NCBI RefSeq assembly: GCF_025979705.1
Contig: NZ_CP110136.1
Coordinates: 2,356,001 to 2,420,000 of the forward strand
Direction of reading: 5' to 3'
Source of the DNA: Hymenobacter sp. YIM 151858-1
GTDB lineage: Bacteria; Bacteroidota; Bacteroidia; Cytophagales; Hymenobacteraceae
DNA: 64,000 nt
In this document: piece after piece, positions 1 through 64,000 of the stretch
Position numbering within the stretch: the first letter of the stretch is position 1
Layout of the letters: the number at the start of each line of letters is the position of its first letter
Made by a program: the position numbers and the translations under genes
The notes under the pieces: model-generated
Database searches by the model: none
Told to the model about the DNA's origin: nothing
What the model saw: the letters and a program-made list of their open reading frames with translations, nothing else

Positions 1-1
1 C

Positions 2-3000
2 GATGCCAAACCCGCGCAGCTGCCGGCCGCTGCCCGCAGCACGGCTCAGGCCCTAGGTCGGTACCGGGTGGTAACGGTGCAAATGGCCAACGTGCGCGCT
101 GCGCTGGCCCCGGCGGCCGGCGGCAGCAACGCCCGCGGGGCCGCCCCGGTAGTATCGTTGCCGTTGCCCGATGGCAGCTCGGGCCGCTTTCGGGTAACCG
201 AAAACCAGGTGATGGCGCCCGCGCTGGCGGCTCGTTATCCCGCCATCAAAACCTACACCGCACAGGGCATCGACGACCCCACGGCCACGGCCTACCTCGA
301 TGTTTCGCAGGCCGGGCTGCACGCCATGATTTTGTCGGCGGGCAACACGGTGTACGTCGACCCGACCCCGGGCGGGCCCGAGCACCTGGTGTTTTACAAG
401 CGCGACATCACCGATGCGGCGCTGGCCCGGCGCGTGTGCCTAACCCAAACGCCCTCGGTGCTCAACCAGCGCCTGAGCCCGCTGCAAGGCGGCACGGCGG
501 CCCGCAGCAACGGCACCCAGCTGCGTACCTACCGCCTGGCCATGGCCTGCACGGGCGAGTACGCGGCCAAAAAAGGCGGCACCACCGAAGGCGCCCTGGC
601 CGGCATTGTGGCCTCGGTAAACCGCGTGAGCGGGGTGTACGAAAAGGAGCTGTCGATTCGGTTGCAGCTGATTGGCAACACCGATCAGCTTATCTTCCTC
701 GACCCTGCTACCGACCCCTACACCAACGAAAGCTCCGAGGCTACCCTCAACACTAATCAGCAGATTACCGACCAGCGCATCGGGCCGGCCAACTACGATA
801 TCGGCCACGTGTTCACGACCGATGGCGGCGGCCTGGCGGGCCTGGGGGTGGTGTGCGTGGGCAACAACAAGGCCCGGGCCACCACCGGCCTGCCCAACCC
901 CGTGGGCGACGCTTTCGATATTGATTTTGTGGCGCACGAAATGGGCCACCAGTTTGGCGCCAGCCACACCTTCAACAGCAACGAGGCGGGTAACTGCAAC
1001 CCGGGTACCCGCTCGGGCTCGGCCGCTTACGAGCCGGGTTCGGGCTCCACCATCATGTCGTACGCGGGCATTTGCTCGCCGCAAAACCTGCAGGCCAACT
1101 CCGATGCGTATTTCCATACCCGCAGCTACGACGAAATCCTGGACCACGTAACCAACCGGGGCGCCTGCGCGGCCACCGCCAACACCGGCAACCGCCCGCC
1201 GGTGGCGAATGCGGGGGCTGATTACACCATCCCGAAAGGCACGCCCTTCGAGCTGACGGGCACTGCCTCCGACGCCGACGGCGACGCCCTCACCTACTGC
1301 TGGGAGGAATTTGACCTAGGGCCGGCCGGCAACCCCAACCAGCCGCAGGGCGACGCGCCGATTTTCCGCTCGTTTCCGCCTACCGCCAACCCCACGCGCG
1401 TTTTCCCGCGCCTGGGTGCCTTGCTGGGCAACCTCAGCACCATTGGCGAGGTGCTGCCGCAGTACGGCCGTATGCTCAACTTCCGGCTTACCGTGCGCGA
1501 CAACCGCGCGGGCGGGGGCGGCGTGAACTACGACGCCGTGCGGGTGCCCGTGGCCGACAACGCCGGGCCGTTTATCGTTACGTCGCCCAACGCCAACGTT
1601 ACCTGGCGCACCACTGTGCCGCAGCAGGTAACCTGGGACGTGGCCAATACCACGGCGGCGCCCGTAAGCGCGGCGCGGGTCGATATTCTGCTTTCGGTTG
1701 ACGGCGGCCTGACCTACCCCTACACGCTGGCCGCCGGCACCTCCAACGACGGGGCCGAGCAGGTAACCGTACCGGCCGGCGTGCCCGCCTCGGGGCAGGT
1801 GCGCCTGAAGGTGAAAGGCACCGGCAACATCTTCTTCGACATATCCGACCAGAATTTTACGCTGCAAACGCCCACCGGGCCGGGGTTCTTCCTGAGCAGC
1901 GACTGCGCCAACAGCACGCAGGCGCTTTGCCCCGGCAACTCGGTTAGCTGCAGCCTGAGCGTGGGCCAGGTGCTGGGCTTTGCGGGGCAGGTAAGCTTGT
2001 CGGCTACGGGCGTGCCGGCGGGCGTGAACATCGGCTTTGGCAGCACGCAGGTAGCGGCGGGCAGCACCACCACGCTCACCATTGGCGCCACGGCGGCGGC
2101 CGCCTCGGGCACCTACCCCATTACGGTAGTGGGCACCAGCGGCGGCACCACCGAAAGCCAGATTATCAACCTGGTGATTCGCAACTCGGCCAACGTGCCC
2201 CCCACGCTGCAGCAGCCCGCGGCCAACGCGCTCCGCACGCTGCCGCAACCGGTGTTCCGGTGGTCGGCCCTACCGGGCGCCACCTCCTACGATTTGCAGG
2301 TGGCCACCGATGCCGGCTTCAACAACGTGGTAATCAGCCAAACGGGACTGCAAACCAACTCGTACGCATCCGCCAGCGCGCTGCAGGAAAACGGCCGCTA
2401 TTACTGGCGGGTGCGCGGCACGGCCGAGTGCGGCGTGGGCAATTGGTCGGCAGGCGAGCAGTTTTACGTGGGCCGGCTTAGCTGCGCCACCTACGCGCCC
2501 ACGGGCCTGCCCCTTGCCATTGCCAACACCACCAACGCCACGGCCATTTCTACCATCACGGTAAACAGCGCCGAAGCGGTATCGGCCGTGCGGGTACGCG
2601 ATGTGCGCATAACCCACCGCGACCTGGGCGAGCTGGTGCTGGAGCTGCGCGGACCCGATAACACCCGCGTGCGCCTGGCTTCCTCGCCGTGTCCGGGCTT
2701 CGCCAACATCAATGCCAGCTTCGACGACGCGGCTACTACGGGAATCGTCTGCCCCATCAATACCGGCGGCACCTACCAACCCGAAAGCCCCCTGGCGGCC
2801 TTCCGTGGCACGCCCGCCAACGGCCCCTGGACGCTGCACGTGCTCGACGTGGCCCCCGGCAATGCCGGCTCGCTCACCAACTGGGTGCTGGAGCTTTGCA
2901 CCGTGCAGGATGCCGTTACGAGCAACCGCGGCACCAGGCAGCTGCAAGGCGTATCGGTGTTCCCCAACCCGAGCACCGGCCGCTTCGAGCTGAACGTGGA

Positions 3001-3196
3001 CAACAACCTGCGCGGCACTCTGCAGGTGCGTGTAACCGATGCCGTGGGCCGCACCGTGCTCAGCGAGCAGCTTACCAAGGGTGCCGGCCAGTTGCGCCAT
3101 ACCCTCGACCTAGGCAAGCTGAGCCAGGGCGTGTACCACCTGCAGGTGGAGTTGCCCGGCGGCGGCACGGCCATCGAGAAGCTGATGAAGCTGTAA
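2..3196 (+). CDS. Secreted reprolysin-like zinc metalloprotease with P domain and type IX secretion signal (5' end missing)
   Basis: The frame is open from the window edge, so the signal peptide and part of the propeptide lie to the left; 1064 residues remain. A metzincin zinc site HEMGHQFGASH (bases 935-967; three His ligands and catalytic Glu) marks an M12B/reprolysin-like protease, with the Met-turn candidate SGSTIMSYAG downstream. Then come a PKD-like module (about bases 1185-1560), Ig-like and fibronectin-type segments with WRVRG, and a proprotein-convertase P domain (about 2480-2910; LGELVLELRGPD, GPWTLHVLD). The last 80 residues (VFPNPSTGRF to IEKLMKL) are a type A type IX sorting domain, so the enzyme should cross the outer membrane by T9SS and be released or anchored at the surface. 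The native substrate cannot be told. Confidence 0.93.
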   Translation, partial: DAKPAQLPAAARSTAQALGRYRVVTVQMANVRAALAPAAGGSNARGAAPVVSLPLPDGSSGRFRVTENQVMAPALAARYPAIKTYTAQGIDDPTATAYLDVSQAGLHAMILSAGNTVYVDPTPGGPEHLVFYKRDITDAALARRVCLTQTPSVLNQRLSPLQGGTAARSNGTQLRTYRLAMACTGEYAAKKGGTTEGALAGIVASVNRVSGVYEKELSIRLQLIGNTDQLIFLDPATDPYTNESSEATLNTNQQITDQRIGPANYDIGHVFTTDGGGLAGLGVVCVGNNKARATTGLPNPVGDAFDIDFVAHEMGHQFGASHTFNSNEAGNCNPGTRSGSAAYEPGSGSTIMSYAGICSPQNLQANSDAYFHTRSYDEILDHVTNRGACAATANTGNRPPVANAGADYTIPKGTPFELTGTASDADGDALTYCWEEFDLGPAGNPNQPQGDAPIFRSFPPTANPTRVFPRLGALLGNLSTIGEVLPQYGRMLNFRLTVRDNRAGGGGVNYDAVRVPVADNAGPFIVTSPNANVTWRTTVPQQVTWDVANTTAAPVSAARVDILLSVDGGLTYPYTLAAGTSNDGAEQVTVPAGVPASGQVRLKVKGTGNIFFDISDQNFTLQTPTGPGFFLSSDCANSTQALCPGNSVSCSLSVGQVLGFAGQVSLSATGVPAGVNIGFGSTQVAAGSTTTLTIGATAAAASGTYPITVVGTSGGTTESQIINLVIRNSANVPPTLQQPAANALRTLPQPVFRWSALPGATSYDLQVATDAGFNNVVISQTGLQTNSYASASALQENGRYYWRVRGTAECGVGNWSAGEQFYVGRLSCATYAPTGLPLAIANTTNATAISTITVNSAEAVSAVRVRDVRITHRDLGELVLELRGPDNTRVRLASSPCPGFANINASFDDAATTGIVCPINTGGTYQPESPLAAFRGTPANGPWTLHVLDVAPGNAGSLTNWVLELCTVQDAVTSNRGTRQLQGVSVFPNPSTGRFELNVDNNLRGTLQVRVTDAVGRTVLSEQLTKGAGQLRHTLDLGKLSQGVYHLQVELPGGGTAIEKLMKL

Positions 3197-3225
3197 CCGG
3201 CTTTCCGTACTGCTGACGCGACCAA

Positions 3226-3266
3226 GCGGCGGCTCCTGCCCGGGCAGGAGCCGCCGCTCGGCTTTT
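3226..3266 (+). terminator. Palindromic terminator of the metalloprotease gene
   Basis: Two perfect 16-base arms (3226-3241 and 3242-3257) meet with no spacer and are followed by a short T-rich run (CTTTTA). It begins 30 bases after the protease stop codon. Confidence 0.75.
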
Positions 3267-3285
3267 ATTCAGGTCGTAAGTTCGG

Positions 3286-3610
3286 TCATGCTGAGCAAAG
3301 TCGAACCATCTCTACCGCTTCGTCGGCACGTCATGTCGAGCTTGCCGAGGCATCTCGCTGGCTAGTCTTGTCATCCTGAGCAAAGCGAAGGACCTTATCA
3401 CGTCAGGACCTCACGGGACCCCTCCGGGGCACGGCCCCCTACCTCGCTCCATGCGCGACATCGTAGAGAGGAAAGCGGTTGCTATCGGACGTCAGCACGC
3501 GAGATGTCTCGACAAGCTCGACATGACGGGCAGTGAACGGTGCAGACGAAGCGGCAGAGATGCTTGGCTGACGCCTTCCTGCGGTTCGGCAAGCTCAGCA
3601 TGACGTTCGA
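3286..3610. repeat. Composite intergenic repeat block, copy 1
   Basis: This gene-free stretch is built of pieces that recur elsewhere in the window: GTCATCCTGAGCAAAGCGAA at 3370 (again at 24673 and inverted at 62813), a CGTCATGTCGAGC / GCGAGATGTCTCGAC unit in both orientations (3330-3358 and 3494-3528), and a CTACCTCGCTCC segment (3438-3450). Bases 3481-3528 match 24753-24800 directly and 62712-62759 inverted, with few mismatches. No open frame with normal codon use and no transposase is present. Confidence 0.8.
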
Positions 3611-3652
3611 CGAGCCGGATGGCAGAACCCAAACCCGCTTTCGAGGCGGCGC

Positions 3653-5803
3653 CTACAACGCCACGCGCAATTGCGCTTTCACCTCGGAGCGTTGCGGGCC
3701 CTGAATTTCCTCCAGGCCCGAGCCCACGGTTTTTTGCCCGCGGTACGTGGTAGTGGCGTAGCGCACCCACATGGTAATGCGGCGGCCCAGCTTGTACTCG
3801 GCCAGGGCATACACGCGGGTGCCGCGGCCGGCCAGCGCCGGCACCGAAAAAGCGTACAGCACATCCTGTTCGTAGGCATACTGGCGGGTGTCGTAGTCGT
3901 CCGTATCGAAGAGGGCGTAACGCGCCGACAGGCGCAGGGCGCGCACAGGCTGCACGGTTACATCCTGCGCCAGCAGGTAGCCGGTGCGCCGCGGCCCTAG
4001 GAGCTGGCTGTAGTGGGTGCCCTGCAGGCGGGTGCGCAGGCTGAGGATGCTGCTCGGTCTGGTGTCGTAGAACAGCAGCAGGGAACGGCGCACGGTGGGC
4101 ACCGGCTCGGGCACGGGGCGCGGGCCGTCGGCGTCGTAGGCTTTTTGGCGGGTGCGCACCTGGGCGTAAAGCTGGCTCGTTTTGGTGGGCGCAAACGCCA
4201 CGCGCACCAGCCAATCGTAGCCGCGCGAGGGGGCGCTTACCTGGTAGCGCAACCACGGAAACCGAAACTGATCGTAGTAGGCCGCCAGCTCCCAGCGCGC
4301 CACCGGCCGCACTTTCAGGCCCAGGTACAAGCCGCTTTCGTTGATGGTGCGGGTGTTTTCGCCGAACGCATTGCCGTAGAGCGTATGAAAGTTGCGCGCG
4401 TAGTGCCGGTACAGCACGGCGGCATCTACATCCTGACCGAGGCTAGCCAGCAGGCCGTTTACGGTGCCCAGGCCGCCGCTGCTGCTGCGGGCCGTTTCGC
4501 CGAACAAGCTGAGGTTGCGCCAGCCGTAGCTGTAGTGCGCCGATACCGCCAGGTTTTGCTTCCCGCTGAACTCGAACAAATTGTACGGCTCGGGGCGGCG
4601 CTGCAAGGGCTGCCCGAAAGCGGTGCCTACGGCCGTCAGCCCCAGGCTCAGCTGGCGGCCTATGGGCGCAAAGCTCACGTTGCCGCCCACCATGCCCTCG
4701 CGCAAACTGCGGCGGTTGCGCAGCTCCGAGGCCGTGCGGTGGAAACCCGTCAGCAGCAAGCCCGAGGCAAAATCCGTGGCTTCTTCCTCCAACGAGTCGG
4801 CCACGGCGGTGCGCAGCGTCGCATCCACGCGCTTCAGCGAGGCAAAACCGGTGAGGCGCCAACCCGGTGTCGGCGCTACCGTGGCCGCTGCTCCGCGGAA
4901 AAACGCGCTTTCGAGCACCGAGGTGTAGGGACGGATGCCCAGGTTAGAGCGGCGCAGCGTGGTAATGGTTTCGGCCCCCTTGCCCACCTGCAACCCCGAC
5001 GACAGCAGCAGCCCTTGCCCGAACTGCAGCTGGTAGTCGCCTACAATCACGGCCTTCAGCCGGCCGCGCTCAAACAGCCCTAGGTGCGCCGAGTAATAAT
5101 CGAAGCCGTAGCGGCGGGTACCCGGGCTCCAGATGAGTTGCTCGCCGGCGTCTTTTTCGGCCGCCAGGCCAATGCTGAAATCGCGCGCGTGGCTGGTTCG
5201 GAAGCGTACCAACAGCTTATCGGGCGAGCCTAAATAGCGGCTGGCTGGGGTGCCGTTGCTGTTGAGGGTGGGCGCCGTGTAACCTTTGCGCTGCTGCAGC
5301 ACCCGCTCGTAGCGGATGAACAGCGCGTTGTTTTCTTCCTGCCGAATGCGCTGCCACAGCGGCCCGCGCACCGCGTTGCCGCTCGGCTCGCCCACCGTCA
5401 CGAAGGGCGCCAGCCGGTAAATGGTGCGCAAATCCAGCTCGTCGATGCTTTGCAGCTCATACAGGCTCAGCAGGGCTCCGTTTCGCTCGCGGTGCTCGAG
5501 CAGGGCCGTAACCTGCGCCGGCGAGAGCAGCAGCAGGCTCGTCAGCTCCTCGCGGGTGGCGGTGTTCAGGTTGAGCGGCGTTTGCAGGTATTGCAGCAGG
5601 GTTTCGTACAGGTCCTCGTAGGGCTGCTGGTCGCTTTGCGGCTCGGCAAACAGCTCCTGCAGCAGCCGGTCGAGGTCGGGGCGCGGGCGCGGGTAGTCCT
5701 GCACCTGGGCCTGCGCGCGCGGCGCACCTAGGGCGCACAGGGCCGCGAGCAGCAGCCCCGCTCCTGCCCGGCCGCGGCGCACTTGGTTACCTAGGCAGCT
5801 CAT
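3653..5803 (-). CDS. Helix-hairpin-helix protein with C-terminal outer-membrane-type region
   Basis: 716 residues. An N-terminal signal peptide (LLLAALCALGAPRAQAQ, to about residue 33) precedes a ComEA-like helix-hairpin-helix stretch at about 72-135 (LNLNTATREELTSLL, LLEHRERNGALLSLYELQSI). The remaining 570 residues alternate polar and aromatic residues in short strands with Tyr/Arg/Gly turns, like an outer-membrane barrel. HhH units bind DNA in ComEA, but here they may only be a periplasmic interaction domain. The ATG overlaps the stop of the upstream PorV-like gene (ATGA, 5800-5803), so the two are probably translationally coupled. The function is not known to me; DNA binding or uptake is only a guess. 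Confidence 0.8.
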   Translation of the reverse strand: MSCLGNQVRRGRAGAGLLLAALCALGAPRAQAQVQDYPRPRPDLDRLLQELFAEPQSDQQPYEDLYETLLQYLQTPLNLNTATREELTSLLLLSPAQVTALLEHRERNGALLSLYELQSIDELDLRTIYRLAPFVTVGEPSGNAVRGPLWQRIRQEENNALFIRYERVLQQRKGYTAPTLNSNGTPASRYLGSPDKLLVRFRTSHARDFSIGLAAEKDAGEQLIWSPGTRRYGFDYYSAHLGLFERGRLKAVIVGDYQLQFGQGLLLSSGLQVGKGAETITTLRRSNLGIRPYTSVLESAFFRGAAATVAPTPGWRLTGFASLKRVDATLRTAVADSLEEEATDFASGLLLTGFHRTASELRNRRSLREGMVGGNVSFAPIGRQLSLGLTAVGTAFGQPLQRRPEPYNLFEFSGKQNLAVSAHYSYGWRNLSLFGETARSSSGGLGTVNGLLASLGQDVDAAVLYRHYARNFHTLYGNAFGENTRTINESGLYLGLKVRPVARWELAAYYDQFRFPWLRYQVSAPSRGYDWLVRVAFAPTKTSQLYAQVRTRQKAYDADGPRPVPEPVPTVRRSLLLFYDTRPSSILSLRTRLQGTHYSQLLGPRRTGYLLAQDVTVQPVRALRLSARYALFDTDDYDTRQYAYEQDVLYAFSVPALAGRGTRVYALAEYKLGRRITMWVRYATTTYRGQKTVGSGLEEIQGPQRSEVKAQLRVAL

Positions 5804-6672
5804 GGCGCGGCTTCGGGTTTGGGTTCGAAGCGCAGGCTTACGCTCAGGTGCTGGCTCAGGCCCAGCGCGTTGTGCCAGGCCGCGGCGTAATCAAGCCGAG
5901 CGCGGCCAAAGCGCAGCCCCAGGCCGCCGGTCATCTGCCCGGTTAGCGTAGCCACGCCGGCGCGCAGCGCCAGCGCCTCGGCGGCCTGGTACTCGAGGCC
6001 GGCCTTGAAGTCGGCGGCCTGCTCTACGTCCTTTTCGGTTTCAATCAGCAGCAGCACTTTGGGCGCGGCGCGGTAGCTAAGGCCGGCCTTCAGCACGGTA
6101 GGCACGCGCTCGGTCTGATACTCGGCCAGCCGGGCCTGGTTGAGGTTGTAGAGGTAGGCCCCGAAAGTCAGCTTCTGCGGAATCACCTCGGCCTGCCCGC
6201 CCAGCGACAACGCCACCGCGCGGCGGCTGCCCAGCCCCTCGATGCGCACTTGCAGCACATCGGCCCGCGCGCCCACGCTGAAAAGCCCCAGGCGGTAACC
6301 GTAGCCCACGCCGGCCCGCTGCTCGTTGTAGAGCTTGCCGCCAAAACGCTGCAGTTCCACGCCCACCACGCCGTGCGGCGCTGCCGTACCAGCGCTACCC
6401 GCGGGCTGCCTACCTAGGGGCAATGCCGCGGCCAAAGCAGCCGTGCCAAACTCCGGAATCAGAAACCGATTATCGGCGTACACCGCGGCTTCGGGCCGCG
6501 TGAGGGCGCCCAGGCCCGCTACGTTGTTGCCCACAGCCCATACATCGGCCAGCGTAACGGCCGCGTTGCCCAACGCAGCTGCGCGCCCACCGCGAACACC
6601 GGGCCCGTTGCCCTGCGCCGCGCCGAAAAGCGGTAAAAAGACGAATAACAGCCCTAAGTATAGTTTTGGCAT
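5800..6672 (-). CDS. PorV/PorQ-like outer-membrane barrel protein
   Basis: 290 residues from the ATG at 6672; an in-frame ATG at 6684 is an alternative, and both give a signal peptide ending near LFGAAQ. After it come GVRGGRAAALGNAAVTLADVWAVGNNVAGL and repeated amphipathic strands ending in SLRFEP, typical of the PorV/PorQ (FadL-like) barrels of Bacteroidota. PorV proper is the T9SS shuttle protein; this shorter paralogue may be unrelated to secretion. It is the first gene of a two-gene unit with the HhH protein. The family call is moderate; the function is unknown. Confidence 0.7.
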   Translation of the reverse strand: MPKLYLGLLFVFLPLFGAAQGNGPGVRGGRAAALGNAAVTLADVWAVGNNVAGLGALTRPEAAVYADNRFLIPEFGTAALAAALPLGRQPAGSAGTAAPHGVVGVELQRFGGKLYNEQRAGVGYGYRLGLFSVGARADVLQVRIEGLGSRRAVALSLGGQAEVIPQKLTFGAYLYNLNQARLAEYQTERVPTVLKAGLSYRAAPKVLLLIETEKDVEQAADFKAGLEYQAAEALALRAGVATLTGQMTGGLGLRFGRARLDYAAAWHNALGLSQHLSVSLRFEPKPEAAP

Positions 6673-6723
6673 AAGCACGCACATTACGACGCTATAAAGT
6701 TCTGAAGAAGAACCGGCAACAAA

Positions 6724-6757
6724 AAAGCCCCGACGCCTTTACCGGCACCGGGGCTTT
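6724..6757. terminator. Terminator of the S46 peptidase gene
   Basis: Stem AAAGCCCCG (6724-6732) / CGGGGCTTT (6749-6757) with A and T runs on both sides. It sits 29 bases past the peptidase stop codon and could work in either direction. Confidence 0.8.
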
Positions 6758-6785
6758 CGCAATACGGCAAAAAACCACCTAGGGC

Positions 6786-9059
6786 TTACTGGCCAGCCGA
6801 AGCCGCCTCGCCCTTTTTCTTCTTCGTTTTCACCTTCACTTTGGTCGATTTGGCATCGGCGCCGGGGGTGTTGGCGGCCACGCTGGCGTTGGGGTTCGGG
6901 CCGTTGTTTACAATCGTCATTTCATCGACGATGTGCTTGGCGCCGCCCAGCTTCTCGATGCACCACAGCACGTAGCGAATGTCGGCGTTGATGCAGCGCT
7001 TCAGGTCGGGGTCGTAGGCCAAGTCGCCGGTCATGGCTTCCCAGTTGCCGTCGAAGGCCAGGCCAATCAGCTCGCCGCGGCCGTTGATAACCGGCGAGCC
7101 GGAGTTGCCGCCCGTAATGTCGTTGTCGGTGATGAACGCAACGGGCAGGGTGCCGTTTTTATCGGCGAAGCGGCCAAAATCCTTGGCCTGCAGCAGCTGG
7201 CTTTGCTTGGCCGGCACCACAAACTCGGGGTTGGTGTTGTCTTCCTTTTCCAGAATGCCCTGGCCGGTAGTGTAGTAGTTGTACTGCACGGCGTCGCGGC
7301 CTTTGTAGGCGCGCACGGTGCCGTAGCTCAGGCGCAAGGTAGAGTTGGCATCGGGCGAGTACACCTTGCTGGCGTTTTTCTCGCGCAGGGCGGCTACGTA
7401 CAGGCGGTTGGCGCGCACGAGGCTGGCTTGCAGGGCCTGCGTTTTGGGCAGGATGTTCTGCACGTAGTTCGAGTAGATCGACTGGAACGTTTTAAACGCC
7501 GGATCGGCCTCCAGCTTAGCCGCCGTGGGCGCCGCCAGGAAAGCTTCAACCTTGGCTTTCGAGGTCAGCAGCGAGTTGCCGAACACGTAGTCGGCGTACT
7601 TCGCCATCGAGCCGCCGTACTGCTTTTGCACCGTCTGGAACACGTCGGGCTGTTGCTCCTTGGGCACATCCTGCATGTACAGACCTAGGAGCGCGGCAAA
7701 CACCTTCTTGTCGGTGGCGGCGCTGTAGTCCTTGAAGTGCTCGGCTACGGGCTCTTTCAGGTCCTCAACGGCTTTCTGCACGGCCGCTTTGTCGGTGCCT
7801 TTCAGGGCCTGGTACAGCGGCATCATGCGCGAGGCCAGCGTGATGATTTCGGTGCCGAAAGCGCCTTCGTTCACGTACTGGGCGCTCAGGTTGTACTGGC
7901 GCAAGCCTTCGTAGGCCTGGTTGATGTCCTGGAGCACCGCGCCGTACTGCTGCTGGCGGGCGGGGTCGGCGGCAATCCATTGGGCCAGGGAGGCCTCTTC
8001 GCCTTTCTTCTGGTCCACGGTTTTCAGGCGTTTCATGCCCTCGTTTTGGCCGATGAAGTACTTCCAGTAGTTGGCAATGTTGGCGTACTTCGAGGCGTAG
8101 GCCAGGCGCAGGGCCGGGTCGCGGTCCATGTCTTCCTTCCAAAGCTTCAGGCGGGTGTCGCGCAGTTTAATGCGGGCGGGGTTGCTTTGGTCGAGCGTCA
8201 GCTGCAGGCCAGCGGCGGGCAAAAAGCGCTGCGTACGGCCGGGGAAGCCAAACACCATCGAAAAGTCGCCCTCGCTTACGCCCTGCAGGCTCACGGGCAG
8301 GTGCTTTTTGGGGATGTAGGGCACGTTGTCGGCTGCGAAGCCGGCAGTGGGCTTGTTGTCCTTGGAAGCGTACACCCGGAACAGCGAGAAGTCGCCGGTG
8401 TGGCGGGGCCACATCCAGTTGTCGGTGTCGCCGCCGAACTTACCTACGGCTTCGGGCGGAGCACCTACCAGGCGCACGTCGCCGAAGCGCTGGTACACAA
8501 ACAGGTAGTACTCGTTGCCGGCAAACATGTCGCGCACGTAGGCCACGTACTGGCCGTTTTCCTTGGCGGCGTTGGCCAGCTCGCGCTGGCGCTGCTGCAC
8601 CGTGGCCATGCGCTCGGCCTCGGGCGTTTGGGGCGTAATGCCCTCCAGCACCTTGCCGGTTACGTCCTCCATGCGCACCAGAATATCCACGAACAAGCCG
8701 GGGTTGGCTTTCTCGTCGGCGCGGGTCTGGGCGTAGAAGCCGTTTTGCAGGATGTTGTTCTGCGTGGTGCTGTGGCTCTGGATGGCGTCGTAACCGCAGT
8801 GGTGGTTGGTGAGCAACAGGCCTTCCTTCGACACGAACTCGCCGGTGCAGAAACCGCCCAGCTGCACGATGGCATCCTTGAGCGAGGCGTTGTTCACGTC
8901 GTAAATTTCTTCGGGCGTAAGCTTGAGGCCCTTCTTCTGCATGTCGGCGTGGTTGAGGCGCTTAACCAGCAGCGGTAGCCACATGCCTTCGTCGGCGCGG
9001 GCTACGGCGGGCAGCAACAGTGCCAGCAGCAGGCCTTTCAGCCAGGAGCGTTTGAGCAT
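6786..9059 (-). CDS. S46 family dipeptidyl-peptidase, DPP7-type
   Basis: 757 residues from the ATG at 9059, chosen because a signal peptide (LLLALLLPAVARA) follows at once and a -7 box lies upstream; the frame upstream is non-coding in character. S46 enzymes cut dipeptides from peptide N-termini in the periplasm with a chymotrypsin-like triad. The His region TNHHCGYDAI is at about 84-93 and the nucleophile is in GGNSGSPV (Ser 653). Eighteen residues on, AFDGNWEAM places Gly where family DPP7 has Gly673 and DPP11 has Arg673, so a preference for hydrophobic P1 over acidic residues is inferred. The C-terminal 35 residues are a Lys-rich, Ala-rich tail not needed for the fold. Confidence 0.95.
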   Translation of the reverse strand: MLKRSWLKGLLLALLLPAVARADEGMWLPLLVKRLNHADMQKKGLKLTPEEIYDVNNASLKDAIVQLGGFCTGEFVSKEGLLLTNHHCGYDAIQSHSTTQNNILQNGFYAQTRADEKANPGLFVDILVRMEDVTGKVLEGITPQTPEAERMATVQQRQRELANAAKENGQYVAYVRDMFAGNEYYLFVYQRFGDVRLVGAPPEAVGKFGGDTDNWMWPRHTGDFSLFRVYASKDNKPTAGFAADNVPYIPKKHLPVSLQGVSEGDFSMVFGFPGRTQRFLPAAGLQLTLDQSNPARIKLRDTRLKLWKEDMDRDPALRLAYASKYANIANYWKYFIGQNEGMKRLKTVDQKKGEEASLAQWIAADPARQQQYGAVLQDINQAYEGLRQYNLSAQYVNEGAFGTEIITLASRMMPLYQALKGTDKAAVQKAVEDLKEPVAEHFKDYSAATDKKVFAALLGLYMQDVPKEQQPDVFQTVQKQYGGSMAKYADYVFGNSLLTSKAKVEAFLAAPTAAKLEADPAFKTFQSIYSNYVQNILPKTQALQASLVRANRLYVAALREKNASKVYSPDANSTLRLSYGTVRAYKGRDAVQYNYYTTGQGILEKEDNTNPEFVVPAKQSQLLQAKDFGRFADKNGTLPVAFITDNDITGGNSGSPVINGRGELIGLAFDGNWEAMTGDLAYDPDLKRCINADIRYVLWCIEKLGGAKHIVDEMTIVNNGPNPNASVAANTPGADAKSTKVKVKTKKKKGEAASAGQ

Positions 9060-9116
9060 TGGTGGGAGGATAGAATGTGGTGAAAAGAGTGGAAATTGCC
9101 CGGGGCAACCCCGAAC

Positions 9117-9124
9117 CAAACTTA
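9117..9124 (-). promoter_or_regulatory. -7 promoter box of the S46 peptidase gene
   Basis: TAAGTTTG on the minus strand matches the Bacteroidota -7 consensus TAnnTTTG and would give a leader of about 50 bases. No clear -33 TTTG is seen. Confidence 0.5.
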
Positions 9125-9193
9125 CGAAGCCGGGCGTTGCCGCCCTAACACCCGTTTGGTTTGGCCGGGCGGGCACTTTCAGCAACACCACCC

Positions 9194-9421
9194 ATGGCAG
9201 CCCTGTTCAAACACTTTTTCCTGGCGTTGGTGTGGGTGTATCGGCACCTGATTTCGCCGCTCAAGCCTGCCACCTGCCGCTACACGCCCACTTGCTCGGC
9301 CTACGCCACCGAGGCCATTCGGCGCCACGGCCCGTGGCGCGGGGGCTGGCTGGCACTGCGCCGCATCGGGCGCTGCCACCCCTGGGGCGGCTTCGGCTAC
9401 GACCCCGTTCCGGAAAAGTGA
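9194..9421 (+). CDS. yidD: YidD, membrane protein insertion efficiency factor
   Basis: 75 residues starting at the ATG at 9194 (MAALFKHFF); the upstream in-frame extension overlaps the divergent promoter and is ignored. YidD is a small inner-membrane-associated protein that helps YidC insert proteins. The family signature is clear: [19 protein letters not shown] followed by [15 protein letters not shown]. An amphipathic N-terminal helix is present. The gene stands alone here, not beside rnpA and yidC as in many bacteria. Confidence 0.95.
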
Positions 9422-9534
9422 TTGGCTGGCACCTAGGGTTGGATGCCAAAGCTGCTTCTCGGCCCTAGGTGGTGCGTTTGCGTATAGCAGCTAGGTACGC
9501 CCGCAGGCCGGGCGTTTTACTGGCACTATCCGCA

Positions 9535-10446
9535 ATGCACATGAACCGATTACTGGCGGGCCTGCTTAGCATGGCTCTTATTGGCTCTACTGCCTGTTCC
9601 GAAGCGCAAAACGAACAAGCCGAAGGCAAGGGCAAAAAAGGAAAAGGCGGTAAGAAGAAAGACAAAACCGAGGCGCTAAGCCCGGTGGCGGGCCTCACGA
9701 AAGTAGGCACCATGCCCAGCGAAGTGCCCGAAAGCTCGGGCCTGGCCCGGGGCCCCGAGGCCGGCACGTTCTACACCCACGGCGATACGCGCAGTCCCGG
9801 CGGTGGCCCCTCCATTTACCTGGTGCGCGAAAACGGCCAACTGGTGCGGCGTATCGAGCTGCAGGGCGTACAGCAGCAGGATTGGGAGTCGGTGTCGCAG
9901 GACACGCAGGGGCGCCTGTACCTTGCCGATTGCGGCAACAACGGCAACGACCGCCAAGACCTCACCATTTACCGCATCGACCCAAAGAACCTAGGCGCGG
10001 TCAGCAAAATCCAGTTCTCGTACCCCGATCAGAAGGAATTTCCGCCGGCTAAGGAGGAGCGCAACTTCGACGTGGAGGCCTCGCTGTGGCACAACGGGCG
10101 CATCTACCTGTTCTCGCGCGACCGGGCCAACGACCGCACCAGCAAAATCTACAGCCTCGATGCCAACGGCCCTGCCCGCCAAACGGCGCAGCGTGTGGGC
10201 GAGCTTACGCTGCCCGGCCAGGTAACCGATGCGGCCCTCAGCCCCGATGGCTCGCGCCTGGTGCTGCTGGGCCGCGAGCAAATTTTTGTGGGCGCCGTGA
10301 GCGGCAGCAACTTTGGCGAGGCCAAAATGCAAGCCGTGGAAATGAAAGGCGCCGGCCAAACCGAGGGCGTGGTGTTCATCGACAACAATACCGTACTCAT
10401 CAGCAGCGAGCAGGGCGCTTTGTACCGCTACAACCTGCCGCAGTAG
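9535..10446 (+). CDS. Putative beta-propeller lipoprotein
   Basis: 303 residues from ATG 9535 (ATG 9541 equally possible). A short hydrophobic segment ends in GSTAC, a loose Bacteroidota-type lipobox, then a Lys/Gly-rich linker (KGKKGKGGKKKDK). The body has repeated strands with PESSGLARGP, DWESVSQDTQGRLYLADCGNN and DAALSPDGSRLVLLGREQ, a pattern of NHL/SdiA-regulated-type propellers. It is probably tethered to a membrane by its lipidated Cys. Substrate or partner cannot be inferred; the neighbours are unrelated. Confidence 0.75.
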   Translation: MHMNRLLAGLLSMALIGSTACSEAQNEQAEGKGKKGKGGKKKDKTEALSPVAGLTKVGTMPSEVPESSGLARGPEAGTFYTHGDTRSPGGGPSIYLVRENGQLVRRIELQGVQQQDWESVSQDTQGRLYLADCGNNGNDRQDLTIYRIDPKNLGAVSKIQFSYPDQKEFPPAKEERNFDVEASLWHNGRIYLFSRDRANDRTSKIYSLDANGPARQTAQRVGELTLPGQVTDAALSPDGSRLVLLGREQIFVGAVSGSNFGEAKMQAVEMKGAGQTEGVVFIDNNTVLISSEQGALYRYNLPQ

Positions 10447-10493
10447 CTTTGGCTCTTGTACTAAACCGCCTTGGTTGTACCTAGGCGGGCAAA

Positions 10494-10526
10494 GCGGCCC
10501 TGGGCTACGCCCGGCGGCCGTTTTTT
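10494..10526 (+). terminator. Possible terminator of the propeller lipoprotein gene
   Basis: An imperfect GC-rich hairpin (CGGCC at 10495 with GGCCG at 10516, inner GGGC/GCCC pairing) is followed by six T residues. Confidence 0.45.
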
Positions 10527-10596
10527 GCTTATCATTGAACCTGAAAATGCACCGCAGCCGCATTGGGCTGCCCTACCCTTTTTCTACTTCTCTCTT

Positions 10597-11682
10597 ATGA
10601 GTAACACTGCCGTTACCACCCTGCGCGCCGGCGTTCTGCACGGCGACGAGGTTCAACAGCTGTTCGAGTACGCCAAGGAGCACGGCTTTGCCCTACCCGC
10701 CGTAAACGTAACGGGTACCGACACGGTAAACGCCGTGCTCGAAACCGCAGCGGCCGTAAACTCGCCGGTTATCATTCAGTTCTCGAACGGTGGTGCGCAG
10801 TTCTTCGCCGGTAAGGGCGCGCCCAACGACAAGCAGCAGGCCAGCATTGCCGGCGCCATTTCGGGCGCCATGCACGTGCACCAAATGGCCGAGCTTTACG
10901 GCGTACCGGTAATTCTGCACACCGACCACGCCGCCAAAAAACTGCTGCCCTGGATCGACGGCATGCTCGAGGCGGGCGAGAAGTACTTTGCGCAGCACGG
11001 CCGCCCGCTGTTCAGTTCGCACATGATCGACCTTTCGGAGGAGCCGATTGAGGAGAACATCGAGATTTGCAAGGAGTACCTGGCCCGCATGGATAAGCTG
11101 GGCATGACGCTGGAAATCGAGCTGGGCGTAACCGGCGGCGAGGAAGACGGCGTTGACAACTCCGACGTTGACTCGAGCAAGCTCTACACCCAGCCTTCGG
11201 AAGTGGCCTACGCCTACGAGGAGCTGCTGAAGGTGAGCCCGCGCTTTACCATTGCCGCGGCGTTCGGCAACGTGCACGGCGTGTACAAGCCCGGCAACGT
11301 AAAGCTGCAGCCCGTAATCCTGAAAAACTCGCAGGAGTACGTGAAGGAGAAGTTCGGCCTGACGGAGGCCCTGCCGATCAACTTCGTTTTCCACGGCGGC
11401 TCGGGCTCGTCGCAGGAGGAAATCCGCGAGGCCATCAGCTACGGTGCCATCAAGATGAACATCGACACCGACCTGCAGTGGGCGTTCTGGGACGGCATCA
11501 AGAACTTCTACAAGAAGAACGAAGCCTACCTGCAAGGCCAGATCGGCAACCCCACCGGCGAGGATGCCCCGAACAAAAAATACTACGACCCGCGCGTGTG
11601 GCTGCGCGAAGGCGAAAAGACGTTTGTGGAGCGCCTGAAGGTGGCCTTCGACGACCTGAACGCCCTGAACCGCCGGCCCTAG
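10597..11682 (+). CDS. fbaA: Class II fructose-bisphosphate aldolase
   Basis: 361 residues from the ATG at 10597 (MSNTAVTTLRAG). It cleaves fructose 1,6-bisphosphate to dihydroxyacetone phosphate and glyceraldehyde 3-phosphate, using zinc. Metal and substrate motifs are visible: VILHTDHAAKKLLPW (zinc His and catalytic Asp), LEIELGVTGGEEDGVDN, AFGNVHGVYKPGN and FHGGSGS, and the phosphate-binding MNIDTDLQWAF. The length fits the long class IIA (E. coli FbaA) type. The TAG stop is embedded in a CCTAGG site, and an inverted repeat and a terminator follow. Confidence 0.97.
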   Translation: MSNTAVTTLRAGVLHGDEVQQLFEYAKEHGFALPAVNVTGTDTVNAVLETAAAVNSPVIIQFSNGGAQFFAGKGAPNDKQQASIAGAISGAMHVHQMAELYGVPVILHTDHAAKKLLPWIDGMLEAGEKYFAQHGRPLFSSHMIDLSEEPIEENIEICKEYLARMDKLGMTLEIELGVTGGEEDGVDNSDVDSSKLYTQPSEVAYAYEELLKVSPRFTIAAAFGNVHGVYKPGNVKLQPVILKNSQEYVKEKFGLTEALPINFVFHGGSGSSQEEIREAISYGAIKMNIDTDLQWAFWDGIKNFYKKNEAYLQGQIGNPTGEDAPNKKYYDPRVWLREGEKTFVERLKVAFDDLNALNRRP

Positions 11683-11695
11683 GTCGTTTCGGCTG

Positions 11696-11773
11696 TCATG
11701 TCGAGCGGCAGCGAGACATCTGATTCAGAACGCCTGCCGTGTTTACCCAGATGTCTCGCTGCGCTCGACATGA
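11696..11773. repeat. Inverted repeat of the CATGTCGAGC family
   Basis: Arms at 11696-11721 and 11749-11773 (CATGTCGAGCGGCAGCGAGA and its complement) pair almost perfectly; the left arm has one extra G. The arms resemble the units at 3330, 3494, 24770 and 62712. The element lies between the convergent fbaA and lgt genes, next to a normal terminator. Confidence 0.85.
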
Positions 11774-11779
11774 CAAAAC

Positions 11780-11813
11780 AAAAGCCCCGCTGGAGCAATC
11801 CGACGGGGCTTTT
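11780..11813. terminator. Bidirectional terminator between fbaA and lgt
   Basis: Stem AAAAGCCCCG (11780-11789) / CGGGGCTTTT (11804-11813), placed between two convergent genes and usable by both. Confidence 0.85.
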
Positions 11814-11832
11814 TGCGTGGGGCCTAGGTGGC

Positions 11833-12723
11833 TTAGCGTTTCATTTGCACGGGCAGCGGCTTGTTGGGGGCATTGTCGTCGTGCAGGTCGCGGGGGGCGA
11901 AGCCGTAGCGGTTGTTGGGGTTTTTGCCGGCGCGCAGCAACACCCACAGGCCCACCAAAATCAGCGGAATGCTCAGGAGCTGGCCCATGTTCAGGGGCAG
12001 GCGGTCTTCGAAGGACTCCTGGTTTTCCTTCAGAAACTCCACGAAAAAGCGGAAGGTGAACAGCAGCGTTACGAACAAGCCAAACAGCAGGCCGCGCGGG
12101 GTTTGCTCCTTGTAGCGGTTCCAAAGCCCGTAGAGCAGCACGAACAGCAGCAGGCAAAACAGCGCCTCGTAGATTTGGGTGGGGTGGCGCAGCTCGTTCG
12201 GGATGTTACCGGCTACGTGGTGTATCTCGTTGTAGCGCACGAACTTAAACGCCCAGGGCACATCGGTTTCGCGGCCGATGATTTCGGAGTTCATCAGGTT
12301 GCCCAGGCGAATGCACATGCCGCCGGTAGCCACCACAATCACGATGCGGTCGAGCACCCACAGGTAGTCGAACTTGTTGTTGCGCGCAAACAGCCACACG
12401 GCCAGCAAAATGCCGATGGTGGCGCCGTGACTAGCCAGGCCGCCTTCCCAGATTTTCAGAATCTCGCCGGGGTGAGCCAGGTAATAATCGGCATCGTAGA
12501 AGAATACGTGCCCAAGGCGCGCACCCAGTACCGTGCCGATAAGCATGTAGATGGTGATGACATCGACCCAGCGCTGCGACACCCGCTCGGCTTTGTAGAT
12601 GTGCGTGAGGATAAACGAACCGATGATAAAGCCCAACGCGAACAGCAGGCCGTACCAGCGCAGCGTGAGCGGACCGAGTTGAGCAAGAATGGGCGACTGG
12701 TCCCAGGTGATGTAGGCGAGCAT
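11833..12723 (-). CDS. lgt: Prolipoprotein diacylglyceryl transferase
   Basis: 296 residues from the ATG at 12723 (MLAYITWDQSP). Lgt moves a diacylglyceryl group from phosphatidylglycerol to the lipobox Cys of prelipoproteins in the inner membrane. Key stretches are RWYGLLFALGF, the periplasmic GGLASHGATIGI with the conserved His, RLGNLMNSEIIGRETD with the essential Arg/Asn, and RHPTQIYEAL. About seven hydrophobic segments are seen. The C-terminus is a polar tail. A -7 box lies 27 bases upstream of the start. Confidence 0.96.
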   Translation of the reverse strand: MLAYITWDQSPILAQLGPLTLRWYGLLFALGFIIGSFILTHIYKAERVSQRWVDVITIYMLIGTVLGARLGHVFFYDADYYLAHPGEILKIWEGGLASHGATIGILLAVWLFARNNKFDYLWVLDRIVIVVATGGMCIRLGNLMNSEIIGRETDVPWAFKFVRYNEIHHVAGNIPNELRHPTQIYEALFCLLLFVLLYGLWNRYKEQTPRGLLFGLFVTLLFTFRFFVEFLKENQESFEDRLPLNMGQLLSIPLILVGLWVLLRAGKNPNNRYGFAPRDLHDDNAPNKPLPVQMKR

Positions 12724-12749
12724 AGGCACTTTGGCGCGGGTGAGTCGGA

Positions 12750-12757
12750 CAAAAGTA
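12750..12757 (-). promoter_or_regulatory. -7 promoter box of lgt
   Basis: TACTTTTG on the minus strand matches TAnnTTTG and gives a leader of about 20 bases. No clear -33 element. Confidence 0.55.
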
Positions 12758-12808
12758 GGGGCGCATTGCACGCGCCGGCTACAAAGAACGATTATCCCAG
12801 GAAAAATT

Positions 12809-12841
12809 ACAGGCCCGGGCCTACAAACGGCTCGGGCCTGT
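12809..12841 (-). terminator. Terminator of nadE
   Basis: Arms ACAGGCCCG (12809-12817) and CGGGCCTGT (12833-12841). Read on the minus strand the hairpin is followed by GTAATTTTTCC. It lies 108 bases past the nadE stop codon. Confidence 0.65.
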
Positions 12842-12948
12842 GGGTAAAGGTAAGCAGGTTGCGGCGGCCCCTAGGTGCTGGTGGCCTTGTTGCCCGCGGG
12901 CAGGTGTTAGCCACACCACCAACCGAGCGGGTGCTGCGCGGCGCGCCC

Positions 12949-14928
12949 TTACAGCGCTGTCAGCTCGTCGGTGAAGCCGCCGCTCAAAATAGGAAAGCGC
13001 AGCCACGAGCGGGGGTCGAGGTTGTAATCATCGAGGTGGAACGAGGGCGCAAACCGCTCGCGCTTCCACTGGTTGCGGCTCCAAAGTTGGTAAAAGCGGC
13101 GCACGTAGGTTTTTAGCTGTTCCGGCTCGATGTTTTCGACCTCGGCACCTAGGCGCGCCAGCACCTGCTGCGGGCTGAGGCGCTCGTAGAAAGCCAACCG
13201 CTCGATTAAGTTGAGCAGTGGGTACGGCATCAGGTCGCGTTCGTCGGTTTGCTTGTCTTCGAGGGGGCGCAGCTCGGCAGTAGGCGCCAGGTTGTTCACG
13301 CGGTGCAAGCCAGCGTATCCCAGCTCGGTTTCGGCCCATACCAGCCACTGTTTCACGAAGGCCTTATCGACGCCGGCAATGGGCGAAATGCTGCCCGCCG
13401 TGTCGCCATCCATGGTGCAGTAGCCCACGGCGGCTTCGGAGCGGTTGCTGGTGGTAATCAGCAGGCAGTTTTGCACGTTGGCCAGCATCCAGATGCTGGG
13501 CGCGCGCACCCGGGCCTGAATGTTCTGCAGCGTCAGGTCATCGGTCTTCCACGTCAGCTCCCGACCTAGGGCATGCTCAATCTTGCTGGTGTAGCCCTTT
13601 ACCTCCTGGTCGATGTCCCAGCTGAAGAACACGGCGCCTACGTTTTCGGCTACGTCTTTGGCCGAGAGGTACGTGTCGTCGGAGGAGTTGACGGTGCCCT
13701 GGTACGCGCACGTGAGCAACCGGCGCGTAAGCTGCTGGTTGAGCGTGAGGCGCTCGTTGCCGGTTACCTGCTCGGCCGGGTGCGACACGGCCTGCACGCG
13801 CGTACCGGCGTCGGCGGTGGCCACCGGCTCGATGGGCGCTGCGCCCGGCAGCTGCCCGTACTGCACCGCAAACCGGATGTCGTCGTCGGAGAAGTTGCCG
13901 GCTTTGCGCATGAACTCCTCCACGCCCAGCTCCTGCACGCCCAGGCGCACCATTTCGGCCACGCCCACGGCGCACATGCACGAGTCGGCCCCGCCCGAGA
14001 GGCTCAGCACGAAGCCCTTGCTGCGGGCTTTGCGCATGTAGTCGTACAGGGCCAGGCTCAGGGCCTGGTTTAGCTCGCGGTATTCATCGGGCGCCGGCAG
14101 CGGCGTAATTTCCTGCGTTACGGCCGGCTCCTGGCCAAAGTCCACGTCGGCATACTCCAGGTCTACGTTCTTGAAGCTCAGCAGCTGGTTGCGCTTGATG
14201 AGCTGGCCGTTGCGCGCAATCAGGATTTCGCCGTCGTAAGTAATACGGCCGGCCTCGTTGCCCAACAGGTTGGCGTAGAGGTAGGTTACCTGGTAATCGC
14301 GCGAGCCTTTCAGCACCAGCTGGTAGCGCACGTCGGTTTTGCTCATGGCGAAGTGCGAGGCCGAGGGGTTCACGATGAGCTGCACGCCCCTGGGTTTCAG
14401 GCGGCCAGCGGGGCGGTCGGTGGCGGGGCGCCAGGCATCTTCGCATATCTCGAAGCCAAACGTTACGCCTAGGTGCTCAAACACAAGGTCGCCGATGGTG
14501 TACTCCTCGCCCTCGTAGCTAAACGTAGCCGTGGTGCCCGGCCGCCACGATGAGAAAAACCGCGGCTCGTAGTGCACGCCATCGTTGGCCAGAAACTGCT
14601 TGGCCGCAAACCCGAATATTTTTTGGTCGCGGATCACGCAGGCCGTGTTGTACGTCTGGCCGTTCAGGCGCACGGGCAAGCCTACGCACACCACCATGTT
14701 GGGGTCGGTGCACCATTGGCGCACTTGCTGCAGGTAACCTAGGGCCGCCTCGCTCAACCACTCGTGCAGAAACAAATCCTCGCAGCCGTAGCCCGTCAGG
14801 CACAGTTCGGGCAGGCACAGCAGCTCCACGCCTGCCTCCTGAGCCAGTTGTATGGCCTCTTGGATGTTGCGCAGGTTGTTTTGCCAATCGATTGGCGTTT
14901 GGTTGAGGGCAGCGCCGGCAAGTCGCAT
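12949..14928 (-). CDS. nadE: Glutamine-dependent NAD+ synthetase
   Basis: 659 residues from the ATG at 14928 (MRLAGAALNQ). The last step of NAD synthesis: amidation of nicotinic acid adenine dinucleotide using ammonia from glutamine. The N-terminal nitrilase-type glutaminase (residues about 1-290) shows the Glu in CLPELCLTGYG and the Cys nucleophile in FEICEDAWRP. The C-terminal synthetase domain has the PP-loop SLSGGADSCM and later TTSNRSEAAVGYCTMDGD. The length fits the fused two-domain form. The gene stands alone, with a hairpin downstream and a repeat-bearing gap upstream. Confidence 0.96.
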   Translation of the reverse strand: MRLAGAALNQTPIDWQNNLRNIQEAIQLAQEAGVELLCLPELCLTGYGCEDLFLHEWLSEAALGYLQQVRQWCTDPNMVVCVGLPVRLNGQTYNTACVIRDQKIFGFAAKQFLANDGVHYEPRFFSSWRPGTTATFSYEGEEYTIGDLVFEHLGVTFGFEICEDAWRPATDRPAGRLKPRGVQLIVNPSASHFAMSKTDVRYQLVLKGSRDYQVTYLYANLLGNEAGRITYDGEILIARNGQLIKRNQLLSFKNVDLEYADVDFGQEPAVTQEITPLPAPDEYRELNQALSLALYDYMRKARSKGFVLSLSGGADSCMCAVGVAEMVRLGVQELGVEEFMRKAGNFSDDDIRFAVQYGQLPGAAPIEPVATADAGTRVQAVSHPAEQVTGNERLTLNQQLTRRLLTCAYQGTVNSSDDTYLSAKDVAENVGAVFFSWDIDQEVKGYTSKIEHALGRELTWKTDDLTLQNIQARVRAPSIWMLANVQNCLLITTSNRSEAAVGYCTMDGDTAGSISPIAGVDKAFVKQWLVWAETELGYAGLHRVNNLAPTAELRPLEDKQTDERDLMPYPLLNLIERLAFYERLSPQQVLARLGAEVENIEPEQLKTYVRRFYQLWSRNQWKRERFAPSFHLDDYNLDPRSWLRFPILSGGFTDELTAL

Positions 14929-15010
14929 AAGCTGAAGAAAGCAGGTAAGGTGAAAACGTCCTGCAAGTAACTGCAAATGCTGTTGTCGGGTTGTGTAGCC
15001 GTTTCGCTAG

Positions 15011-15307
15011 CTGTCATTGCGAGCCAAGCGAAGCAATCGGTCCTGGGCTGGGTACGACTTTTCACCCAGCACCAAGCAAAACCGGCGCCTGCTCTAGCTC
15101 GCATTTTTCAGTTCGCTTATTTCAGATAGTATATTTAACCGCCTAGGTCTGAAACTAGACATTACTAACCGGGGACGCGGACTTGCAAAGTCCGCGCTAT
15201 ATCGTCCTAGGTGCTTTTCGCTTAGTGCTGGCTGAAGGGTTGTGCCCCGCCCAGGACCGATTGACGCCGCTCGATGCGCGGAATGTCCTTCGTCCTCGCA
15301 ATGACAG
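15011..15307. repeat. MITE-like intergenic element with split terminal inverted repeats
   Basis: CTGTCATTGCGAG (15011-15023) and CAATCGGTCCTGGGC (15034-15048) reappear inverted at the other end (GCCCAGGACCGATTG at 15249-15263 and CTCGCAATGACAG at 15295-15307). The 200 bases between are lower in GC and contain GGACGCGGACTTGCAAAGTC and two CCTAGG sites. No open frame. It fills most of the 397-base gap between nadE and rnc. Confidence 0.75.
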
Positions 15308-15325
15308 CCGGTGCTGCCGTTGCCG

Positions 15326-16078
15326 CTACACACCTAGGGCATCCAACGCCCGCTCGGCGGCTTGCTGCTCGGCCTGCTTCTTGGAGAGGCCCATGCCCGT
15401 AGCAACGGCTTCTTCGTCAATCAGTACCGTGGCCGAAAACTCCATTACGCCGCCGGTGCGTTGCTCGCCGTTCAGCTCGTAGCGCACGGCTTTGCCGTGG
15501 CGCTGCGCCCACTCAATCAGCTTGCTTTTGAAGTTGGCCGTGGTGCTCACCAGGGCTTTCACATCCACAAACGGCCGAATCAGGCGCTTCAGCACGAACT
15601 GCCGGGCGGCTTCGTAGCCGTGGTCGAGGTAAATGGCGCCTACCAAAGCCTCCAGCGCGTTGCCGTTCACGGAGCGCGAGCGGGCCGAGCGGCTCTGGCC
15701 GGCATCGAGCTGCACCAGCGCGTCGAGGCCAATTTTGAGGGCCAGCTGATTCATGCTCTCGCGATTTACAATGCGCGAGCGAACCTCCGTGAGGAACCCT
15801 TCGGGTTCGTACGGAAATTTGCGGAACAGAAACTCGGCCACCACCGCGCCCAGCACGGCATCGCCCAGAAACTCCAGCCGCTCGTTGGAAAGGTGCCGCG
15901 TTTGGCCCGGCTGCTGCCGAACCATTGAGGCGTGCGTAAATGCCAGCCGGTACAAACGCACGTTGCCCGGCGCACGGCCCGTTACGGCAGCAATTGCTTG
16001 CCGGAACTGACGGTCGTGGCCGAGCAAACGGCGAAAGAAACCGAACAGCGGGAGCGTACGGCCGCTGCGCTGTACCAT
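15326..16078 (-). CDS. rnc: Ribonuclease III
   Basis: 250 residues. Cuts double-stranded RNA in rRNA and mRNA maturation. The RNase III signature NERLEFLGDAVL is at residues 65-76 and the second acidic site at NALEALVGAIYLDHG; a double-stranded-RNA-binding domain fills about 175-248 (ATGMGLSKKQAEQQAAERAL). The first 25 residues are basic and specific to this lineage. It is downstream of fabF and acpP in the same direction, as usual in Bacteroidota. Confidence 0.96.
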   Translation of the reverse strand: MVQRSGRTLPLFGFFRRLLGHDRQFRQAIAAVTGRAPGNVRLYRLAFTHASMVRQQPGQTRHLSNERLEFLGDAVLGAVVAEFLFRKFPYEPEGFLTEVRSRIVNRESMNQLALKIGLDALVQLDAGQSRSARSRSVNGNALEALVGAIYLDHGYEAARQFVLKRLIRPFVDVKALVSTTANFKSKLIEWAQRHGKAVRYELNGEQRTGGVMEFSATVLIDEEAVATGMGLSKKQAEQQAAERALDALGV

Positions 16079-16082
16079 AAGC

Positions 16083-16177
16083 AGTATTGGGTATAAGGTA
16101 CTAGGTAACGGGACTGTTTGTGCGGGTACGCAGCTATGTGTTGCCCAGATACCTACTACCCACTACCCTTTACCTTC
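16083..16177. repeat. Imperfect inverted repeat between fabF and rnc
   Basis: The left part (TATTGGGTATAAGGTACTAGG from 16086, written without its last base in the arm) and the right part (CCCAGATACCTACTACCC, about 16145-16162) are built of GGGTA/GGTA words and their complements, giving a loose hairpin. Its position within an apparent operon resembles the elements at 28113, 29280 and 35434. Confidence 0.5.
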
Positions 16178-17431
16178 TTAGTCGCGGAGCTTACCGAACA
16201 CCACCGAGGTGTTGTGCCCACCAAAGCCAAACGTATTGCTCAGGGCAATGTTCACCTCGCGCTGCTGGGCTTGGTTGAAGGTGAAGTTCAGGCGCGGATC
16301 AAGCTCCGGGTCGTCGGTAAAATGGTTGATGGTAGGCGGAATCAGGCTATGCTCCATGGCCAGGATGCTGGCCACGGCCTCGATAGCACCGGCTCCGCCG
16401 AGCAGGTGGCCCGTCATGCTCTTCGTCGAAGAGATGTTCAGGTCGTAGATGGCGTCGCCAAATACTTTCTGAATGGCCTTCACCTCGGCGCCGTCGCCCA
16501 GGGGCGTGCTGGTGCCGTGGGTGTTGATGTAGTCCACCTCGGAGGCGGTAATGCCGGCGTCGCGCAGGGCTTGCTTGAGCACCAGCATCACACCGTTGCC
16601 CTCGGGGTCGGGCGCGGTGAGGTGATACGCATCGGCCGACATGCCGCCGCCGAGCACCTCGGCGTAGATTTTAGCACCGCGCGCTTTGGCGTGCTCCAGA
16701 TCCTCCAGAATCAGCGCGCCGGCGCCTTCGCCCAGCACAAAACCGTCGCGGTCCTTGTCGTAGGGGCGCGAGGCCGTTTCGGCGGCATCGTTGCGCTCCG
16801 ACAAAGCCTTGAGGGCGTTGAAACCGCCGATGCCGGCTTCCGTCACGGCCGCCTCCGAGCCACCGGTTACAATTACATCAGCATAACCCAGCCGGATGTA
16901 GTTGTAGGCGTCGATGATAGAGTTCGACGACGAGGCGCAGGCCGACACCGTAACGAAGTTGGGGCCGCGGAAGCCGTGCTTCATCGAAATATGACCCGAC
17001 GCGATATCGGCAATCATTTTGGGAATGAAGAACGGGTTGAAGCGCGGGGTACCGTCGCCTTTGGCAAAGGCCACGCACTCCTCCTGGAAGGTGCGCAGGC
17101 CGCCAATGCCCGAGCCCCAGATAACGCCCACGCGGTCTTTGTCGACGCTGCCGTCGGCAATACCGGCTTCGGCAATGGCCTGATCGGCGGCTACCACGGC
17201 GAACTGCGAAAACAAATCGAGCTTGCGGCCTTCCTTGCGTTCGAAGAAATCGTCGGCGTTGTAGCCCTTCACTTCGCAGGCAAAGCGGGTTTTGAACTTG
17301 CTGGCGTCGAAGCGCGTGATGGGGCCGGCCCCACTAACGCCGCGCGACAAACCGTCCCAGTACGCGGCAACCGTGTTGCCAAGGGGGGTAATGGCTCCGA
17401 GACCAGTAACAACAACTCTCCGTAGCGCCAT
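16178..17431 (-). CDS. fabF: Beta-ketoacyl-ACP synthase II
   Basis: 417 residues. Condenses malonyl-ACP with acyl-ACP in fatty acid elongation, including the cis-unsaturated branch. The Cys-His-His triad is visible: Cys165 in TVSACASSSN, His in INTHGTSTPLGD and His in KSMTGHLLGGAGA, with the closing NTFGFGGHN loop. It lies 94 bases downstream of acpP on the same strand; a GC-rich hairpin (GGCCGG/CCGGCC, 17471-17490) in the gap could adjust the acpP:fabF ratio. Confidence 0.97.
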   Translation of the reverse strand: MALRRVVVTGLGAITPLGNTVAAYWDGLSRGVSGAGPITRFDASKFKTRFACEVKGYNADDFFERKEGRKLDLFSQFAVVAADQAIAEAGIADGSVDKDRVGVIWGSGIGGLRTFQEECVAFAKGDGTPRFNPFFIPKMIADIASGHISMKHGFRGPNFVTVSACASSSNSIIDAYNYIRLGYADVIVTGGSEAAVTEAGIGGFNALKALSERNDAAETASRPYDKDRDGFVLGEGAGALILEDLEHAKARGAKIYAEVLGGGMSADAYHLTAPDPEGNGVMLVLKQALRDAGITASEVDYINTHGTSTPLGDGAEVKAIQKVFGDAIYDLNISSTKSMTGHLLGGAGAIEAVASILAMEHSLIPPTINHFTDDPELDPRLNFTFNQAQQREVNIALSNTFGFGGHNTSVVFGKLRD

Positions 17432-17525
17432 AAAAGGGGTGCGAAGGGATAAAGGAGGAAAAGAAAAACGGCCGGCGCGGGCCGGCCGGCAAAGCGGTAG
17501 GTGCTTTAGCTAGGGTAAAGATGCC

Positions 17526-17762
17526 TTATTTGGCGTGTTCTTCGAGGTAAGCAATGGCTTGGCCCACGGTGCCGATGTTCTCAGCCTGATCGTCGGGGAT
17601 GCTTACGTTGAATTCTTTTTCGAATTCCATGATAAGCTCAACCGTGTCCAGCGAGTCAGCGCCGAGGTCGTTGGTGAAGCTTGCTTCCGGAGTTACTTCC
17701 GAGGGCTCAACGCCAAGCTTGTCAACGATAATGCTTTTTACTTTTTCTGCGATTTCAGACAT
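17526..17762 (-). CDS. acpP: Acyl carrier protein
   Basis: 78 residues, acidic. Carries growing acyl chains on phosphopantetheine attached to Ser37 in the motif [11 protein letters not shown]. Full length, first gene of the acpP-fabF-rnc unit. A near-consensus -7 box (GTTATTTG, one mismatch) lies about 30 bases upstream of the ATG. Confidence 0.98.
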
Positions 17763-17876
17763 TTCCGTGGGGTTTAAAGAAAACTCGGCACAAATAACAC
17801 CATCTTCGGCAACATTGTCAAACCGGACGAGGTGAATTGCCCAAGTGCCCGCGCTGGTTTAGCCCCGCCAACTCCG

Positions 17877-17884
17877 TAGTTTTG
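17877..17884 (+). promoter_or_regulatory. -7 promoter box of the IPExxxVDY gene
   Basis: TAGTTTTG matches TAnnTTTG, 28 bases upstream of the ATG at 17913. Confidence 0.55.
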
Positions 17885-17912
17885 CGCCGCATGCCAGGCT
17901 GCTTTTCCGCCT

Positions 17913-18341
17913 ATGAAAACCCTTACCCTCGACTGCGACTACGACTGCGACTTCGACCTGTTCGGCATCGTGTCGTCGAGCCGGGACCATAAGCTGGCCT
18001 GGACGCTGAACCAGGCCCTGCGCCTGCGGCTGATCAAGCAGCAAGATCTGATACTGGACCTGCTGACCCGCGGCCGGCTCGTTATCAGCAATTACCTGCA
18101 CGCTACTGAAACAGCCACCTTACGCCTGCTCCGCAACCGGTCCGTCGATCCGTCGCCGCTGCAGAGGCACTTTTTGGCTCCCGATATCAAGGAGTACGAC
18201 TACCTGATACAGGTGCAAAACGGTACCGGCACGCTCGACCCCGATACCCTGCTCGAGCAGCTGGCGGCCTTGCCGGCGGTGCAGTACGTGTGTCGTTTCG
18301 ATCCAAATACCCTCAAGTTCAAAGAAAACTTGCTCTTTTAG
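17913..18341 (+). CDS. IPExxxVDY family protein
   Basis: 142 residues. A Bacteroidota-specific family of unknown function, recognised by place and pattern: it sits between divergent acpP and codirectional pyk, as in many relatives. The naming motif is degenerate here (LAPDIKEYDYLIQV instead of IPExxxVDY). The N-terminus DYDCDFDLFGIVSS and the middle RLRLIKQQDLILD also fit. No signal peptide or membrane segment. Its linkage to pyruvate kinase and fatty-acid genes hints at metabolism, which is inference only. Confidence 0.85.
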   Translation: MKTLTLDCDYDCDFDLFGIVSSSRDHKLAWTLNQALRLRLIKQQDLILDLLTRGRLVISNYLHATETATLRLLRNRSVDPSPLQRHFLAPDIKEYDYLIQVQNGTGTLDPDTLLEQLAALPAVQYVCRFDPNTLKFKENLLF

Positions 18342-18393
18342 GGTTTGGTTGGCTCGCTGCCGCCGCGCCCTCCCCTTGCTGCCCCACTCAGCC

Positions 18394-18502
18394 AAGGACC
18401 TTTCTCTCGCCGTAGCCGGCCACCCTGGCTAGCTACCTACTGCGCGTTTTTTGCGTAACCACCTAGGGTTACGGCGCTGCCCGCCGAGAGAGGAAGGTCC
18501 TT
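18394..18502. repeat. Long hairpin-forming inverted repeat between the IPExxxVDY gene and pyk
   Basis: AAGGACCTTTCTCTCGCCG (18394-18412) pairs with GCCGAGAGAGGAAGGTCCTT near 18483-18502. The loop holds a smaller palindrome around AACCACCTAGGGTT (CCTAGG centre). The arms share the GAAGGACCTT word of the composite repeats at 3370 and 24673. It may act as a terminator or separator ahead of the pyk promoter. Confidence 0.7.
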
Positions 18503-18572
18503 TGATTGCGCCCTAGGTCAGGGGATTAAATAAATTACGCAACAATCGCAGACGCACAACTCTTACCGATAC

Positions 18573-20018
18573 ATGGAAAATCGTCCTGGTTTTAACAAGA
18601 CCAAAATTGTGGCCACCGTCGGACCGGCCTCCAACACCTACGACAAACTGGGCATGCTCATCCGCGAAGGCGTGGATGTGTTTCGCCTCAACTTTTCGCA
18701 CGGCAAGCACGAGGAACACCTGGCCGTGATTAACCTGGTGCGCCGCCTCAACAAGGATTTGCGCACCCACGTGGGCTTGCTCCAGGATTTGCAGGGCCCC
18801 AAAATCCGCCTGGGCGATGTGGAGGGCGGCTCGTTCGAAATCAAAGCCGGCGAACAGATTACGCTGGTATGCGGCGAAAAAGAAATTAGCCGCCCGGGCC
18901 GCATCAGCACGATTTACCTAGGGCTGGCGCGCGACGTGAAGCCCGGCGACATGATCCTGATCGACGACGGCAAGCTGGAGCTGCGCGTGCTTACCACCGA
19001 CCGCGAGAAGGAAGTGCTGTGCGAGGTGATTTACGGCGGCACCGTGAAGCCCCGCAAAGGCATCAACCTGCCCGATTCGAATGTGTCGGCCCCGTCGATG
19101 ACCGAAAAGGACATCGAGGACCTGAAATTCGGCCTCGAAAACGACGTCGATTGGATTGCCCTTTCGTTTGCCCGCCGCGCCGAAGACATCCGCTTCATCA
19201 AGCAGATTATTGCCGAATCGGGCAAGCAAGCGCGCGTGGTAGCCAAAATCGAGACGCCCGAGGCTCTGCGCAACATCGACGAGATTATTGCCCTCACCGA
19301 TGCCGTGATGGTAGCCCGCGGCGACCTAGGCGTTGAGATTAAGGCCGAAGAGGTGCCGATGGCGCAGAAAATGATCATCCAGAAGTGTAACCGCGCCGGC
19401 AAACCCGTGATTGTGGCCACGCAGATGATGGAAAGCATGATCGTGAACCCGCGCCCCACCCGCGCCGAAACCAACGACGTGGCCAACGCCGTGCTCGATG
19501 GCACCGATGCGGTAATGCTGTCGGCTGAAACGGCCGTGGGCGCTTACCCGGCCGAGGTGATCCGCTCGATGGTGGGCACCATCCGGAGCGCCGAGGAGCA
19601 CCCCGGCCTCTACCACCGCGAGTTTGCCGCCGGCGACCCGCTGGCCGCCCCCGATACCTACTACACCAACAGCGTGCTGGCGGCGGCCTGCAGCCTGGCC
19701 CGCGCCACCGGCGCGCAAGCCATTGTGGGCATGACGCACAAAGGCTATACGGCCTACCAGCTCTCGAAGTACCGCCCGCAGGCCAACATCTTCGTGTTCA
19801 CCGACAACCGCGCCATCCTCACGCAGCTGAGTTTGGCCTGGGGCGTGCGTGGTTTCTACTACGACCGGTTTGTGAGCACCGATACCACCATTGCCGACAT
19901 CAAATACGTGCTCATGACTACCGGCCACATCGCCAAAGGCGACGTGTTCATCAGCACCGCGTCGATGCCCATCAACGAAAAGGGCAAAGCAAACATGATC
20001 AAGCTGAGCACGGTGTAA
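18573..20018 (+). CDS. pyk: Pyruvate kinase
   Basis: 481 residues. Final ATP-forming step of glycolysis (phosphoenolpyruvate to pyruvate). Visible motifs: KIVATVGPAS, VFRLNFSHG, LLQDLQGPKIR, the catalytic/metal region ARVVAKIETPEAL with MVARGDLGVEI, and the conserved TRAETNDVANAVLDGTDAVMLSAE split over two blocks. The C-terminal allosteric domain is present, ending FISTASMPINEKGKANMIKLSTV-like. A long perfect palindrome follows 7 bases after the stop. Confidence 0.97.
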   Translation: MENRPGFNKTKIVATVGPASNTYDKLGMLIREGVDVFRLNFSHGKHEEHLAVINLVRRLNKDLRTHVGLLQDLQGPKIRLGDVEGGSFEIKAGEQITLVCGEKEISRPGRISTIYLGLARDVKPGDMILIDDGKLELRVLTTDREKEVLCEVIYGGTVKPRKGINLPDSNVSAPSMTEKDIEDLKFGLENDVDWIALSFARRAEDIRFIKQIIAESGKQARVVAKIETPEALRNIDEIIALTDAVMVARGDLGVEIKAEEVPMAQKMIIQKCNRAGKPVIVATQMMESMIVNPRPTRAETNDVANAVLDGTDAVMLSAETAVGAYPAEVIRSMVGTIRSAEEHPGLYHREFAAGDPLAAPDTYYTNSVLAAACSLARATGAQAIVGMTHKGYTAYQLSKYRPQANIFVFTDNRAILTQLSLAWGVRGFYYDRFVSTDTTIADIKYVLMTTGHIAKGDVFISTASMPINEKGKANMIKLSTV

Positions 20019-20025
20019 GCCCTGC

Positions 20026-20083
20026 TCACCAACGCGAAAAAGGCCGCGCAGCAATTGCTGCGCGGCCTTTTTCGCGTTGGTGA
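20026..20083. terminator. 58-bp perfect palindrome downstream of pyk
   Basis: Two 29-base arms meet at 20054/20055 with no spacer; the core is GGCCGCGCAGCAATTGCTGC and the right arm contains CCTTTTTCGCG. It probably terminates pyk, but it is far longer than a usual terminator and symmetrical enough to act in both directions. Confidence 0.8.
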
Positions 20084-20160
20084 TGCATCTCTTCTCCTTA
20101 CCCCCTAACGCCAGAGGCACCGCCACCACCTAGGTAAGCCTGGTGGTGGCTGAACGCGCA

Positions 20161-20190
20161 AAGGCCCCGCGCTCGGAAGCGCGGGGCCTT
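20161..20190. terminator. Terminator of rpsT
   Basis: Stem AAGGCCCCGCGCT (20161-20173) / AGCGCGGGGCCTT (20178-20190) with a four-base loop, 30 bases past the rpsT stop. Confidence 0.85.
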
Positions 20191-20219
20191 TATCAAGAAC
20201 TACTACGAAACGTGTTGGC

Positions 20220-20477
20220 TTAGGCAGCCAGCGTGTTTACGTACTTAGCCAGGCTCGACTTGTTGTTCGCAGCCTTGTTCTTGTGGATGATGTTCTTCTT
20301 GGCCAGACGATCCAGCATCGACGATACTTTCTTCAGGAGCTCTTGGGCTTCCGAAGCGTCGGTGGTAGCACGCAGCTTCTTAACGGCCGTGCGGGTCGAT
20401 TTGGCCTGGTAACGGTTCAACACGCGCTTGGCTTCGTTCGAGCGGATGCGCTTCAGAGCCGACTTATGATTTGCCAT
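20220..20477 (-). CDS. rpsT: 30S ribosomal protein S20
   Basis: 85 residues, very basic, helical. Begins MANHKSALKRIRSNEAKR, the S20 signature for 16S rRNA binding, and contains KKNIIHKNKAANNKSSL. Monocistronic with its own promoter and terminator. Confidence 0.98.
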   Translation of the reverse strand: MANHKSALKRIRSNEAKRVLNRYQAKSTRTAVKKLRATTDASEAQELLKKVSSMLDRLAKKNIIHKNKAANNKSSLAKYVNTLAA

Positions 20478-20533
20478 GATGCGGAAAGCGAAAAAAACAG
20501 ATGTTCTGTCTAGGTTCTAGTCAATTGGGTTGG

Positions 20534-20565
20534 CAAAGGTAGATATTCGAAGTGAGAATGTCAAA
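20534..20565 (-). promoter_or_regulatory. Promoter of rpsT
   Basis: On the minus strand TTTG (20565-20562), 20 bases of spacer, then TACCTTTG (20541-20534), matching the Bacteroidota TTTG / TAnnTTTG pair. The predicted leader is about 50 bases, room for autoregulation by S20. Confidence 0.65.
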
Positions 20566-20644
20566 CAGCTAACGAAGAAATGCCTGGAAAGGCAGGCAGA
20601 AGCGCTGCCGGCACCGGCCCTGCTCTGCCCTTTCCCTTTTTGCT

Positions 20645-21826
20645 ATGCGCTTCCTGACCCGCACCATCTGGCTTTTGTCGCTGGTAAGCCTGTTTGCCGA
20701 CCTGGCCAGCGAAATGCTTTATCCTATTATGCCGCTGTATTTGCGCAGCATTGGCTTTTCGGTGTTACTTATCGGGGTGCTCGAGGGCGTGGCCGAAGCC
20801 ACGGCGGGTCTCAGCAAGGGGTACTTCGGGCAATGGTCGGATCGGCTGGGGCGGCGCCTGCCTTTTGTGCGCTGGGGCTATGGCCTGAGCGCGCTTTCGA
20901 AACCCATGATGGCCTTGCTAGCCGCGCCCTGGTGGATTTTTGTGGCCCGCACCACCGACCGCCTGGGCAAGGGCCTGCGCACCGGCGCCCGCGATGCGCT
21001 GCTTTCCGACGAAGCGGCCGAGCACCGCACCGGTGCCGTGTTCGGTTTCCACCGCGCTATGGATACGCTTGGCGCCGTGTTGGGCCCAGTGGTGGCCTTG
21101 CTTTGGCTGGCCGCGTACCCGGGGCAATACCGCACGTTGTTTTTGCTCGCCTTTGTGCCGGGGCTGTTGTCGGTACTTACCACGCTGCTTGTGCAGGAGC
21201 GAAAGCGTGCGCCCTCCAACCAGCCGGTGCGCCCATTTTGGGCGGCGTTTGCTTATTGGAACCGCGCCCCGCAGCGCTACCGCCAAGTAGTAGGTGCGCT
21301 GGTGCTGTTTGCTTTGTTCAACAGCTCCGATACGCTTTTGCTGCTGCTGGCCCGGCAGCGCGGCTTATCCGAATCGGGCGTGGTGGGGGTGTATGTTTTC
21401 TACAACCTGGTGTATGCGGCAGCCGCGTTTCCGCTGGGCTTGCTGGCCGATAAACTAGGGCCGCGCCGCATGCTGGTGCTAGGCCTGGTACTGTTTGCGG
21501 TAGTGTACGGCGGCATTGCGCAAGCTCGGGCGTGGTGGCTGTTCGGTGGCTTGTTCGGACTTTACGGCATTTACGCCGCGGCTACCGAGGGCATCAGCAA
21601 AGCCTGGGTAAGCCGCCTCTGCACCCCCGCCGACAAAGGGGCAGCCCTAGGTACTTTTGCGGGCCTTAGCAGCCTGGCTGCGCTGGTAGCCAGTGCCCTT
21701 ACGGGGCTGCTCTGGCAGCAGTTTGGCCCGCGCGTGGCTTTCGGCACCTCAGCGGCCGTGGCTTTGCTGGTGGCCCTGCTCCTGGCCTTGCTGCCTGCTA
21801 CCACGCAAAAAGCCCCGGCTTGCTAA
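20645..21826 (+). CDS. MFS transporter
   Basis: 393 residues with about 12 hydrophobic segments and a short loop typical of the major facilitator superfamily. The loop between segments 2 and 3 reads KGYFGQWSDRLGRRLP, the MFS GxxxDRxGRR motif, repeated weakly in the second half (GLLADKLGPRRML). Early ASEMLYPIMPLYL and GKGLRTGARDALLSDEA resemble multidrug/unknown-substrate MFS families of the YxiO/UMF-like kind. Substrate not identifiable. The 3' end overlaps a terminator stem. Confidence 0.9.
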   Translation: MRFLTRTIWLLSLVSLFADLASEMLYPIMPLYLRSIGFSVLLIGVLEGVAEATAGLSKGYFGQWSDRLGRRLPFVRWGYGLSALSKPMMALLAAPWWIFVARTTDRLGKGLRTGARDALLSDEAAEHRTGAVFGFHRAMDTLGAVLGPVVALLWLAAYPGQYRTLFLLAFVPGLLSVLTTLLVQERKRAPSNQPVRPFWAAFAYWNRAPQRYRQVVGALVLFALFNSSDTLLLLLARQRGLSESGVVGVYVFYNLVYAAAAFPLGLLADKLGPRRMLVLGLVLFAVVYGGIAQARAWWLFGGLFGLYGIYAAATEGISKAWVSRLCTPADKGAALGTFAGLSSLAALVASALTGLLWQQFGPRVAFGTSAAVALLVALLLALLPATTQKAPAC

Positions 21827-21840
21827 GGCAAACCGGGGCT
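21811..21840. terminator. Terminator overlapping the end of the MFS gene
   Basis: Stem AGCCCCGG (21811-21818) / CCGGGGCT (21833-21840). The TAA stop codon of the MFS gene is in the loop, so the hairpin is partly coding. Confidence 0.65.
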
Positions 21841-21883
21841 AGGTAGCACTGGTGCAACACGCCAAAGCGTGCTTTCCCCAGGG

Positions 21884-22654
21884 TTAGTCAACTTTCTTCT
21901 CGATGTCGTCGGCCATCTTCTTGTGCGAGTTCAGCATGGGCAGCGTTTTGGTGGCCAGTGCTTTCACCGATGGCGTAGACGCTTGCTTGGTTTTGGCTTC
22001 AAACATGGCAATATCCATCTTGTGAGCCGTTTCCATGGCGTCCATGTAAGCCTCGTCGAACGCTTTGCCGGTTTTGCCCTTCACGTTGTCGGCCAGGGCC
22101 TGGTGCACGGGCATCAGGGTAGTAGGCAGCGTCACGTTCAGCGGGGCAGCTACCGTCTTCAGCTCCTGCGTGGCCTTGGTGTGGTGGTCTTTCATCATCT
22201 GACCGTACTTTTTCACGTCGGCATCGGTCGATTGCTGCGTGGCCATTTGGCCCAGCTGAATTTCGAGCATGTTGCTGCTGGCGGCCGTCATCAGGAAGGT
22301 GGGGTCGTCCATGGTGGCGAAGGTGGCCACAAAGGCGTTCATGTCGGTGCCGGGGGTGCCCACGGTGGCCGAGCTGGCGGTGCTGCCGCTCACGTTCATA
22401 GAGCCCGAGCTAACACCGGTGCTCGATACGCTGCTGCTGGTGCCCACCGAAGAGGTATTCATGGTGCCGGAGCCCGAGGTACCGGGGCTGGTGGCCGCAC
22501 CCGAGGTCATGCCGCTGCTGGCATCGTCGGTAACGGTGCTGCCCGAGGTGCTCGAGCCGGTAGTGCCCGAGGCGGTGGTAGAGCTGCTGCATGCGCTGCC
22601 CGCCATCATGGCTGCCGCTATCAGAAGAAGGGAAGTTGCTTTCATTGTTTTCAT
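21884..22654 (-). CDS. DUF4142 lipoprotein with Ser/Thr/Gly linker
   Basis: 256 residues from the ATG at 22654 (MKTMKATSLLLIAAA); the ATG nine bases on is an alternative. Signal peptide with lipobox AGSAC, then about 70 residues of almost pure Ser/Thr/Gly, then a helical ferritin-like DUF4142 domain (MLEIQLGQMATQQSTDADV, KYGQMMKDHHTKATQEL, DEAYMDAMETAHKMDIAMFE). The linker probably holds the helical domain off the membrane. Function unknown; some DUF4142 proteins are stress-related, which is not shown here. Transcribed convergently with the MFS gene. Confidence 0.88.
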   Translation of the reverse strand: MKTMKATSLLLIAAAMMAGSACSSSTTASGTTGSSTSGSTVTDDASSGMTSGAATSPGTSGSGTMNTSSVGTSSSVSSTGVSSGSMNVSGSTASSATVGTPGTDMNAFVATFATMDDPTFLMTAASSNMLEIQLGQMATQQSTDADVKKYGQMMKDHHTKATQELKTVAAPLNVTLPTTLMPVHQALADNVKGKTGKAFDEAYMDAMETAHKMDIAMFEAKTKQASTPSVKALATKTLPMLNSHKKMADDIEKKVD

Positions 22655-22937
22655 AGTTAGTGTTGCGATTTTCAGTGGCTTATACGTCCGCGAGCCTTGG
22701 CTGTTCATATTTTTATACCAATTCCTCGCGCTTCTATCCAAATATGTAAATAGTTATCGGCTAATCCATTATCTTATTAATCTCGGCAGCTTCTCAGCAC
22801 CTAGGGCTTTGCCGGGCCGCCACGCATCGTTCGCAACACCTGGCTCAGGGCCGGGCACTCGCCTGCAACTGGTATGCATGCCTAAAACTTGCGTACCTTC
22901 AACAACCCCTCCCCTTCACCCTCAACGTACCCCTGCG

Positions 22938-23921
22938 ATGCCGATCATAGCCAACTCCCGCTACCGGCCGCCTTTTTACCTCTTCAACGGCCACCTGCAA
23001 ACCATTGTACCCAGCCTGCTGCGCGAGGTACCCGAGGTGCAGTACCAACGCCAGCGCGTAGAAACGGCCGACGGCGACTTTCTGGACCTCGATTGGGCCC
23101 GCACCGAGCACGTTACCGATGCGTTGGGCATTATCTCGCACGGACTGGAGGGCGACGCCGGCCGCCCCTACGTGCGCGGCATGGCCCGGGCGCTCAACAA
23201 AGCCGGCATCGATGCGCTGGCCTGGAACTACCGCAGCTGCAGCGGCGAGCCGAACCGCCTGTTGCGCGCCTACCACCTAGGCGACACCGACGACCTGCAT
23301 TTTGTGGTGCAGCAGGCGCTGGCCACGGGCCGGTACCGGCAAGTGTACATGACGGGGTTTTCGGCCGGCGGCAACATGACGCTGAAATATCTGGGCGAAG
23401 ACCCGGGCCGGATTCCGCAGGAAATACAGCGCGCGGCGGTGTTCTCGGTGCCTACCGATCTGAAAGCCGGCTCGGAGCATATTTCGCGGCTCCAAAACCG
23501 CATCTACCTCAACCGCTTTCTGAAGTCGCTGCGGCAGAAAATCCGGACCAAAGCTGAGTTGTTGCCCGGCCAGCTCGACCTGGATGGCCTCGAAGAGCTC
23601 AGCGACTTTCCGCAGTTCGACAACCGCTTTACGGCGCCCATGCACGGCTTCAAATCGGCCGACGAGTACTACGAGCACAGCAGCTCGGGCCGTTACCTGC
23701 ACGGCATTCGCATTCCCACGTTGATTGTGAATGCCCAGAACGACCCGTTTTTGCCGCCCACGTGCTTTCCGCGCGCGGCGGCCGAAAGCAGCCCCTACGT
23801 GTTTCTGGAAACGCCCGAAGCCGGCGGCCACGTAGGCTTTGCCGAGGGCCTGCCCTCCGACGGCGACTACTACTCCGAGCGGCGGGCCGTAGAATTTATC
23901 ACGGCAAAAGTTCCCGCCTAA
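22938..23921 (+). CDS. YheT-family alpha/beta hydrolase
   Basis: 327 residues from the ATG at 22938 (MPIIANSRYRPP). The open frame extends 223 codons upstream, antisense over the DUF4142 gene, and that part is rejected. Typical YheT start FYLFNGHLQTIVPSL, the oxyanion region ISHGLEGDAGRPYVRGMA, nucleophile Ser in MTGFSAGGNMTLKYLGE, acid in NAQNDPFLP and His in EAGGHVGFAEG. Esterase-like; physiological substrate unknown. A strong convergent terminator follows. Confidence 0.93.
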   Translation: MPIIANSRYRPPFYLFNGHLQTIVPSLLREVPEVQYQRQRVETADGDFLDLDWARTEHVTDALGIISHGLEGDAGRPYVRGMARALNKAGIDALAWNYRSCSGEPNRLLRAYHLGDTDDLHFVVQQALATGRYRQVYMTGFSAGGNMTLKYLGEDPGRIPQEIQRAAVFSVPTDLKAGSEHISRLQNRIYLNRFLKSLRQKIRTKAELLPGQLDLDGLEELSDFPQFDNRFTAPMHGFKSADEYYEHSSSGRYLHGIRIPTLIVNAQNDPFLPPTCFPRAAAESSPYVFLETPEAGGHVGFAEGLPSDGDYYSERRAVEFITAKVPA

Positions 23922-23922
23922 C

Positions 23923-23965
23923 AGCCGAGGGGCGCGGAGCAACCCCCGCGCCCCTCGGCTTATTA
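23923..23965. terminator. Bidirectional terminator between the YheT gene and rsmG
   Basis: Stem AGCCGAGGGGCGCGG (23923-23937) / CCGCGCCCCTCGGCT (23946-23960), then TATTATT. Its right flank touches the rsmG stop codon. Confidence 0.85.
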
Positions 23966-24625
23966 TTACACGTTGTTGGTGCGCTTGCCCGTTGCCACCG
24001 CTTTGTTGGCCGGCACAAACACCACCTTTTTTGTCTCGAAGAATTCTTCCTCGAAGAAGTCGCTCAGGTTCGTTACCGTGGCCACCAGGCCCGATTCCTC
24101 GATTTCCTCCGTTAGGTCGCCGCCTTTGAGGTAGTACAGGCCGTGGGCTTCGCTGGTGCCGGCCGTGGCGGTGTAGCGCTGCGCTATCCAGGGGTGGAAG
24201 TTGGCCAGGCGCGTAACGGCGCGGCTCACCACAAAATCAAACTTCGAGCGTACCTGCTCGGCCCTGATTTGCTCGGCCGTTACGTTGTGCAGCTTCAGGG
24301 CGTGGGCCATTTCCTGCACTGCTTTAATCTTCTTGCCGATGCTGTCGATGAGGTGAAACTCAACCTCCGGGAACAGGATGGCCAGGGGCAAGCCGGGCAG
24401 GCCGCCGCCCGTGCCTACATCGAGCACCGTGCTGCCTGCCGGAAACTGCGCCACCTTGGCAATACCTAGGGAGTGCAGCAAGTGGCGCTCGGCCAGGTTA
24501 TCCACATCGGTGCGGGCAATAAGGTTAACGCGTTCGTTCCAGCCGCGGAATTCGCGGTCGAGCTGCTGAAACTGTTCGCGTTGGCGGGGCGTGAGGTCGG
24601 GGAAGTAGCGGAAGAGGATGTCCAT
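23966..24625 (-). CDS. rsmG: 16S rRNA m7G527 methyltransferase RsmG
   Basis: 219 residues. Methylates G527 of 16S rRNA with S-adenosylmethionine. Motifs: NERVNLIARTD, the SAM loop VLDVGTGGGLPGLPLAI, then FDFVVSRAV and the C-terminal LKGGDL. Full length. A -7 box ends only seven bases before the ATG, so the transcript may be nearly leaderless. Confidence 0.96.
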   Translation of the reverse strand: MDILFRYFPDLTPRQREQFQQLDREFRGWNERVNLIARTDVDNLAERHLLHSLGIAKVAQFPAGSTVLDVGTGGGLPGLPLAILFPEVEFHLIDSIGKKIKAVQEMAHALKLHNVTAEQIRAEQVRSKFDFVVSRAVTRLANFHPWIAQRYTATAGTSEAHGLYYLKGGDLTEEIEESGLVATVTNLSDFFEEEFFETKKVVFVPANKAVATGKRTNNV

Positions 24626-24632
24626 TGCAGGG

Positions 24633-24640
24633 CAAAGGTA
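24633..24640 (-). promoter_or_regulatory. -7 promoter box of rsmG, almost abutting the start codon
   Basis: TACCTTTG on the minus strand. Transcription would start within a few bases of the ATG at 24625. Confidence 0.55.
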
Positions 24641-24660
24641 CGGCGGGCGTTTTCTCCTAT

Positions 24661-24911
24661 CTTAAATCTTCTGTCATCCTGAGCACAGCGAAGGACCTTC
24701 TCTGGTGGGGACCTCACCCCAGCCCCCTCCCCCGAAGCGAGGGAAAGTGTATGCTATCCGGCGTCAGCAGGCGAGATGTCCCGACAAGCTCGGCATGACG
24801 TTATTGCCCTAGGTCGCCAGGCTCTCCCTCTCCTTTTGGGGAGGGGCTGGGGGGTGGGGTCCAACGTCATAAAGTCCTTCGGCTCGCGCCTCAGGACGAC
24901 AGAGGATGGGA
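24661..24911. repeat. Composite intergenic repeat block, copy 2
   Basis: GTCATCCTGAGCACAGCGAA (24673) starts a block with ACCTCACCCCAGCCCC, then 24753-24800 (the 48-base unit shared with 3481-3528 and 62712-62759), a CCTAGG, then CTCCCTCTCC...GGGGAGGGGC and an inverted partner of the first word near 24876-24898. It fills the gap between rsmG and the terminator of the sigma factor gene. Confidence 0.8.
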
Positions 24912-24924
24912 GCCGAACCAAAAC

Positions 24925-24959
24925 ACCGAAGCCCCGCCTAGGTAAGACGGGGCTTCGGT
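24925..24959. terminator. Terminator of the sigma factor gene, loop holding CCTAGG
   Basis: Stem ACCGAAGCCCCG (24925-24936) / CGGGGCTTCGGT (24948-24959). The loop begins with CCTAGG. It is 22 bases past the sigma factor stop. Confidence 0.85.
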
Positions 24960-24980
24960 TTGCAAAGGAGCAAGCAGGCG

Positions 24981-25604
24981 CTAGATGATTTCCTTCTTGT
25001 TCTTCACCATGTCATAGAGCAACTCGCGGGCGCGGTGCAGCTGCGCCTTTACGGTACCTAGGGGGGCTTTCAGCTCCTGGGCAATTTCTTCGTAGCTGAG
25101 CTCATCGAAATAGCGCAGGGTTACGAGGCGCTGGTACTTATCGGGCAGCCGCGACACCACGTGCTGCATGATTTCGATTTTCTGGTTCTTGATGGCAGTT
25201 TCGGCCGGGTTCAAGTTGTTGTCGCGGAAATCGATGGTGATTTCGTCGCCGTTATCAATCTTGATGGCCGAATCAATCGACATCGTCTTGATCTTATTCT
25301 TGCGAATAAAGTCGATGCAGTTGTTGGTGGCGATGCGGAAAAGCCAGGTACTGAAGGCGTACTCCGGGTTGAACTTGTGCAGGTTGCGGAACGCCTTGGC
25401 GAAAGCCTCGATGGTGAGGTCTTCGGCATCGTCGGGGTTGCGCACCATCTTAAGCACCACGTGGTACACGGGCTTCTTATAAATCTGCATCAGTTCGGCG
25501 TACGCCTTCTCGTCGGCCTGCTCCACGGCTGCGCGGATGAGCTTGAAGTCGTGCTTGGCTTTGGCCGAGAACTGCTTCTGGAGGTCCTGATTATTTACTT
25601 CCAT
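24981..25604 (-). CDS. ECF-type RNA polymerase sigma factor
   Basis: 207 residues from the ATG at 25604 (MEVNNQDLQKQF). Region 2 is at about 40-110 (DDAEDLTIEAFAKAF, YAFSTWLFRIATNNCIDFIR) and region 4 at about 150-200 (RLPDKYQRLVTLRYFDELSYEEIAQEL ends the first helix; GTVKAQLHRARELL the recognition helix). No region 3, hence group IV (ECF). No anti-sigma gene is adjacent. Its start lies inside the last ten bases of the upstream glycosyltransferase gene, so translation is probably coupled and the regulator may be co-expressed with a cell-surface enzyme. Confidence 0.93.
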   Translation of the reverse strand: MEVNNQDLQKQFSAKAKHDFKLIRAAVEQADEKAYAELMQIYKKPVYHVVLKMVRNPDDAEDLTIEAFAKAFRNLHKFNPEYAFSTWLFRIATNNCIDFIRKNKIKTMSIDSAIKIDNGDEITIDFRDNNLNPAETAIKNQKIEIMQHVVSRLPDKYQRLVTLRYFDELSYEEIAQELKAPLGTVKAQLHRARELLYDMVKNKKEII

Positions 25605-26734
25605 CGGGAGGGGTTGCGGTAGAGCACTAACGAGGCTGTCAGGAGAAAGTAGGCAAAAAAATACCCCGCATCCAACGCCGGGAACAACCACAGCGGTTGC
25701 CGGTCGTGGAGGCGGCGGCTGGCCTGCGCGTACGTAGCAAGTGCTGTCGAGGTTCGGACAACCCATGCCCCTGCAAGCGCTACCCATTCAGGATCAGGCA
25801 CTACAATTGCCGCCAGAGTTGCGAGATAAAATAAGCCGTTGGCTAAGATAAAGGTTCCAATCCGAAGTCGGTCGGCAAATCGGTACCGATTGCCGGCGGC
25901 CATGTGGCGGCGCTTCTGGTGCCACCACTCCCGCCAGGTGGCGGGGGCCAGGCTCAGGGTTTGCGCCTCGGCCGCCGTAACGACGGCTGCCTGCCGCCCA
26001 AGTTGCACGGCATCCTGCACCAGCAAATCATCGTCGCCGCTGAGCCGCCGGATGTGCGAGGCAAAGCCCTTGGTGGCCATAAAGGTTTGCTTGGTGTAGG
26101 CCAGGTTGCGGCCCACGCCCATGTAGGGCTGGCCACGCTCAGCAAAGCTGAGGTACTGCAGGCCGGTAAGCAGCGTCTCGAAGCGCACGAGCTTGTTCAG
26201 TAGCCCGGGGGCCTCGGCGTAGGGGCCGTAGCCCAGCACCAGATCGGCGCCCGTATCGAAGCCCTGCGCCATGTGCCGCAACCACTGGTACGAGGTGGGC
26301 ACGCAGTCGGCATCGGTGAAGAGCAGATACGGGTAGCGGGCCACCTTAATACCTAGGGTAAGAGCGTATTTCTTGGGAGCCAAGCCGTTGGGCGTGCGCT
26401 CCACCGTTACGAGGCGCACGTTGGGGTAATATTGCGTGAGCTGCTGCGCGTACAGGATGGTTTCGTCGGCGGAGCGGTCGTCGATGAGCACCACCTCGAA
26501 CCGCTCGTACTCTTGATTCAGCAACACCGGCATCAGCTGCCGCAGCTGCGCGGCCGCGTTGCGCGCCGCCACTACTATTGACACCGGGCGCTCGGCCTCG
26601 CGGGCGGCGTCGGGCTCCAGCGTTTCGGCTACGCGGCGCCTCCCAAACGGCCAGAAGTAGTACACCGCGTACCCCAGTTGCACCGCCACGCACAGCACGA
26701 GCAGCCAGGAAACGGGCGAGAGGTAAAAAAGCAA
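25595..26734 (-). CDS. Membrane-anchored family 2 glycosyltransferase (TTG start)
   Basis: 379 residues. An N-terminal membrane segment (about 4-28) precedes a GT-A fold: VSIVVAARNAAAQL, EVVLIDDRSADET, the metal-binding LLFTDADCVP, the acceptor GDDDLLVQDAV and a WHQKRRHMAAG motif like the QxxRW of processive enzymes. Two or three C-terminal membrane segments follow. The start appears to be TTG at 26734: an in-frame TAA lies four codons upstream and no ATG comes before the membrane segment. A -7 box 31 bases upstream fits. The product is probably a glycolipid or surface polysaccharide. Confidence 0.88.
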   Translation of the reverse strand: MLFYLSPVSWLLVLCVAVQLGYAVYYFWPFGRRRVAETLEPDAAREAERPVSIVVAARNAAAQLRQLMPVLLNQEYERFEVVLIDDRSADETILYAQQLTQYYPNVRLVTVERTPNGLAPKKYALTLGIKVARYPYLLFTDADCVPTSYQWLRHMAQGFDTGADLVLGYGPYAEAPGLLNKLVRFETLLTGLQYLSFAERGQPYMGVGRNLAYTKQTFMATKGFASHIRRLSGDDDLLVQDAVQLGRQAAVVTAAEAQTLSLAPATWREWWHQKRRHMAAGNRYRFADRLRIGTFILANGLFYLATLAAIVVPDPEWVALAGAWVVRTSTALATYAQASRRLHDRQPLWLFPALDAGYFFAYFLLTASLVLYRNPSRWK

Positions 26735-26765
26735 AGCAGGTGCGGGGTTAGTAAGCGCGAGCGGG

Positions 26766-26773
26766 CAAAAGTA
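26766..26773 (-). promoter_or_regulatory. -7 promoter box of the glycosyltransferase-sigma factor unit
   Basis: TACTTTTG on the minus strand, back-to-back with the tgt -7 box 38 bases away. Confidence 0.5.
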
Positions 26774-26810
26774 GCCATTCCGGGGCGAGGCACGAACCGC
26801 CCATACGGGT

Positions 26811-26818
26811 TACCTTTG
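26811..26818 (+). promoter_or_regulatory. -7 promoter box upstream of tgt
   Basis: TACCTTTG. If used, the tgt leader is about 155 bases, long for this region; I see no riboswitch in it. Confidence 0.45.
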
Positions 26819-26981
26819 CGGCTTGTTTAGCTAACAGCCGCGGGTGCCCGCCTGCGCTGGCGCCCCTGGCAGGACAATACCAAGCAGCCCGCCGGCCAAC
26901 TGCCTGAGCCGTTGGCGGCGCCGGCACCTAGGGATTGTTCGGCACTGCTTGCGCCAGCCACCGCCTGCCATTCTTTTTCGC

Positions 26982-28112
26982 ATGACTTTCGACCTAGTCG
27001 CTCACGATCCGCAATCCAAGGCCCGCGCCGGGGTGCTCACCACCGACCACGGCACCATCCAGACGCCCATTTTCATGCCGGTGGGCACGGCGGGCTCGGT
27101 AAAGGCCGTGCACCAGCGCGAAATCAAGGAGGACATCAACGCCGAAATTATCCTCGGCAACACCTACCACCTGTACCTGCGCCCCGGCCTCGATACGCTG
27201 CAAAAAGCCGGCGGCCTGCACAAGTTCAACGGCTGGGATAGGCCCATCCTCACCGACTCGGGCGGCTACCAGGTGTACTCGCTAAGCGAGACGCGCAAGA
27301 TCAAGGAAGAGGGCGTGAAGTTCCGCTCGCACATCGACGGCTCGCACCACCTGTTCACGCCCGAGGGCGTGATGGATATTCAGCGCGTTATCGGGGCCGA
27401 CATTATCATGGCCTTCGACGAGTGCACGCCGTGGCCCTGCGAGTACGACTACGCCCGCAAATCGATGGACATGACGCACCGCTGGCTGAAGCGCTGCATC
27501 GAGCGCATCGACAGCACCGAGCCGCTCTACGGCTACGAGCAGCAGCTCTTCCCCATCGTGCAGGGCTCTACCTTCCGCGATTTGCGCAAGCAGTCGGCCG
27601 AGTTTATTGCCGAGCAAGGCCGTGCCGGCAATGCCATTGGTGGCCTGAGCGTGGGCGAGCCGGCCGAGCTGATGTACGAAATGACGGAGCTCTGCTGCGA
27701 CATTTTGCCCGCCGACAAGCCGCGCTACCTCATGGGCGTGGGCACGCCGGCCAACATCCTCGAAAACATTGCCCTCGGGGTGGATATGTTCGACTGCGTG
27801 CTGCCCACCCGCAACGCCCGCAACGGCATGCTGTTTACCACGCAGGGCATTATCAACATCAAGAACAAGAAGTGGGAGCAGGACTTCTCCCCCATCGACG
27901 AGGCACTGGGCGGCTACGCCAGCACGTTCTACTCCAAGTCATACGTGCGCCATTTGTTCCATGCCAGCGAGTACCTGGCGGGCATGGTGGCCTCGGTGCA
28001 CAACCTCACTTTTTACCTGTGGCTGGTGCGCGCAGCCCGCGAGCAAATCCTGGCCGGCACTTTCCGCGAGTGGAAGGAGAAGATGGTAAAACAGCTGATG
28101 GTAAGGCTATGA
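26982..28112 (+). CDS. tgt: tRNA-guanine transglycosylase lacking the zinc cysteines
   Basis: 376 residues from the ATG at 26982 (MTFDLVAHDP). Exchanges G34 for the queuosine precursor preQ1 in tRNAs with GUN anticodons. Catalytic Asp in LTDSGGYQV, nucleophile Asp in GVDMFDCVLPTRNARNG, and GGLSVGEP are intact. The E. coli-type zinc motif CxCxxC is absent: the aligned stretch reads EALGGYASTFYSKSYVRHL, although the fourth ligand His survives (SVHNLTFY). It is followed by an inverted repeat and then the LptF/LptG gene on the same strand. Confidence 0.95.
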   Translation: MTFDLVAHDPQSKARAGVLTTDHGTIQTPIFMPVGTAGSVKAVHQREIKEDINAEIILGNTYHLYLRPGLDTLQKAGGLHKFNGWDRPILTDSGGYQVYSLSETRKIKEEGVKFRSHIDGSHHLFTPEGVMDIQRVIGADIIMAFDECTPWPCEYDYARKSMDMTHRWLKRCIERIDSTEPLYGYEQQLFPIVQGSTFRDLRKQSAEFIAEQGRAGNAIGGLSVGEPAELMYEMTELCCDILPADKPRYLMGVGTPANILENIALGVDMFDCVLPTRNARNGMLFTTQGIINIKNKKWEQDFSPIDEALGGYASTFYSKSYVRHLFHASEYLAGMVASVHNLTFYLWLVRAAREQILAGTFREWKEKMVKQLMVRL

Positions 28113-28197
28113 GTTTTCAGTTGTCAGTTTTTCGTTGTCCGTTCGTTCTGGCATCCATCACTGACAACTAACCACGATCAACTGACAACTAACCCGC
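28113..28197. repeat. Inverted-repeat linker between tgt and the LptF/G permease gene
   Basis: The left part carries AGTTGTCAGTTTTTCGTTGTC; the right part carries ACTGACAACT and CAACTGACAACTAAC, its complement. The element fills the whole gap between two codirectional genes. The same words form the linker at 35434-35525. Confidence 0.75.
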
Positions 28198-29277
28198 ATG
28201 CTTCGGCTACTCGATAAATACGTCCTCGGCAAGATGCTCACCACCTTCATTTTCACGGTGGTGGTGCTGGTGATGGTGATTTGCGTGATTGACTTCACGG
28301 AGAAGAACGACGACTTCATCAAACACAACCTGGGGGCGGGCAAAATCATCACGGAGTATTACCTCAACCTGTTCCCCTACTACGCCAACCTGCTTTCGCC
28401 CATCACGGTGTTTATTGCCACGGTGCTGGTAACGGCGCGCCTGGCGGCCCGCACCGAGATTGTGGCCATTCTGGCCTCGGGCGTGAGCTTCCGGCGGCTT
28501 TTGCTGCCCTACGTGATGGGCGGCGGCATTATCGGGCTGGCTACGTTCGGGCTGATTGGCTGGGTCATTCCGTTGGCCAACAAGCCGCGCGTGGCCTTCG
28601 AGCGGAAGTACGTGAAGAACCCCTACCGCTTTCAGGGGCGCAACGTGCACATCAAAATCGGCCCGCAGCACTACGCCTACCTCGAGAGCTACGACAACGT
28701 GAGCAACGTGGGCTACCGCTTTGCCATCGAAACCATTGAGGGCACCATGCTTAAGCGGCGCATGTCGGCCGAGGCCATCAGCTGGGACTCTACCAAAAAA
28801 GCCTGGCACCTTACGCCGCAGGTGGTGCGCACCATCAACGGCGACAAGGAAACCCTGAAGGTGTTTCCGGCCCGCGACACCACCCTAAACCTGTACCCCA
28901 AGGACTTCGCCAGCACCTTTAAGCTGGCCGAAACGCTTACTCTGCCCGAGCTGCAAAACCTGATTCAGGAAAAGGTAAACCGCGGCGCCAGCGACACCGA
29001 GATTTACCTGGTGGAGCGCGCCGAGCGTTACGCCTACCCCTTCGCCATCGTGATTCTGACGGTGATTGGCGTGATTATGAGCGCCCGCAAATCGCGCACC
29101 GGCGTGGGCGGCCAAATTGCCCTGGGTTTCGTGCTGGCGTTCGTGTACATCGGCTTCGTTATCCTGAGCCGCAACCTGGCCCTGGTAGGCGATATGCCCC
29201 CGATGCTGGCCGCCTGGGTGCCCAACATCGTGTTCACGAGCATCGGGCTGGTGCTCTACAAGTTTATTCCGCGCTAA
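28198..29277 (+). CDS. LptF/LptG family permease
   Basis: 359 residues with three N-terminal and three C-terminal membrane segments around a periplasmic beta-rich domain (about 125-270). Start MLRLLDKYVLGKML, then the coupling LARTEIVAILASGVSFRRLL (AARTEI, ASG) and C-terminal GVIMSARKSRTGVGGQIALG are typical. Part of the ATP-driven bridge that extracts lipopolysaccharide from the inner membrane. The partner permease and LptB are not in the window. Confidence 0.93.
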   Translation: MLRLLDKYVLGKMLTTFIFTVVVLVMVICVIDFTEKNDDFIKHNLGAGKIITEYYLNLFPYYANLLSPITVFIATVLVTARLAARTEIVAILASGVSFRRLLLPYVMGGGIIGLATFGLIGWVIPLANKPRVAFERKYVKNPYRFQGRNVHIKIGPQHYAYLESYDNVSNVGYRFAIETIEGTMLKRRMSAEAISWDSTKKAWHLTPQVVRTINGDKETLKVFPARDTTLNLYPKDFASTFKLAETLTLPELQNLIQEKVNRGASDTEIYLVERAERYAYPFAIVILTVIGVIMSARKSRTGVGGQIALGFVLAFVYIGFVILSRNLALVGDMPPMLAAWVPNIVFTSIGLVLYKFIPR

Positions 29278-29279
29278 AT

Positions 29280-29389
29280 GGTGAAATGGTGAGGTGGTGA
29301 ACTGGTGAGTATCGTTCGACTTGCGCTTTCGGCGCAGCATTGGCCTCCCAGATACCCCACTCACCAGTTCACCACCTCACCATTTCACC
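29280..29389. repeat. Perfect 30-base inverted-repeat linker between the LptF/G and EamA genes
   Basis: GGTGAAATGGTGAGGTGGTG begins the left arm (29280-29309), made of GGTGA words; the right arm (29360-29389) is its exact complement. The 50-base spacer is ordinary. It starts three bases after the upstream stop and ends two bases before the next ATG. Confidence 0.9.
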
Positions 29390-29391
29390 CG

Positions 29392-30312
29392 ATGTTGAAA
29401 GACTACCTCCGCCTCCACTTTATTGTGTTTCTGTGGGGCTTCACGGCCATTTTGGGCAAGCTGATTTCGCTGCCGCCCGTGGAGCTGGTGTTTTACCGCA
29501 CGCTCATTGCCGCGGTGGGGCTGGCCGTGCTGCTGGTGTCGCGGGGGCAGCAGTGGCGGGTGCCGGCGGGGCAGGCGCTGCGGCTGCTGGGCGTGGGCGC
29601 CATGGTGGCCGTGCACTGGATTACTTTCTTTCTGGCTGCCCGGCTGTCGTCGGTAAGCGTGTGCCTGGCCGGCATGGCCACGCTCGCGCTCTGGACCTCG
29701 ATCCTGGAGCCGCTGATTTTGCGCAAGCGTTTCGAGGCCTACGAGATTGTACTGGGCCTGCTGGCGATGCTGGGTTTGTACCTGGTGTCGCAGGCCGAGT
29801 TCGACCAACTGCTGGGCCTGGGCGTGGCGGTGTTTTCGGCGGGCCTGAGCGCGTTGTTCAGCGTGTTCAATGCCAAGCTCACCCAGCAGCACCCGCCCCT
29901 GCGCCTCACCTTCTACGAAATGAGCGGGGCCTGCCTCAGCATTGCCTTGTTTCTGATTGCGCGGCCGGGCTTTGGCGGCGAGCTGCCGCAGCTCGACCCC
30001 ACCCTGCTCGACTGGGTGTGGCTGCTGATACTGGCCGGCGTGTGCACGGTGTATGCTTTCTCGGCTTCGGTGGAGCTGCAGCAGCGCATTTCGGCCTTCG
30101 CGCTCAACCTAACCGTGAACCTGGAGCCCGTGTACGGCATTGCCCTGGCCGTGCTCATCTTCGGCAGCCAGGAAAAAATGAGCACGGGCTTTTACCTCGG
30201 CACGGTTATCATTCTGCTGAGCGTGCTGGTGCACCCCATCCTCGACCGGTGGGTGCGCCGCCGGCGCGCCGCCTCACAGCTGCCCGTCCCACACCAGGAA
30301 GTCGTCGGCTAA
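29392..30312 (+). CDS. EamA/DMT family transporter
   Basis: 306 residues from the ATG at 29392 (MLKDYLRLHFIV). Ten hydrophobic segments in two EamA repeats of five, with LWGFTAILGKLIS, VELVFYRTLIA and in the second half NLTVNLEPVYGIALAVLIFGSQE. Probable exporter of metabolites; substrate unknown. The last 39 bases overlap the convergent ispE gene. Confidence 0.9.
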   Translation: MLKDYLRLHFIVFLWGFTAILGKLISLPPVELVFYRTLIAAVGLAVLLVSRGQQWRVPAGQALRLLGVGAMVAVHWITFFLAARLSSVSVCLAGMATLALWTSILEPLILRKRFEAYEIVLGLLAMLGLYLVSQAEFDQLLGLGVAVFSAGLSALFSVFNAKLTQQHPPLRLTFYEMSGACLSIALFLIARPGFGGELPQLDPTLLDWVWLLILAGVCTVYAFSASVELQQRISAFALNLTVNLEPVYGIALAVLIFGSQEKMSTGFYLGTVIILLSVLVHPILDRWVRRRRAASQLPVPHQEVVG

Positions 30313-31095
30313 GGCAAGGCTGGGCGGCAGCGGCTGCCCCGGCCACAAGCCAAACACCGCCGAGCCCGAGCCCGACAAACTGGCGTAGGCGGCACCGGCG
30401 GCGTAGAGCTGCTGCTTGAGCTCGTTGAGCAACGGATACCTAGGGGCCAGCGAAGCCTCAAAATCGTTTACCACCGTTTCGCGCCACGCACTGATGGGCC
30501 CGCTGAGCGCCGTGCGCAAATCGTGGGCGGGGGCTTTGGGCTGCACGCCCGCGTACGCCTCGGCCGTGCTGATGTGCAGGTTGGGGTAAACGACTTTGCA
30601 AGCCGTGCCCGCAAGTTGCGGCAGCGGCAAAGGCGCGAGTTCGTCGCCGCGGCCGGTGGCCAGGGCCGGCTGGTTGCGCACGAAGAAGGCGCAGTCGGAG
30701 CCCAGGCGCCGGGCGTAGGCTTCCAGCTGATCGTCGGTCAGCCCTAGGTCGAGCACCGCGTTCAGCGCCTTCAGGGCAAAAGCTGCATCGCCCGAGCCGC
30801 CGCCCAGGCCGGCGCCAATGGGCACTACTTTGTGCAGGTGCATCTGCACGGCCGGCACCGCCGGAAAGTCGGCTTTCAGCAGCTCGTACGCCCGAATGCA
30901 CAAGTTGGTGGCCGGGTCGCCGGGGATGGGGCGGCCGGTGAGGGCCAGCGAGGTTTCGGCAGCGCCGGGCAGTACTTCCAGCGCATCGCACCACGGCAGC
31001 GGCACCATGGCGGTTTCGAGCGTATGAAAGCCATCGGGGCGGCGCTGGGTTATGTGCAGCCCTAGGTTGAGCTTGGCATTGGGGAAGACGAGCAT
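30274..31095 (-). CDS. ispE: 4-diphosphocytidyl-2-C-methyl-D-erythritol kinase
   Basis: 273 residues from the ATG at 31095 (MLVFPNAKLNLGLHI). GHMP kinase of the non-mevalonate isoprenoid pathway. Substrate motif PNAKLNLGLHITQRRPDGFH, ATP loop VPIGAGLGGGSGDAA and C-terminal SLSGSGSAVFGL are complete. The 3' end overlaps the convergent transporter gene by 39 bases. Confidence 0.96.
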   Translation of the reverse strand: MLVFPNAKLNLGLHITQRRPDGFHTLETAMVPLPWCDALEVLPGAAETSLALTGRPIPGDPATNLCIRAYELLKADFPAVPAVQMHLHKVVPIGAGLGGGSGDAAFALKALNAVLDLGLTDDQLEAYARRLGSDCAFFVRNQPALATGRGDELAPLPLPQLAGTACKVVYPNLHISTAEAYAGVQPKAPAHDLRTALSGPISAWRETVVNDFEASLAPRYPLLNELKQQLYAAGAAYASLSGSGSAVFGLWPGQPLPPSLALADDFLVWDGQL

Positions 31096-31195
31096 AGCCG
31101 CAAAGCAACAACGCAGCGGCCATACCTGCACGCAATCGGCCCCAATGAAACGCTTGCGCGTAACTTGCACCGGGCTTTATCCACGCCGCTGCCGC

Positions 31196-31858
31196 ATGTC
31201 TGCATCTGCCGCTCCTACTGGTTGGTACCGCGCCTGGGGCAAACGCCTGCTCGATGTGCTGCTAGCCGCGCCACTGCTGCTGCTGGCGCTGCCGCTGCTG
31301 GCCGCGGCGGCCGTGTTGCTGAAGCTGCAGCCCGGCAGCGGGCGCGTGCTGTTTCGGCACCAACGCCCGGGGCTGCACGGCCGCCTGTTCACGCTCTACA
31401 AGCTGCAAACCATGACGGACGAGCGCGACGCCCAAGGCCAGCTGCTGCCCGATGCCCAGCGCCTCACGCGCCTAGGTCGTTGGCTGCGCGCTTCCTCCAT
31501 CGACGAGCTGCCCCAGCTCTGGAACGTGCTGCGCGGCGACATCAGCCTGGTAGGCCCACGCCCCTTGCTGCCCGAATACCTGCCGCTTTACTCGCCCGAG
31601 CAGGCCCGGCGCCACTTGGTGCGCCCTGGCATTACGGGGTGGGCGCAGGTAAACGGGCGCAACGCCATCAGCTGGGAGCAAAAATTTGCCTTCGACGTGT
31701 GGTACGTCGAGCATCTCTCTTTTGCGCTCGATTTACGTATTCTAGCCCTGACGGCCGCTCGCGTGCTGGGTGCCCAGGGCATTTCGGCACCGGGGCAGGC
31801 CACCACCGAAGCCTTTCGGGGCTCGGCCTCCGGCTCTTCCGATTCCTCTACCGCATGA
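31196..31858 (+). CDS. Phosphoglycosyl transferase (PglC/WcaJ-type sugar transferase)
   Basis: 220 residues from the ATG at 31196. One N-terminal re-entrant membrane helix (LLDVLLAAPLLLLALPLLAA), then RVLFRHQRPGLHGRLFTLYK, LRASSIDELPQLWNVLRGD (catalytic Asp-Glu) and SLVGPRPLLPEYLPLYSPEQ, the bacterial sugar transferase signature. It attaches a sugar-1-phosphate to undecaprenyl phosphate, starting an O-antigen, capsule or glycoprotein glycan. Overlaps the next gene by ATGA. Confidence 0.94.
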   Translation: MSASAAPTGWYRAWGKRLLDVLLAAPLLLLALPLLAAAAVLLKLQPGSGRVLFRHQRPGLHGRLFTLYKLQTMTDERDAQGQLLPDAQRLTRLGRWLRASSIDELPQLWNVLRGDISLVGPRPLLPEYLPLYSPEQARRHLVRPGITGWAQVNGRNAISWEQKFAFDVWYVEHLSFALDLRILALTAARVLGAQGISAPGQATTEAFRGSASGSSDSSTA

Positions 31859-32550
31859 CCCAGCTTTTCTTTTCCGAGTACGAAGACCCCGATTTCACCG
31901 GCGTACGGCCGCTCGTGATTGTTGGCGCGGGCGGCCTCGGCCGCGAAGTGCTGCAGCTGGTACGCCAAATCAACGAAGCGGAGCAACGCTGGAGCGTACT
32001 GGGCTTTTACGACGACCAGCGCCCCGCCCAGGAGCGCGTGCACGAGCTGCCGTGGCTCGGCACCGTTGCTGACCTGAACGCCACCGCCGAATCGGTTTAC
32101 GTGGCCGTGGCCGTGGGCAGCAGCCGCAACCGCGCCGCCGTGGTAGGCCGTCTTTCCTCACCGCGCCTGCATTTTGCCACGCTGGTGCACCCCTCGGTGC
32201 CGCTGCGCGCTTATCAGCAGATACAGTTGGGCGTGGGCTGCATCATCTGCCAGGCCAGCATTCTTACCTGCGATATTCGCCTGGGCCGCCATGTGCTCAT
32301 CAACCTAGGCTGCACCATCGGGCACGATGCCGTGCTCGAAGATTTTTGCTCGCTGATGCCGCACGCCAACGTTGGCGGCGAGGCTTATCTGGAAGCAGGC
32401 GTATACCTCGGCACCAATGCTACCGTTATCAACCAGGTGCGCGTTGGTACCGAAGCCGTGGTAGGTGCCGGGGCCGTGGTGGTGCGCGATTTGCCCGCGC
32501 ACTGCACCGCCGTGGGCGTGCCGGCTTCCGTCATCAAGCAGCGCGTTTAA
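31855..32550 (+). CDS. PglD/NeuD-type sugar acetyltransferase
   Basis: 231 residues. An N-terminal Rossmann-like domain (LVIVGAGGLGREVLQLV) is followed by left-handed beta-helix hexapeptide repeats (about 95-225: GVGCIICQASILTCD, HVLINLGCTIGHDAVLED, VGAGAVVVRDLPAHC) with the catalytic His in CTIGHD. Family members acetylate UDP-4-amino-sugars. ATGA overlap with the transferase gene argues for one operon. Confidence 0.93.
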   Translation: MTQLFFSEYEDPDFTGVRPLVIVGAGGLGREVLQLVRQINEAEQRWSVLGFYDDQRPAQERVHELPWLGTVADLNATAESVYVAVAVGSSRNRAAVVGRLSSPRLHFATLVHPSVPLRAYQQIQLGVGCIICQASILTCDIRLGRHVLINLGCTIGHDAVLEDFCSLMPHANVGGEAYLEAGVYLGTNATVINQVRVGTEAVVGAGAVVVRDLPAHCTAVGVPASVIKQRV

Positions 32551-32606
32551 GTTGGTGCCAGCGCCAACTACTCGCCGGCCGCTGTGCGTACACCTTGCCG
32601 CGGGCT

Positions 32607-32614
32607 TACTTTTG
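32607..32614 (+). promoter_or_regulatory. -7 promoter box ahead of the aminotransferase gene
   Basis: TACTTTTG, 68 bases before the ATG. The aminotransferase could have its own promoter besides read-through from the two sugar genes. Confidence 0.4.
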
Positions 32615-32682
32615 CCTGAATAATCCACCTAGGGCTGCGTTGCGCGGCTTTGCTTTTGGGGCTGCTCCCCTGCCCTCACTTT

Positions 32683-33831
32683 ATGCGTAGCGACGAATAC
32701 GACCGGCTTTATCTTTCGCCGCCACACCTGGGCCGCCACGAGCTCAACTACTTGCACAAGGCCATCGAGGACAACTGGGTAGCTCCCGTGGGCCCTAATA
32801 TCGACGGCTTTGAGCGCGACATTTGCCAGTACACCGGCGCGCAGCATTGCGTGGCCCTCAACTCGGGCACGGCCGCCATTCACCTAGGACTGCAGCTGCT
32901 CGGCGTTGGCCCCGGCGACGAAGTGCTGGTGCCTTCCTTCACGTTTGTAGCCACCGCCAACCCCGTGCGCTACCTGGGTGCCGAGCCCGTCTTCATCGAC
33001 AGCGAAACCGATACCTGGAATATGTGCCCCAGCCTGCTGCGCGAGGCCCTCGTTGAGCGCAGCCGCACGGGCCGCCTGCCCAAAGCCATTGTGCTGGTGC
33101 ACCTCTACGGCATGCCGGCCCGCTTGCCCGAGCTGTTGGCCATTGCGGCCGAATTTGGCGTGCCGGTGCTCGAGGATGCCGCCGAAGCCCTAGGTTCTAC
33201 CTTCCAGAAACAGGCCTTGGGCACGTTTGGCGCGTTGGGTGTTTTCTCCTTCAACGGCAACAAAATTATTACCACCAGCGGCGGTGGCGCCTTGGTTACC
33301 AACAACAGCGAATGGGCCCAGCAGGCGCGTTGGCTGGCCACCCAAGCCCGCGACACCGCTCCGCATTACCAGCATTCAGCCGTAGGCTACAACTACCGCC
33401 TCAGCAACCTGCTGGCCGGCATCGGCCGCGGCCAGATGGGGCTGCTCGAAGACCGCGTGAAGCGCCGGCGCGAGATTTACATGCAGTACTGCGAGCTGCT
33501 GAAGCCGCTGCCCGCTATTCAGGTAGGCCCGGCGGAGTTGCCCAATGCCCGCGCCAACCGTTGGCTGACAACCATTTTGCTGCGCCCCGAGCACACCAGC
33601 CTTACTCCGGAAGCCGTGCGCCAGCACCTCGAAACCCATAACATCGAGGCTCGGCCCCTCTGGAAGCCCATGCACCTGCAGCCGCTATTTGCCCACTGCA
33701 CTACGTACGGCGGCAGCGTTTGCGAAGACCTTTTCCAACGTGGCCTCTGCCTCCCCTCCGGCTCCGCCATGACCGATGCACACGTGCGCCGCGTGGTAAG
33801 GGCGCTTAAGGAAATACTACCCACGGAGTAA
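32683..33831 (+). CDS. DegT/DnrJ/EryC1 (PglE-type) nucleotide-sugar aminotransferase
   Basis: 382 residues from the ATG at 32683 (MRSDEYDRLYLSPPHLG). PLP enzyme that aminates UDP-4-keto sugars. Start matches PglE (YLSPPHLG, LNYLHKAIEDNWVAPVGPNID), with VALNSGTAAIHLGLQ, DEVLVPSFTFVATANPV, EDAAEALGS and the PLP-Lys in SFNGNKIITTSGGG. With the two genes before it this rebuilds the pglC-D-E order, but no 4,6-dehydratase (PglF) is in the window. Confidence 0.94.
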   Translation: MRSDEYDRLYLSPPHLGRHELNYLHKAIEDNWVAPVGPNIDGFERDICQYTGAQHCVALNSGTAAIHLGLQLLGVGPGDEVLVPSFTFVATANPVRYLGAEPVFIDSETDTWNMCPSLLREALVERSRTGRLPKAIVLVHLYGMPARLPELLAIAAEFGVPVLEDAAEALGSTFQKQALGTFGALGVFSFNGNKIITTSGGGALVTNNSEWAQQARWLATQARDTAPHYQHSAVGYNYRLSNLLAGIGRGQMGLLEDRVKRRREIYMQYCELLKPLPAIQVGPAELPNARANRWLTTILLRPEHTSLTPEAVRQHLETHNIEARPLWKPMHLQPLFAHCTTYGGSVCEDLFQRGLCLPSGSAMTDAHVRRVVRALKEILPTE

Positions 33832-33881
33832 TCCAGGGTAGGCAGATTAGTCCATAAAGTTCAATCAGGGGTACAAATCAA

Positions 33882-33910
33882 AAGCGGCGGGCACAAAAGG
33901 CCCGCCGCTT
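33882..33910. terminator. Terminator between the aminotransferase and trans-sulfuration genes
   Basis: Stem AAGCGGCGGGC (33882-33892) / GCCCGCCGCTT (33900-33910) between convergent genes. Confidence 0.8.
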
Positions 33911-33936
33911 GGTATATAAATCTCGTCCGGTTTGGC

Positions 33937-35058
33937 TCAGCTGAGCGCCTGTTCCAAATCAGCAATCAACTCCTCCACGGGCTCAATGCCCACCGACAAG
34001 CGCACCAGGCCCACGGTAATACCCAAGGTTTGCTGCTGCTCCGGTGTAAGGTTGCGGTGCGAGGTACCTAGGGGGTACGACAACGACGAATCAACGCCCG
34101 CCAGCGAGGGGGCAAACGGAAAGCGCTGCACGCGGCGCATAAAGTCGCTCACGGCCTCGGGGTCGTCGGCGAGTTTGAACGAGAGCATACCGCCGTACAA
34201 GCCGCCGCCTTGCTGGGTTGCAACACGGTGTTGTTCGTGCTCGGCCAGGCCGGGGTAGTACACGGCCCGCACTGCTGGGTGCTGCTGCAGCATGTTGGCA
34301 ATAGCCAAGGCGTTGTGGCTGTGCTCGCGCACGCGCAAGCGCAGGGTTTTCAGGCCACGCACGGCCAGCCAGCTTTCCATGGGGCTCAGGGTGAGCCCGT
34401 AAAACATCACGATTTGCTTCAGCCGGGCAGCGGTTTCGGCGTCGGCCGCTACCGTTACGCCGGCCGTAACGTCGCTGTGGCCCGATATGTATTTGGTGAC
34501 GCTGTGCAGCGCGATGTCGGCACCTAGGGCCAAGGGCTTCGTCAGGATGGGCGAAGCGAAGGTATTGTCAACTACCAGCTTCAGACCGTGGCGGTGGCAC
34601 TCGTCGGCCAGGCGGCGCAGGTCGGCTACGCGCAGCAGCGGGTTGCTGATGGTTTCGGCCAGCAGCAGGCGCGTGGCAGGCTGCACAAACGGCCCTAGGT
34701 CGTAGAGCTGCTCGAAGGGCACGTAGGTAACCGCAATGCCCACGCGGCTGAGCTCGGCATTCAGCAGCGCCGACGAGCCGCCGTAGATATCGGCCGCGCA
34801 CAGCACATGGTCGCCGGCCCGGCAATACGCCATGATGGCGGCGAATATGGTGGCCATGCCCGAGCCGGTTGCAATGGCTCCTGCCCCGCCCTCCAGCCGG
34901 TTCACGGCTTCGGCTAGCTCGTCGGAGTTGGGGTTGCCGTTGCGCGAGTACATGTAACGGCTGCCGGGCTCCTGAAAGTAAGTTTCGAGTTCGTTGAGGT
35001 CCTGAAACTTGAAAACCGAAGTTTGGTAGATGGGCGTGATTTTCGGGCGGATATCCAT
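33937..35058 (-). CDS. Trans-sulfuration family PLP enzyme
   Basis: 373 residues from the ATG at 35058 (MDIRPKITPIYQTSVF). Cystathionine gamma-synthase / gamma-lyase / methionine gamma-lyase fold: YMYSRNGNPNSDELAEAVNRLEGG starts the cofactor site, AIATGSGMATI, the Asp in LVVDNTFASPI, the PLP-Lys in HSVTKYISGHSDV and SLAGVDSSLSYPLGTSHR. Which reaction cannot be told. The N-terminus lacks the usual 15-20 residues before TPIYQTS, yet a -7 box only four bases upstream supports this start. Confidence 0.9.
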   Translation of the reverse strand: MDIRPKITPIYQTSVFKFQDLNELETYFQEPGSRYMYSRNGNPNSDELAEAVNRLEGGAGAIATGSGMATIFAAIMAYCRAGDHVLCAADIYGGSSALLNAELSRVGIAVTYVPFEQLYDLGPFVQPATRLLLAETISNPLLRVADLRRLADECHRHGLKLVVDNTFASPILTKPLALGADIALHSVTKYISGHSDVTAGVTVAADAETAARLKQIVMFYGLTLSPMESWLAVRGLKTLRLRVREHSHNALAIANMLQQHPAVRAVYYPGLAEHEQHRVATQQGGGLYGGMLSFKLADDPEAVSDFMRRVQRFPFAPSLAGVDSSLSYPLGTSHRNLTPEQQQTLGITVGLVRLSVGIEPVEELIADLEQALS

Positions 35059-35062
35059 TAGG

Positions 35063-35070
35063 CAAATGTA
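35063..35070 (-). promoter_or_regulatory. -7 promoter box abutting the trans-sulfuration start codon
   Basis: TACATTTG on the minus strand ends four bases before the ATG, implying a leaderless mRNA. A weak CTTG lies 18 bases further upstream. Confidence 0.55.
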
Positions 35071-35131
35071 ACGCTGCGGTGCTTCTGGCAAGCAGTACGA
35101 CCCAGGCTGAAATGAGTGACGAAAGCAGCAA

Positions 35132-35171
35132 AACAAAAAGGCCTTTCTCGCGAGAGAAAGGCCTTTTTGTT
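35132..35171. terminator. Terminator of the atpD-atpC unit with GCGA loop
   Basis: An 18-base stem (AACAAAAAGGCCTTTCTC, 35132-35149) closes on a GCGA tetraloop; the other arm is perfect. It is 17 bases past the atpC stop codon. Confidence 0.85.
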
Positions 35172-35187
35172 AATCGAGCAAGGAGCA

Positions 35188-35433
35188 CTACGCCAGTACC
35201 GACTCAGCCAGTACCGTTACGTTGTTGCGCAGCACTTCCACCACGCCGCCGCTCACTTGGAACGACTCGCGGCCGGCTGCGCTGGTGATGCGCAATTCGC
35301 CTGCCTGCAGCGCGCTGATCATCGGCGCGTGGTTGTTGAGCACTTCAAACTGACCGGCAACACCCGGAAACACCGCCGAGGTAACTTCGCCCTCGAACAC
35401 TTTCCGGTCCGGCGTGATGATTTCTAAACGCAT
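35188..35433 (-). CDS. atpC: ATP synthase epsilon subunit, short form
   Basis: 81 residues. N-terminal beta-sandwich of F1 epsilon (MRLEIITPDRKVFEGEV, FPGVAGQFEVLNNHAPMIS). The C-terminal inhibitory helical hairpin of longer bacterial epsilons (about 50 residues) is absent, as is common in Bacteroidota. Couples the rotor to beta subunits. Follows atpD after an inverted-repeat linker; the other ATP synthase genes are elsewhere. Confidence 0.95.
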   Translation of the reverse strand: MRLEIITPDRKVFEGEVTSAVFPGVAGQFEVLNNHAPMISALQAGELRITSAAGRESFQVSGGVVEVLRNNVTVLAESVLA

Positions 35434-35525
35434 GTTAGTTGTCAGTTTTTAGTTGTCAGTTGTCAGCGCCGATCCAGACCTAGGCCCGAACCCACAACCG
35501 ACAACTGTCAACTGTCAACTAAAAG
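35434..35525. repeat. Inverted-repeat linker between atpD and atpC
   Basis: TTAGTTGTCAG words on the left (35435-35466) face GACAACTGTCAACTGTCAAC on the right (35500-35520), with a CCTAGG near the centre. The same words form the linker at 28113-28197. Confidence 0.8.
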
Positions 35526-35526
35526 A

Positions 35527-37041
<1,515 letters not shown>

Positions 37042-37072
37042 TTATAAGGAGAATGAGAGCAGTTTCAGGCCG

Positions 37073-37080
37073 CAAAAGTA
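37073..37080 (-). promoter_or_regulatory. -7 promoter box of atpD
   Basis: TACTTTTG on the minus strand, 40 bases from the ATG; a GTTG lies 20 bases upstream as a weak -33 element. Confidence 0.55.
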
Positions 37081-37214
37081 CGGACCATTCGCTGCACGGG
37101 CAACCCCGCCTCCCGCCGAAAAAAATCAGAATCTTTTCTCGCTGAAAATCACCGCAAAAAGGGGCTTTTCGACCTTACCAAGGCCTTTTTGCTGAAATTT
37201 TTTTTGGGGCAAAA

Positions 37215-37245
37215 TTTGGAGGCAGCGAAAAGCTAGCTACATTTG
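37215..37245 (+). promoter_or_regulatory. Promoter of tRNA-Gln
   Basis: TTTG (37215-37218), a 19-base spacer and TACATTTG (37238-37245): the best match in the window to the Bacteroidota housekeeping promoter. The tRNA begins 41 bases downstream. Confidence 0.75.
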
Positions 37246-37286
37246 CAAACCCAAACGGCACAACCACTGGTTACCGCAAGGGAAAT

Positions 37287-37362
37287 TGTCCGATGGTGTA
37301 ACTGGCAACACGCTTGATTTTGATTCAAGAAAGTCCAGGTTCGAGCCCTGGTCGGACAACCA
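37287..37362 (+). tRNA. tRNA-Gln (anticodon TTG)
   Basis: Complete cloverleaf: acceptor TGTCCGA/TCGGACA, D stem GTGT/ACAC, anticodon stem CTTGA/TCAAG with loop TTTTGAT, T stem CCAGG/CCTGG with loop TTCGAGC, discriminator A and an encoded CCA end. The anticodon TTG reads CAA and, by wobble, CAG. Confidence 0.97.
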
Positions 37363-37364
37363 AC

Positions 37365-37406
37365 AAGGCGCTGGCCCCCTCTTCGGAGTGGAGCCGGCGC
37401 CTTTTG
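37365..37406 (+). terminator. Terminator of tRNA-Gln
   Basis: AAGGCGCTGGC (37365-37375) pairs with GCCGGCGCCTT (37393-37403) with one mismatch; the run CCTTTT follows. Confidence 0.7.
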
Positions 37407-37555
37407 CGTTTTTCGGTTCCGGCAAATCGGCCCACGCGCTAGCCCTGGGTCAGGCGGGCAAGCGGCCCGGCACCCAAGTACCGCGCGTGCATCCGAATCG
37501 GTCGGGCGCCGCTGTCTTGGTTTCGCAGTTTCGCTTATCCCTGTTCCATTCCCTC

Positions 37556-38485
37556 ATGTCTTCGCAGGTTAAAATCTTCTCCGGCACCACGTCGCGCGAT
37601 GTGGCCGAAAAAATTGCCGCCGCCTACGGTCAGCCCCTCGGCGACCTCACCATCCAGCGCTTCGCCGATTCCGAAATCGGGCCGAGCTTCAACGAGAGCG
37701 TGCGCGGCTGCGAGGTGTTCCTTATCCAGAGCACTTTTCCGCCCTCCGACAACCTGATGGAGCTGATGCTGATGGTAGACGCCGCCAAGCGCGCCTCGGC
37801 CTACAAAGTGAACGTGGTGATGCCCTACATGGGCTACACCCGGCAAGACCGCAAGGACAAGCCGCGCGTGAGCATTGGCGCCAAAGTGGTGGCCGAATTC
37901 ATCCAGAGCGTGGGCACCTCCCGCCTGATGACCTGCGACCTGCACGCCGGCCAGATTCAGGGCTTTTTCGATATTCCGGTCGATCATCTCGACGGCTCGA
38001 CCATCACGGCGCCCTACATCAAGTCGCTCAACCTCGATAACCTCATCTTCGCCTCGCCCGATGTGGGCGGCGTAGTGCGCACGCGGGCTTTTGCCAAGAA
38101 GTTCGGGGCCGAAATCGTGGTGTGCGACAAGATGCGCCTGCGCGCCAACGAAATTGCCTCGATGCAGGTAATCGGCGACGTAACGGGCATGAACGTGGTG
38201 CTGGTGGATGATATCGTAGATACGGCCGGCACCATTTGCAAGGCCGCCGAGCTGCTGATGGAGCGCGGCGCGGCCTCGGTGCGCGCCGTCATCACCCACC
38301 CGGTGCTCAGCGGGCCGGCGCACGAGCGTATCCGCAAATCGGCTTTGGTGGAGCTGATTACGACCGACACCATTCCGCTGCGCGAGGAAAACGAAAAGAT
38401 CAAAGTGATTTCCGTAGCCGACCTTTTCGCCCGCGCCATTCACAACGTGGTGTCGCACGAATCGATCAGCTCGCTGTTTATATAA
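37556..38485 (+). CDS. prs: Ribose-phosphate pyrophosphokinase
   Basis: 309 residues from the ATG at 37556 (MSSQVKIFSGTTSRD); the longer open frame crosses the tRNA and is rejected. Makes PRPP from ribose 5-phosphate and ATP. Motifs: IQRFADSEIGPSFNESVRG (split substrate loop), MPYMGYTRQDRKDKPR, DLHAGQIQGFFDIPVDHL and the PRPP loop VVLVDDIVDTAGTICKAA. Full length. Confidence 0.97.
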   Translation: MSSQVKIFSGTTSRDVAEKIAAAYGQPLGDLTIQRFADSEIGPSFNESVRGCEVFLIQSTFPPSDNLMELMLMVDAAKRASAYKVNVVMPYMGYTRQDRKDKPRVSIGAKVVAEFIQSVGTSRLMTCDLHAGQIQGFFDIPVDHLDGSTITAPYIKSLNLDNLIFASPDVGGVVRTRAFAKKFGAEIVVCDKMRLRANEIASMQVIGDVTGMNVVLVDDIVDTAGTICKAAELLMERGAASVRAVITHPVLSGPAHERIRKSALVELITTDTIPLREENEKIKVISVADLFARAIHNVVSHESISSLFI

Positions 38486-38509
38486 GCTATAGAGTAACTA
38501 AGACTAGAG

Positions 38510-38638
38510 CTAGTTCCCCTCCTCAGATGAGGAGGGGTTAGGGGTGGTTGAGAGGCTAGAGCTAAAAGCTAGTGTTGATTGTCGTTCAACGATTGGTCAA
38601 CCACCCCTAGCCCCTCCTCATCTGAGGAGGGGAACTAG
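38510..38638. repeat. Nested inverted repeat between prs and rplY
   Basis: Two 42-base arms (38510-38551 and 38597-38638) are complementary with one mismatch. Each arm also holds its own hairpin, CCCCTCCTCA-GA-TGAGGAGGGG. The 328-base gap holds this element and, 84 bases further, the rplY promoter. Confidence 0.9.
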
Positions 38639-38721
38639 CTTGTAGCCTAAGTTTTAATTGATGGTTAGGCTTTATTCTACTTCATGTAAGCATCGGGCTT
38701 CCAAAATATAATTCTTCGCTG

Positions 38722-38729
38722 TACCTTTG
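38722..38729 (+). promoter_or_regulatory. -7 promoter box of rplY
   Basis: TACCTTTG in a lower-GC stretch, giving a leader of about 80 bases. Confidence 0.6.
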
Positions 38730-38813
38730 CGGCCCCTTCGGCTGTACCGGCCGAGCGGAACAGTTTCATTTCAAGGCCTTTAAAAAGGCCACACTTTTTC
38801 AAACACCAGTTTT

Positions 38814-39386
38814 ATGAAAAGCCTGGAGATTGTAGGGTTTAAAAGAGCGAATCTCGGCAAGAAGGAAGCCAAGCGTCTGCGCAACGAATCGTACGTACCT
38901 TGTGTAATGTACGGCGGCGAGACCCAAGTGCACTTCTACGTACCGGCCATTCTGTTCCGCGAGCTGCTGTACACCCCCGAAGTTCACATCGTTGATCTGA
39001 ACGTAGAAGGCGACCTGTACCGTGCTGTTGTGCAGGATTCGCAGTTCCACCCCGTAAACGAAATGCTGCTGCACGTTGACTTCCTGCAACTGCAGGAAGG
39101 CAAAGAAGTGAAGATGGAAGTACCGGTGAAGTTCGTAGGTACTTCGCCCGGCGTTCAGCAAGGTGGCAAACTGGTTTCGAAGCTGCGCAAGCTGAAAGTA
39201 AAGGCTCTGCCCGAGAACCTGCCCGACTTCGTGGAGGTAAACATCTCGGACCTGGGCCTGGGCAAGTCGATCAAGGTAAGCAAGGTGGAAACCTCGGGCT
39301 ACCAGATCCTGACCAACCCGCTGGCTCCGATTGCTACCGTGACCATCCCGCGTGGTCTGCGTGGTCAGCTGCAAGCCGAGAAATAG
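38814..39386 (+). CDS. rplY: 50S ribosomal protein L25 (long CTC form)
   Basis: 190 residues. N-terminal L25 5S-rRNA-binding domain (KSLEIVGFKRANLGKKEAKRL, VPCVMYGG) plus the C-terminal TL5/CTC beta domain (about 100-185). Codon use is rich in CGT/GGT/GAA compared with its neighbours, as in highly expressed genes. Confidence 0.96.
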   Translation: MKSLEIVGFKRANLGKKEAKRLRNESYVPCVMYGGETQVHFYVPAILFRELLYTPEVHIVDLNVEGDLYRAVVQDSQFHPVNEMLLHVDFLQLQEGKEVKMEVPVKFVGTSPGVQQGGKLVSKLRKLKVKALPENLPDFVEVNISDLGLGKSIKVSKVETSGYQILTNPLAPIATVTIPRGLRGQLQAEK

Positions 39387-39408
39387 GTTTTTCGAGCTTT
39401 CGACTAAG

Positions 39409-39444
39409 AAAATCCTGCTTCGCTTCGGTGCGGAGCAGGATTTT
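39409..39444 (+). terminator. Terminator of rplY
   Basis: Stem AAAATCCTGCTTCGC (39409-39423) / GCGGAGCAGGATTTT (39430-39444) followed by T residues. The pth -7 box begins two bases later, within the T run. Confidence 0.85.
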
Positions 39445-39445
39445 T

Positions 39446-39453
39446 TACGTTTG
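39446..39453 (+). promoter_or_regulatory. -7 promoter box of pth, overlapping the rplY terminator tail
   Basis: TACGTTTG, 21 bases upstream of the pth ATG. Its upstream half would lie in the terminator stem. Confidence 0.55.
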
Positions 39454-39473
39454 TGCCCGCGTAATACACCGCT

Positions 39474-40037
39474 ATGAAATATCTGATCCTAGGTCTGGGC
39501 AACATTGGCCCGGAGTACGCCGACACGCGCCACAACATCGGCTTTATGGTGCTCGATTACCTGGCCCAGAAGCACGAGGCCAAGTTTGAGATTGGCCGGC
39601 ACGCGTTCGTGACGGACATCAAGCACAAAGGCAAAACCTACGTGCTCGTGAAGCCCACCACTTATATGAACCTGAGCGGCAAGGCGGCCGCGCACTACCT
39701 TACTTCGCTGAAGCTGGAAAAGGAGCAGATGCTGGTGGTAACCGACGACCTGGCCCTGCCCTTTGGCAAGCTGCGCCTGAAGGGCAAAGGCTCGGCCGGC
39801 GGGCACAACGGCCTCAAGCACATTCAGGAAACCCTGGGCACCGACGAGTACGCCCGCCTGCGCTTCGGTGTGGATGCCAACTTTCCGAAGGGCCGGCAGG
39901 TGGACTACGTGCTCAACCCCTTTTCGGCCGATGAGCAGATTGACCTGCCGCTGCGCGTGGAAAAAGCTGCCGAGGCCGTGCTGGCGTTTGGCACCCTAGG
40001 GCTGGAGCGCACCATGAACCTATTCAACACTAAATAA
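39474..40037 (+). CDS. pth: Peptidyl-tRNA hydrolase
   Basis: 187 residues. Releases peptides from dropped-off peptidyl-tRNA. Asn10 and catalytic His20 are seen in LGLGNIGPEYADTRHNIGF, with VKPTTYMNLSGKA, VVTDDLALPFGKLRLKGKGS and GGHNGLKHI. Full length, next to rplY as in many bacteria. Confidence 0.97.
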   Translation: MKYLILGLGNIGPEYADTRHNIGFMVLDYLAQKHEAKFEIGRHAFVTDIKHKGKTYVLVKPTTYMNLSGKAAAHYLTSLKLEKEQMLVVTDDLALPFGKLRLKGKGSAGGHNGLKHIQETLGTDEYARLRFGVDANFPKGRQVDYVLNPFSADEQIDLPLRVEKAAEAVLAFGTLGLERTMNLFNTK

Positions 40038-40070
40038 AAGTACCCGGGTTTGCGCCCCTAGGTAGCGCCA

Positions 40071-40133
40071 AAACGGTTAAGCCAAAGAGGCGCCGCAGCC
40101 CTGAGCTGCGGCGCCTCTTTGGCTTAACCGTTT
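40071..40133. terminator. Terminator with perfect 29-bp stem between pth and the broken gene
   Basis: Arms 40071-40099 and 40105-40133 are exact complements (core AAGAGGCGCCGCAGC) around the loop CCTGA. The right arm ends four bases before the end of the convergent broken gene. Confidence 0.85.
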
Positions 40134-40136
40134 GCT

Positions 40137-40907
40137 TTACTCAGCCGGTTTCAGCTCGGCCTCGGTGGGGCGAACAAACGCAATGCCTGGTTTTGCCCAC
40201 GGCGTAGGGTTACCGGCAGCATCCATCAGCGCAAACGAGGCTGCGAAACGGTGGCCGCGCTCCAGCGCGAAAGCGCCCGCGCACATGCCGCGGCCCACGG
40301 TAATGCGCCCGTTATCATCGGGTTGCAGGTAGTAGGCGGTGGCGGAGCGGTTAGCTGAATCCCGCACCACAACCCTGACGAGGCACGCCGAGGCATCCTA
40401 CACGCGGGCAGCAAAGCGCACGAATATCTCCGGGCCGCAGCCCATTTCTTCGTAGTGCGCGGCCTGCAGCTTGGGCATATCCAGCCACACGGGGGCGGTG
40501 TGGTCGGGGGTGGCGGCTACGGTGTAGGCCACCGCCCAGGTGCCCGCGTTGTGCTGACTGATGAGGTTAATTCGCGGCTTGCTGCGCTCGGCAATTACCA
40601 GCTCGTAGCGGCGGCCGGGCTGCAGGCGCCGGGCGGGTTTGAGGATGACCTGGGTGAGCTGCACCTGGCCCACCAGCGTTTCAGCAACCCGCAGCGCAAT
40701 GCGCTCCTGGCCTGCCTGCAGGTAAGCGGTGTATGCGCCACCTAGGCCCCGCACCAGCTGCTGGCTTTCGTCCATGCCCTCTACCATAAACACGGCGTTG
40801 GCTGGCACCACGCCTGCACTGGGCCAAATGGTTAGCCCGCGGTTATAGCACTTGGCCTGCGCGGCGGTAGCCAGCAACCATAGCAGCAAGGTTGCCAAAT
40901 ACTTCAT
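40137..40907 (-). pseudogene. Secreted protein gene interrupted by an in-frame TAG
   Basis: From the ATG at 40907 a signal peptide (LATLLLWLLATAAQA) and 169 residues run to a TAG at 40400-40398; the same frame then stays open for 86 more codons to TAA-type end at 40137. The part after the stop (DASACLVRVVVRDSANRSAT, TVGRGMCAGAFALERG, DAAGNPTPW) has normal codon use and reads as a continuing beta domain. The simplest view is a nonsense mutation in a 256-residue protein. A real shorter protein, a sequencing error or read-through are alternatives. Family unknown. Confidence 0.75.
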
Positions 40908-40968
40908 AAAGAGTAAAGCTAAATGACGACCAGCCGCAAACCAGGGCACGGGGCGGTGGCCCGTAAAA

Positions 40969-41005
40969 AAGCGGCACCACTCACCTAGGGCGAGTGGTGC
41001 CGCTT
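40969..41005. terminator. Terminator of metG, loop holding CCTAGG
   Basis: Stem AAGCGGCACCACTC (40969-40982) / GAGTGGTGCCGCTT (40992-41005); the loop contains CCTAGG. It lies 25 bases past the metG stop. Confidence 0.85.
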
Positions 41006-41029
41006 GGGGCCGGCGCGGGCAACGCGCCG

Positions 41030-43090
41030 CTACGCCACAAACGAGCCGGGCCGCACCGGCTGCCCAGGCTGCATCAGGCGCAACGAACCGTCTACATCTT
41101 CGGCCATTAGCAGCATGCCCTGGCTTTCGATGCCTTTGATTTCGCGCGGCGCCAGGTTCAGCAGCACCAGCACTTGTTGGCCAATGAGGTTGGCGGGCTC
41201 GAAGTGTTCGGCAATGCCGCTTACAATGGTGCGCTGATCGAGGCCGGTATCCACGGTGAGCTTCAGCAGCTTTTTGGTTTTGGCTACTTTTTCGGCCGTG
41301 AGGATGGTGCCCACGCGCAGATCCATGCGGCCGAACTCGTCGAACGACACATTATCCTTGGCGGGCGTAACGGGCGTGTTGGCCAGCTGATTGGCTACTT
41401 TGGTATCGAGTAGCTTCTGCACCTGCGCTTCCACGGTTTTGTCTTCGATTTTGTCGAAGAGCAGCACGGCCTCGCCTAGGTGATGGCCGGCGGGCAGCAG
41501 GTCGGCAGCGCCGGCCTGGGCCCAGGCCTGGCGCTCGATGCGCAGCATGCTGCCTAGGTTCGCGGCCGCGGTGGGTAAGAAGGGCTCCATGAGAGTAACC
41601 AGGCTGGCGGCCAGTTGCAGGGCCACGTGCAGCACGGTGCCGGTGCGCTCCTGATCGGTTTTTACCAACTTCCAGGGCTCGGTGTCGGCCAGGTACTTGT
41701 TGCCGAGGCGCGTAAGGTTCATCAGCTCGGCTAAAGCGTCGCGGAAGCGGTACTGCTCAATCAAATCACCGATGCGCTTCGGGAACTCGGCCAGTTGGGC
41801 AAACACCTCGCGGTCGGCATCGGTGAGCGGGCCTTTTGCGGGCACATCGCCGCCGAAGAACTTGTGCGTGAGCACCACGGCGCGGTTCACGAAGTTGCCT
41901 AGGTTGGCTACCAGCTCGTTGTTGTTGCGGGCCTGAAAGTCCTTCCAGGTGAAGTCGTTGTCCTTGGTTTCGGGGGCGTTGGCGGCCAGCACGTAGCGCA
42001 GCACATCGGCCTTGCCGGGGAAATCCTGCAGGTACTCGTGCAGCCACACGGCCCAGTTGCGCGAGGTCGAAATCTTGTCGCCTTCGAGGTTCAGGAATTC
42101 GTTGGCGGGCACGTTGTCGGGCAGGATAAAGTCGCCGTGGGCCTTAAGCATCGCCGGAAAGATGATGCAGTGGAACACGATGTTGTCCTTGCCGATAAAG
42201 TGCACCAGCTTGGTGCCGGGGTCTTGCCAGTAGGGTTTCCAGGCGTCGCCGGGCAGCAAATCCTTGGTGGCCGAAATGTAGCCGATGGGCGCATCAAACC
42301 ACACGTAGAGCACCTTGCCATCGGCGCCCTCTACGGGCACGGGCACGCCCCAATCCAGGTCGCGGGTTACGGCGCGGGGCTGCAGGCCCTGGTCGATCCA
42401 GGACTTGCACTGGCCGTACACGTTGGTTTTCCAGTCCGATTTGTGGCCTTCGATAATCCACTCGCGCAGCCACTGCTCGTACTGGTCGAGGGGCAGGTAC
42501 CAGTGCTTGGTTTCGCGCAGCACGGGCTGGTTGCCCGAGAGCATCGAGCGGGGGTTGATGAGCTCGGTGGGGCTGAGCGACGAGCCGCACCGCTCGCACT
42601 GGTCGCCGTAGGCGTTTTCGTTGGCGCAGGTGGGGCACGTACCCACGATGTAGCGGTCGGCGAGAAATTGCTGGGCCTGCTCGTCGTAGTACTGCTGCGA
42701 CACCTGCTCCGTGAACTGGCCGGCCTCGTACATCTTCCGGAAGAAATCGGAAGCGGTTTGGCGGTGCGTGTCGTTGGAGGTGCGGGCGTAGATATCGAAT
42801 GAAATACCAAAATCTCGGAACGAGTCGCGGATGATGGCGTGGTACTTATCGACTACCTGCTGCGGCGTTACGCCTTCTTTCTGGGCCCGGATGGTGATGG
42901 GCACGCCGTGCTCGTCGGAGCCGCACACGAACTTAACGTCGCGGCCTTGGGCGCGCAGGTAGCGGGCGTAGATATCGGCCGGAATGTACACGCCGGCCAG
43001 GTGACCAATGTGTACGGGGCCGTTGGCATAAGGCAACGCTGCCGTGATGGTGTAGCGCTGGGGTTGGGAGGTCGTGCTCGGAGGGGTCAT
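41030..43090 (-). CDS. metG: Methionyl-tRNA synthetase with C-terminal tRNA-binding domain
   Basis: 686 residues from the ATG at 43090 ([11 protein letters not shown]); a start at 43114 is possible. Class I synthetase: HIGH motif in [11 protein letters not shown], a zinc knuckle [18 protein letters not shown], the KMSKS loop as KISTS. An EMAP-II/Arc1p-like tRNA-binding domain ([37 protein letters not shown]) fills the last 110 residues and serves dimerisation. Single gene with its own terminator. Confidence 0.97.
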
Positions 43091-43321
43091 GCAGCTATCA
43101 GAGGCAGCCGGCACCTAGGGCCGGCCGATAGGGCTTCGTACGAATGAAACGCGCAAAGAAACGGGTAAATGCGCAGTCTTCACCTCGTCGTTTTGCGTAT
43201 TAAGCACACCCCTACCACGCCGGACCAATTTTTCAGCCGTATGAGCAAAGACAATCTGCGTCCGATTCACTTCCTTGGCGAAGTAGTTCGCTTGCTTCTC
43301 CACACCACAACCTCTACTCCT

Positions 43322-44044
43322 ATGGCCAAAGCCGCAACTACCCCCACGGCCGACACCACGCCCGAAGAACAGCCTGCCAAGCAAAAGGACAAAGGCAAAA
43401 AGAAAGACAAAGACGGCCAGAGCAAAGCCGACCGCAAAGCCGCCAAAGCCGAGCGCAAGCAGCAACAGAACGATGCGGCCCACACCAGCATTGATTTGCC
43501 CGCCGACAACGAGCAAGCCAAGCGCAAAAAGTCGGGCAACAGAAAAGCCCTGCGCGCCGCCGCTAAGCAAGTGCAGAAAGAGCTGGATCGTCGGCTCGAT
43601 GAGCTAGCCAAGCGCATCCGGAAGGAAACCAAAGCCAAGCTGCGCGAAGTAGTGGAAGAAGCCACGCGCCGCTTCGACGACGAGAGCGGCCAGCTGCTGC
43701 AGCAAACCCTGGAAAGCCTCTCGGAAGATGGCGCTGCGGCAACCACTGCCGCTGCCGGTTATGAAACCGAGGATGCCGGCCAAGCGTCCGAAGCAGCCCA
43801 AACCGGTACTCAAGCAGAGCCGGAGGCAGCACCAGCCCCCGCTGCCGTGCCCCAGCGCAAGCCCGCGGCACCTAGGCCTTCGCGCAGCCGAAGCGGTGCA
43901 GCCGCTGCTGCGGCCCCGGCCCCGGCTACTGCAGCCGGCAGCCGTTCGCGCAGCCGGGCCGCCAAGCCCGCCGCGCAACCCGGCAACCCCGATGCCGCGG
44001 CGGCAGGAGCTACCGATGCGGCGCCCGTAGTTGGCGGCGCCTAG
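43322..44044 (+). CDS. Low-complexity Lys/Ala/Pro-rich protein
   Basis: 240 residues from the ATG at 43322 (MAKAATTPTAD); an in-frame ATG at 43241 is possible, but the intervening 27 codons have weak third-position GC. Three parts: a Lys/Asp/Gln-rich stretch, a charged helix likely to coil (about 80-150; RKALRAAAKQVQKELDRRL, RIRKETKAKLREVVEEATRR) and an Ala/Pro/Arg/Ser tail. Histone-H1-like in composition only. Function unknown. The TAG stop is inside CCTAGG. Confidence 0.75.
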   Translation: MAKAATTPTADTTPEEQPAKQKDKGKKKDKDGQSKADRKAAKAERKQQQNDAAHTSIDLPADNEQAKRKKSGNRKALRAAAKQVQKELDRRLDELAKRIRKETKAKLREVVEEATRRFDDESGQLLQQTLESLSEDGAAATTAAAGYETEDAGQASEAAQTGTQAEPEAAPAPAAVPQRKPAAPRPSRSRSGAAAAAAPAPATAAGSRSRSRAAKPAAQPGNPDAAAAGATDAAPVVGGA

Positions 44045-44066
44045 GTGCGCTAGCGTAAACAAGAGC

Positions 44067-44104
44067 CGTGGGGCCCGCGGAGCACGTGCTCCGCGGGCCC
44101 CACG
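44067..44104. terminator. 38-bp perfect palindromic terminator
   Basis: Two 19-base arms meet at 44085/44086 with no spacer (core CGCGGAGCACGTGCTCCGCG). It separates the Lys/Ala/Pro-rich gene from the convergent lipoprotein gene; ATTTTT follows on the right. Confidence 0.8.
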
Positions 44105-44109
44105 CATTT

Positions 44110-44460
44110 TTAGGGTCGCGGCAGCGTGTCGGTAGCCAGGGTGGCGTTGCCCTGAATGCGCCGTACCCGTTCCTCCTGCGTGGTGTTGTTGGGCGCGTTG
44201 GTGTTTACCGTTTCGATGCGCTGCCGCCCGCCGCTGGCAGCGGCTTGCTCGCGCACTTGCGGCACGCGGCCGGGCGTGGCATCGGGCACGCTGCTGCCGC
44301 TGCCCAGGCCGCGGTTGTAAGCAGCCTGGCGGTCGGCATCGGTACGGATTTCGGTGGGCGCGCGGTCGGTTTCGAGGGCGTTGTCGGCGGAGGAGCAGGC
44401 ACCCAAGCCAATGAGCAGAAAAGCGCTTAGGTATATCGGCAAACGAGAAGAAGCAGGCAT
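44110..44460 (-). CDS. Small lipoprotein of unknown function
   Basis: 116 residues from the ATG at 44460 (MPASSRLPIYLSAF). Signal peptide with lipobox GLGAC at about 17-21. The mature part is polar and disordered-looking, with Thr/Asp/Arg-rich segments (TDRAPTEIRTDADRQAAYNRG) and no recognisable domain. Confidence 0.7.
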   Translation of the reverse strand: MPASSRLPIYLSAFLLIGLGACSSADNALETDRAPTEIRTDADRQAAYNRGLGSGSSVPDATPGRVPQVREQAAASGGRQRIETVNTNAPNNTTQEERVRRIQGNATLATDTLPRP

Positions 44461-44525
44461 GTGCAAGGGGCCGCGGCGTAAGTGCCCTACCCTACTGTGC
44501 TGAACGCAAGCGCCGCTACGAAGTT

Positions 44526-44568
44526 GGGCCTGCCGGCGCGGCCCGTAGTTGGCGGCGCCGGCAGGCCC
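44526..44568. terminator. Possible terminator of the DUF3050 gene
   Basis: GGGCCTGCCGGCGC (44526-44539) is an exact complement of 44555-44568. It lies 29 bases past the DUF3050 stop, but no T run follows. Confidence 0.45.
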
Positions 44569-44596
44569 ACTGTCTGGTGCAAGCACCTGGGCGCGG

Positions 44597-45379
44597 TTAC
44601 AACACCGGCGCAGCTACCGCCTGCCGGATACCATCCCACAGGGCTACGCGGGCCTCCATGCAGCGGCGGGCTACCTCGGTGGCTTGCTGCCACTGCTCGG
44701 CGTTATCGGCGCACAGCTCCTGCACCATTTGCTGCGCGAGGGGCGCGTGGGCTTCTTCGTCGAGCTCGATGTGGCGGTCGAGGTAGTAGGTGAAAATATC
44801 GAGCTGGCCCGGGAAACGCGCGCGCAAATCGTGCACGAGGTGCCGGAACATATCCGGAATTACGTCTTCGCGCCCGAAGGTGAAGGCAGCGGCTACGGCA
44901 TGCGGCTGGCCCGCATTTACCACCTCAAACGTTTGCCGCACGAAGGTGCGCACGGCCTCAGGCGCCTGAGCGGCACCTAGGGCTGCTTCAACCGAGGCAC
45001 CGTGGGCCAGGGCTTCGAGCAGGCGTTGAATGGGAGCCACATCGGCGCCGCACTCCTGCATGGCACGCAAGTACAGCTCGAAGTGGCTGGTGGGGCGGCC
45101 TTCGGGGTCGACGTCGGTTTCTTCTTCCAGCACAATCTCGTTGATGAGCCGGCGCGTGCTGGGGTTGCCGCGCGGCACCCACGGCACGGTGGTGCAGGTA
45201 AGGTCGCGCTGCAGGGCCTTCAGCAACGACATAAAATCCCACACGGCAAACACGTGGTGCTGCATGAACACGCGCAAGTCGTCGAGCGAGTGCAACGATT
45301 GGTACACGCTGTGCTCGACAAGGCGCTGCCGGGCCGGCGCCAAGGCTTGCTGCAAGGCGTCAATAGAGTTTTGTGACAT
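44597..45379 (-). CDS. DUF3050 (haem-oxygenase-like fold) protein
   Basis: 260 residues. Family-specific stretches: HSVYQSLHSLDDLRVFMQHH, FAVWDFMSLLKALQRDLTC, RLINEIVLEEETD, SHFELYLRAM, AAAFTFGREDVIPDMF, YYLDRHIELDEEAHAPLA. The His/Glu residues on helices resemble the di-metal HOBT/haem-oxygenase-like superfamily, so an oxidase role is possible. No partner gene is adjacent. Confidence 0.88.
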   Translation of the reverse strand: MSQNSIDALQQALAPARQRLVEHSVYQSLHSLDDLRVFMQHHVFAVWDFMSLLKALQRDLTCTTVPWVPRGNPSTRRLINEIVLEEETDVDPEGRPTSHFELYLRAMQECGADVAPIQRLLEALAHGASVEAALGAAQAPEAVRTFVRQTFEVVNAGQPHAVAAAFTFGREDVIPDMFRHLVHDLRARFPGQLDIFTYYLDRHIELDEEAHAPLAQQMVQELCADNAEQWQQATEVARRCMEARVALWDGIRQAVAAPVL

Positions 45380-45490
45380 ATGAAATGCGGCAGGTAAGCA
45401 GTTGGGGTAACCAACGAAACCCCAAAATTGTGGTAATAAGGCCGCATAAACGAAATAACCCGCCCGGCCGGATTGCAGCCTAAGCCTAGG

Positions 45491-46039
45491 TTATTTGCTT
45501 CGCCCGAACGTCATGGCAGCCGAGTTCATGCAGTAGCGCAGGCCGGTGGGCTTCGGCCCGTCGTCGAAAACGTGGCCCAGGTGGCCGCCGCACTTCGCGC
45601 ACACAATCTCGTCGCGCGTTATGCCGTAGCTGCGGTCGGTTTGCACCTTCACCGAGGCGTTGGTGGCCGGCACCCAAAAGCTGGGCCAGCCGGTGCCGGA
45701 ATCAAACTTCTCGGAGCTGCGAAACAGCAGGTTTCCATCGGCAGCGCAGTAATAGCTGCCGGCCGCGTGGTTGCGGTGGTACCGGTTGGCAAAGGGCCGC
45801 TCGGTGCCTTGCTCGCGCAGCACTTTGTACTGCTCGGGGGTGAGCTGCGCGCGCCATTGCTCGTCGGTTTTCTGCACCGCAAACTCATTGGGCTGGTTGG
45901 TACGCGGCGCCGCTTTAGGGTACTGCGAGGCAGTGCCAGCTTGCGCGGGCTCGGCCTTGGTTTGTTGCTCCGAGCAAGCGGGCAAAACCGCCCCAAATAC
46001 TACCGGAAAAAGGGTTAGTGCAAGGCAGGCAAAGCGCAT
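45491..46039 (-). CDS. msrB: Methionine-(R)-sulfoxide reductase lipoprotein
   Basis: 182 residues from the ATG at 46039 ([11 protein letters not shown]). Signal peptide with lipobox LPAC at about 19-22, so it repairs oxidised Met in the envelope. Catalytic Cys in [13 protein letters not shown], with [10 protein letters not shown] and [11 protein letters not shown]. Of the two zinc CxxC pairs the second is intact (CAKC), but the first reads CAAD, Cys replaced by Asp. Confidence 0.94.
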
Positions 46040-46188
46040 ATCAATGGAGCTGTATTGGGCTGAAAACTCCCTAAGCATTGGCCGAACGCTAAGCCCCCAG
46101 GTGTTGTTTGGTATAGCTACCGGGCTAAGCCACAGCATGCTTTGGCTTGAAACATTAAGGTTAACAAGCATTTGCGGTTAACATTCCG

Positions 46189-46196
46189 TACATTTG
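46189..46196 (+). promoter_or_regulatory. -7 promoter box of typA
   Basis: TACATTTG in a lower-GC stretch, 20 bases before the ATG. A TTTG lies 14 bases upstream, closer than the usual spacing. Confidence 0.55.
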
Positions 46197-46215
46197 CACC
46201 CGCAAAACCGCTCTC

Positions 46216-48024
46216 ATGCAGAATATCCGCAACATCGCCATTATCGCCCACGTTGACCACGGCAAAACGACGCTGGTGGACAAGATCATCCACGCCTCGA
46301 AGCTTTTTGCTGAGCACCAGCAGTTCGATGACCTGATCCTGGACAACAACGACCTGGAGCGGGAACGTGGCATTACCATCGTTTCCAAAAACGTATCGGT
46401 TCGCTACAAAGACGTTAAAATCAACATCATCGACACCCCTGGTCACGCCGACTTTGGTGGTGAAGTAGAGCGCGTACTGAAGATGGCCGACGGCGTGCTG
46501 CTGCTCGTCGACGCCTTCGAAGGCGCCATGCCCCAAACCCGCTTCGTGCTGTCGAAAGCTATCGACCTAGGCCTGAAGCCGATTGTGGTAGTAAACAAGG
46601 TTGACAAAGAGAACTGCCGCCCCGACGAGGTGCACGAGCAGGTGTTCGACCTGATGTTTAACCTCGGCGCCACCGAAGACCAGCTGGACTTCGTAACGCT
46701 GTACGGCTCGTCGAAGCAGGGCTGGATGTCGCGCGACTGGAAACAGAAAACCGAAGACATTACCCCGCTGCTCGACGCCGTTATCGAGTCGATTCCGCCG
46801 GCTCCCTTCATCGAGGGCACGCCGCAAATGCAGGTTACCTCGCTCGACTACTCGGCTTTCGTAGGTCGTATCGCCATCGGGCGTGTGCACCGCGGCACCC
46901 TGAAAGAAGGCGCCAACATGAGCCTGATGAAGGCCGACGGCTCCATCAAGAAGGTGAAGATCAAGGAACTGCAGGTGTTCGAAGGCCTCGGCAAAGCCAA
47001 GGTTGCCGAAGTACAGGCCGGCGAAATTTGCGCCGTAACCGGTATCGAAGGCTTCGACATCGGCGACACCATCGCCGATGCTGAAAACCCCGAGGCGCTG
47101 ACCCGTATCAGCATCGACGAGCCGACGATGAACATGCTGTTCACCATCAACAACTCGCCGTTCTTCGGTAAGGAAGGCAAGTTCGTGACCTCGCGTCACT
47201 TGCGCGACCGTCTGTACAAAGAGACCGAGAAAAACCTGGCCCTGCGTGTGCAGGAAACCGACCGCGAAGACACCTTCCTGGTGTACGGCCGGGGTATCCT
47301 TCACTTGTCGGTACTCATCGAAACGATGCGCCGCGAAGGCTACGAGCTGCAGGTAGGCCAGCCGCAGGTACTCTACAAAGAAGACGACAACGGCAACCGC
47401 CTCGAGCCCATCGAGCACTTGGTGGTTGACGTACCCGAGGAAACCGCCGGCAAGGTTATCGAGCTGGTAACCATGCGCAAAGGCGAGCTGACCATCATGG
47501 AGCCGAAAGGCGACCTGCAGCACCTGGAGTTCAACATCCCATCGCGGGGCCTGATCGGCCTGCGCAACAACGTGCTGACGGCTACTGCTGGTGAGGCCAT
47601 CATGAACCACCGCTTCCAGAGCTACGAGCCCTACAAAGGCACCATCCCTGGTCGTATCAGCGGTTCGCTTATCTCGATGGAGACCGGTGCCGGCACCGCT
47701 TATACCATCGACAAGATGCAGGACCGCGGCGAGTTCTTCGTTGATCCGGGCGAAGAGGTATACGCTGGCCAGGTTATCGGCGAGCACACCCGCCCCAACG
47801 ACTTGACCATCAACATTCAGAAGGGCAAGAAGCTGACCAACATGCGTGCTTCGGGCTCCGACGAAAACGTGAAGATTATCCCCAAGCGCCAGTTCTCGCT
47901 GGAAGACGCGATGGAATACATCCAGAAGGATGAGTACCTGGAGGTAACGCCGAAGTCGATCCGGATGCGCAAAATCCTGCTCGACGAAAACGAGCGTCTG
48001 CGCTCGGCCAAGAAGAACGACTAG
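46216..48024 (+). CDS. typA: Ribosome-associated GTPase TypA/BipA
   Basis: 602 residues. Translational GTPase needed for ribosome assembly in cold or stress. G1 [10 protein letters not shown] (about 10-19), G2 RERGITI, G3 [13 protein letters not shown]4 NKVDKENCR. The C-terminal part has the EF-G-like domains and the TypA-specific end ([20 protein letters not shown]). Rich in optimal codons. Confidence 0.98.
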
Positions 48025-48042
48025 TTTTTCGGCAGCTTGAAT

Positions 48043-48074
48043 AAAAAAGGCGCGGCTTCGGCCGCGCCTTTTTT
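48043..48074 (+). terminator. Terminator of typA with TTCG loop
   Basis: AAAAAAGGCGCGGC (48043-48056), tetraloop TTCG, GCCGCGCC and six or more T residues. Confidence 0.92.
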
Positions 48075-48093
48075 GTTTGTCGGCGTGGTTGGT

Positions 48094-48903
48094 TTAGCGC
48101 TTCCGCAACAGCCACACATCTTGGCTGGAGCTACCACCCAGGCGTTGCCCGGGCATGTGCCGTAGCACCTCGGCCTGGGGCTCAAACAACTGCCGTAGGT
48201 AGGCTGGCGGCTGAAAGGCGCCGTACATGCGGTGGCCTTCGTTTTCGTAGCTGCGAATCACCAGCTGGTTTGCCCCGAAGCGCGCTTGCTCGGCGGGCGT
48301 GAGCACCGGCAAAAATGCCTCGCCGTGGGTTGTGAACAGCAGCACGCCGCCCGGCTTGGTTACGCGCATGAGCTCCTGAAACCATTGGCGGTGGCCTTGC
48401 TCCGATAAGTGCGTGAAGATGGAGATGCCATAAACCGCATCGAAGGTGGCGGCTGCGGCCTGCAGGGGCGGCTCAAGCCCGTTTTGCAGAAACGCGGTAT
48501 CGGGGCGCGCCAGGTGCTGCCGGCACCACGCCACAAACTGGGGGTTGTAATCGGTGCCGGTGTAGCGGCAGCCCTGGCCGATTACGCTGGGCAAGTGCCG
48601 GATAACGCGCCCGGGGCCACAACCCCAATCGAGCAGGTGCGCGTGGCGCAGCTCCAGGTGGGGCGCCAGCAAGTCGCGTATCCAGCGGGCGGTGTCGCGG
48701 CCGCCCTCGTAGTACTTCTGGTAGTTGAGCTGATAGGTTTCGTAGAGCGGGTAATCGGGCGGCAAGGCTACCGTAGGGTTGGCGGCGCGAAAGGCCTGGT
48801 TTGCCTGCCGATTGCGGAAGCGAACAAAGCGGTAGCGTACCAGGTCGGCGCCGTAAATCAGGCCCAAGCGGCGCAGTAGGTTAGACAGAAAAGCCTTGTT
48901 CAT
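48094..48903 (-). CDS. Class I SAM-dependent methyltransferase
   Basis: 269 residues. Motif I LLDWGCGPGRVIRHLP, motif II region CRYTGTDYNPQFVAWC, IFTHLSEQGHRQWFQEL and the Lys-Pro-Gly post-motif VTKPGGVLLFTTHG: methyltransferase 11/25 class. The basic N-terminal 45 residues (LLRRLGLIYGADLVRYRF) may touch membrane or nucleic acid. Substrate unknown. The start is divergent from the T9SS gene. Confidence 0.85.
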   Translation of the reverse strand: MNKAFLSNLLRRLGLIYGADLVRYRFVRFRNRQANQAFRAANPTVALPPDYPLYETYQLNYQKYYEGGRDTARWIRDLLAPHLELRHAHLLDWGCGPGRVIRHLPSVIGQGCRYTGTDYNPQFVAWCRQHLARPDTAFLQNGLEPPLQAAAATFDAVYGISIFTHLSEQGHRQWFQELMRVTKPGGVLLFTTHGEAFLPVLTPAEQARFGANQLVIRSYENEGHRMYGAFQPPAYLRQLFEPQAEVLRHMPGQRLGGSSSQDVWLLRKR

Positions 48904-49051
48904 TGGCGCAATATCGCACTTTGGCTTGCCTTGTGTTTGCGCGCCGCCCCTGCGAATGCGTTTGCCCGGCTATGGGTTTTCAGCAAAGGCCACCAACATA
49001 TTTCAGCTACCGAATATTACCTTACGTGCATTGCTCCTAAACCTGCTGCCT

Positions 49052-49999
49052 ATGCCGCTACGCGTACGTTTACCTAGGCGCCGGGCACGGCTTGCCCGCC
49101 CGACATGCGTGCTGTTCGGGGTTGTACTGTTGGCGAGCCTAGGTACGGTGCGGGCGCAATCGGGCATTGTGGCCGGGCAGGTGAGCGGCTTGTGGCACGA
49201 GGTGCTGGTGCCCGAGCGGGTGCTGAGCTCAACCCTAACCTACGCCGGCCCCAACACCCCGCTGAACACCCGCCGGCTCGACTCGCTCGACGTTGATGCC
49301 GATGGCCGGTTCGATGTGTTTCTGAGCACCGACGCCACTTTGCAAGCCGGCAAGTACCCCGTTGCCTCCGCCCATGCCTGGATCAGCGGTGGGGAAATTT
49401 TGAAAACCCAAACCACCTTCAAACCAACGGCCGTTGCCCTAGCCGGTGGGGCTTCCATCCAGGACAGCGCCCAACCGTTTGTGCCGGGCAGCGCAATACC
49501 CACCTGGGCAGCGGCTACCATTAACGGGCAAACCGACAGCCAACTAACCCTGGCGCTGGAGGCCTCGAACCCCGGTGGCCTGCAGCGGATAGGCGAGTGG
49601 CGCGATGGGGCCCCGCACTACCTGGGCTTCCGGTTGGGCAATGCCGCCACGGGCTACCGCTACGGCTGGTTGCTGCTGCAGGCCTCGGTGCTCTACTCGG
49701 GCTGCACGCTCAAGGCCACGGCCTACGCGGTGCAACAACAAACCGCTTTGCCCAACAAGTCCGCTGCCGCAATCCACGGCTTCGAGACGAGCCCGAACCC
49801 GGTGCAGCAAACCTTGGTGGCGCAGGTTCCGGTAGCCGGCCAGTTGCAGATATTCGATGCCCTAGGTCGGCGGTACCATACCCAACCCGTGCAGGCGGGC
49901 CCGTGGCAAGTTGATACGGCTGGCTGGCCGGCGGGCCTGTATTTCGTGTCGCTTACGACGCGGCAAGGGCGTGTGGTGCAGCGCGTGCTGAAACAGTAG
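49052..49999 (+). CDS. Secreted protein with type IX sorting domain
   Basis: 315 residues from the ATG at 49052 (MPLRVRLPRRRARL). A basic start and hydrophobic core (VLFGVVLLASLGTVRAQ) form a signal peptide. The middle is a beta-rich module with GIVAGQVSGLWHEVLVPE and DSLDVDADGRFDVFLSTD, the latter a calcium-loop-like DxDxDG. The C-terminal 75 residues (SPNPVQQTL, LQIFDALGRR, WPAGLYFVSL, RVLKQ) are a type A T9SS signal. Function unknown. Confidence 0.82.
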   Translation: MPLRVRLPRRRARLARPTCVLFGVVLLASLGTVRAQSGIVAGQVSGLWHEVLVPERVLSSTLTYAGPNTPLNTRRLDSLDVDADGRFDVFLSTDATLQAGKYPVASAHAWISGGEILKTQTTFKPTAVALAGGASIQDSAQPFVPGSAIPTWAAATINGQTDSQLTLALEASNPGGLQRIGEWRDGAPHYLGFRLGNAATGYRYGWLLLQASVLYSGCTLKATAYAVQQQTALPNKSAAAIHGFETSPNPVQQTLVAQVPVAGQLQIFDALGRRYHTQPVQAGPWQVDTAGWPAGLYFVSLTTRQGRVVQRVLKQ

Positions 50000-50008
50000 C
50001 GGCGCAGC

Positions 50009-50281
50009 CTACCGCCTCACCTCGAACCGCCCGTAGCCTTGCACCGCGCCCGGCTGCACCTCCACCCGATCGACGCGGGCGGCGGGCGGCCCTTGGTGGC
50101 ACCACTGCTCCAGAGCACCTAGGGCGTCGGCGGGTCCTTCGGCTTCAATGGTTACGGTACCGTCGGGCTCGTTGCGGGCGTAGCCGCTGAGGCCCAGCCG
50201 CCGGGCCTCTTGCTGCGACGACTGCCGGAAAAACACGCCCTGCACACGGCCGTGGATGCGAAAAGTGCGGTGTTCGATCAT
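50009..50281 (-). CDS. acyP: Acylphosphatase
   Basis: 90 residues from the ATG at 50281. Hydrolyses acyl phosphates. The catalytic Arg is in GRVQGVFFRQSS and the Asn in LSGYARNEPDGTV, then VTIEAEGPADAL. Full length. Divergent from nagA. Confidence 0.96.
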   Translation of the reverse strand: MIEHRTFRIHGRVQGVFFRQSSQQEARRLGLSGYARNEPDGTVTIEAEGPADALGALEQWCHQGPPAARVDRVEVQPGAVQGYGRFEVRR

Positions 50282-50311
50282 AGCTGCGAAAACTGGTAGT
50301 ACGTAAGCCGC

Positions 50312-50319
50312 CAAAAATA
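50312..50319 (-). promoter_or_regulatory. -7 promoter box of acyP
   Basis: TATTTTTG on the minus strand, 30 bases from the ATG, in the shared region with nagA. Confidence 0.5.
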
Positions 50320-50372
50320 CTGGTGCCGCATTTTTGTGGTTTCAGCACCCTGCCTCTGCTACCCCTACGCCA

Positions 50373-51506
50373 ATGCGCTACGCCCTTACCAACGCCGTTT
50401 TGCACACCGGCCATGCCGAGCTGCTCCACCACGCCGTGGTCATCAGCCACGGGCGCATCGAGGGGGTGGTACCCGCGGCCGAGCTACCCGCCGATGTGCC
50501 TGCCCGCAACCTGGGCGGCCTGCACGTAGCGCCCGGGCTTATCGATTTGCAGGTGTATGGGGCTGATGGGGTGCTCTTTTCTACCCATCCTACCCCCGAG
50601 GTGCTGGCGCGCATGCAAGAGACGTTCTGGCAACAGGGCACCACGCACTTTCTGGCCACCATGCCCACCAACTCGCCCGTACTCATGCGCGAGGCGGTGC
50701 TGGCCGGCAAAGCTTTCCGGGAGCAACACCCCAACGGCGGTTTGCTGGGCGTGCACTTGGAGGGGCCCTACATCAGCCACCAGAAAAAAGGCGCCCACCA
50801 AGCCGCGTTTATTCGGGTGCCCGATGTGGCCGAGCTGCGCGAGTGGCTGCACCTAGGGGCCGGCGCGTTGCGGATGCTGACCATGGCGCCCGAAGCAGCC
50901 ACGCCCGAGGCCGTGGCTTTGCTGCGCGATGCCGGCGTGGTGCTGTCGGCGGGGCATACCAACGCCACGTACGCGCAGGCCACGGCGGCCTTCGGTGGCG
51001 GTTTTGCGGCGGCTACGCACCTGTTCAATGCCATGTCGGGGTTGGCGGGGCGCGAGCCGGGCGTAGTGGGCGCCGTGTACGACTCGGCCACGGCCTGCGC
51101 CAGCATTATTGCCGATGGCGTGCACTGCGATTTTGCGGCGGTGCGCATCAGCCACAAGCTTATGGGCGAGCGGCTGTTTCTGATTACCGACGCCGTGGCC
51201 GAAAGCCCCGAGGGCGCGTACCAGTTCCGCCATGCCGGCGACCGGTACGTGGATGGGCAGGGCACGCTGGCGGGCTCGGCGCTAACCATGCTGCAGGCCG
51301 TGCGCAACTGCGTGCAGCACGCGGGCCTTTCGCTCGCCGAAAGTTTGCGCATGGCCTCCCTCTACCCTGCCCGGGTGCTGGGCCTCGAAAACCACCTAGG
51401 GCTGATTGCCCCCGGCTACGAGGCCAGCCTGTGCGTGTTCGACGATGACCTGGAGCCGCGCGGGGTGGTGCTGGCGGGCGAGCTGCGCCTGGGCGGCTCG
51501 GCCTAG
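50373..51506 (+). CDS. nagA: N-acetylglucosamine-6-phosphate deacetylase
   Basis: 377 residues from the ATG at 50373 (MRYALTNAVLHTGHAE). Amidohydrolase feeding GlcNAc-6-P into glycolysis or cell-wall recycling. The first-metal HxH is replaced (GLIDLQVYGADG), as in E. coli NagA, which also lacks it. Other ligands are intact: Glu in LEGPYISHQ, His in SAGHTNATYA, His in THLFNAMSG, and the catalytic Asp in FLITDAVAE. The TAG stop is inside CCTAGG. Confidence 0.95.
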   Translation: MRYALTNAVLHTGHAELLHHAVVISHGRIEGVVPAAELPADVPARNLGGLHVAPGLIDLQVYGADGVLFSTHPTPEVLARMQETFWQQGTTHFLATMPTNSPVLMREAVLAGKAFREQHPNGGLLGVHLEGPYISHQKKGAHQAAFIRVPDVAELREWLHLGAGALRMLTMAPEAATPEAVALLRDAGVVLSAGHTNATYAQATAAFGGGFAAATHLFNAMSGLAGREPGVVGAVYDSATACASIIADGVHCDFAAVRISHKLMGERLFLITDAVAESPEGAYQFRHAGDRYVDGQGTLAGSALTMLQAVRNCVQHAGLSLAESLRMASLYPARVLGLENHLGLIAPGYEASLCVFDDDLEPRGVVLAGELRLGGSA

Positions 51507-51518
51507 GTGCGCCCGGCC

Positions 51519-52337
51519 CTAGCCGCGGGCGGCAGCCACGTCGCGCTGGCGCACGGCCTCGAAGGTGAGCACCGCCGTGGCCGTGCTCACGTTGAGCGAA
51601 TCGATGTAGCCGCGCATGGGAATGATGATGGTATGGTCGCAGGCCGCAATGAGCTCGGGGGTGAGGCCGTCGGCCTCGGTGCCCATCAGCAGGGCCGTGG
51701 GGCCGCAGTAATCGAAGTTGGTGTAGGGCTGGGCCGCGGGCGTGAGGGCGGCCGCGTAAGTCCGGATGCCGTGCTGGCGGCACCAGCCCAGCAGCTCTTC
51801 GCGCGTGGTGGCCACCACCGGCACCGTAAACACGCAGCCAATGCTCGAGCGGATGGCGTTGGGGTTAAACAAATCGGTGCGCGGGTCGCACACGATTACG
51901 GCATCGGCCTGGGCCGCGTCGGCGGTGCGCAGCACGGCCCCTAGGTTGCCGGGCTTCTCCACGGCCTCGAGCACCAGCAGCAGCGGGTTGGCAGGCAACT
52001 CCAGCTCGTGCAAGCGCCGCAGCGGCGGCTTGGCCAGGGCCAGCACCCCATCGGAACCCTCGCGGTAGGCAACTTTCTCAAACACCGCCTTCGATACCTC
52101 AAACCACTCGGCCGAGGCCGCAAGCACCTGCCGCAGCTCCTCTTGCTGCACGCGGGGCAGCAGCTCGGGGCATACAAACACGGTGGGCACCACCACCCCG
52201 GCGGCGCGGGCAATGGTTAGCTCGCGCAGGCCCTCGATGATGGTGAGCCCCTGGGCCCGGCGCTCCGACGATTTTTGCTGCAGGCGCAGCAGGTTTTTGA
52301 TGCGGGGATTTTGCGGGCTGCTGATGGCGTCGGGCAT
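51519..52337 (-). CDS. TrmH-family RNA 2'-O-methyltransferase
   Basis: 272 residues from the ATG at 52337 (MPDAISSPQNPRIKNLL). SPOUT methyltransferase with an N-terminal substrate-binding domain (GLTIIEGLREL) and knot motifs EKPGNLGAVLRTADA, ALLMGTEADGLT and IPMRGYIDSLNVSTATAVLT. Acts on rRNA or tRNA; the exact site is not clear. Confidence 0.93.
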   Translation of the reverse strand: MPDAISSPQNPRIKNLLRLQQKSSERRAQGLTIIEGLRELTIARAAGVVVPTVFVCPELLPRVQQEELRQVLAASAEWFEVSKAVFEKVAYREGSDGVLALAKPPLRRLHELELPANPLLLVLEAVEKPGNLGAVLRTADAAQADAVIVCDPRTDLFNPNAIRSSIGCVFTVPVVATTREELLGWCRQHGIRTYAAALTPAAQPYTNFDYCGPTALLMGTEADGLTPELIAACDHTIIIPMRGYIDSLNVSTATAVLTFEAVRQRDVAAARG

Positions 52338-52457
52338 GGTGCTGCGGTAATCGTAGGGCCCGCGAAGATACGGCATTGCTCACGGCAAGCGGTTTTTGGG
52401 CCGCTGCGGGCCGGGGTGTGTATCTTGCATATTCGTTAGCCTACGGCATTCTCCAAC

Positions 52458-53984
52458 ATGGCATTCAACACGAAAACCAAACTGTACATCGGCTTTTTTA
52501 TCGCGGCTGGTGTATTGCTGCTCACGGCGGTGGCCTCGTTTATCAGCACCCGGCAGCTGAGCACCCGCACCCAGTGGGTAGAGCACTCCTACCAGGTGAT
52601 GCAGCAGCTCAAGGACATGGAGCTGCGCATCAAGGATGCCCGCTCGGGGGTGCGCGGCTACCTGCTTACGGCCGACACCGTGTACCTAGGGCTCTACAAC
52701 AAGGCCAAGGGGCAGGTGTTCGTGCATTACAACGAGGTGCAGCGGCTGACCAGGGACAACCCCCAGCAGCAGTTGCGGCTCGATACGCTCGAAACGCTCG
52801 TGAACGTACAAATGCGCCTGCTCTCCGACATGGCGCGCGGCCAGGGCCGGTTGTCGCGCTCGTCGGTGCAAACCCTGCTCGACACCGACCGCCAAACCAT
52901 GCGCGCCGTTGAGCGCATGCTGGGCCGGGCCCGCACCCGCGAGCTGGAAATTTTGCAGGAACGCAGCTCCGAGCAAAGCACCTACGAAACCATAACGCCC
53001 GCCATTATCCTGATTTCGGCCACGTTTGCCATCGTCATCACGCTGTGGCTGTTCTGGCGCGTGAGCGTGGAAATAACCGCCAACGACCGCCTGCAGCGCG
53101 AGCTGGCGGCCGCCAACGAGGGCATTGCGCACCGCATCAGCATTATCGAGAACCTGGCCAACCAGGTGGTGCAGGGCGACTACAAGGTAAAAATCAAGGA
53201 CAAGGAGCGCGACAGCGTGGGCAACCTGGCCACCTCGCTCAACCGCATGACGCAAACCCTCGACGAGACGTTTACGGCCCTCGAAAAGCGCAACCGCGAG
53301 CTGGATCAGTTTGCCTACGTGGCCTCGCACGACTTGAAAGCGCCCCTGCGCGGCGTGAGCACCGTGGTGAAGTGGATTGAGGACGAGCTGGGCCACGAGC
53401 TGTCGGATAAAATGCGCGAGTACTTTGGGCTGATGAAAGGCCGCCTCACGCGCCTCGAAGACCTGATTAACGGCCTGCTGGCCTACGCCCGCGTGGGCCG
53501 CACCCAGCAGCGGCTCGAGGAGGTAAGCGTGGAGCACCTGGTGCACGAAGTAGCCGATTTGGTGGTGCCGCCCACGTTTGAGGTGCGCATTCAGGACTCC
53601 TTGCCTACCCTGCTCACCGACCGCCTGAGCCTGCAGCAAGTGTTTACCAACCTGCTCAGCAACGCCGTGAAGTACCACCACAACAAGCAGGGCATCATTG
53701 TGGTAGGCTGCCGCGAGGCGGGCAAGCAGTACGAGTTTCGGGTGCAGGACGACGGCCCCGGCATTGCGCCCGAGTACCACGAAAAAATCTTCCTGATGTT
53801 TCAGACGCTGCGCGACCGGCACACCGCCGAAAGTACCGGCATCGGCCTGAGCATCGTCAAGAAAATCATCGACGAGCAGCGCGGCAGCATCCGCGTGGAG
53901 TCGTCGGTGGGCCACGGGGCGGCGTTTGTGTTTACCTGGCCCAAGCAGCCCGTGGGGGTGCTGCTCAGCAAAGCCGAGCTGTAA
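52458..53984 (+). CDS. CHASE3 sensor histidine kinase
   Basis: 508 residues. Membrane segments at about 10-30 and 180-202 flank an extracytoplasmic CHASE3 helical domain (DARSGVRGYLLTAD). A HAMP-like linker and coiled coil follow, then the phospho-acceptor His in FAYVASHDLKAPLRGV, the N box NLLSNAVKYHH, G1 VQDDGPGIAP and G2 STGIGLSIVKKI. 58 bases downstream a single-domain response regulator starts on the same strand, a probable pair. Confidence 0.94.
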   Translation: MAFNTKTKLYIGFFIAAGVLLLTAVASFISTRQLSTRTQWVEHSYQVMQQLKDMELRIKDARSGVRGYLLTADTVYLGLYNKAKGQVFVHYNEVQRLTRDNPQQQLRLDTLETLVNVQMRLLSDMARGQGRLSRSSVQTLLDTDRQTMRAVERMLGRARTRELEILQERSSEQSTYETITPAIILISATFAIVITLWLFWRVSVEITANDRLQRELAAANEGIAHRISIIENLANQVVQGDYKVKIKDKERDSVGNLATSLNRMTQTLDETFTALEKRNRELDQFAYVASHDLKAPLRGVSTVVKWIEDELGHELSDKMREYFGLMKGRLTRLEDLINGLLAYARVGRTQQRLEEVSVEHLVHEVADLVVPPTFEVRIQDSLPTLLTDRLSLQQVFTNLLSNAVKYHHNKQGIIVVGCREAGKQYEFRVQDDGPGIAPEYHEKIFLMFQTLRDRHTAESTGIGLSIVKKIIDEQRGSIRVESSVGHGAAFVFTWPKQPVGVLLSKAEL

Positions 53985-54011
53985 CCCAGGCGCCCTCCGG
54001 CAGTAGTACCT

Positions 54012-54019
54012 TACCTTTG
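54012..54019 (+). promoter_or_regulatory. -7 promoter box of the response regulator gene
   Basis: TACCTTTG, 24 bases upstream of the ATG. The regulator may therefore be expressed separately from the kinase. Confidence 0.5.
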
Positions 54020-54042
54020 CGCGTTCACCACTTCGCCCGCCC

Positions 54043-54459
54043 ATGCGTTCAGTTCTGCTAGTAGAAGACGATTTTTTCGACACGATGACCGTGCAGAAGT
54101 CGTTCGAGAAGTTCAGCGTGCCGCACAAGCTCTACACGGCCTTCAACGGGCTCGAAGCCTTGGATATGCTGCTGGGCCTGAACGGCGTAGAGGCCATCCG
54201 GCCGCTGCCCGAGGTAATTCTGCTCGACCTGAACATGCCCAAAATGAACGGGCACGAGTTTCTGGCCGAGCTAAACACGCACGAGGAGCTGCGCCACATT
54301 CCGGTGTTCATCACCACCACCTCCGAGATGGACATCGACCGCATGCAGGCCGAGCAGCACAACGTGCGCGGCTACATCGTGAAGCCCATTGACTTCGAGA
54401 ACACGCGCGACATGATCGACAGCATGAGCTTGCTCGAAACCTTGCTGAAGCCGGAGTAA
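54043..54459 (+). CDS. Single-domain response regulator
   Basis: 138 residues: one receiver domain, no output domain. Acidic pocket in LLVEDDFFD (8-13), phospho-acceptor Asp62 in LLDLNMPKMNG, Thr near 92 in FITTTSEMD and Lys114 in YIVKPIDF. Resembles the Rcp1/CheY-like regulators paired with CHASE3 or phytochrome kinases. Output could be phosphorelay or protein-protein contact. Confidence 0.93.
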   Translation: MRSVLLVEDDFFDTMTVQKSFEKFSVPHKLYTAFNGLEALDMLLGLNGVEAIRPLPEVILLDLNMPKMNGHEFLAELNTHEELRHIPVFITTTSEMDIDRMQAEQHNVRGYIVKPIDFENTRDMIDSMSLLETLLKPE

Positions 54460-54472
54460 CGCTTGCTTTCAG

Positions 54473-54524
54473 ACAACAGCCGCGGGGCCGCCGAATCATC
54501 ATTCGGCGGCCCCGCGGCTGTTGT
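54473..54524. terminator. Terminator with perfect 24-bp stem
   Basis: Arms 54473-54496 and 54501-54524 (core CCGCGGGGCCGCCG) are exact complements around CATC, followed by ATTATTATT. It separates the response regulator gene from the convergent orphan gene. Confidence 0.9.
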
Positions 54525-54553
54525 ATTATTATTCGTCCTAGGAGCTGACTCGC

Positions 54554-55216
54554 TTACTCAATAACAGGCAAGTACTTGTTATAACCTTTTGGTATTTGCA
54601 ACTGCAGGTTGGGCTTGGGCTGAAACCCGTAGAATTTACCCCAAAGCATTTTATTTATTTGCATGGTAGCCGTACTATCTAGCATCCAACCAGTTGAGCG
54701 CAGCTCGTAAAACAAGATAGGATTGTAGGACATTTTAGCTGGATCGTCTACTGCTTCAGCATAGTCGCGGATACCTGCATACTCTACTCGCCCGTCACCA
54801 TCTACATCACATGCGGGGTTGTCGAAGGTGGGAAGCACCTGCCGGCGCACCACACGGTTGCCGTCAACGGTTAGCAGCAACAAGTCGTTTTTATTTGGCC
54901 GCAGGTTCCGTTCGAGCAAAAGTTGGTAGCGACTCGGACTGATTATGACAATCCGGGGCCACACCCGCTTCTTAAACTCGAACTCTTGTAAAGTGTCGGC
55001 CCGATACAATGTTGTACCGTTGCGACTGCACACCAAGCTAGATATATACTGGGGCAAACAGTCGTTACCAGCATCGGAGATGCCTTGCACTAGTACTTGG
55101 TTTGGGTACAACAAGCGAAAAGGCTTGCGGCGACAATCGGGACCAAAGTTGAGCAATGAGCCCCCTAACACGAATAGGGTAAAACAATATTTAATAGCCA
55201 CAATGAACGAGTGCAA
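54554..55216 (-). CDS. Lower-GC hypothetical secreted protein
   Basis: 220 residues with an N-terminal hydrophobic segment (IVAIKYCFTLFVLGGSLL). The middle contains CDVDGDGRVEYAG, an EF-hand/dockerin-like calcium loop, and the rest is beta-rich without a known domain. The gene is visibly poorer in GC than its neighbours, uses AT-ending codons and contains no CCTAGG, suggesting transfer or relaxed selection. The function is unknown. Confidence 0.65.
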   Translation of the reverse strand: MHSFIVAIKYCFTLFVLGGSLLNFGPDCRRKPFRLLYPNQVLVQGISDAGNDCLPQYISSLVCSRNGTTLYRADTLQEFEFKKRVWPRIVIISPSRYQLLLERNLRPNKNDLLLLTVDGNRVVRRQVLPTFDNPACDVDGDGRVEYAGIRDYAEAVDDPAKMSYNPILFYELRSTGWMLDSTATMQINKMLWGKFYGFQPKPNLQLQIPKGYNKYLPVIE

Positions 55217-55517
55217 TCAAATGGCTTCAAATCTAAAGGAATTGCTCGGGCCCCTAGCGCTGCCGTGAAATTGGCCGCATAACAAGCTTTTGTATCGCCG
55301 TGAGCGGCAGCTCCGTATGGGATTAAAAAGGAATTTGGCTGGCGGAACGAGTTATACTGCTGTTGTGGTTTTGGAAAGCATGGGGCACTGGCCGATTTTT
55401 TGCGGCATCTTGGCCCCGGCATTACTTTTCGGCCGTGCGGCGCGGGGCCATGTGCCACCGCTACTCACCCGGACGCTTCCTCAAGGTATTCCCCCTGTTC
55501 GTTCACGCCCTCCACTC
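55217..55517. other. Gene-free region between divergent genes
   Basis: No credible coding frame. The left half is lower in GC like the neighbouring orphan gene; the right half returns to normal. TACTTTTC at 55423 is one base off the -7 consensus and could serve the 55518 gene, with a leader of about 85 bases. Confidence 0.5.
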
Positions 55518-56420
55518 ATGAACATCCGTTCGATGTTGCTCGCCGCCGGCCTTGCCGGCGCCTCCGCGGCTGCTGCCGTGGCGCAGGATGCCCCGCGCCA
55601 GCTGAGCACGCCCCCCACCGTAGCCGATACCGTGCGCCGGAGCGCTGCTGCGCCCGCGCAAGCCCAGCCTGCGCCCGAGCAGGCCGCCCCGCCCCAGCAA
55701 GCACCCCAACCGCGCTACCGCATCGGCCTGAAATCGGGCCAGGTGTACGCCGCCGACGATGTGGAGCTGCGCCAACCCGTAATTGGCCGCTCGTACCTGC
55801 TGCTCAACGGCCAGCAGCGGTTTGATCTGGATCAGATTAAGTTCTATCAGGACGAAACGGGCCACTACATCCGCACCACGCTGCCCGGCTCGCGCCGCGA
55901 GGCCACGCTGCGCCGCGAAAAGCAGGGCCGCATCAGCACGTATTCCATTACCTCGCAATCATGGTCGCCGGGCGGTTTTGGCGGGCCCTGGGGCTACGGC
56001 CCCTACGGCTACGGCATGGGCCGCTACGGCTTCGGCAGCCCGTGGGGCATGGCGGGCTACCCCTACGGCGGCGGCTACCGCACCGTCAAAACCGAGTACT
56101 TCAGCAAAGACGGCGGCCCTATTCAGGACATGAACTTCCGCAACCTGAGCGTGGCGCTTTCTGATAACCCCGGCAGCGCCGAGCTGCTGCGCGATGCCGC
56201 TCGCCTAAAGCGCGTGAGCACCGCGGGCTACATTGTGGGCGGCGGCATGCTGGTGGCGGGTATGCTGAACACCTTCAGCGGCAACGCCCAGCGCATTTCG
56301 CCGCTGCTGTTCATCTCGGTGCCGGTGCTGCTGGTGCCCACCTTCGTGAGCGGCTCGCAAGCCAACAAGCTGAAGCAGGCCGTGCAGATGTACAACTACA
56401 ACGGAGCAGCTACGCGCTAA
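55518..56420 (+). CDS. Hypothetical protein with Gly/Tyr-rich segment
   Basis: 300 residues from the ATG at 55518 (MNIRSMLLAAGLAG). Signal peptide cut near AVAQD, a Pro/Ala/Gln-rich stretch (about 40-70), a small beta domain (YRIGLKSGQVYAADDVEL, FYQDETGHYIRTTL), a Gly/Tyr/Pro-rich low-complexity run (about 155-195), then a hydrophobic segment pair (about 235-280). Possibly envelope-located with a membrane tail. Family unknown. Confidence 0.75.
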   Translation: MNIRSMLLAAGLAGASAAAAVAQDAPRQLSTPPTVADTVRRSAAAPAQAQPAPEQAAPPQQAPQPRYRIGLKSGQVYAADDVELRQPVIGRSYLLLNGQQRFDLDQIKFYQDETGHYIRTTLPGSRREATLRREKQGRISTYSITSQSWSPGGFGGPWGYGPYGYGMGRYGFGSPWGMAGYPYGGGYRTVKTEYFSKDGGPIQDMNFRNLSVALSDNPGSAELLRDAARLKRVSTAGYIVGGGMLVAGMLNTFSGNAQRISPLLFISVPVLLVPTFVSGSQANKLKQAVQMYNYNGAATR

Positions 56421-56442
56421 CCCGCGGCTCCTATGCTTGCCG

Positions 56443-56478
56443 AGGCCGGTACCCACCTAGGGGCCGGCCTTCTTTTTT
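56443..56478 (+). terminator. Terminator of the Gly/Tyr-rich protein gene, loop holding CCTAGG
   Basis: AGGCCGG (56443-56449) / CCGGCCT (56464-56470) with CCTAGG in the loop, then CTTTTTT. Confidence 0.7.
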
Positions 56479-56522
56479 GCGGCAGCCCAACCGCGCGGCC
56501 GGCTCCTGCGTTTGCCAGGGTT

Positions 56523-57251
56523 GTGTCTGCCGCCCTTCCGCCATCTGCCACCGATTTTGCCCACCGCCAGGCGCTGGCCTTGCTGGCGCACGAGCGGCTG
56601 TGCCAGCTCTACGGCGCGCCGTTCCGGTTTTTCAGCGTGAAAGACCCCATGAGCGAGCTGATCAGCGCCGTGTTGTCGCACCGCACCCGCAACCAGGATT
56701 CGCACAGGGCCTACCAACAGCTGCGCGCCCGGTTTGCTACCTGGGCCGAAGTGCGCGACGCCCCCACCGCCGAGGTGCAGGAAGCCATCAGCCCGTGCAC
56801 GTGGCCCGAGCAGAAAGCGCCGCGCATCCAGGCCATTTTGCGCGAGCTAACCGAGCGGCTGCAGGGCAATTTGGCGCTCGAGTTCCTAGGTGAGCTGCCC
56901 GTGCCCGAAGCCCGTGCGTGGCTGGAAACGCTGCCCGGCGTGGGCCCCAAAACCAGCGCGGCTACCTTGCTGTTCAGCACGCTGCGGCGCCCGGCCATGC
57001 CCGTCGACAGCCACCACCACCGCGTGGCGCAGCGCCTAGGTCTGATCGGGCCCAAGGTGGGCACCGAGGCCTCGCACGCGTTGCTGGAGGCCCTGCTGCC
57101 GCCTGAGTGGGATGCGCAGCAGGTGTACGACCACCACGAGGCCCTTATGTTTCATGGGCAAAAATGCTGCTACTACCGCACGCCGGCCTGCGGCCGCTGC
57201 GTGCTGCTCGATGCATGCCCCACGGGGCAAAGCATTATGGGCGGCCGGTAA
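56523..57251 (+). CDS. nth: Endonuclease III-like DNA glycosylase
   Basis: 242 residues if started at GTG 56523; the open frame runs 30 codons further up through the preceding terminator, and no good ATG lies between. HhH-GPD fold: LSHRTRNQDS, LETLPGVGPKTSAATL with the catalytic Lys, PVDSHHHRVAQRLGL with the Asp. The iron-sulfur loop CYYRTPACGRCVLLDAC has the exact C-x6-C-x2-C-x5-C spacing. Removes oxidised pyrimidines. The start is uncertain. Confidence 0.88.
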   Translation: MSAALPPSATDFAHRQALALLAHERLCQLYGAPFRFFSVKDPMSELISAVLSHRTRNQDSHRAYQQLRARFATWAEVRDAPTAEVQEAISPCTWPEQKAPRIQAILRELTERLQGNLALEFLGELPVPEARAWLETLPGVGPKTSAATLLFSTLRRPAMPVDSHHHRVAQRLGLIGPKVGTEASHALLEALLPPEWDAQQVYDHHEALMFHGQKCCYYRTPACGRCVLLDACPTGQSIMGGR

Positions 57252-57405
57252 CGCGGGGCGGCGGCGGCAGTGGCGCAGGCCTGTGCTGGCGCTGATGATC
57301 TGCCGCTTCTGCCCACCACAATGCCTACGGCCTTCGGCAGCGCGGTTTCTTGCTACCTTGCTTCCATACGCGTGGGCTGTCGCGCGTCAGCCTTAACCAA
57401 TTGCC

Positions 57406-57609
57406 ATGAAACCTACCTACGGCGTGCCGGCCCTGCTGTCGGCCATACTTCCGGGCCTGGGCCAGCTCATCAAAGGGCAAATTCTGAAAGCCGTTTTCAT
57501 TTGGGTGATTAGCGGCATTGTGGGCTTTTTGCTTTGGTGGACGGTAATCGTTCCGTTTGCCGTGTGGGCCTGGAACGTGTACGACGCCTACAACTCACCT
57601 ACCACCTAG
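57406..57609 (+). CDS. Small TM2-like membrane protein
   Basis: 67 residues. GVPALLSAILPGLGQLIKGQ followed by two hydrophobic segments (AVFIWVISGIVGFLLWW; VIVPFAVWAWNVYDAY) resembles the TM2 fold, whose function is unknown. The TAG stop is inside CCTAGG and is 8 bases before the next ATG, so the two genes are probably co-transcribed. Confidence 0.8.
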   Translation: MKPTYGVPALLSAILPGLGQLIKGQILKAVFIWVISGIVGFLLWWTVIVPFAVWAWNVYDAYNSPTT

Positions 57610-57617
57610 GCAGCCGC

Positions 57618-57887
57618 ATGGCCACCCTGCACCTCAAAGCCAAGCCCAACGCCCGCCACAACGCCCTTGTGCTGGCGCCCGATGGCAGCGTTACGGTTCG
57701 GCTGAACGCGCCCGCGCAGGATGGCAAAGCCAACGACTGCCTGCTGCGGTTTTTGGCCGAGGTGCTGGCCCAACCCCGCAGCAGCCTCACGCTGCTCAGC
57801 GGCCACACGGCTCCGTTTAAAAGAGTTGATGTGCCCGGCCTAACGGATGCGGAGCTGCGCAGCGCCTTGCTGGCCCACGCGCACTAG
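57618..57887 (+). CDS. DUF167/YggU family protein
   Basis: 89 residues from the ATG at 57618. KAKPNARHNALVLAPDGSVTVRL and APAQDGKANDCLLRFLAEVL (split reading) are the DUF167 signature; RSSLTLLSGHTAPFKRVDV ends it. Small cytoplasmic alpha/beta protein, no known reaction. Confidence 0.92.
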   Translation: MATLHLKAKPNARHNALVLAPDGSVTVRLNAPAQDGKANDCLLRFLAEVLAQPRSSLTLLSGHTAPFKRVDVPGLTDAELRSALLAHAH

Positions 57888-57974
57888 CCGCACGGCACCA
57901 CCTAGGGCCCAAGCTCTACCTTAAGCGGGCAAACCGCGTATGCAGCAAACACGCACTCTGCCGGGCTTTTGCTC

Positions 57975-58775
57975 ATGACGATGTTTCCTACTTGGTTTAT
58001 GGCCGGCTTCTGGGGCTTGGTTTCGGGGTCGGCGCTGCTGCTGGGCGCGGCCATTGGCTATTTCGCCAACGTGCCGCAGCGCCTGATTGCCGCCATCATG
58101 GCCTTCGGCAGCGGCGTTCTTATCTCCACGCTCTCGCTCGAGCTGATGGAGGAAGCCTACGCGCAGGGTGGCTTTACGGCCAGCGCGGTAGGCTTTGTGG
58201 GCGGAGCCGCGGCCTACACGCTGGCCAACTGGCTGCTGGCGCGCTACGGCGCCAAACACCGCAAACGCTCGGGCCACCACCAGGCCGCGGAGCGGCGGCA
58301 GGTGCAAGCCGGCCAAACCGAGGGCAACAACGCCGGCGACGACAACGCCACCGCGCTGGCCGTAGGCGCCCTGCTCGATGGCATACCCGAAAGCATTGTA
58401 ATCGGCCTGAGTTTGCTGGCCGGCGGCGCAGTAAGCACCGTGGCCGTGGTAGCTATTTTCCTCTCGAATTTGCCCGAAGGCCTCAGTAGCGCGGCTGGCA
58501 TGAAGAAAGCCGGACACTCAGCGCGTTACGTGCTGCTACTGTGGGGCGGCATCGCGCTGGTGTCGGGCATATCGGCGTGGCTGGGCTATGCGGTGTTCAG
58601 CCAGTTTTCGCCGGATGTGGTGGCGGCTACTACGGCCGTGGCCGCCGGCGCCGTGCTGGCCATGATTGCCGACACCATGATTCCGGAAGCCTTTGAGGTA
58701 ACCCACAACTTTACGGGGCTGATAACGGTGCTGGGCTTCCTGGCGGCGTTCTTTCTGTCGAAAATGGGCCACTAG
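57975..58775 (+). CDS. ZIP family metal transporter
   Basis: 266 residues from the ATG at 57975 (57981 possible). Eight hydrophobic segments with a His/Gln-rich cytoplasmic loop (RSGHHQAAERRQVQAGQ). The metal sites are in segments 4 and 5: ALLDGIPESIVIGLSLL (Asp, Glu) and FLSNLPEGLSSAAG (Asn, Glu). Probable zinc or other divalent cation uptake; the His of HxxP-type ZIPs is replaced by Asp (DGIPES). Confidence 0.9.
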   Translation: MTMFPTWFMAGFWGLVSGSALLLGAAIGYFANVPQRLIAAIMAFGSGVLISTLSLELMEEAYAQGGFTASAVGFVGGAAAYTLANWLLARYGAKHRKRSGHHQAAERRQVQAGQTEGNNAGDDNATALAVGALLDGIPESIVIGLSLLAGGAVSTVAVVAIFLSNLPEGLSSAAGMKKAGHSARYVLLLWGGIALVSGISAWLGYAVFSQFSPDVVAATTAVAAGAVLAMIADTMIPEAFEVTHNFTGLITVLGFLAAFFLSKMGH

Positions 58776-58796
58776 CCTGCTTGCTTTTGCAAAAAC

Positions 58797-58830
58797 GAAA
58801 AGCCGCCAGTTTCCCCGCTGGCGGCTTTTC
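58797..58830. terminator. Terminator between the ZIP and amt genes
   Basis: Stem GAAAAGCCGCCAG (58797-58809) / CTGGCGGCTTTTC (58818-58830) between convergent genes. Confidence 0.85.
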
Positions 58831-58911
58831 TGCCTTCTGCACCCATTCCCCCAGGTTCGTGCGGCCCCGGCTTTCCCATTCTCCGGAGTGGTGGGCACGC
58901 ACGAATGCTTG

Positions 58912-60288
58912 TTATGCCAGTTTGCTGGCCTGCAGCTCTTTGCGGTAGGTGCGCTCAAAATCCTCGTCGACGTGGTACGTCGATTCTTCGTGTTGGCTTA
59001 GGTCGAGTCCTAGGTCCTCGTCGGCGGCTTTCACGCGCAGGGCAAAAAAGCGGTCCGTCAGCTTCAGCAGCGCCCACGCCCCGCCAAACGAGTAGCCCAC
59101 CACAATCAGCAACCCCAGCACGTGGTAGCCAAACACCGTGGCGGTGCCGTGGATCAGGCCCACTTTATCGGCAAACACGCCCGTAAGCAGCATGCCCACC
59201 ATGCCGCCCAGGCCGTGGCACGGAAACACATCGAGGGTATCGTCGATGGTGGTGCGGGAGTTTTGCCAGTGCACCGCCGCGTGGCTGATAAGCGCCGCCA
59301 GCACCCCGAACAGCACGCTTTGGCCGTAGCTTACGTAGCCGGCCGCGGGCGTAATGGCCACCAACCCCACCACGGCGCCCGTGCAGGCCCCTACGGCCGT
59401 GGGCTTGCCGCCGCGCACCACCTCTACCAGCAACCAGGCAAACAACGCCGCCGCCGAGGCCAGGTTGGTGTTCACGAAGGCCGTTACGGCCAGCTCGTTG
59501 GCCCCCAGGGCCGAGCCCGCGTTGAAGCCAAACCACCCAAACCACAGCAAACCCGTGCCGAGCAGCACGTAAGGCACGTTGGGCGTTGAGAACGACGACT
59601 TTTGGTGCGTGGTGCGCGGCCCCAGCACCAAGGCGCCGGCCAGCGCCGCAATGCCCGCCGAAATGTGCACCACGGTGCCGCCGGCAAAATCGAGCACGCC
59701 CCAGCGCCGCAAAAAGCCCTCGGGGTGCCACGTCCAGTGCGCCAAGGGGCAGTAGATGAACAGGCAAAACAGCACCATAAAGGCCAGATAGCCCTTAAAG
59801 CGCACCCGCTCGGCAAACGAGCCGGTAATGAGCGCGGGCGTGATGATGGCGAACTTCAGCTGAAAGGCGAAGTAGAGAATAAACGGAATGGTAGGCGACA
59901 GCACCGGATGCGGCGCCGTGCCCACTCCGCGCAGCAAGGCGTAGGTAAACGGCGAACCAATGATACCGTGCCACGAGTCGCCGTAGGCCAGCGAAAAGCC
60001 CACGAAGTAGAACACCAGCGTGATGACACCCAGGGCCACGAAGCTCTGCAGCATGGTGCTGATAACGTTTTTGGGCCGCACCATGCCCGCGTAGAAAAAC
60101 GACAGCCCCGGCGTCATGATCAGCACCATGGCGGTGGCCGTCAGCATCCAGGCTATGTCGGCGAAATTCAGCGAGCCGGGCAGGGCTACCGGGTGTGCGG
60201 CAGGCGTAGCGGCAGCAACGAGTGCGCTCAGCAGCAACCCACCTAGGGCTACCCGAGCAAAGGACAAACGCGGCGTGGTGGTTGGCAT
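58912..60288 (-). CDS. amt: Ammonium transporter
   Basis: 458 residues with a signal-like N-terminus and 11 membrane segments. Typical AmtB stretches: DIAWMLTATAMVLIMTPGL, FYAGMVRPKNVIST, DFAGGTVVHISAGIAALAGA, and the conserved pore His residues in VVHISAG and FPCHGLGGMVGMLLTG. The C-terminal tail (about 40 residues, DLSQHEESTYHVDEDFERTY) is longer than usual. No glnB/glnK gene is adjacent. Confidence 0.96.
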   Translation of the reverse strand: MPTTTPRLSFARVALGGLLLSALVAAATPAAHPVALPGSLNFADIAWMLTATAMVLIMTPGLSFFYAGMVRPKNVISTMLQSFVALGVITLVFYFVGFSLAYGDSWHGIIGSPFTYALLRGVGTAPHPVLSPTIPFILYFAFQLKFAIITPALITGSFAERVRFKGYLAFMVLFCLFIYCPLAHWTWHPEGFLRRWGVLDFAGGTVVHISAGIAALAGALVLGPRTTHQKSSFSTPNVPYVLLGTGLLWFGWFGFNAGSALGANELAVTAFVNTNLASAAALFAWLLVEVVRGGKPTAVGACTGAVVGLVAITPAAGYVSYGQSVLFGVLAALISHAAVHWQNSRTTIDDTLDVFPCHGLGGMVGMLLTGVFADKVGLIHGTATVFGYHVLGLLIVVGYSFGGAWALLKLTDRFFALRVKAADEDLGLDLSQHEESTYHVDEDFERTYRKELQASKLA

Positions 60289-60591
60289 AGATTAGATGAG
60301 CTGGTCAGCGGCTTCAGCTAATGTATGAACAAAATATATGCTTTGGTAAACACCCCCTTTATTTACATAGGCCAAAGCACAAAACATGGCTATTTATTAA
60401 AAATCACCCCTGTTTATGCATAGTCGAACCTACTGATCTATGTCTTTCAAATGAATAACCCCCCTATAAATACAAGGCGTAAGTTATAAGACCTGAACCG
60501 TAGTAATCCGTGCTTACCGCCTCGTGCTACTACTTGCTTTCGGGTGCTTGCGGCATTATCTTAAGCATAGCCTTTCAGCCATTACCAACCT
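60289..60591. other. AT-rich regulatory region between amt and alkB with three spaced repeats
   Basis: No gene. Clearly lower in GC than its surroundings. Three similar motifs, A-CCCC followed by a TTTAT-like run, begin at about 60352, 60406 and 60458, spaced 54 and 52 bases. They lie upstream of amt (minus strand) and of alkB. I found no clear -24/-12 or TAnnTTTG box. Confidence 0.5.
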
Positions 60592-61644
60592 ATGCAGCCG
60601 CGCGATTTACGCTACTTTCTGGCCTACACTGTGCCTGTGTGCGCAGCGCTCGGGTTGCTGTGGCACGGCGCATGGGCGTGGCTTACGCCGCTTGTGGTAT
60701 TTGGCGCCGTACCGTTGCTCGAGCAGCTGGTATTGCCCAGGCCCAAACCCCAGCCCGAAGAACCGGCTACCGCATCGGCGGCGTATGCGTGGGTGTTCGA
60801 TGGGTTGCTGTACCTGAATGTGCCGCTGCAGTACGGTTTGTTGGGCTGGTACCTGCACACGCTGAGCACGCAACCGCTTAACCCGGCCGAACTGGCCGGA
60901 CTTACCGCCAGCCAGGGCATTTGCTGCGGGGTGCTGGGCATCAATGTGGCGCACGAGCTGGGCCACCGCGCCAACCGGCTGGAGCAACTGCTGGCGCAAG
61001 CCCTGCTGCTCAGCAGCCTGTACCTGCACTTCTTCATCGAGCACAACCGCGGGCACCACCGGCACGTGGGCACGCCGCTCGATCCGGCTACGGCGCGCTT
61101 CGGCGAAAGCCTCTACCCGTTTGTGCTGCGCTCGATGTGGGGCGGCTGGCGCTCGGCCTGGCACCTGGAGGCCACGCGCCTGCAGCGCGCAGGCCAAGCG
61201 GTATGGCACCCGTGGCACAACCAAATGCTGCGGTTTCAGCTGCTGCAGGTGTTGGCGGTGCTGGCCGTGGGCGCGGGCCTGGGTTGGCAGGCAGCCCTGG
61301 GCTTTGTGGTGGTGGCTTTTTTGGGCGGCGCGCTGCTGGAGGCGGTAAACTACGTGGAGCACTACGGCCTGCAGCGCCGCGAGGTGCGGCCCGGGGTGTA
61401 CGAGCGGGTGCAGCCCCACCACTCCTGGAATGCCGAACAGCCCCTAGGTCGGATTTTGCTGTACGAGCTAACCCGGCACTCCGACCACCATTACCTGGCT
61501 TCGCGGCCGTACCATGCGCTGCGCTACCAACCCACCAGCCCCCAAATGCCGGCGGGCTACCCGGCCATGCTGCTGCTGGCCCTGGTGCCGCCCTTGTGGC
61601 ACCACGTAATGGACGCCCGCACGCGCGCCCTGGCGGTTTTATAA
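60592..61644 (+). CDS. alkB: AlkB-type alkane 1-monooxygenase
   Basis: 350 residues. Membrane di-iron hydroxylase of alkanes or related chains. All His motifs are seen: HELGHR (121-126), EHNRGHHRHVG (150-160), NYVEHYGL (253-260) and RHSDHHYL (295-302). Several membrane segments. No rubredoxin gene is nearby, so the electron donor is unknown. The last six bases overlap the convergent M28 peptidase gene. Confidence 0.92.
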   Translation: MQPRDLRYFLAYTVPVCAALGLLWHGAWAWLTPLVVFGAVPLLEQLVLPRPKPQPEEPATASAAYAWVFDGLLYLNVPLQYGLLGWYLHTLSTQPLNPAELAGLTASQGICCGVLGINVAHELGHRANRLEQLLAQALLLSSLYLHFFIEHNRGHHRHVGTPLDPATARFGESLYPFVLRSMWGGWRSAWHLEATRLQRAGQAVWHPWHNQMLRFQLLQVLAVLAVGAGLGWQAALGFVVVAFLGGALLEAVNYVEHYGLQRREVRPGVYERVQPHHSWNAEQPLGRILLYELTRHSDHHYLASRPYHALRYQPTSPQMPAGYPAMLLLALVPPLWHHVMDARTRALAVL

Positions 61645-62505
61645 GTTCAGGACGGCGTTCAGCACCCCGTTTACTACCTCGGCCATGCGGCGGAAATCGA
61701 GCGTGTCGATGGTATCGGTGGTTTCGTGGTAGTTGGGGTTGCGCAAAAAGGCGGTGTCGTTGATCATCACGGCGTTCCAGCCATAAGGCCAGTAGTTGCG
61801 CTGATCGGACAGGCCCGCCAGGCCGGCTTTGGCCGACAGGTTGATGCGCTGCACATCCACATCGGCTTGGGCGCGCATAAGCTGCTGCACGCGCTGCGTA
61901 AACAGCTCCTGCCCGTCGCGGCCCACCACCGTAATAAAATTGCCGGTGTTAGGGTATAGCTCGGCCAGGTTTTCGGTGGGGAAGCGCTGCGAGCCGGGCT
62001 CGTCGCGGAAATAGCCGATCATCTCGTAGCAAATCATGGCGCGCACGGTTACGCCCGCATCGTGCAGCGATTTGGCGTGCACGGCGCTGCCCATGTACTC
62101 CGAGGCGAAGTACGGCGGCTCTTCGTTGGGGTAGGCCACCAGGTCGATGCGGCGGTCGGGGGGCAGCTGGGCACCTAGGGCGTGCAGCAGGCGCGCGGTT
62201 TCGAGCAGGCCCGCCACGGCCGAGGCGTTGTCGTCGGCGCCGGGCTGCTCGCCAAACACATCGTAGTGCGCCCCCACGATGATGCGCTCGGCCTCGGGCG
62301 GACCAAACGTGGCCACGATGTTGCGGTACTGGCGGCCATCGGCCTTAAAGGCTTGCTCCTCCACGGGGCAGCCCAGCTTCTCGAACTCCCCGCGGATGTA
62401 CTCGGCGGCCCGGTTCAGCGAGGTAAGATTGCGGTAGTTGCGGGCCGGCTGCAGCGAGGTCAGAAACTGGACATCGGCGTAGAGCCGCTCTTGGTTGGCG
62501 CGCAT
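61639..62505 (-). CDS. M28 family metallopeptidase
   Basis: 288 residues. Di-zinc aminopeptidase-like fold with ligands His80 in GAHYDVFGE, Asp92 in GADDNASA, Glu pair in YPNEEPPYF, the Glu/Asp in CYEMIGYF and His in NPNYHETTDTIDTL. No signal peptide from this start. Probable aminopeptidase or glutaminyl cyclase-like enzyme. Confidence 0.9.
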   Translation of the reverse strand: MRANQERLYADVQFLTSLQPARNYRNLTSLNRAAEYIRGEFEKLGCPVEEQAFKADGRQYRNIVATFGPPEAERIIVGAHYDVFGEQPGADDNASAVAGLLETARLLHALGAQLPPDRRIDLVAYPNEEPPYFASEYMGSAVHAKSLHDAGVTVRAMICYEMIGYFRDEPGSQRFPTENLAELYPNTGNFITVVGRDGQELFTQRVQQLMRAQADVDVQRINLSAKAGLAGLSDQRNYWPYGWNAVMINDTAFLRNPNYHETTDTIDTLDFRRMAEVVNGVLNAVLNL

Positions 62506-62604
62506 AGGTGCGTTGGCTTGGTGGCGTGTGGTTGGCTATACGGCGTTCGGCCGCCGCGAAGCACAAAGCACCCCATAAAATCACAGTTGGGCGCGCTGTT
62601 CCCC

Positions 62605-62860
62605 AGGTCGCGTGGTGCTGACGAGAGGCCTCACCCCCCGGCCCCCTACCTCGCTCCAGGCGCGACATGAGGGAGAGGGGGAGCCTCGCGACCTAGGGCC
62701 ATGAAAAAGCACGTCATGTCGAGCATGCCGAGACATCTCGCGTGCTAACGCCGGATAGCATCTGCTCCCCCTCTCTTCTGGAGAGGGGACCGGGGGTGAG
62801 GTCCAACGCGAGAAGGTCCTTCGCTTGGCGGACGACAGATGAAGGATGACAGGTGCGGCA
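62605..62860. repeat. Composite intergenic repeat block, copy 3 (inverted)
   Basis: Contains CCTCACCCCCCGGCCCCC and CTACCTCGCTCC (62645), then 62712-62759, the inverse of the 48-base unit at 3481 and 24753, then CTCCCCCTCTC...GGGGAGGGGAC-like words and AAGGTCCTTCGCTTGGCGG (62813). It fills most of the 376-base gap; the first 100 bases hold nothing I recognise. Confidence 0.8.
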
Positions 62861-62881
62861 GGGAAAGCGAACTGCTGGCTG

Positions 62882-64000
62882 CTAGTACCGACCCAGCACG
62901 TTGTCGAGGTATTTCTGGCCCGAGCCGGTGTTCAGCAGCAGCACTTGCTCGCCGGCGCGCAGCCAGCCGCTGGTCAGCAGCTTACGGGTGGCCAGCCACA
63001 CGGCGGCACCTTCGGGCGCTACAAACAGGCCTTCGGCGCGGCCCAGCTCGCGCATGCCTTCCAACATTTCGTCGTCGCTGATGCTCAGGGCCGTGCCGTT
63101 CGATTCTTTCAGGACTTGCAGCATGAGGGCTTCGCCCAGGGGGCGCGGCACGGCCAGGCCATTGGCAATGGTGGCGCGCCCTAGGTACTGCTGGCAGTTG
63201 GGCTGATTGCCGGCAAGGGTTTCGATGAGCGGGCAGCAATTGGTGGCTTGCACGGCCACCATGCGCGGCAGCTTGGCATCGGGCGCCAGCCAGCCCAGGG
63301 CTTTCATCTCCCCAAAAGCCTTCCAGATACCGATGAGCCCGGTGCCGCCGCCGGCGGGGTACACTATCACGTCGGGCAGTTGCCATTGCAGCTGCTCGGC
63401 AATTTCGTAGCCCATGGTTTTTTTGCCCTCGAGGCGGTACGGCTCTTTCAGCGTCGATACATCGAGCAAGTGCCCATCGGCGTTGATGTGGCGCACCTGC
63501 GCGGCGCAATCGTTGATGAGGCCATCCACCAGCCGCACCTCGGCGCCGTACCAGTAGCACTCCTCCCGAAACGCCTGGGGCGTGTGGCGCGGCATTACCA
63601 CCGTGGCGGGCAGGCCGGCCTTGGCGCAGTACGCGGCCATGGCTACACCGGCGTTGCCGGCCGTCGGGATGATGCAGCCTTCGGCCCCTAGCTCCTTGGC
63701 TTTGGAAATGGCCATGCTCAGGCCGCGGGCCTTAAACGAGCCGGTGGGGTTTTGGCCCTCATCCTTGAGCAGCAACGAAGCCAGGCCGTAGCGCGCCCCT
63801 AGGTTGCGGAGCGTGAGCAGCGGCGTAAAACCCTCGCCCAGGCTCACCATGTGGGCATCGTCGAGCAGCGGTAGCACCTCGCGGTAGCGCCACATGGTGG
63901 CCGGGCGGGCAGCCAAGGCTTCTTTGCTCAGCGAACCTTTCTCGAGCGTGTAGCGGGCCAGCAGCGGCGCAGCGCAGCACTCAGCCACGGTTTGGGGGGA
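62882..64000 (-). CDS. thrC: Threonine synthase (5' end outside window)
   Basis: The frame is open to the right edge, with a visible part of 372 residues. PLP fold II: SLGEGFTPLL, PLP-Lys in NPTGSFKARGLSMAI, PTAGNAGVAMAAY, the phosphate loop PAGGGTGLIG and C-terminal LLNTGSGQKYLD. The extreme right of the visible frame (AECCAAPLLARY) looks like the zinc-ribbon-like start of this subfamily. Last step of threonine synthesis. A GTG at 63988 is a possible but less likely start. Confidence 0.92.
   Translation of the reverse strand, partial: SPQTVAECCAAPLLARYTLEKGSLSKEALAARPATMWRYREVLPLLDDAHMVSLGEGFTPLLTLRNLGARYGLASLLLKDEGQNPTGSFKARGLSMAISKAKELGAEGCIIPTAGNAGVAMAAYCAKAGLPATVVMPRHTPQAFREECYWYGAEVRLVDGLINDCAAQVRHINADGHLLDVSTLKEPYRLEGKKTMGYEIAEQLQWQLPDVIVYPAGGGTGLIGIWKAFGEMKALGWLAPDAKLPRMVAVQATNCCPLIETLAGNQPNCQQYLGRATIANGLAVPRPLGEALMLQVLKESNGTALSISDDEMLEGMRELGRAEGLFVAPEGAAVWLATRKLLTSGWLRAGEQVLLLNTGSGQKYLDNVLGRY

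Follow-up and report, generated by a model that had tools for sequence, protein, structure and literature searches.

What has filled a Hymenobacter genome with copies of one short sequence, and would any protein of the cell read it? The question is raised by a stretch of DNA from Hymenobacter sp. YIM 151858-1 in which a preliminary description, made from the letters alone, reported the hexamer CCTAGG to be far over-represented, likened it to HIP1 of cyanobacteria, and named a methylation mark among the possible functions. The window analysed here is that whole stretch (64,000 bp, C1:2356001-2420000) of a 4.62-Mb genome in three contigs. Among the literature matches listed, none names a CCTAGG motif in Hymenobacter by its title or the opening of its abstract. 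In the cited passages, strong uptake labels are reported from two families, the Pasteurellaceae and Neisseriaceae; such sequences evolve through point mutations and are less frequent in coding DNA and in newly acquired DNA (PMC7811141), they are conserved and often form inverted-repeat terminators (PMC2397512), and their dialects number 943-5,918 copies (PMC3630211).

Excess of CCTAGG in the window and the genome

The window holds 87 CCTAGG sites, i.e., one per 736 bp, close to the earlier estimates of 85-90 copies and one site per 700-750 bases. The figure of about 22 copies predicted at an assumed 63% GC also stands, the composition expectation being 21.3 at 62% GC. All 11 site positions quoted earlier lie within 14 bp of a true CCTAGG, and both of the long site-free gaps exist (15333-18462 and 26927-30439). 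The cores start at the following window positions:

52, 1315, 3109, 3996, 5079, 5727, 5790, 6413, 6778, 7684, 9432, 9464, 9990, 10480, 11678
11823, 12870, 13148, 13565, 14468, 14738, 15142, 15206, 15333, 18462, 18512, 18917, 19325, 20129, 21646
22800, 23276, 24465, 24808, 24937, 25057, 26352, 26927, 30439, 30743, 31061, 31471, 32304, 32628, 32883
33189, 34067, 34523, 34694, 35479, 36803, 39488, 39995, 40057, 40741, 40984, 41475, 41553, 41898, 43114
43871, 44040, 44976, 45485, 46566, 49073, 49138, 49861, 50118, 50852, 51395, 51502, 51940, 52685, 54537
56456, 56885, 57035, 57605, 57901, 59009, 60242, 61443, 62174, 62692, 63180, 63798

Against these 87 copies, first- and second-order Markov models predict 12.9 and 12.1, respectively. 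The expectation of the maximal-order model is high (67) because CCTAG (93) and CTAGG (94) are hardly present outside CCTAGG; likewise, 87 of the 130 CTAG copies fall within it. Across all 64 palindromic hexamers, CCTAGG reaches 7.2 times its second-order expectation and is the only one above twofold among those with at least 20 copies, the next being CTGCAG (60 vs. 35 expected, 1.7-fold). Seven others exceed twofold, each on just 2-13 copies. Codon usage does not account for the excess either: the 55 called genes contain 56 CCTAGG, compared with 5.3 +/- 2.3 (maximum 12) in 300 synonymous-codon shuffles. The whole genome has 5,325 CCTAGG vs. 75 copies of the reversed control GGATCC, which is a poor control as it is scarce in many relatives too.

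Copy number among relatives

Comparison with related genomes revealed that the excess is sporadic, with thousands of copies in few family members. Of 204 genomes of the family, nine are high-copy (5,325-8,806 CCTAGG), four are middle-copy (G080, G082, G164, and G172; 1,209-2,331), and 191 are low-copy (54-888). Three of the high-copy genomes belong to group g1, namely, G000 (the genome of the window), G005 (5,678 sites), and G007 (6,212 sites), and six to group g5 (G070, G076, G109, G125, G140, and G158). Five other g1 genomes have 123-249 copies, 22 other genomes of the same order have 5-807, and Hymenobacter polaris has 38 in 21.5 kb. Orthologous stretches were located by one gene:

41030..43114, minus strand: metG, the anchor for orthologous 64-kb stretches in five relatives

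These syntenic stretches contain 87, 97, and 105 sites in the high-copy g1 trio, and 2, 1, and 1 in the low-copy relatives G001, G003, and G006. At 85-98% MetG identity and with synteny kept, the copy numbers of genomes differ 21- to 51-fold. Within the family, there may have been more than one gain or loss of the motif.

Within the genome, a 20-kb sample of contig C2 has 2 sites, and two of 20 chromosomal stretches are poor in sites as well (9 and 10 per 20 kb). Twelve of the 16 plasmid records that match the contig C2 stretch are from Hymenobacter, and among named genomes the AtpD relatives are led by Pontibacter, Hymenobacter, and further Cytophagales; on these matches the family is most likely the Hymenobacteraceae, and the large genus g5 is probably Hymenobacter. 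Sites are no scarcer in the G000 DNA that fails to align to G005 (1.76 vs. 1.29 per kb), and three unaligned blocks of at least 2 kb have 1.70 per kb.

An oriented octamer and its dialects

The preliminary description took the motif to be a palindrome, which in this genome is true of the core alone; the whole motif consists of an oriented octamer, ACCTAGGV, and a box some way upstream of it. This non-palindromic octamer is found, on one strand or the other, at 83 of the 87 window sites (ACCTAGGG at 49, ACCTAGGC at 28, and ACCTAGGA at 6), e.g.:

51..58, minus strand: octamer, read on the plus strand as SCCTAGGT
1314..1321, plus strand: octamer ACCTAGGS
9431..9470: inverted pair, two opposite-facing sites 32 bp apart

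It also covers 449 of 483 sites in 20 further stretches (400 kb), 233 on the plus and 216 on the minus strand. The flanks depend on each other, as T stands on both sides in 6 sites of G000 vs. 110 expected. The octamer is strict: ACCTAGGG was seen 338 times vs. 7.8 expected, and octamers with a single mismatch at positions 1-7 reach just 0-2.2 times expectation. Among 27 pairs less than 60 bp apart (464 kb), 18 are inverted, 4 are direct, and 5 include an unoriented member. The spacing between sites is near random to slightly even (coefficient of variation 0.99). Orientation relative to replication showed no consistent strand bias and no long run of one sign over the 20 stretches, the most uneven of which, with the origin not located, was 9 to 19.

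The high-copy genomes have the CCTAGG core in common and differ in the preferred outer bases, i.e., they use dialects (samples of 21.5-60 kb per genome, later 240-260 kb for G109 and G158). A T-type dialect, ACCTAGGT, is found in G070 and G158, a G-type dialect, CCCTAGGG/C, in G109 and H. polaris, and a mixed one in G076, G125, and G140. The middle-copy genomes G080, G082, G164, and G172 have a C-type dialect, GCCTAGGC, whose sites by eye extend towards GAGTGGCCTAGGCCACTC (17-21 sites per genome); in another genome, GCCTAGGC is named as a palindrome that is avoided and whose effect is unknown (cited part of PMC1939737). In other high-copy genomes the flanks are near independent, i.e., palindrome-like, with mild dependence in G125.

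A weak box upstream of the octamer

The octamer tends to be preceded, on its A side and with 22 bases between, by a second box, GCTGCC (held-out p ~1e-16), giving a full motif GCTGCC-N22-ACCTAGGV in which the box is weak and the octamer strict. A mixture model places GCTGCC at -28 to -23, and CTGCC stands at -27 of 32 of 528 oriented sites vs. 1.1 expected. A box model trained on 19 stretches (421 sites) and tested on 332 sites outside these scored 1.98 on the held-out sites, 17 of which have an exact CTGCC at -27, vs. 0.25 on 236 near-octamer controls; ten other offsets gave scores between -0.04 and 0.48, and the opposite side gave 0.13.

The box consensus is present in G005 (p=0.002) and hinted at in G125 (p=0.025, 38 sites). 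In G007 it is not significant over 64 kb (p=0.13), the model mean over 124 kb being 1.41. No box signal was found in G158 (101 sites), nor in G140, G076, G070, G109, and H. polaris (3-25 oriented sites each). At the orthologous places of low-copy relatives the box score is raised (0.99-1.59 vs. 0.30, 41-62 sites each); as it stands above control there, the box would not have been built by drive, and the cores seem to have arisen beside boxes already in place. Box strength is weakly linked to site conservation (p=0.04, or p=0.09 when a threshold is used). Where a near-miss octamer corresponds to a site in G005, its box is better if the octamer reads ACCCAGGV (p=0.05) but not if it reads ACCTGGGV (p=0.77).

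Sites in genes, gaps, and hairpins

Genes were called with a simple model of our own over 464 kb with about 570 sites, of which 328 lie in genes and 216 wholly outside, the remainder touching gene edges. Site density is 2.13/kb outside genes vs. 0.90/kb inside. The in-gene sites are indeed often Leu-Gly, as noted earlier: 298 of the 328 read xxC-CTA-GGx (x-Leu-Gly), the other 30 read CCT-AGG, and none is in the stop frame. By preceding residue, CCTAGG is used in 85 of 130 Asp/Asn/His/Tyr-Leu-Gly, 102 of 266 Ala/Pro/Ser/Thr/Arg/Gly-Leu-Gly, and 19 of 180 Val/Ile/Leu/Phe/Cys-Leu-Gly tripeptides, and in 0 of 111 with other first residues (264 kb). The octamer is sense at 144 in-gene sites, antisense at 165, and unoriented at 19; given this lack of a sense bias, the motif acts at the DNA level, and a function at the RNA level was rejected.

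Intergenic density per kb is 2.93 in convergent, 3.05 in tandem, and 2.04 in divergent gaps, and 58 of 72 sites in tandem gaps lie within the 60% nearest the upstream gene, i.e., skewed to its 3' side. One site lies in a hairpin:

24925..24959, minus strand: terminator-like hairpin from a consensus scan, with ACCTAGGC spanning loop and stem (site 24937)

That scan, which covered 22000-41500, gave 20 hairpins, no excess over shuffles (20.6).

Origin and maintenance of the sites

Window sites are largely kept in G005 (55 of 74) and G007 (52 of 73) and are lacking in the low-copy relatives G006 (0 of 51), G001 (0 of 46), and G003 (0 of 43). Gaps at the orthologous positions are few (1, 2, 6, 3, and 4 in G005, G007, G006, G001, and G003, respectively), and an origin from transposons or REP elements was rejected on that ground. 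In these alignments, sites are shown to arise by substitution. The g1 trio has 80 sites in all three genomes, 59 in two, and 81 in one; low-copy relatives are aligned at 109 sites of the union, and at 108 of these no such relative has a site, the commonest states there being CCCAGG (51 of 235) and CCGAGG (37). Among the high-copy genomes, CCCAGG/CCTAGG differences vary with the octamer flank: they amount to 58 of 237 if one half-site has a T-type flank, 18 of 324 if neither has, and 0 of 18 if both have, as pooled ordered comparisons in which sites recur and direction is not polarised.

In 264 kb of G000, of which 223 kb align to G005 at 88.9% identity, 217 of 289 aligned CCTAGG sites are conserved in G005, compared with a median of 54.5% for 370 control hexamers. 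CCTAGG ranks sixth in conservation, some of the controls being kept better, and the codon test therefore carries more weight. Leu CTA is kept in 79.3% of cases within sites (n=188), 24.5% elsewhere (n=196), and 30.8% before other GG (n=13). The synonymous CTG is kept less in the C_GG context (41.8%, n=122) than elsewhere (70.5%, n=3,874), and CTA makes up 55% of CTN codons in the context vs. 3.7% outside. By this codon comparison, sites are shown to be held far above neutral turnover. Near Neisseria uptake sites more divergence has been reported; here, divergence in the flanks of conserved sites was not significantly higher than at random coding places (p=0.18).

Searches for a protein that reads the motif

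Pfam searches were made in 30 chosen genomes (9 high-, 4 middle-, and 17 low-copy). A lone cognate methyltransferase, which the preliminary description suggested looking for, did not emerge, as none of five families (PF00145, PF01555, PF02086, PF07669, and PF02384) occurs in all nine high-copy genomes and none tracks copy number over the 30, and within these families a methyltransferase was rejected as the driver. PF00145 is found in 2, PF01555 in 4, and PF02086 in 0 of the nine. G007 has a single PF01555 match and no other of the five, PF07669 and PF02384 being absent from it, and G005 has one PF02384 match and one PF07669 match below the cut-off; the two genomes have none of the families in common.

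PF00437, the family of pilus and type II secretion ATPases, was found in 0 of the 30 genomes and in 14 of 14 control genomes, on which ground uptake by type IV pili was rejected; judged from the genomes, the classical DNA-uptake-sequence machine seems to be absent. DUF5689 has matches in 78 of the 204 family genomes. Strong matches (E<1e-15, open frames of 278-491 aa) occur in five of the six high-copy g5 genomes (G070, G076, G125, G140, and G158; not G109), and also in middle-copy G080 and 11 low-copy g5 genomes; G000 has the g1 gene too, although the family search missed it. The g1 gene adjoins murB and mutS2, and at L330, the sole g5 locus annotated, the neighbours are SusD and a metallophosphoesterase. 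Such neighbours are unlike a transformation pair, so the association is read as shared ancestry and DUF5689 was rejected as a transformation gene. The Riemerella transformation gene pair was not reached through this DUF5689 search of 204 genomes. The LexA-type palindromes of Bacteroidetes were rejected too, the sequences given in the cited part of PMC8565304 being different.

Discussion

We infer that a sequence-reading protein or complex drives the motif. Tentatively, and with rather less than even confidence, we favour a self-recognition motif that, like DNA uptake sequences, has built up by drive, with another machine as its reader. Uptake or sparing would favour DNA that bears the motif; through recombination, alleles with the motif would then spread (molecular drive). 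The reader would not be the Neisseria/Haemophilus machine, as the search of 30 genomes for an ATPase of type IV pili or type II secretion gave no match; it would be a machine of another kind, e.g., a transformation route like that of Riemerella, a genus of Bacteroidota. Riemerella columbina favours its own DNA (PMC7965970), and a transposon screen in Riemerella anatipestifer, in the part cited, yielded transformation (envelope) genes without counterparts in known machinery (PMC8459023).

The uptake sequences of Neisseriaceae (DUS) and Pasteurellaceae (USS) resemble the motif in being oriented, as it is in this genome, and present in thousands of copies on both strands, in their origin by substitution and conservation above background, and in intergenic enrichment, inverted pairs, and dialects with a common core. 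In Haemophilus, AT-tracts lie on one side of the uptake core, and the weak box at a distance is reminiscent of these. The motif differs in its occurrence in Bacteroidota, in the lack of PF00437 (0 of 30), and in that most dialects are palindrome-like. The pattern works most like uptake sequences; as the pilus machinery is not seen and an uptake bias would be a prediction, we do not count the motif among them. Several observations speak against uptake: most dialects outside this genus group are palindrome-like, unlike known uptake sequences; no uptake gene was found (PF00437 in 30 genomes, DUF5689 search in 204); unaligned G000 DNA is not poorer in sites; divergence beside conserved sites is not significantly raised; and the box score is above control at orthologous places of low-copy relatives.

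The palindrome-like dialects would fit the binding site of a chromosome-organising or repair protein under ordinary selection, the dialects following the shifting specificity of a protein that would be homodimeric in most genomes and asymmetric here. Near-independent flanks in most high-copy genomes, the extended C-type palindrome, the strict octamer, a second box about two helical turns away in g1, and the nearly random to slightly even spacing are all in its favour. The sporadic occurrence inside one family and the 2 sites in 20 kb of contig C2 are not, and no nucleoid protein is known to have strict 8-bp sites in the thousands. We consider this reading unlikely, and the next one similarly so. 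Biased mutation or mismatch repair could turn CC(C/T)(A/G)GG into CCTAGG in context, leaving a functionless motif. The differences among high-copy genomes, which are mostly one transition (CCCAGG vs. CCTAGG), are as expected from such a process, and a ratchet of this kind was proposed for HIP1 by Elhai (cited part of PMC4390886). The enzyme, however, would have to read the flanks and a box 22 bp off, and the published model requires methylation, for which the five families offer no shared enzyme.

Orientation could also point to a self label of the Chi type, which would halt or restrain a helicase-nuclease and leave unlabelled DNA to be degraded. An oriented strict octamer, which Chi is as well, high density, and the site-poor contig C2 sample (20 kb) agree with this. 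Chi sites are known as clade-wide and the present motif is sporadic; in E. coli they are also far sparser. With a chromosome that has no consistent strand bias and palindromic dialects that would read both ways, we regard a Chi-like label as less probable again. REP/REPIN elements likewise have many short copies, but the present sites occur within genes as Leu-Gly codons, and relatives differ at them by substitution and seldom by gaps.

The likeness to HIP1 held in part: agreement lies in the density, the strictness of the core, the sporadic distribution, and the occurrence in genes as well as gaps, and not in the palindrome and the methyltransferase. With HIP1 and the alternate HIPs the motif has in common about one site per kb, a genome-wide excess, a strict core, variable outer bases, and sporadic replacement among relatives; cyanobacteria are another phylum, the motif here is oriented and bipartite, and the high-copy genomes have no common methyltransferase family among the five searched. 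A HIP1-type motif made or kept by a cognate orphan DNA methyltransferase is accordingly improbable, even though such enzymes accompany HIP1 and alternate HIPs in cyanobacteria (cited part of PMC4390886) and CCTAGG is a known restriction site (AvrII, BlnI, and XmaJI; cited part of PMC1939737), in view of the scattered families (PF00145 in 2, PF01555 in 4, and PF02086 in 0 of nine; PF07669 and PF02384 not in G007) and the non-palindromic window octamer.

Under the self-recognition reading, the Hymenobacteraceae may possess a language with a CCTAGG core and species dialects, whose reader, a DNA-uptake or self/non-self machine, would be unrelated to type IV pili; this would be a further independent origin of uptake-type labels outside the two proteobacterial families known for them, a reading to which we give the same, less than even, confidence. 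The function of HIP1 is still unsettled, and here close, syntenic relatives differ 21- to 51-fold, so that the cause can be mapped by gene content and the forces on the motif can be measured site by site. The dialects would then be a set of matched motif and reader pairs.

Word usage in high- and low-copy relatives

Neither TCTAGA nor GGATCC occurs anywhere in the 64-kb window, and just 43 copies of CTAG there are not part of CCTAGG. When the window, G005 and G007 (the high-copy trio) were compared with the low-copy relatives G001, G003 and G006, using 64 kb per genome, CTCGAG was five times commoner in the trio (108 vs. 20 copies) and GTCAC four times rarer (51 vs. 204, both strands). The trio also shares a protein with weak matches to DUF5689 and fibronectin-type domains, which is 77-85% identical within the trio, compared with 91-97% for neighbouring proteins.

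Loci of this protein:
L352, 6034-7023
L353, 6256-7290
L354, about 1899-2900

Site distribution in the genome and family

In the genome containing the window, three places are poor in CCTAGG: a 20-kb stretch holds 9 sites near 1.15 Mb of the chromosome, 10 near 4.01 Mb and 2 on contig C2; these stretches are perhaps younger DNA.

L182, L195, L256: site-poor stretches (near 1.15 Mb, near 4.01 Mb, contig C2)

The C-type dialect, i.e., CCTAGG with C-type outer bases, has an 18-bp palindrome-like extension, GAGTGGCCTAGGCCACTC, in three genomes; frequently, just one half of such sites is good.

L204, L227, L228: extended sites, G082
L229, L230: extended sites, G172
L206, L231, L232: extended sites, G164

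Across whole genomes, GGATCC is nearly absent from about 30 members of the large genus g5 (0-9 copies each), whereas many other family genomes carry 100-300; this is strong site avoidance, resembling a restriction footprint.
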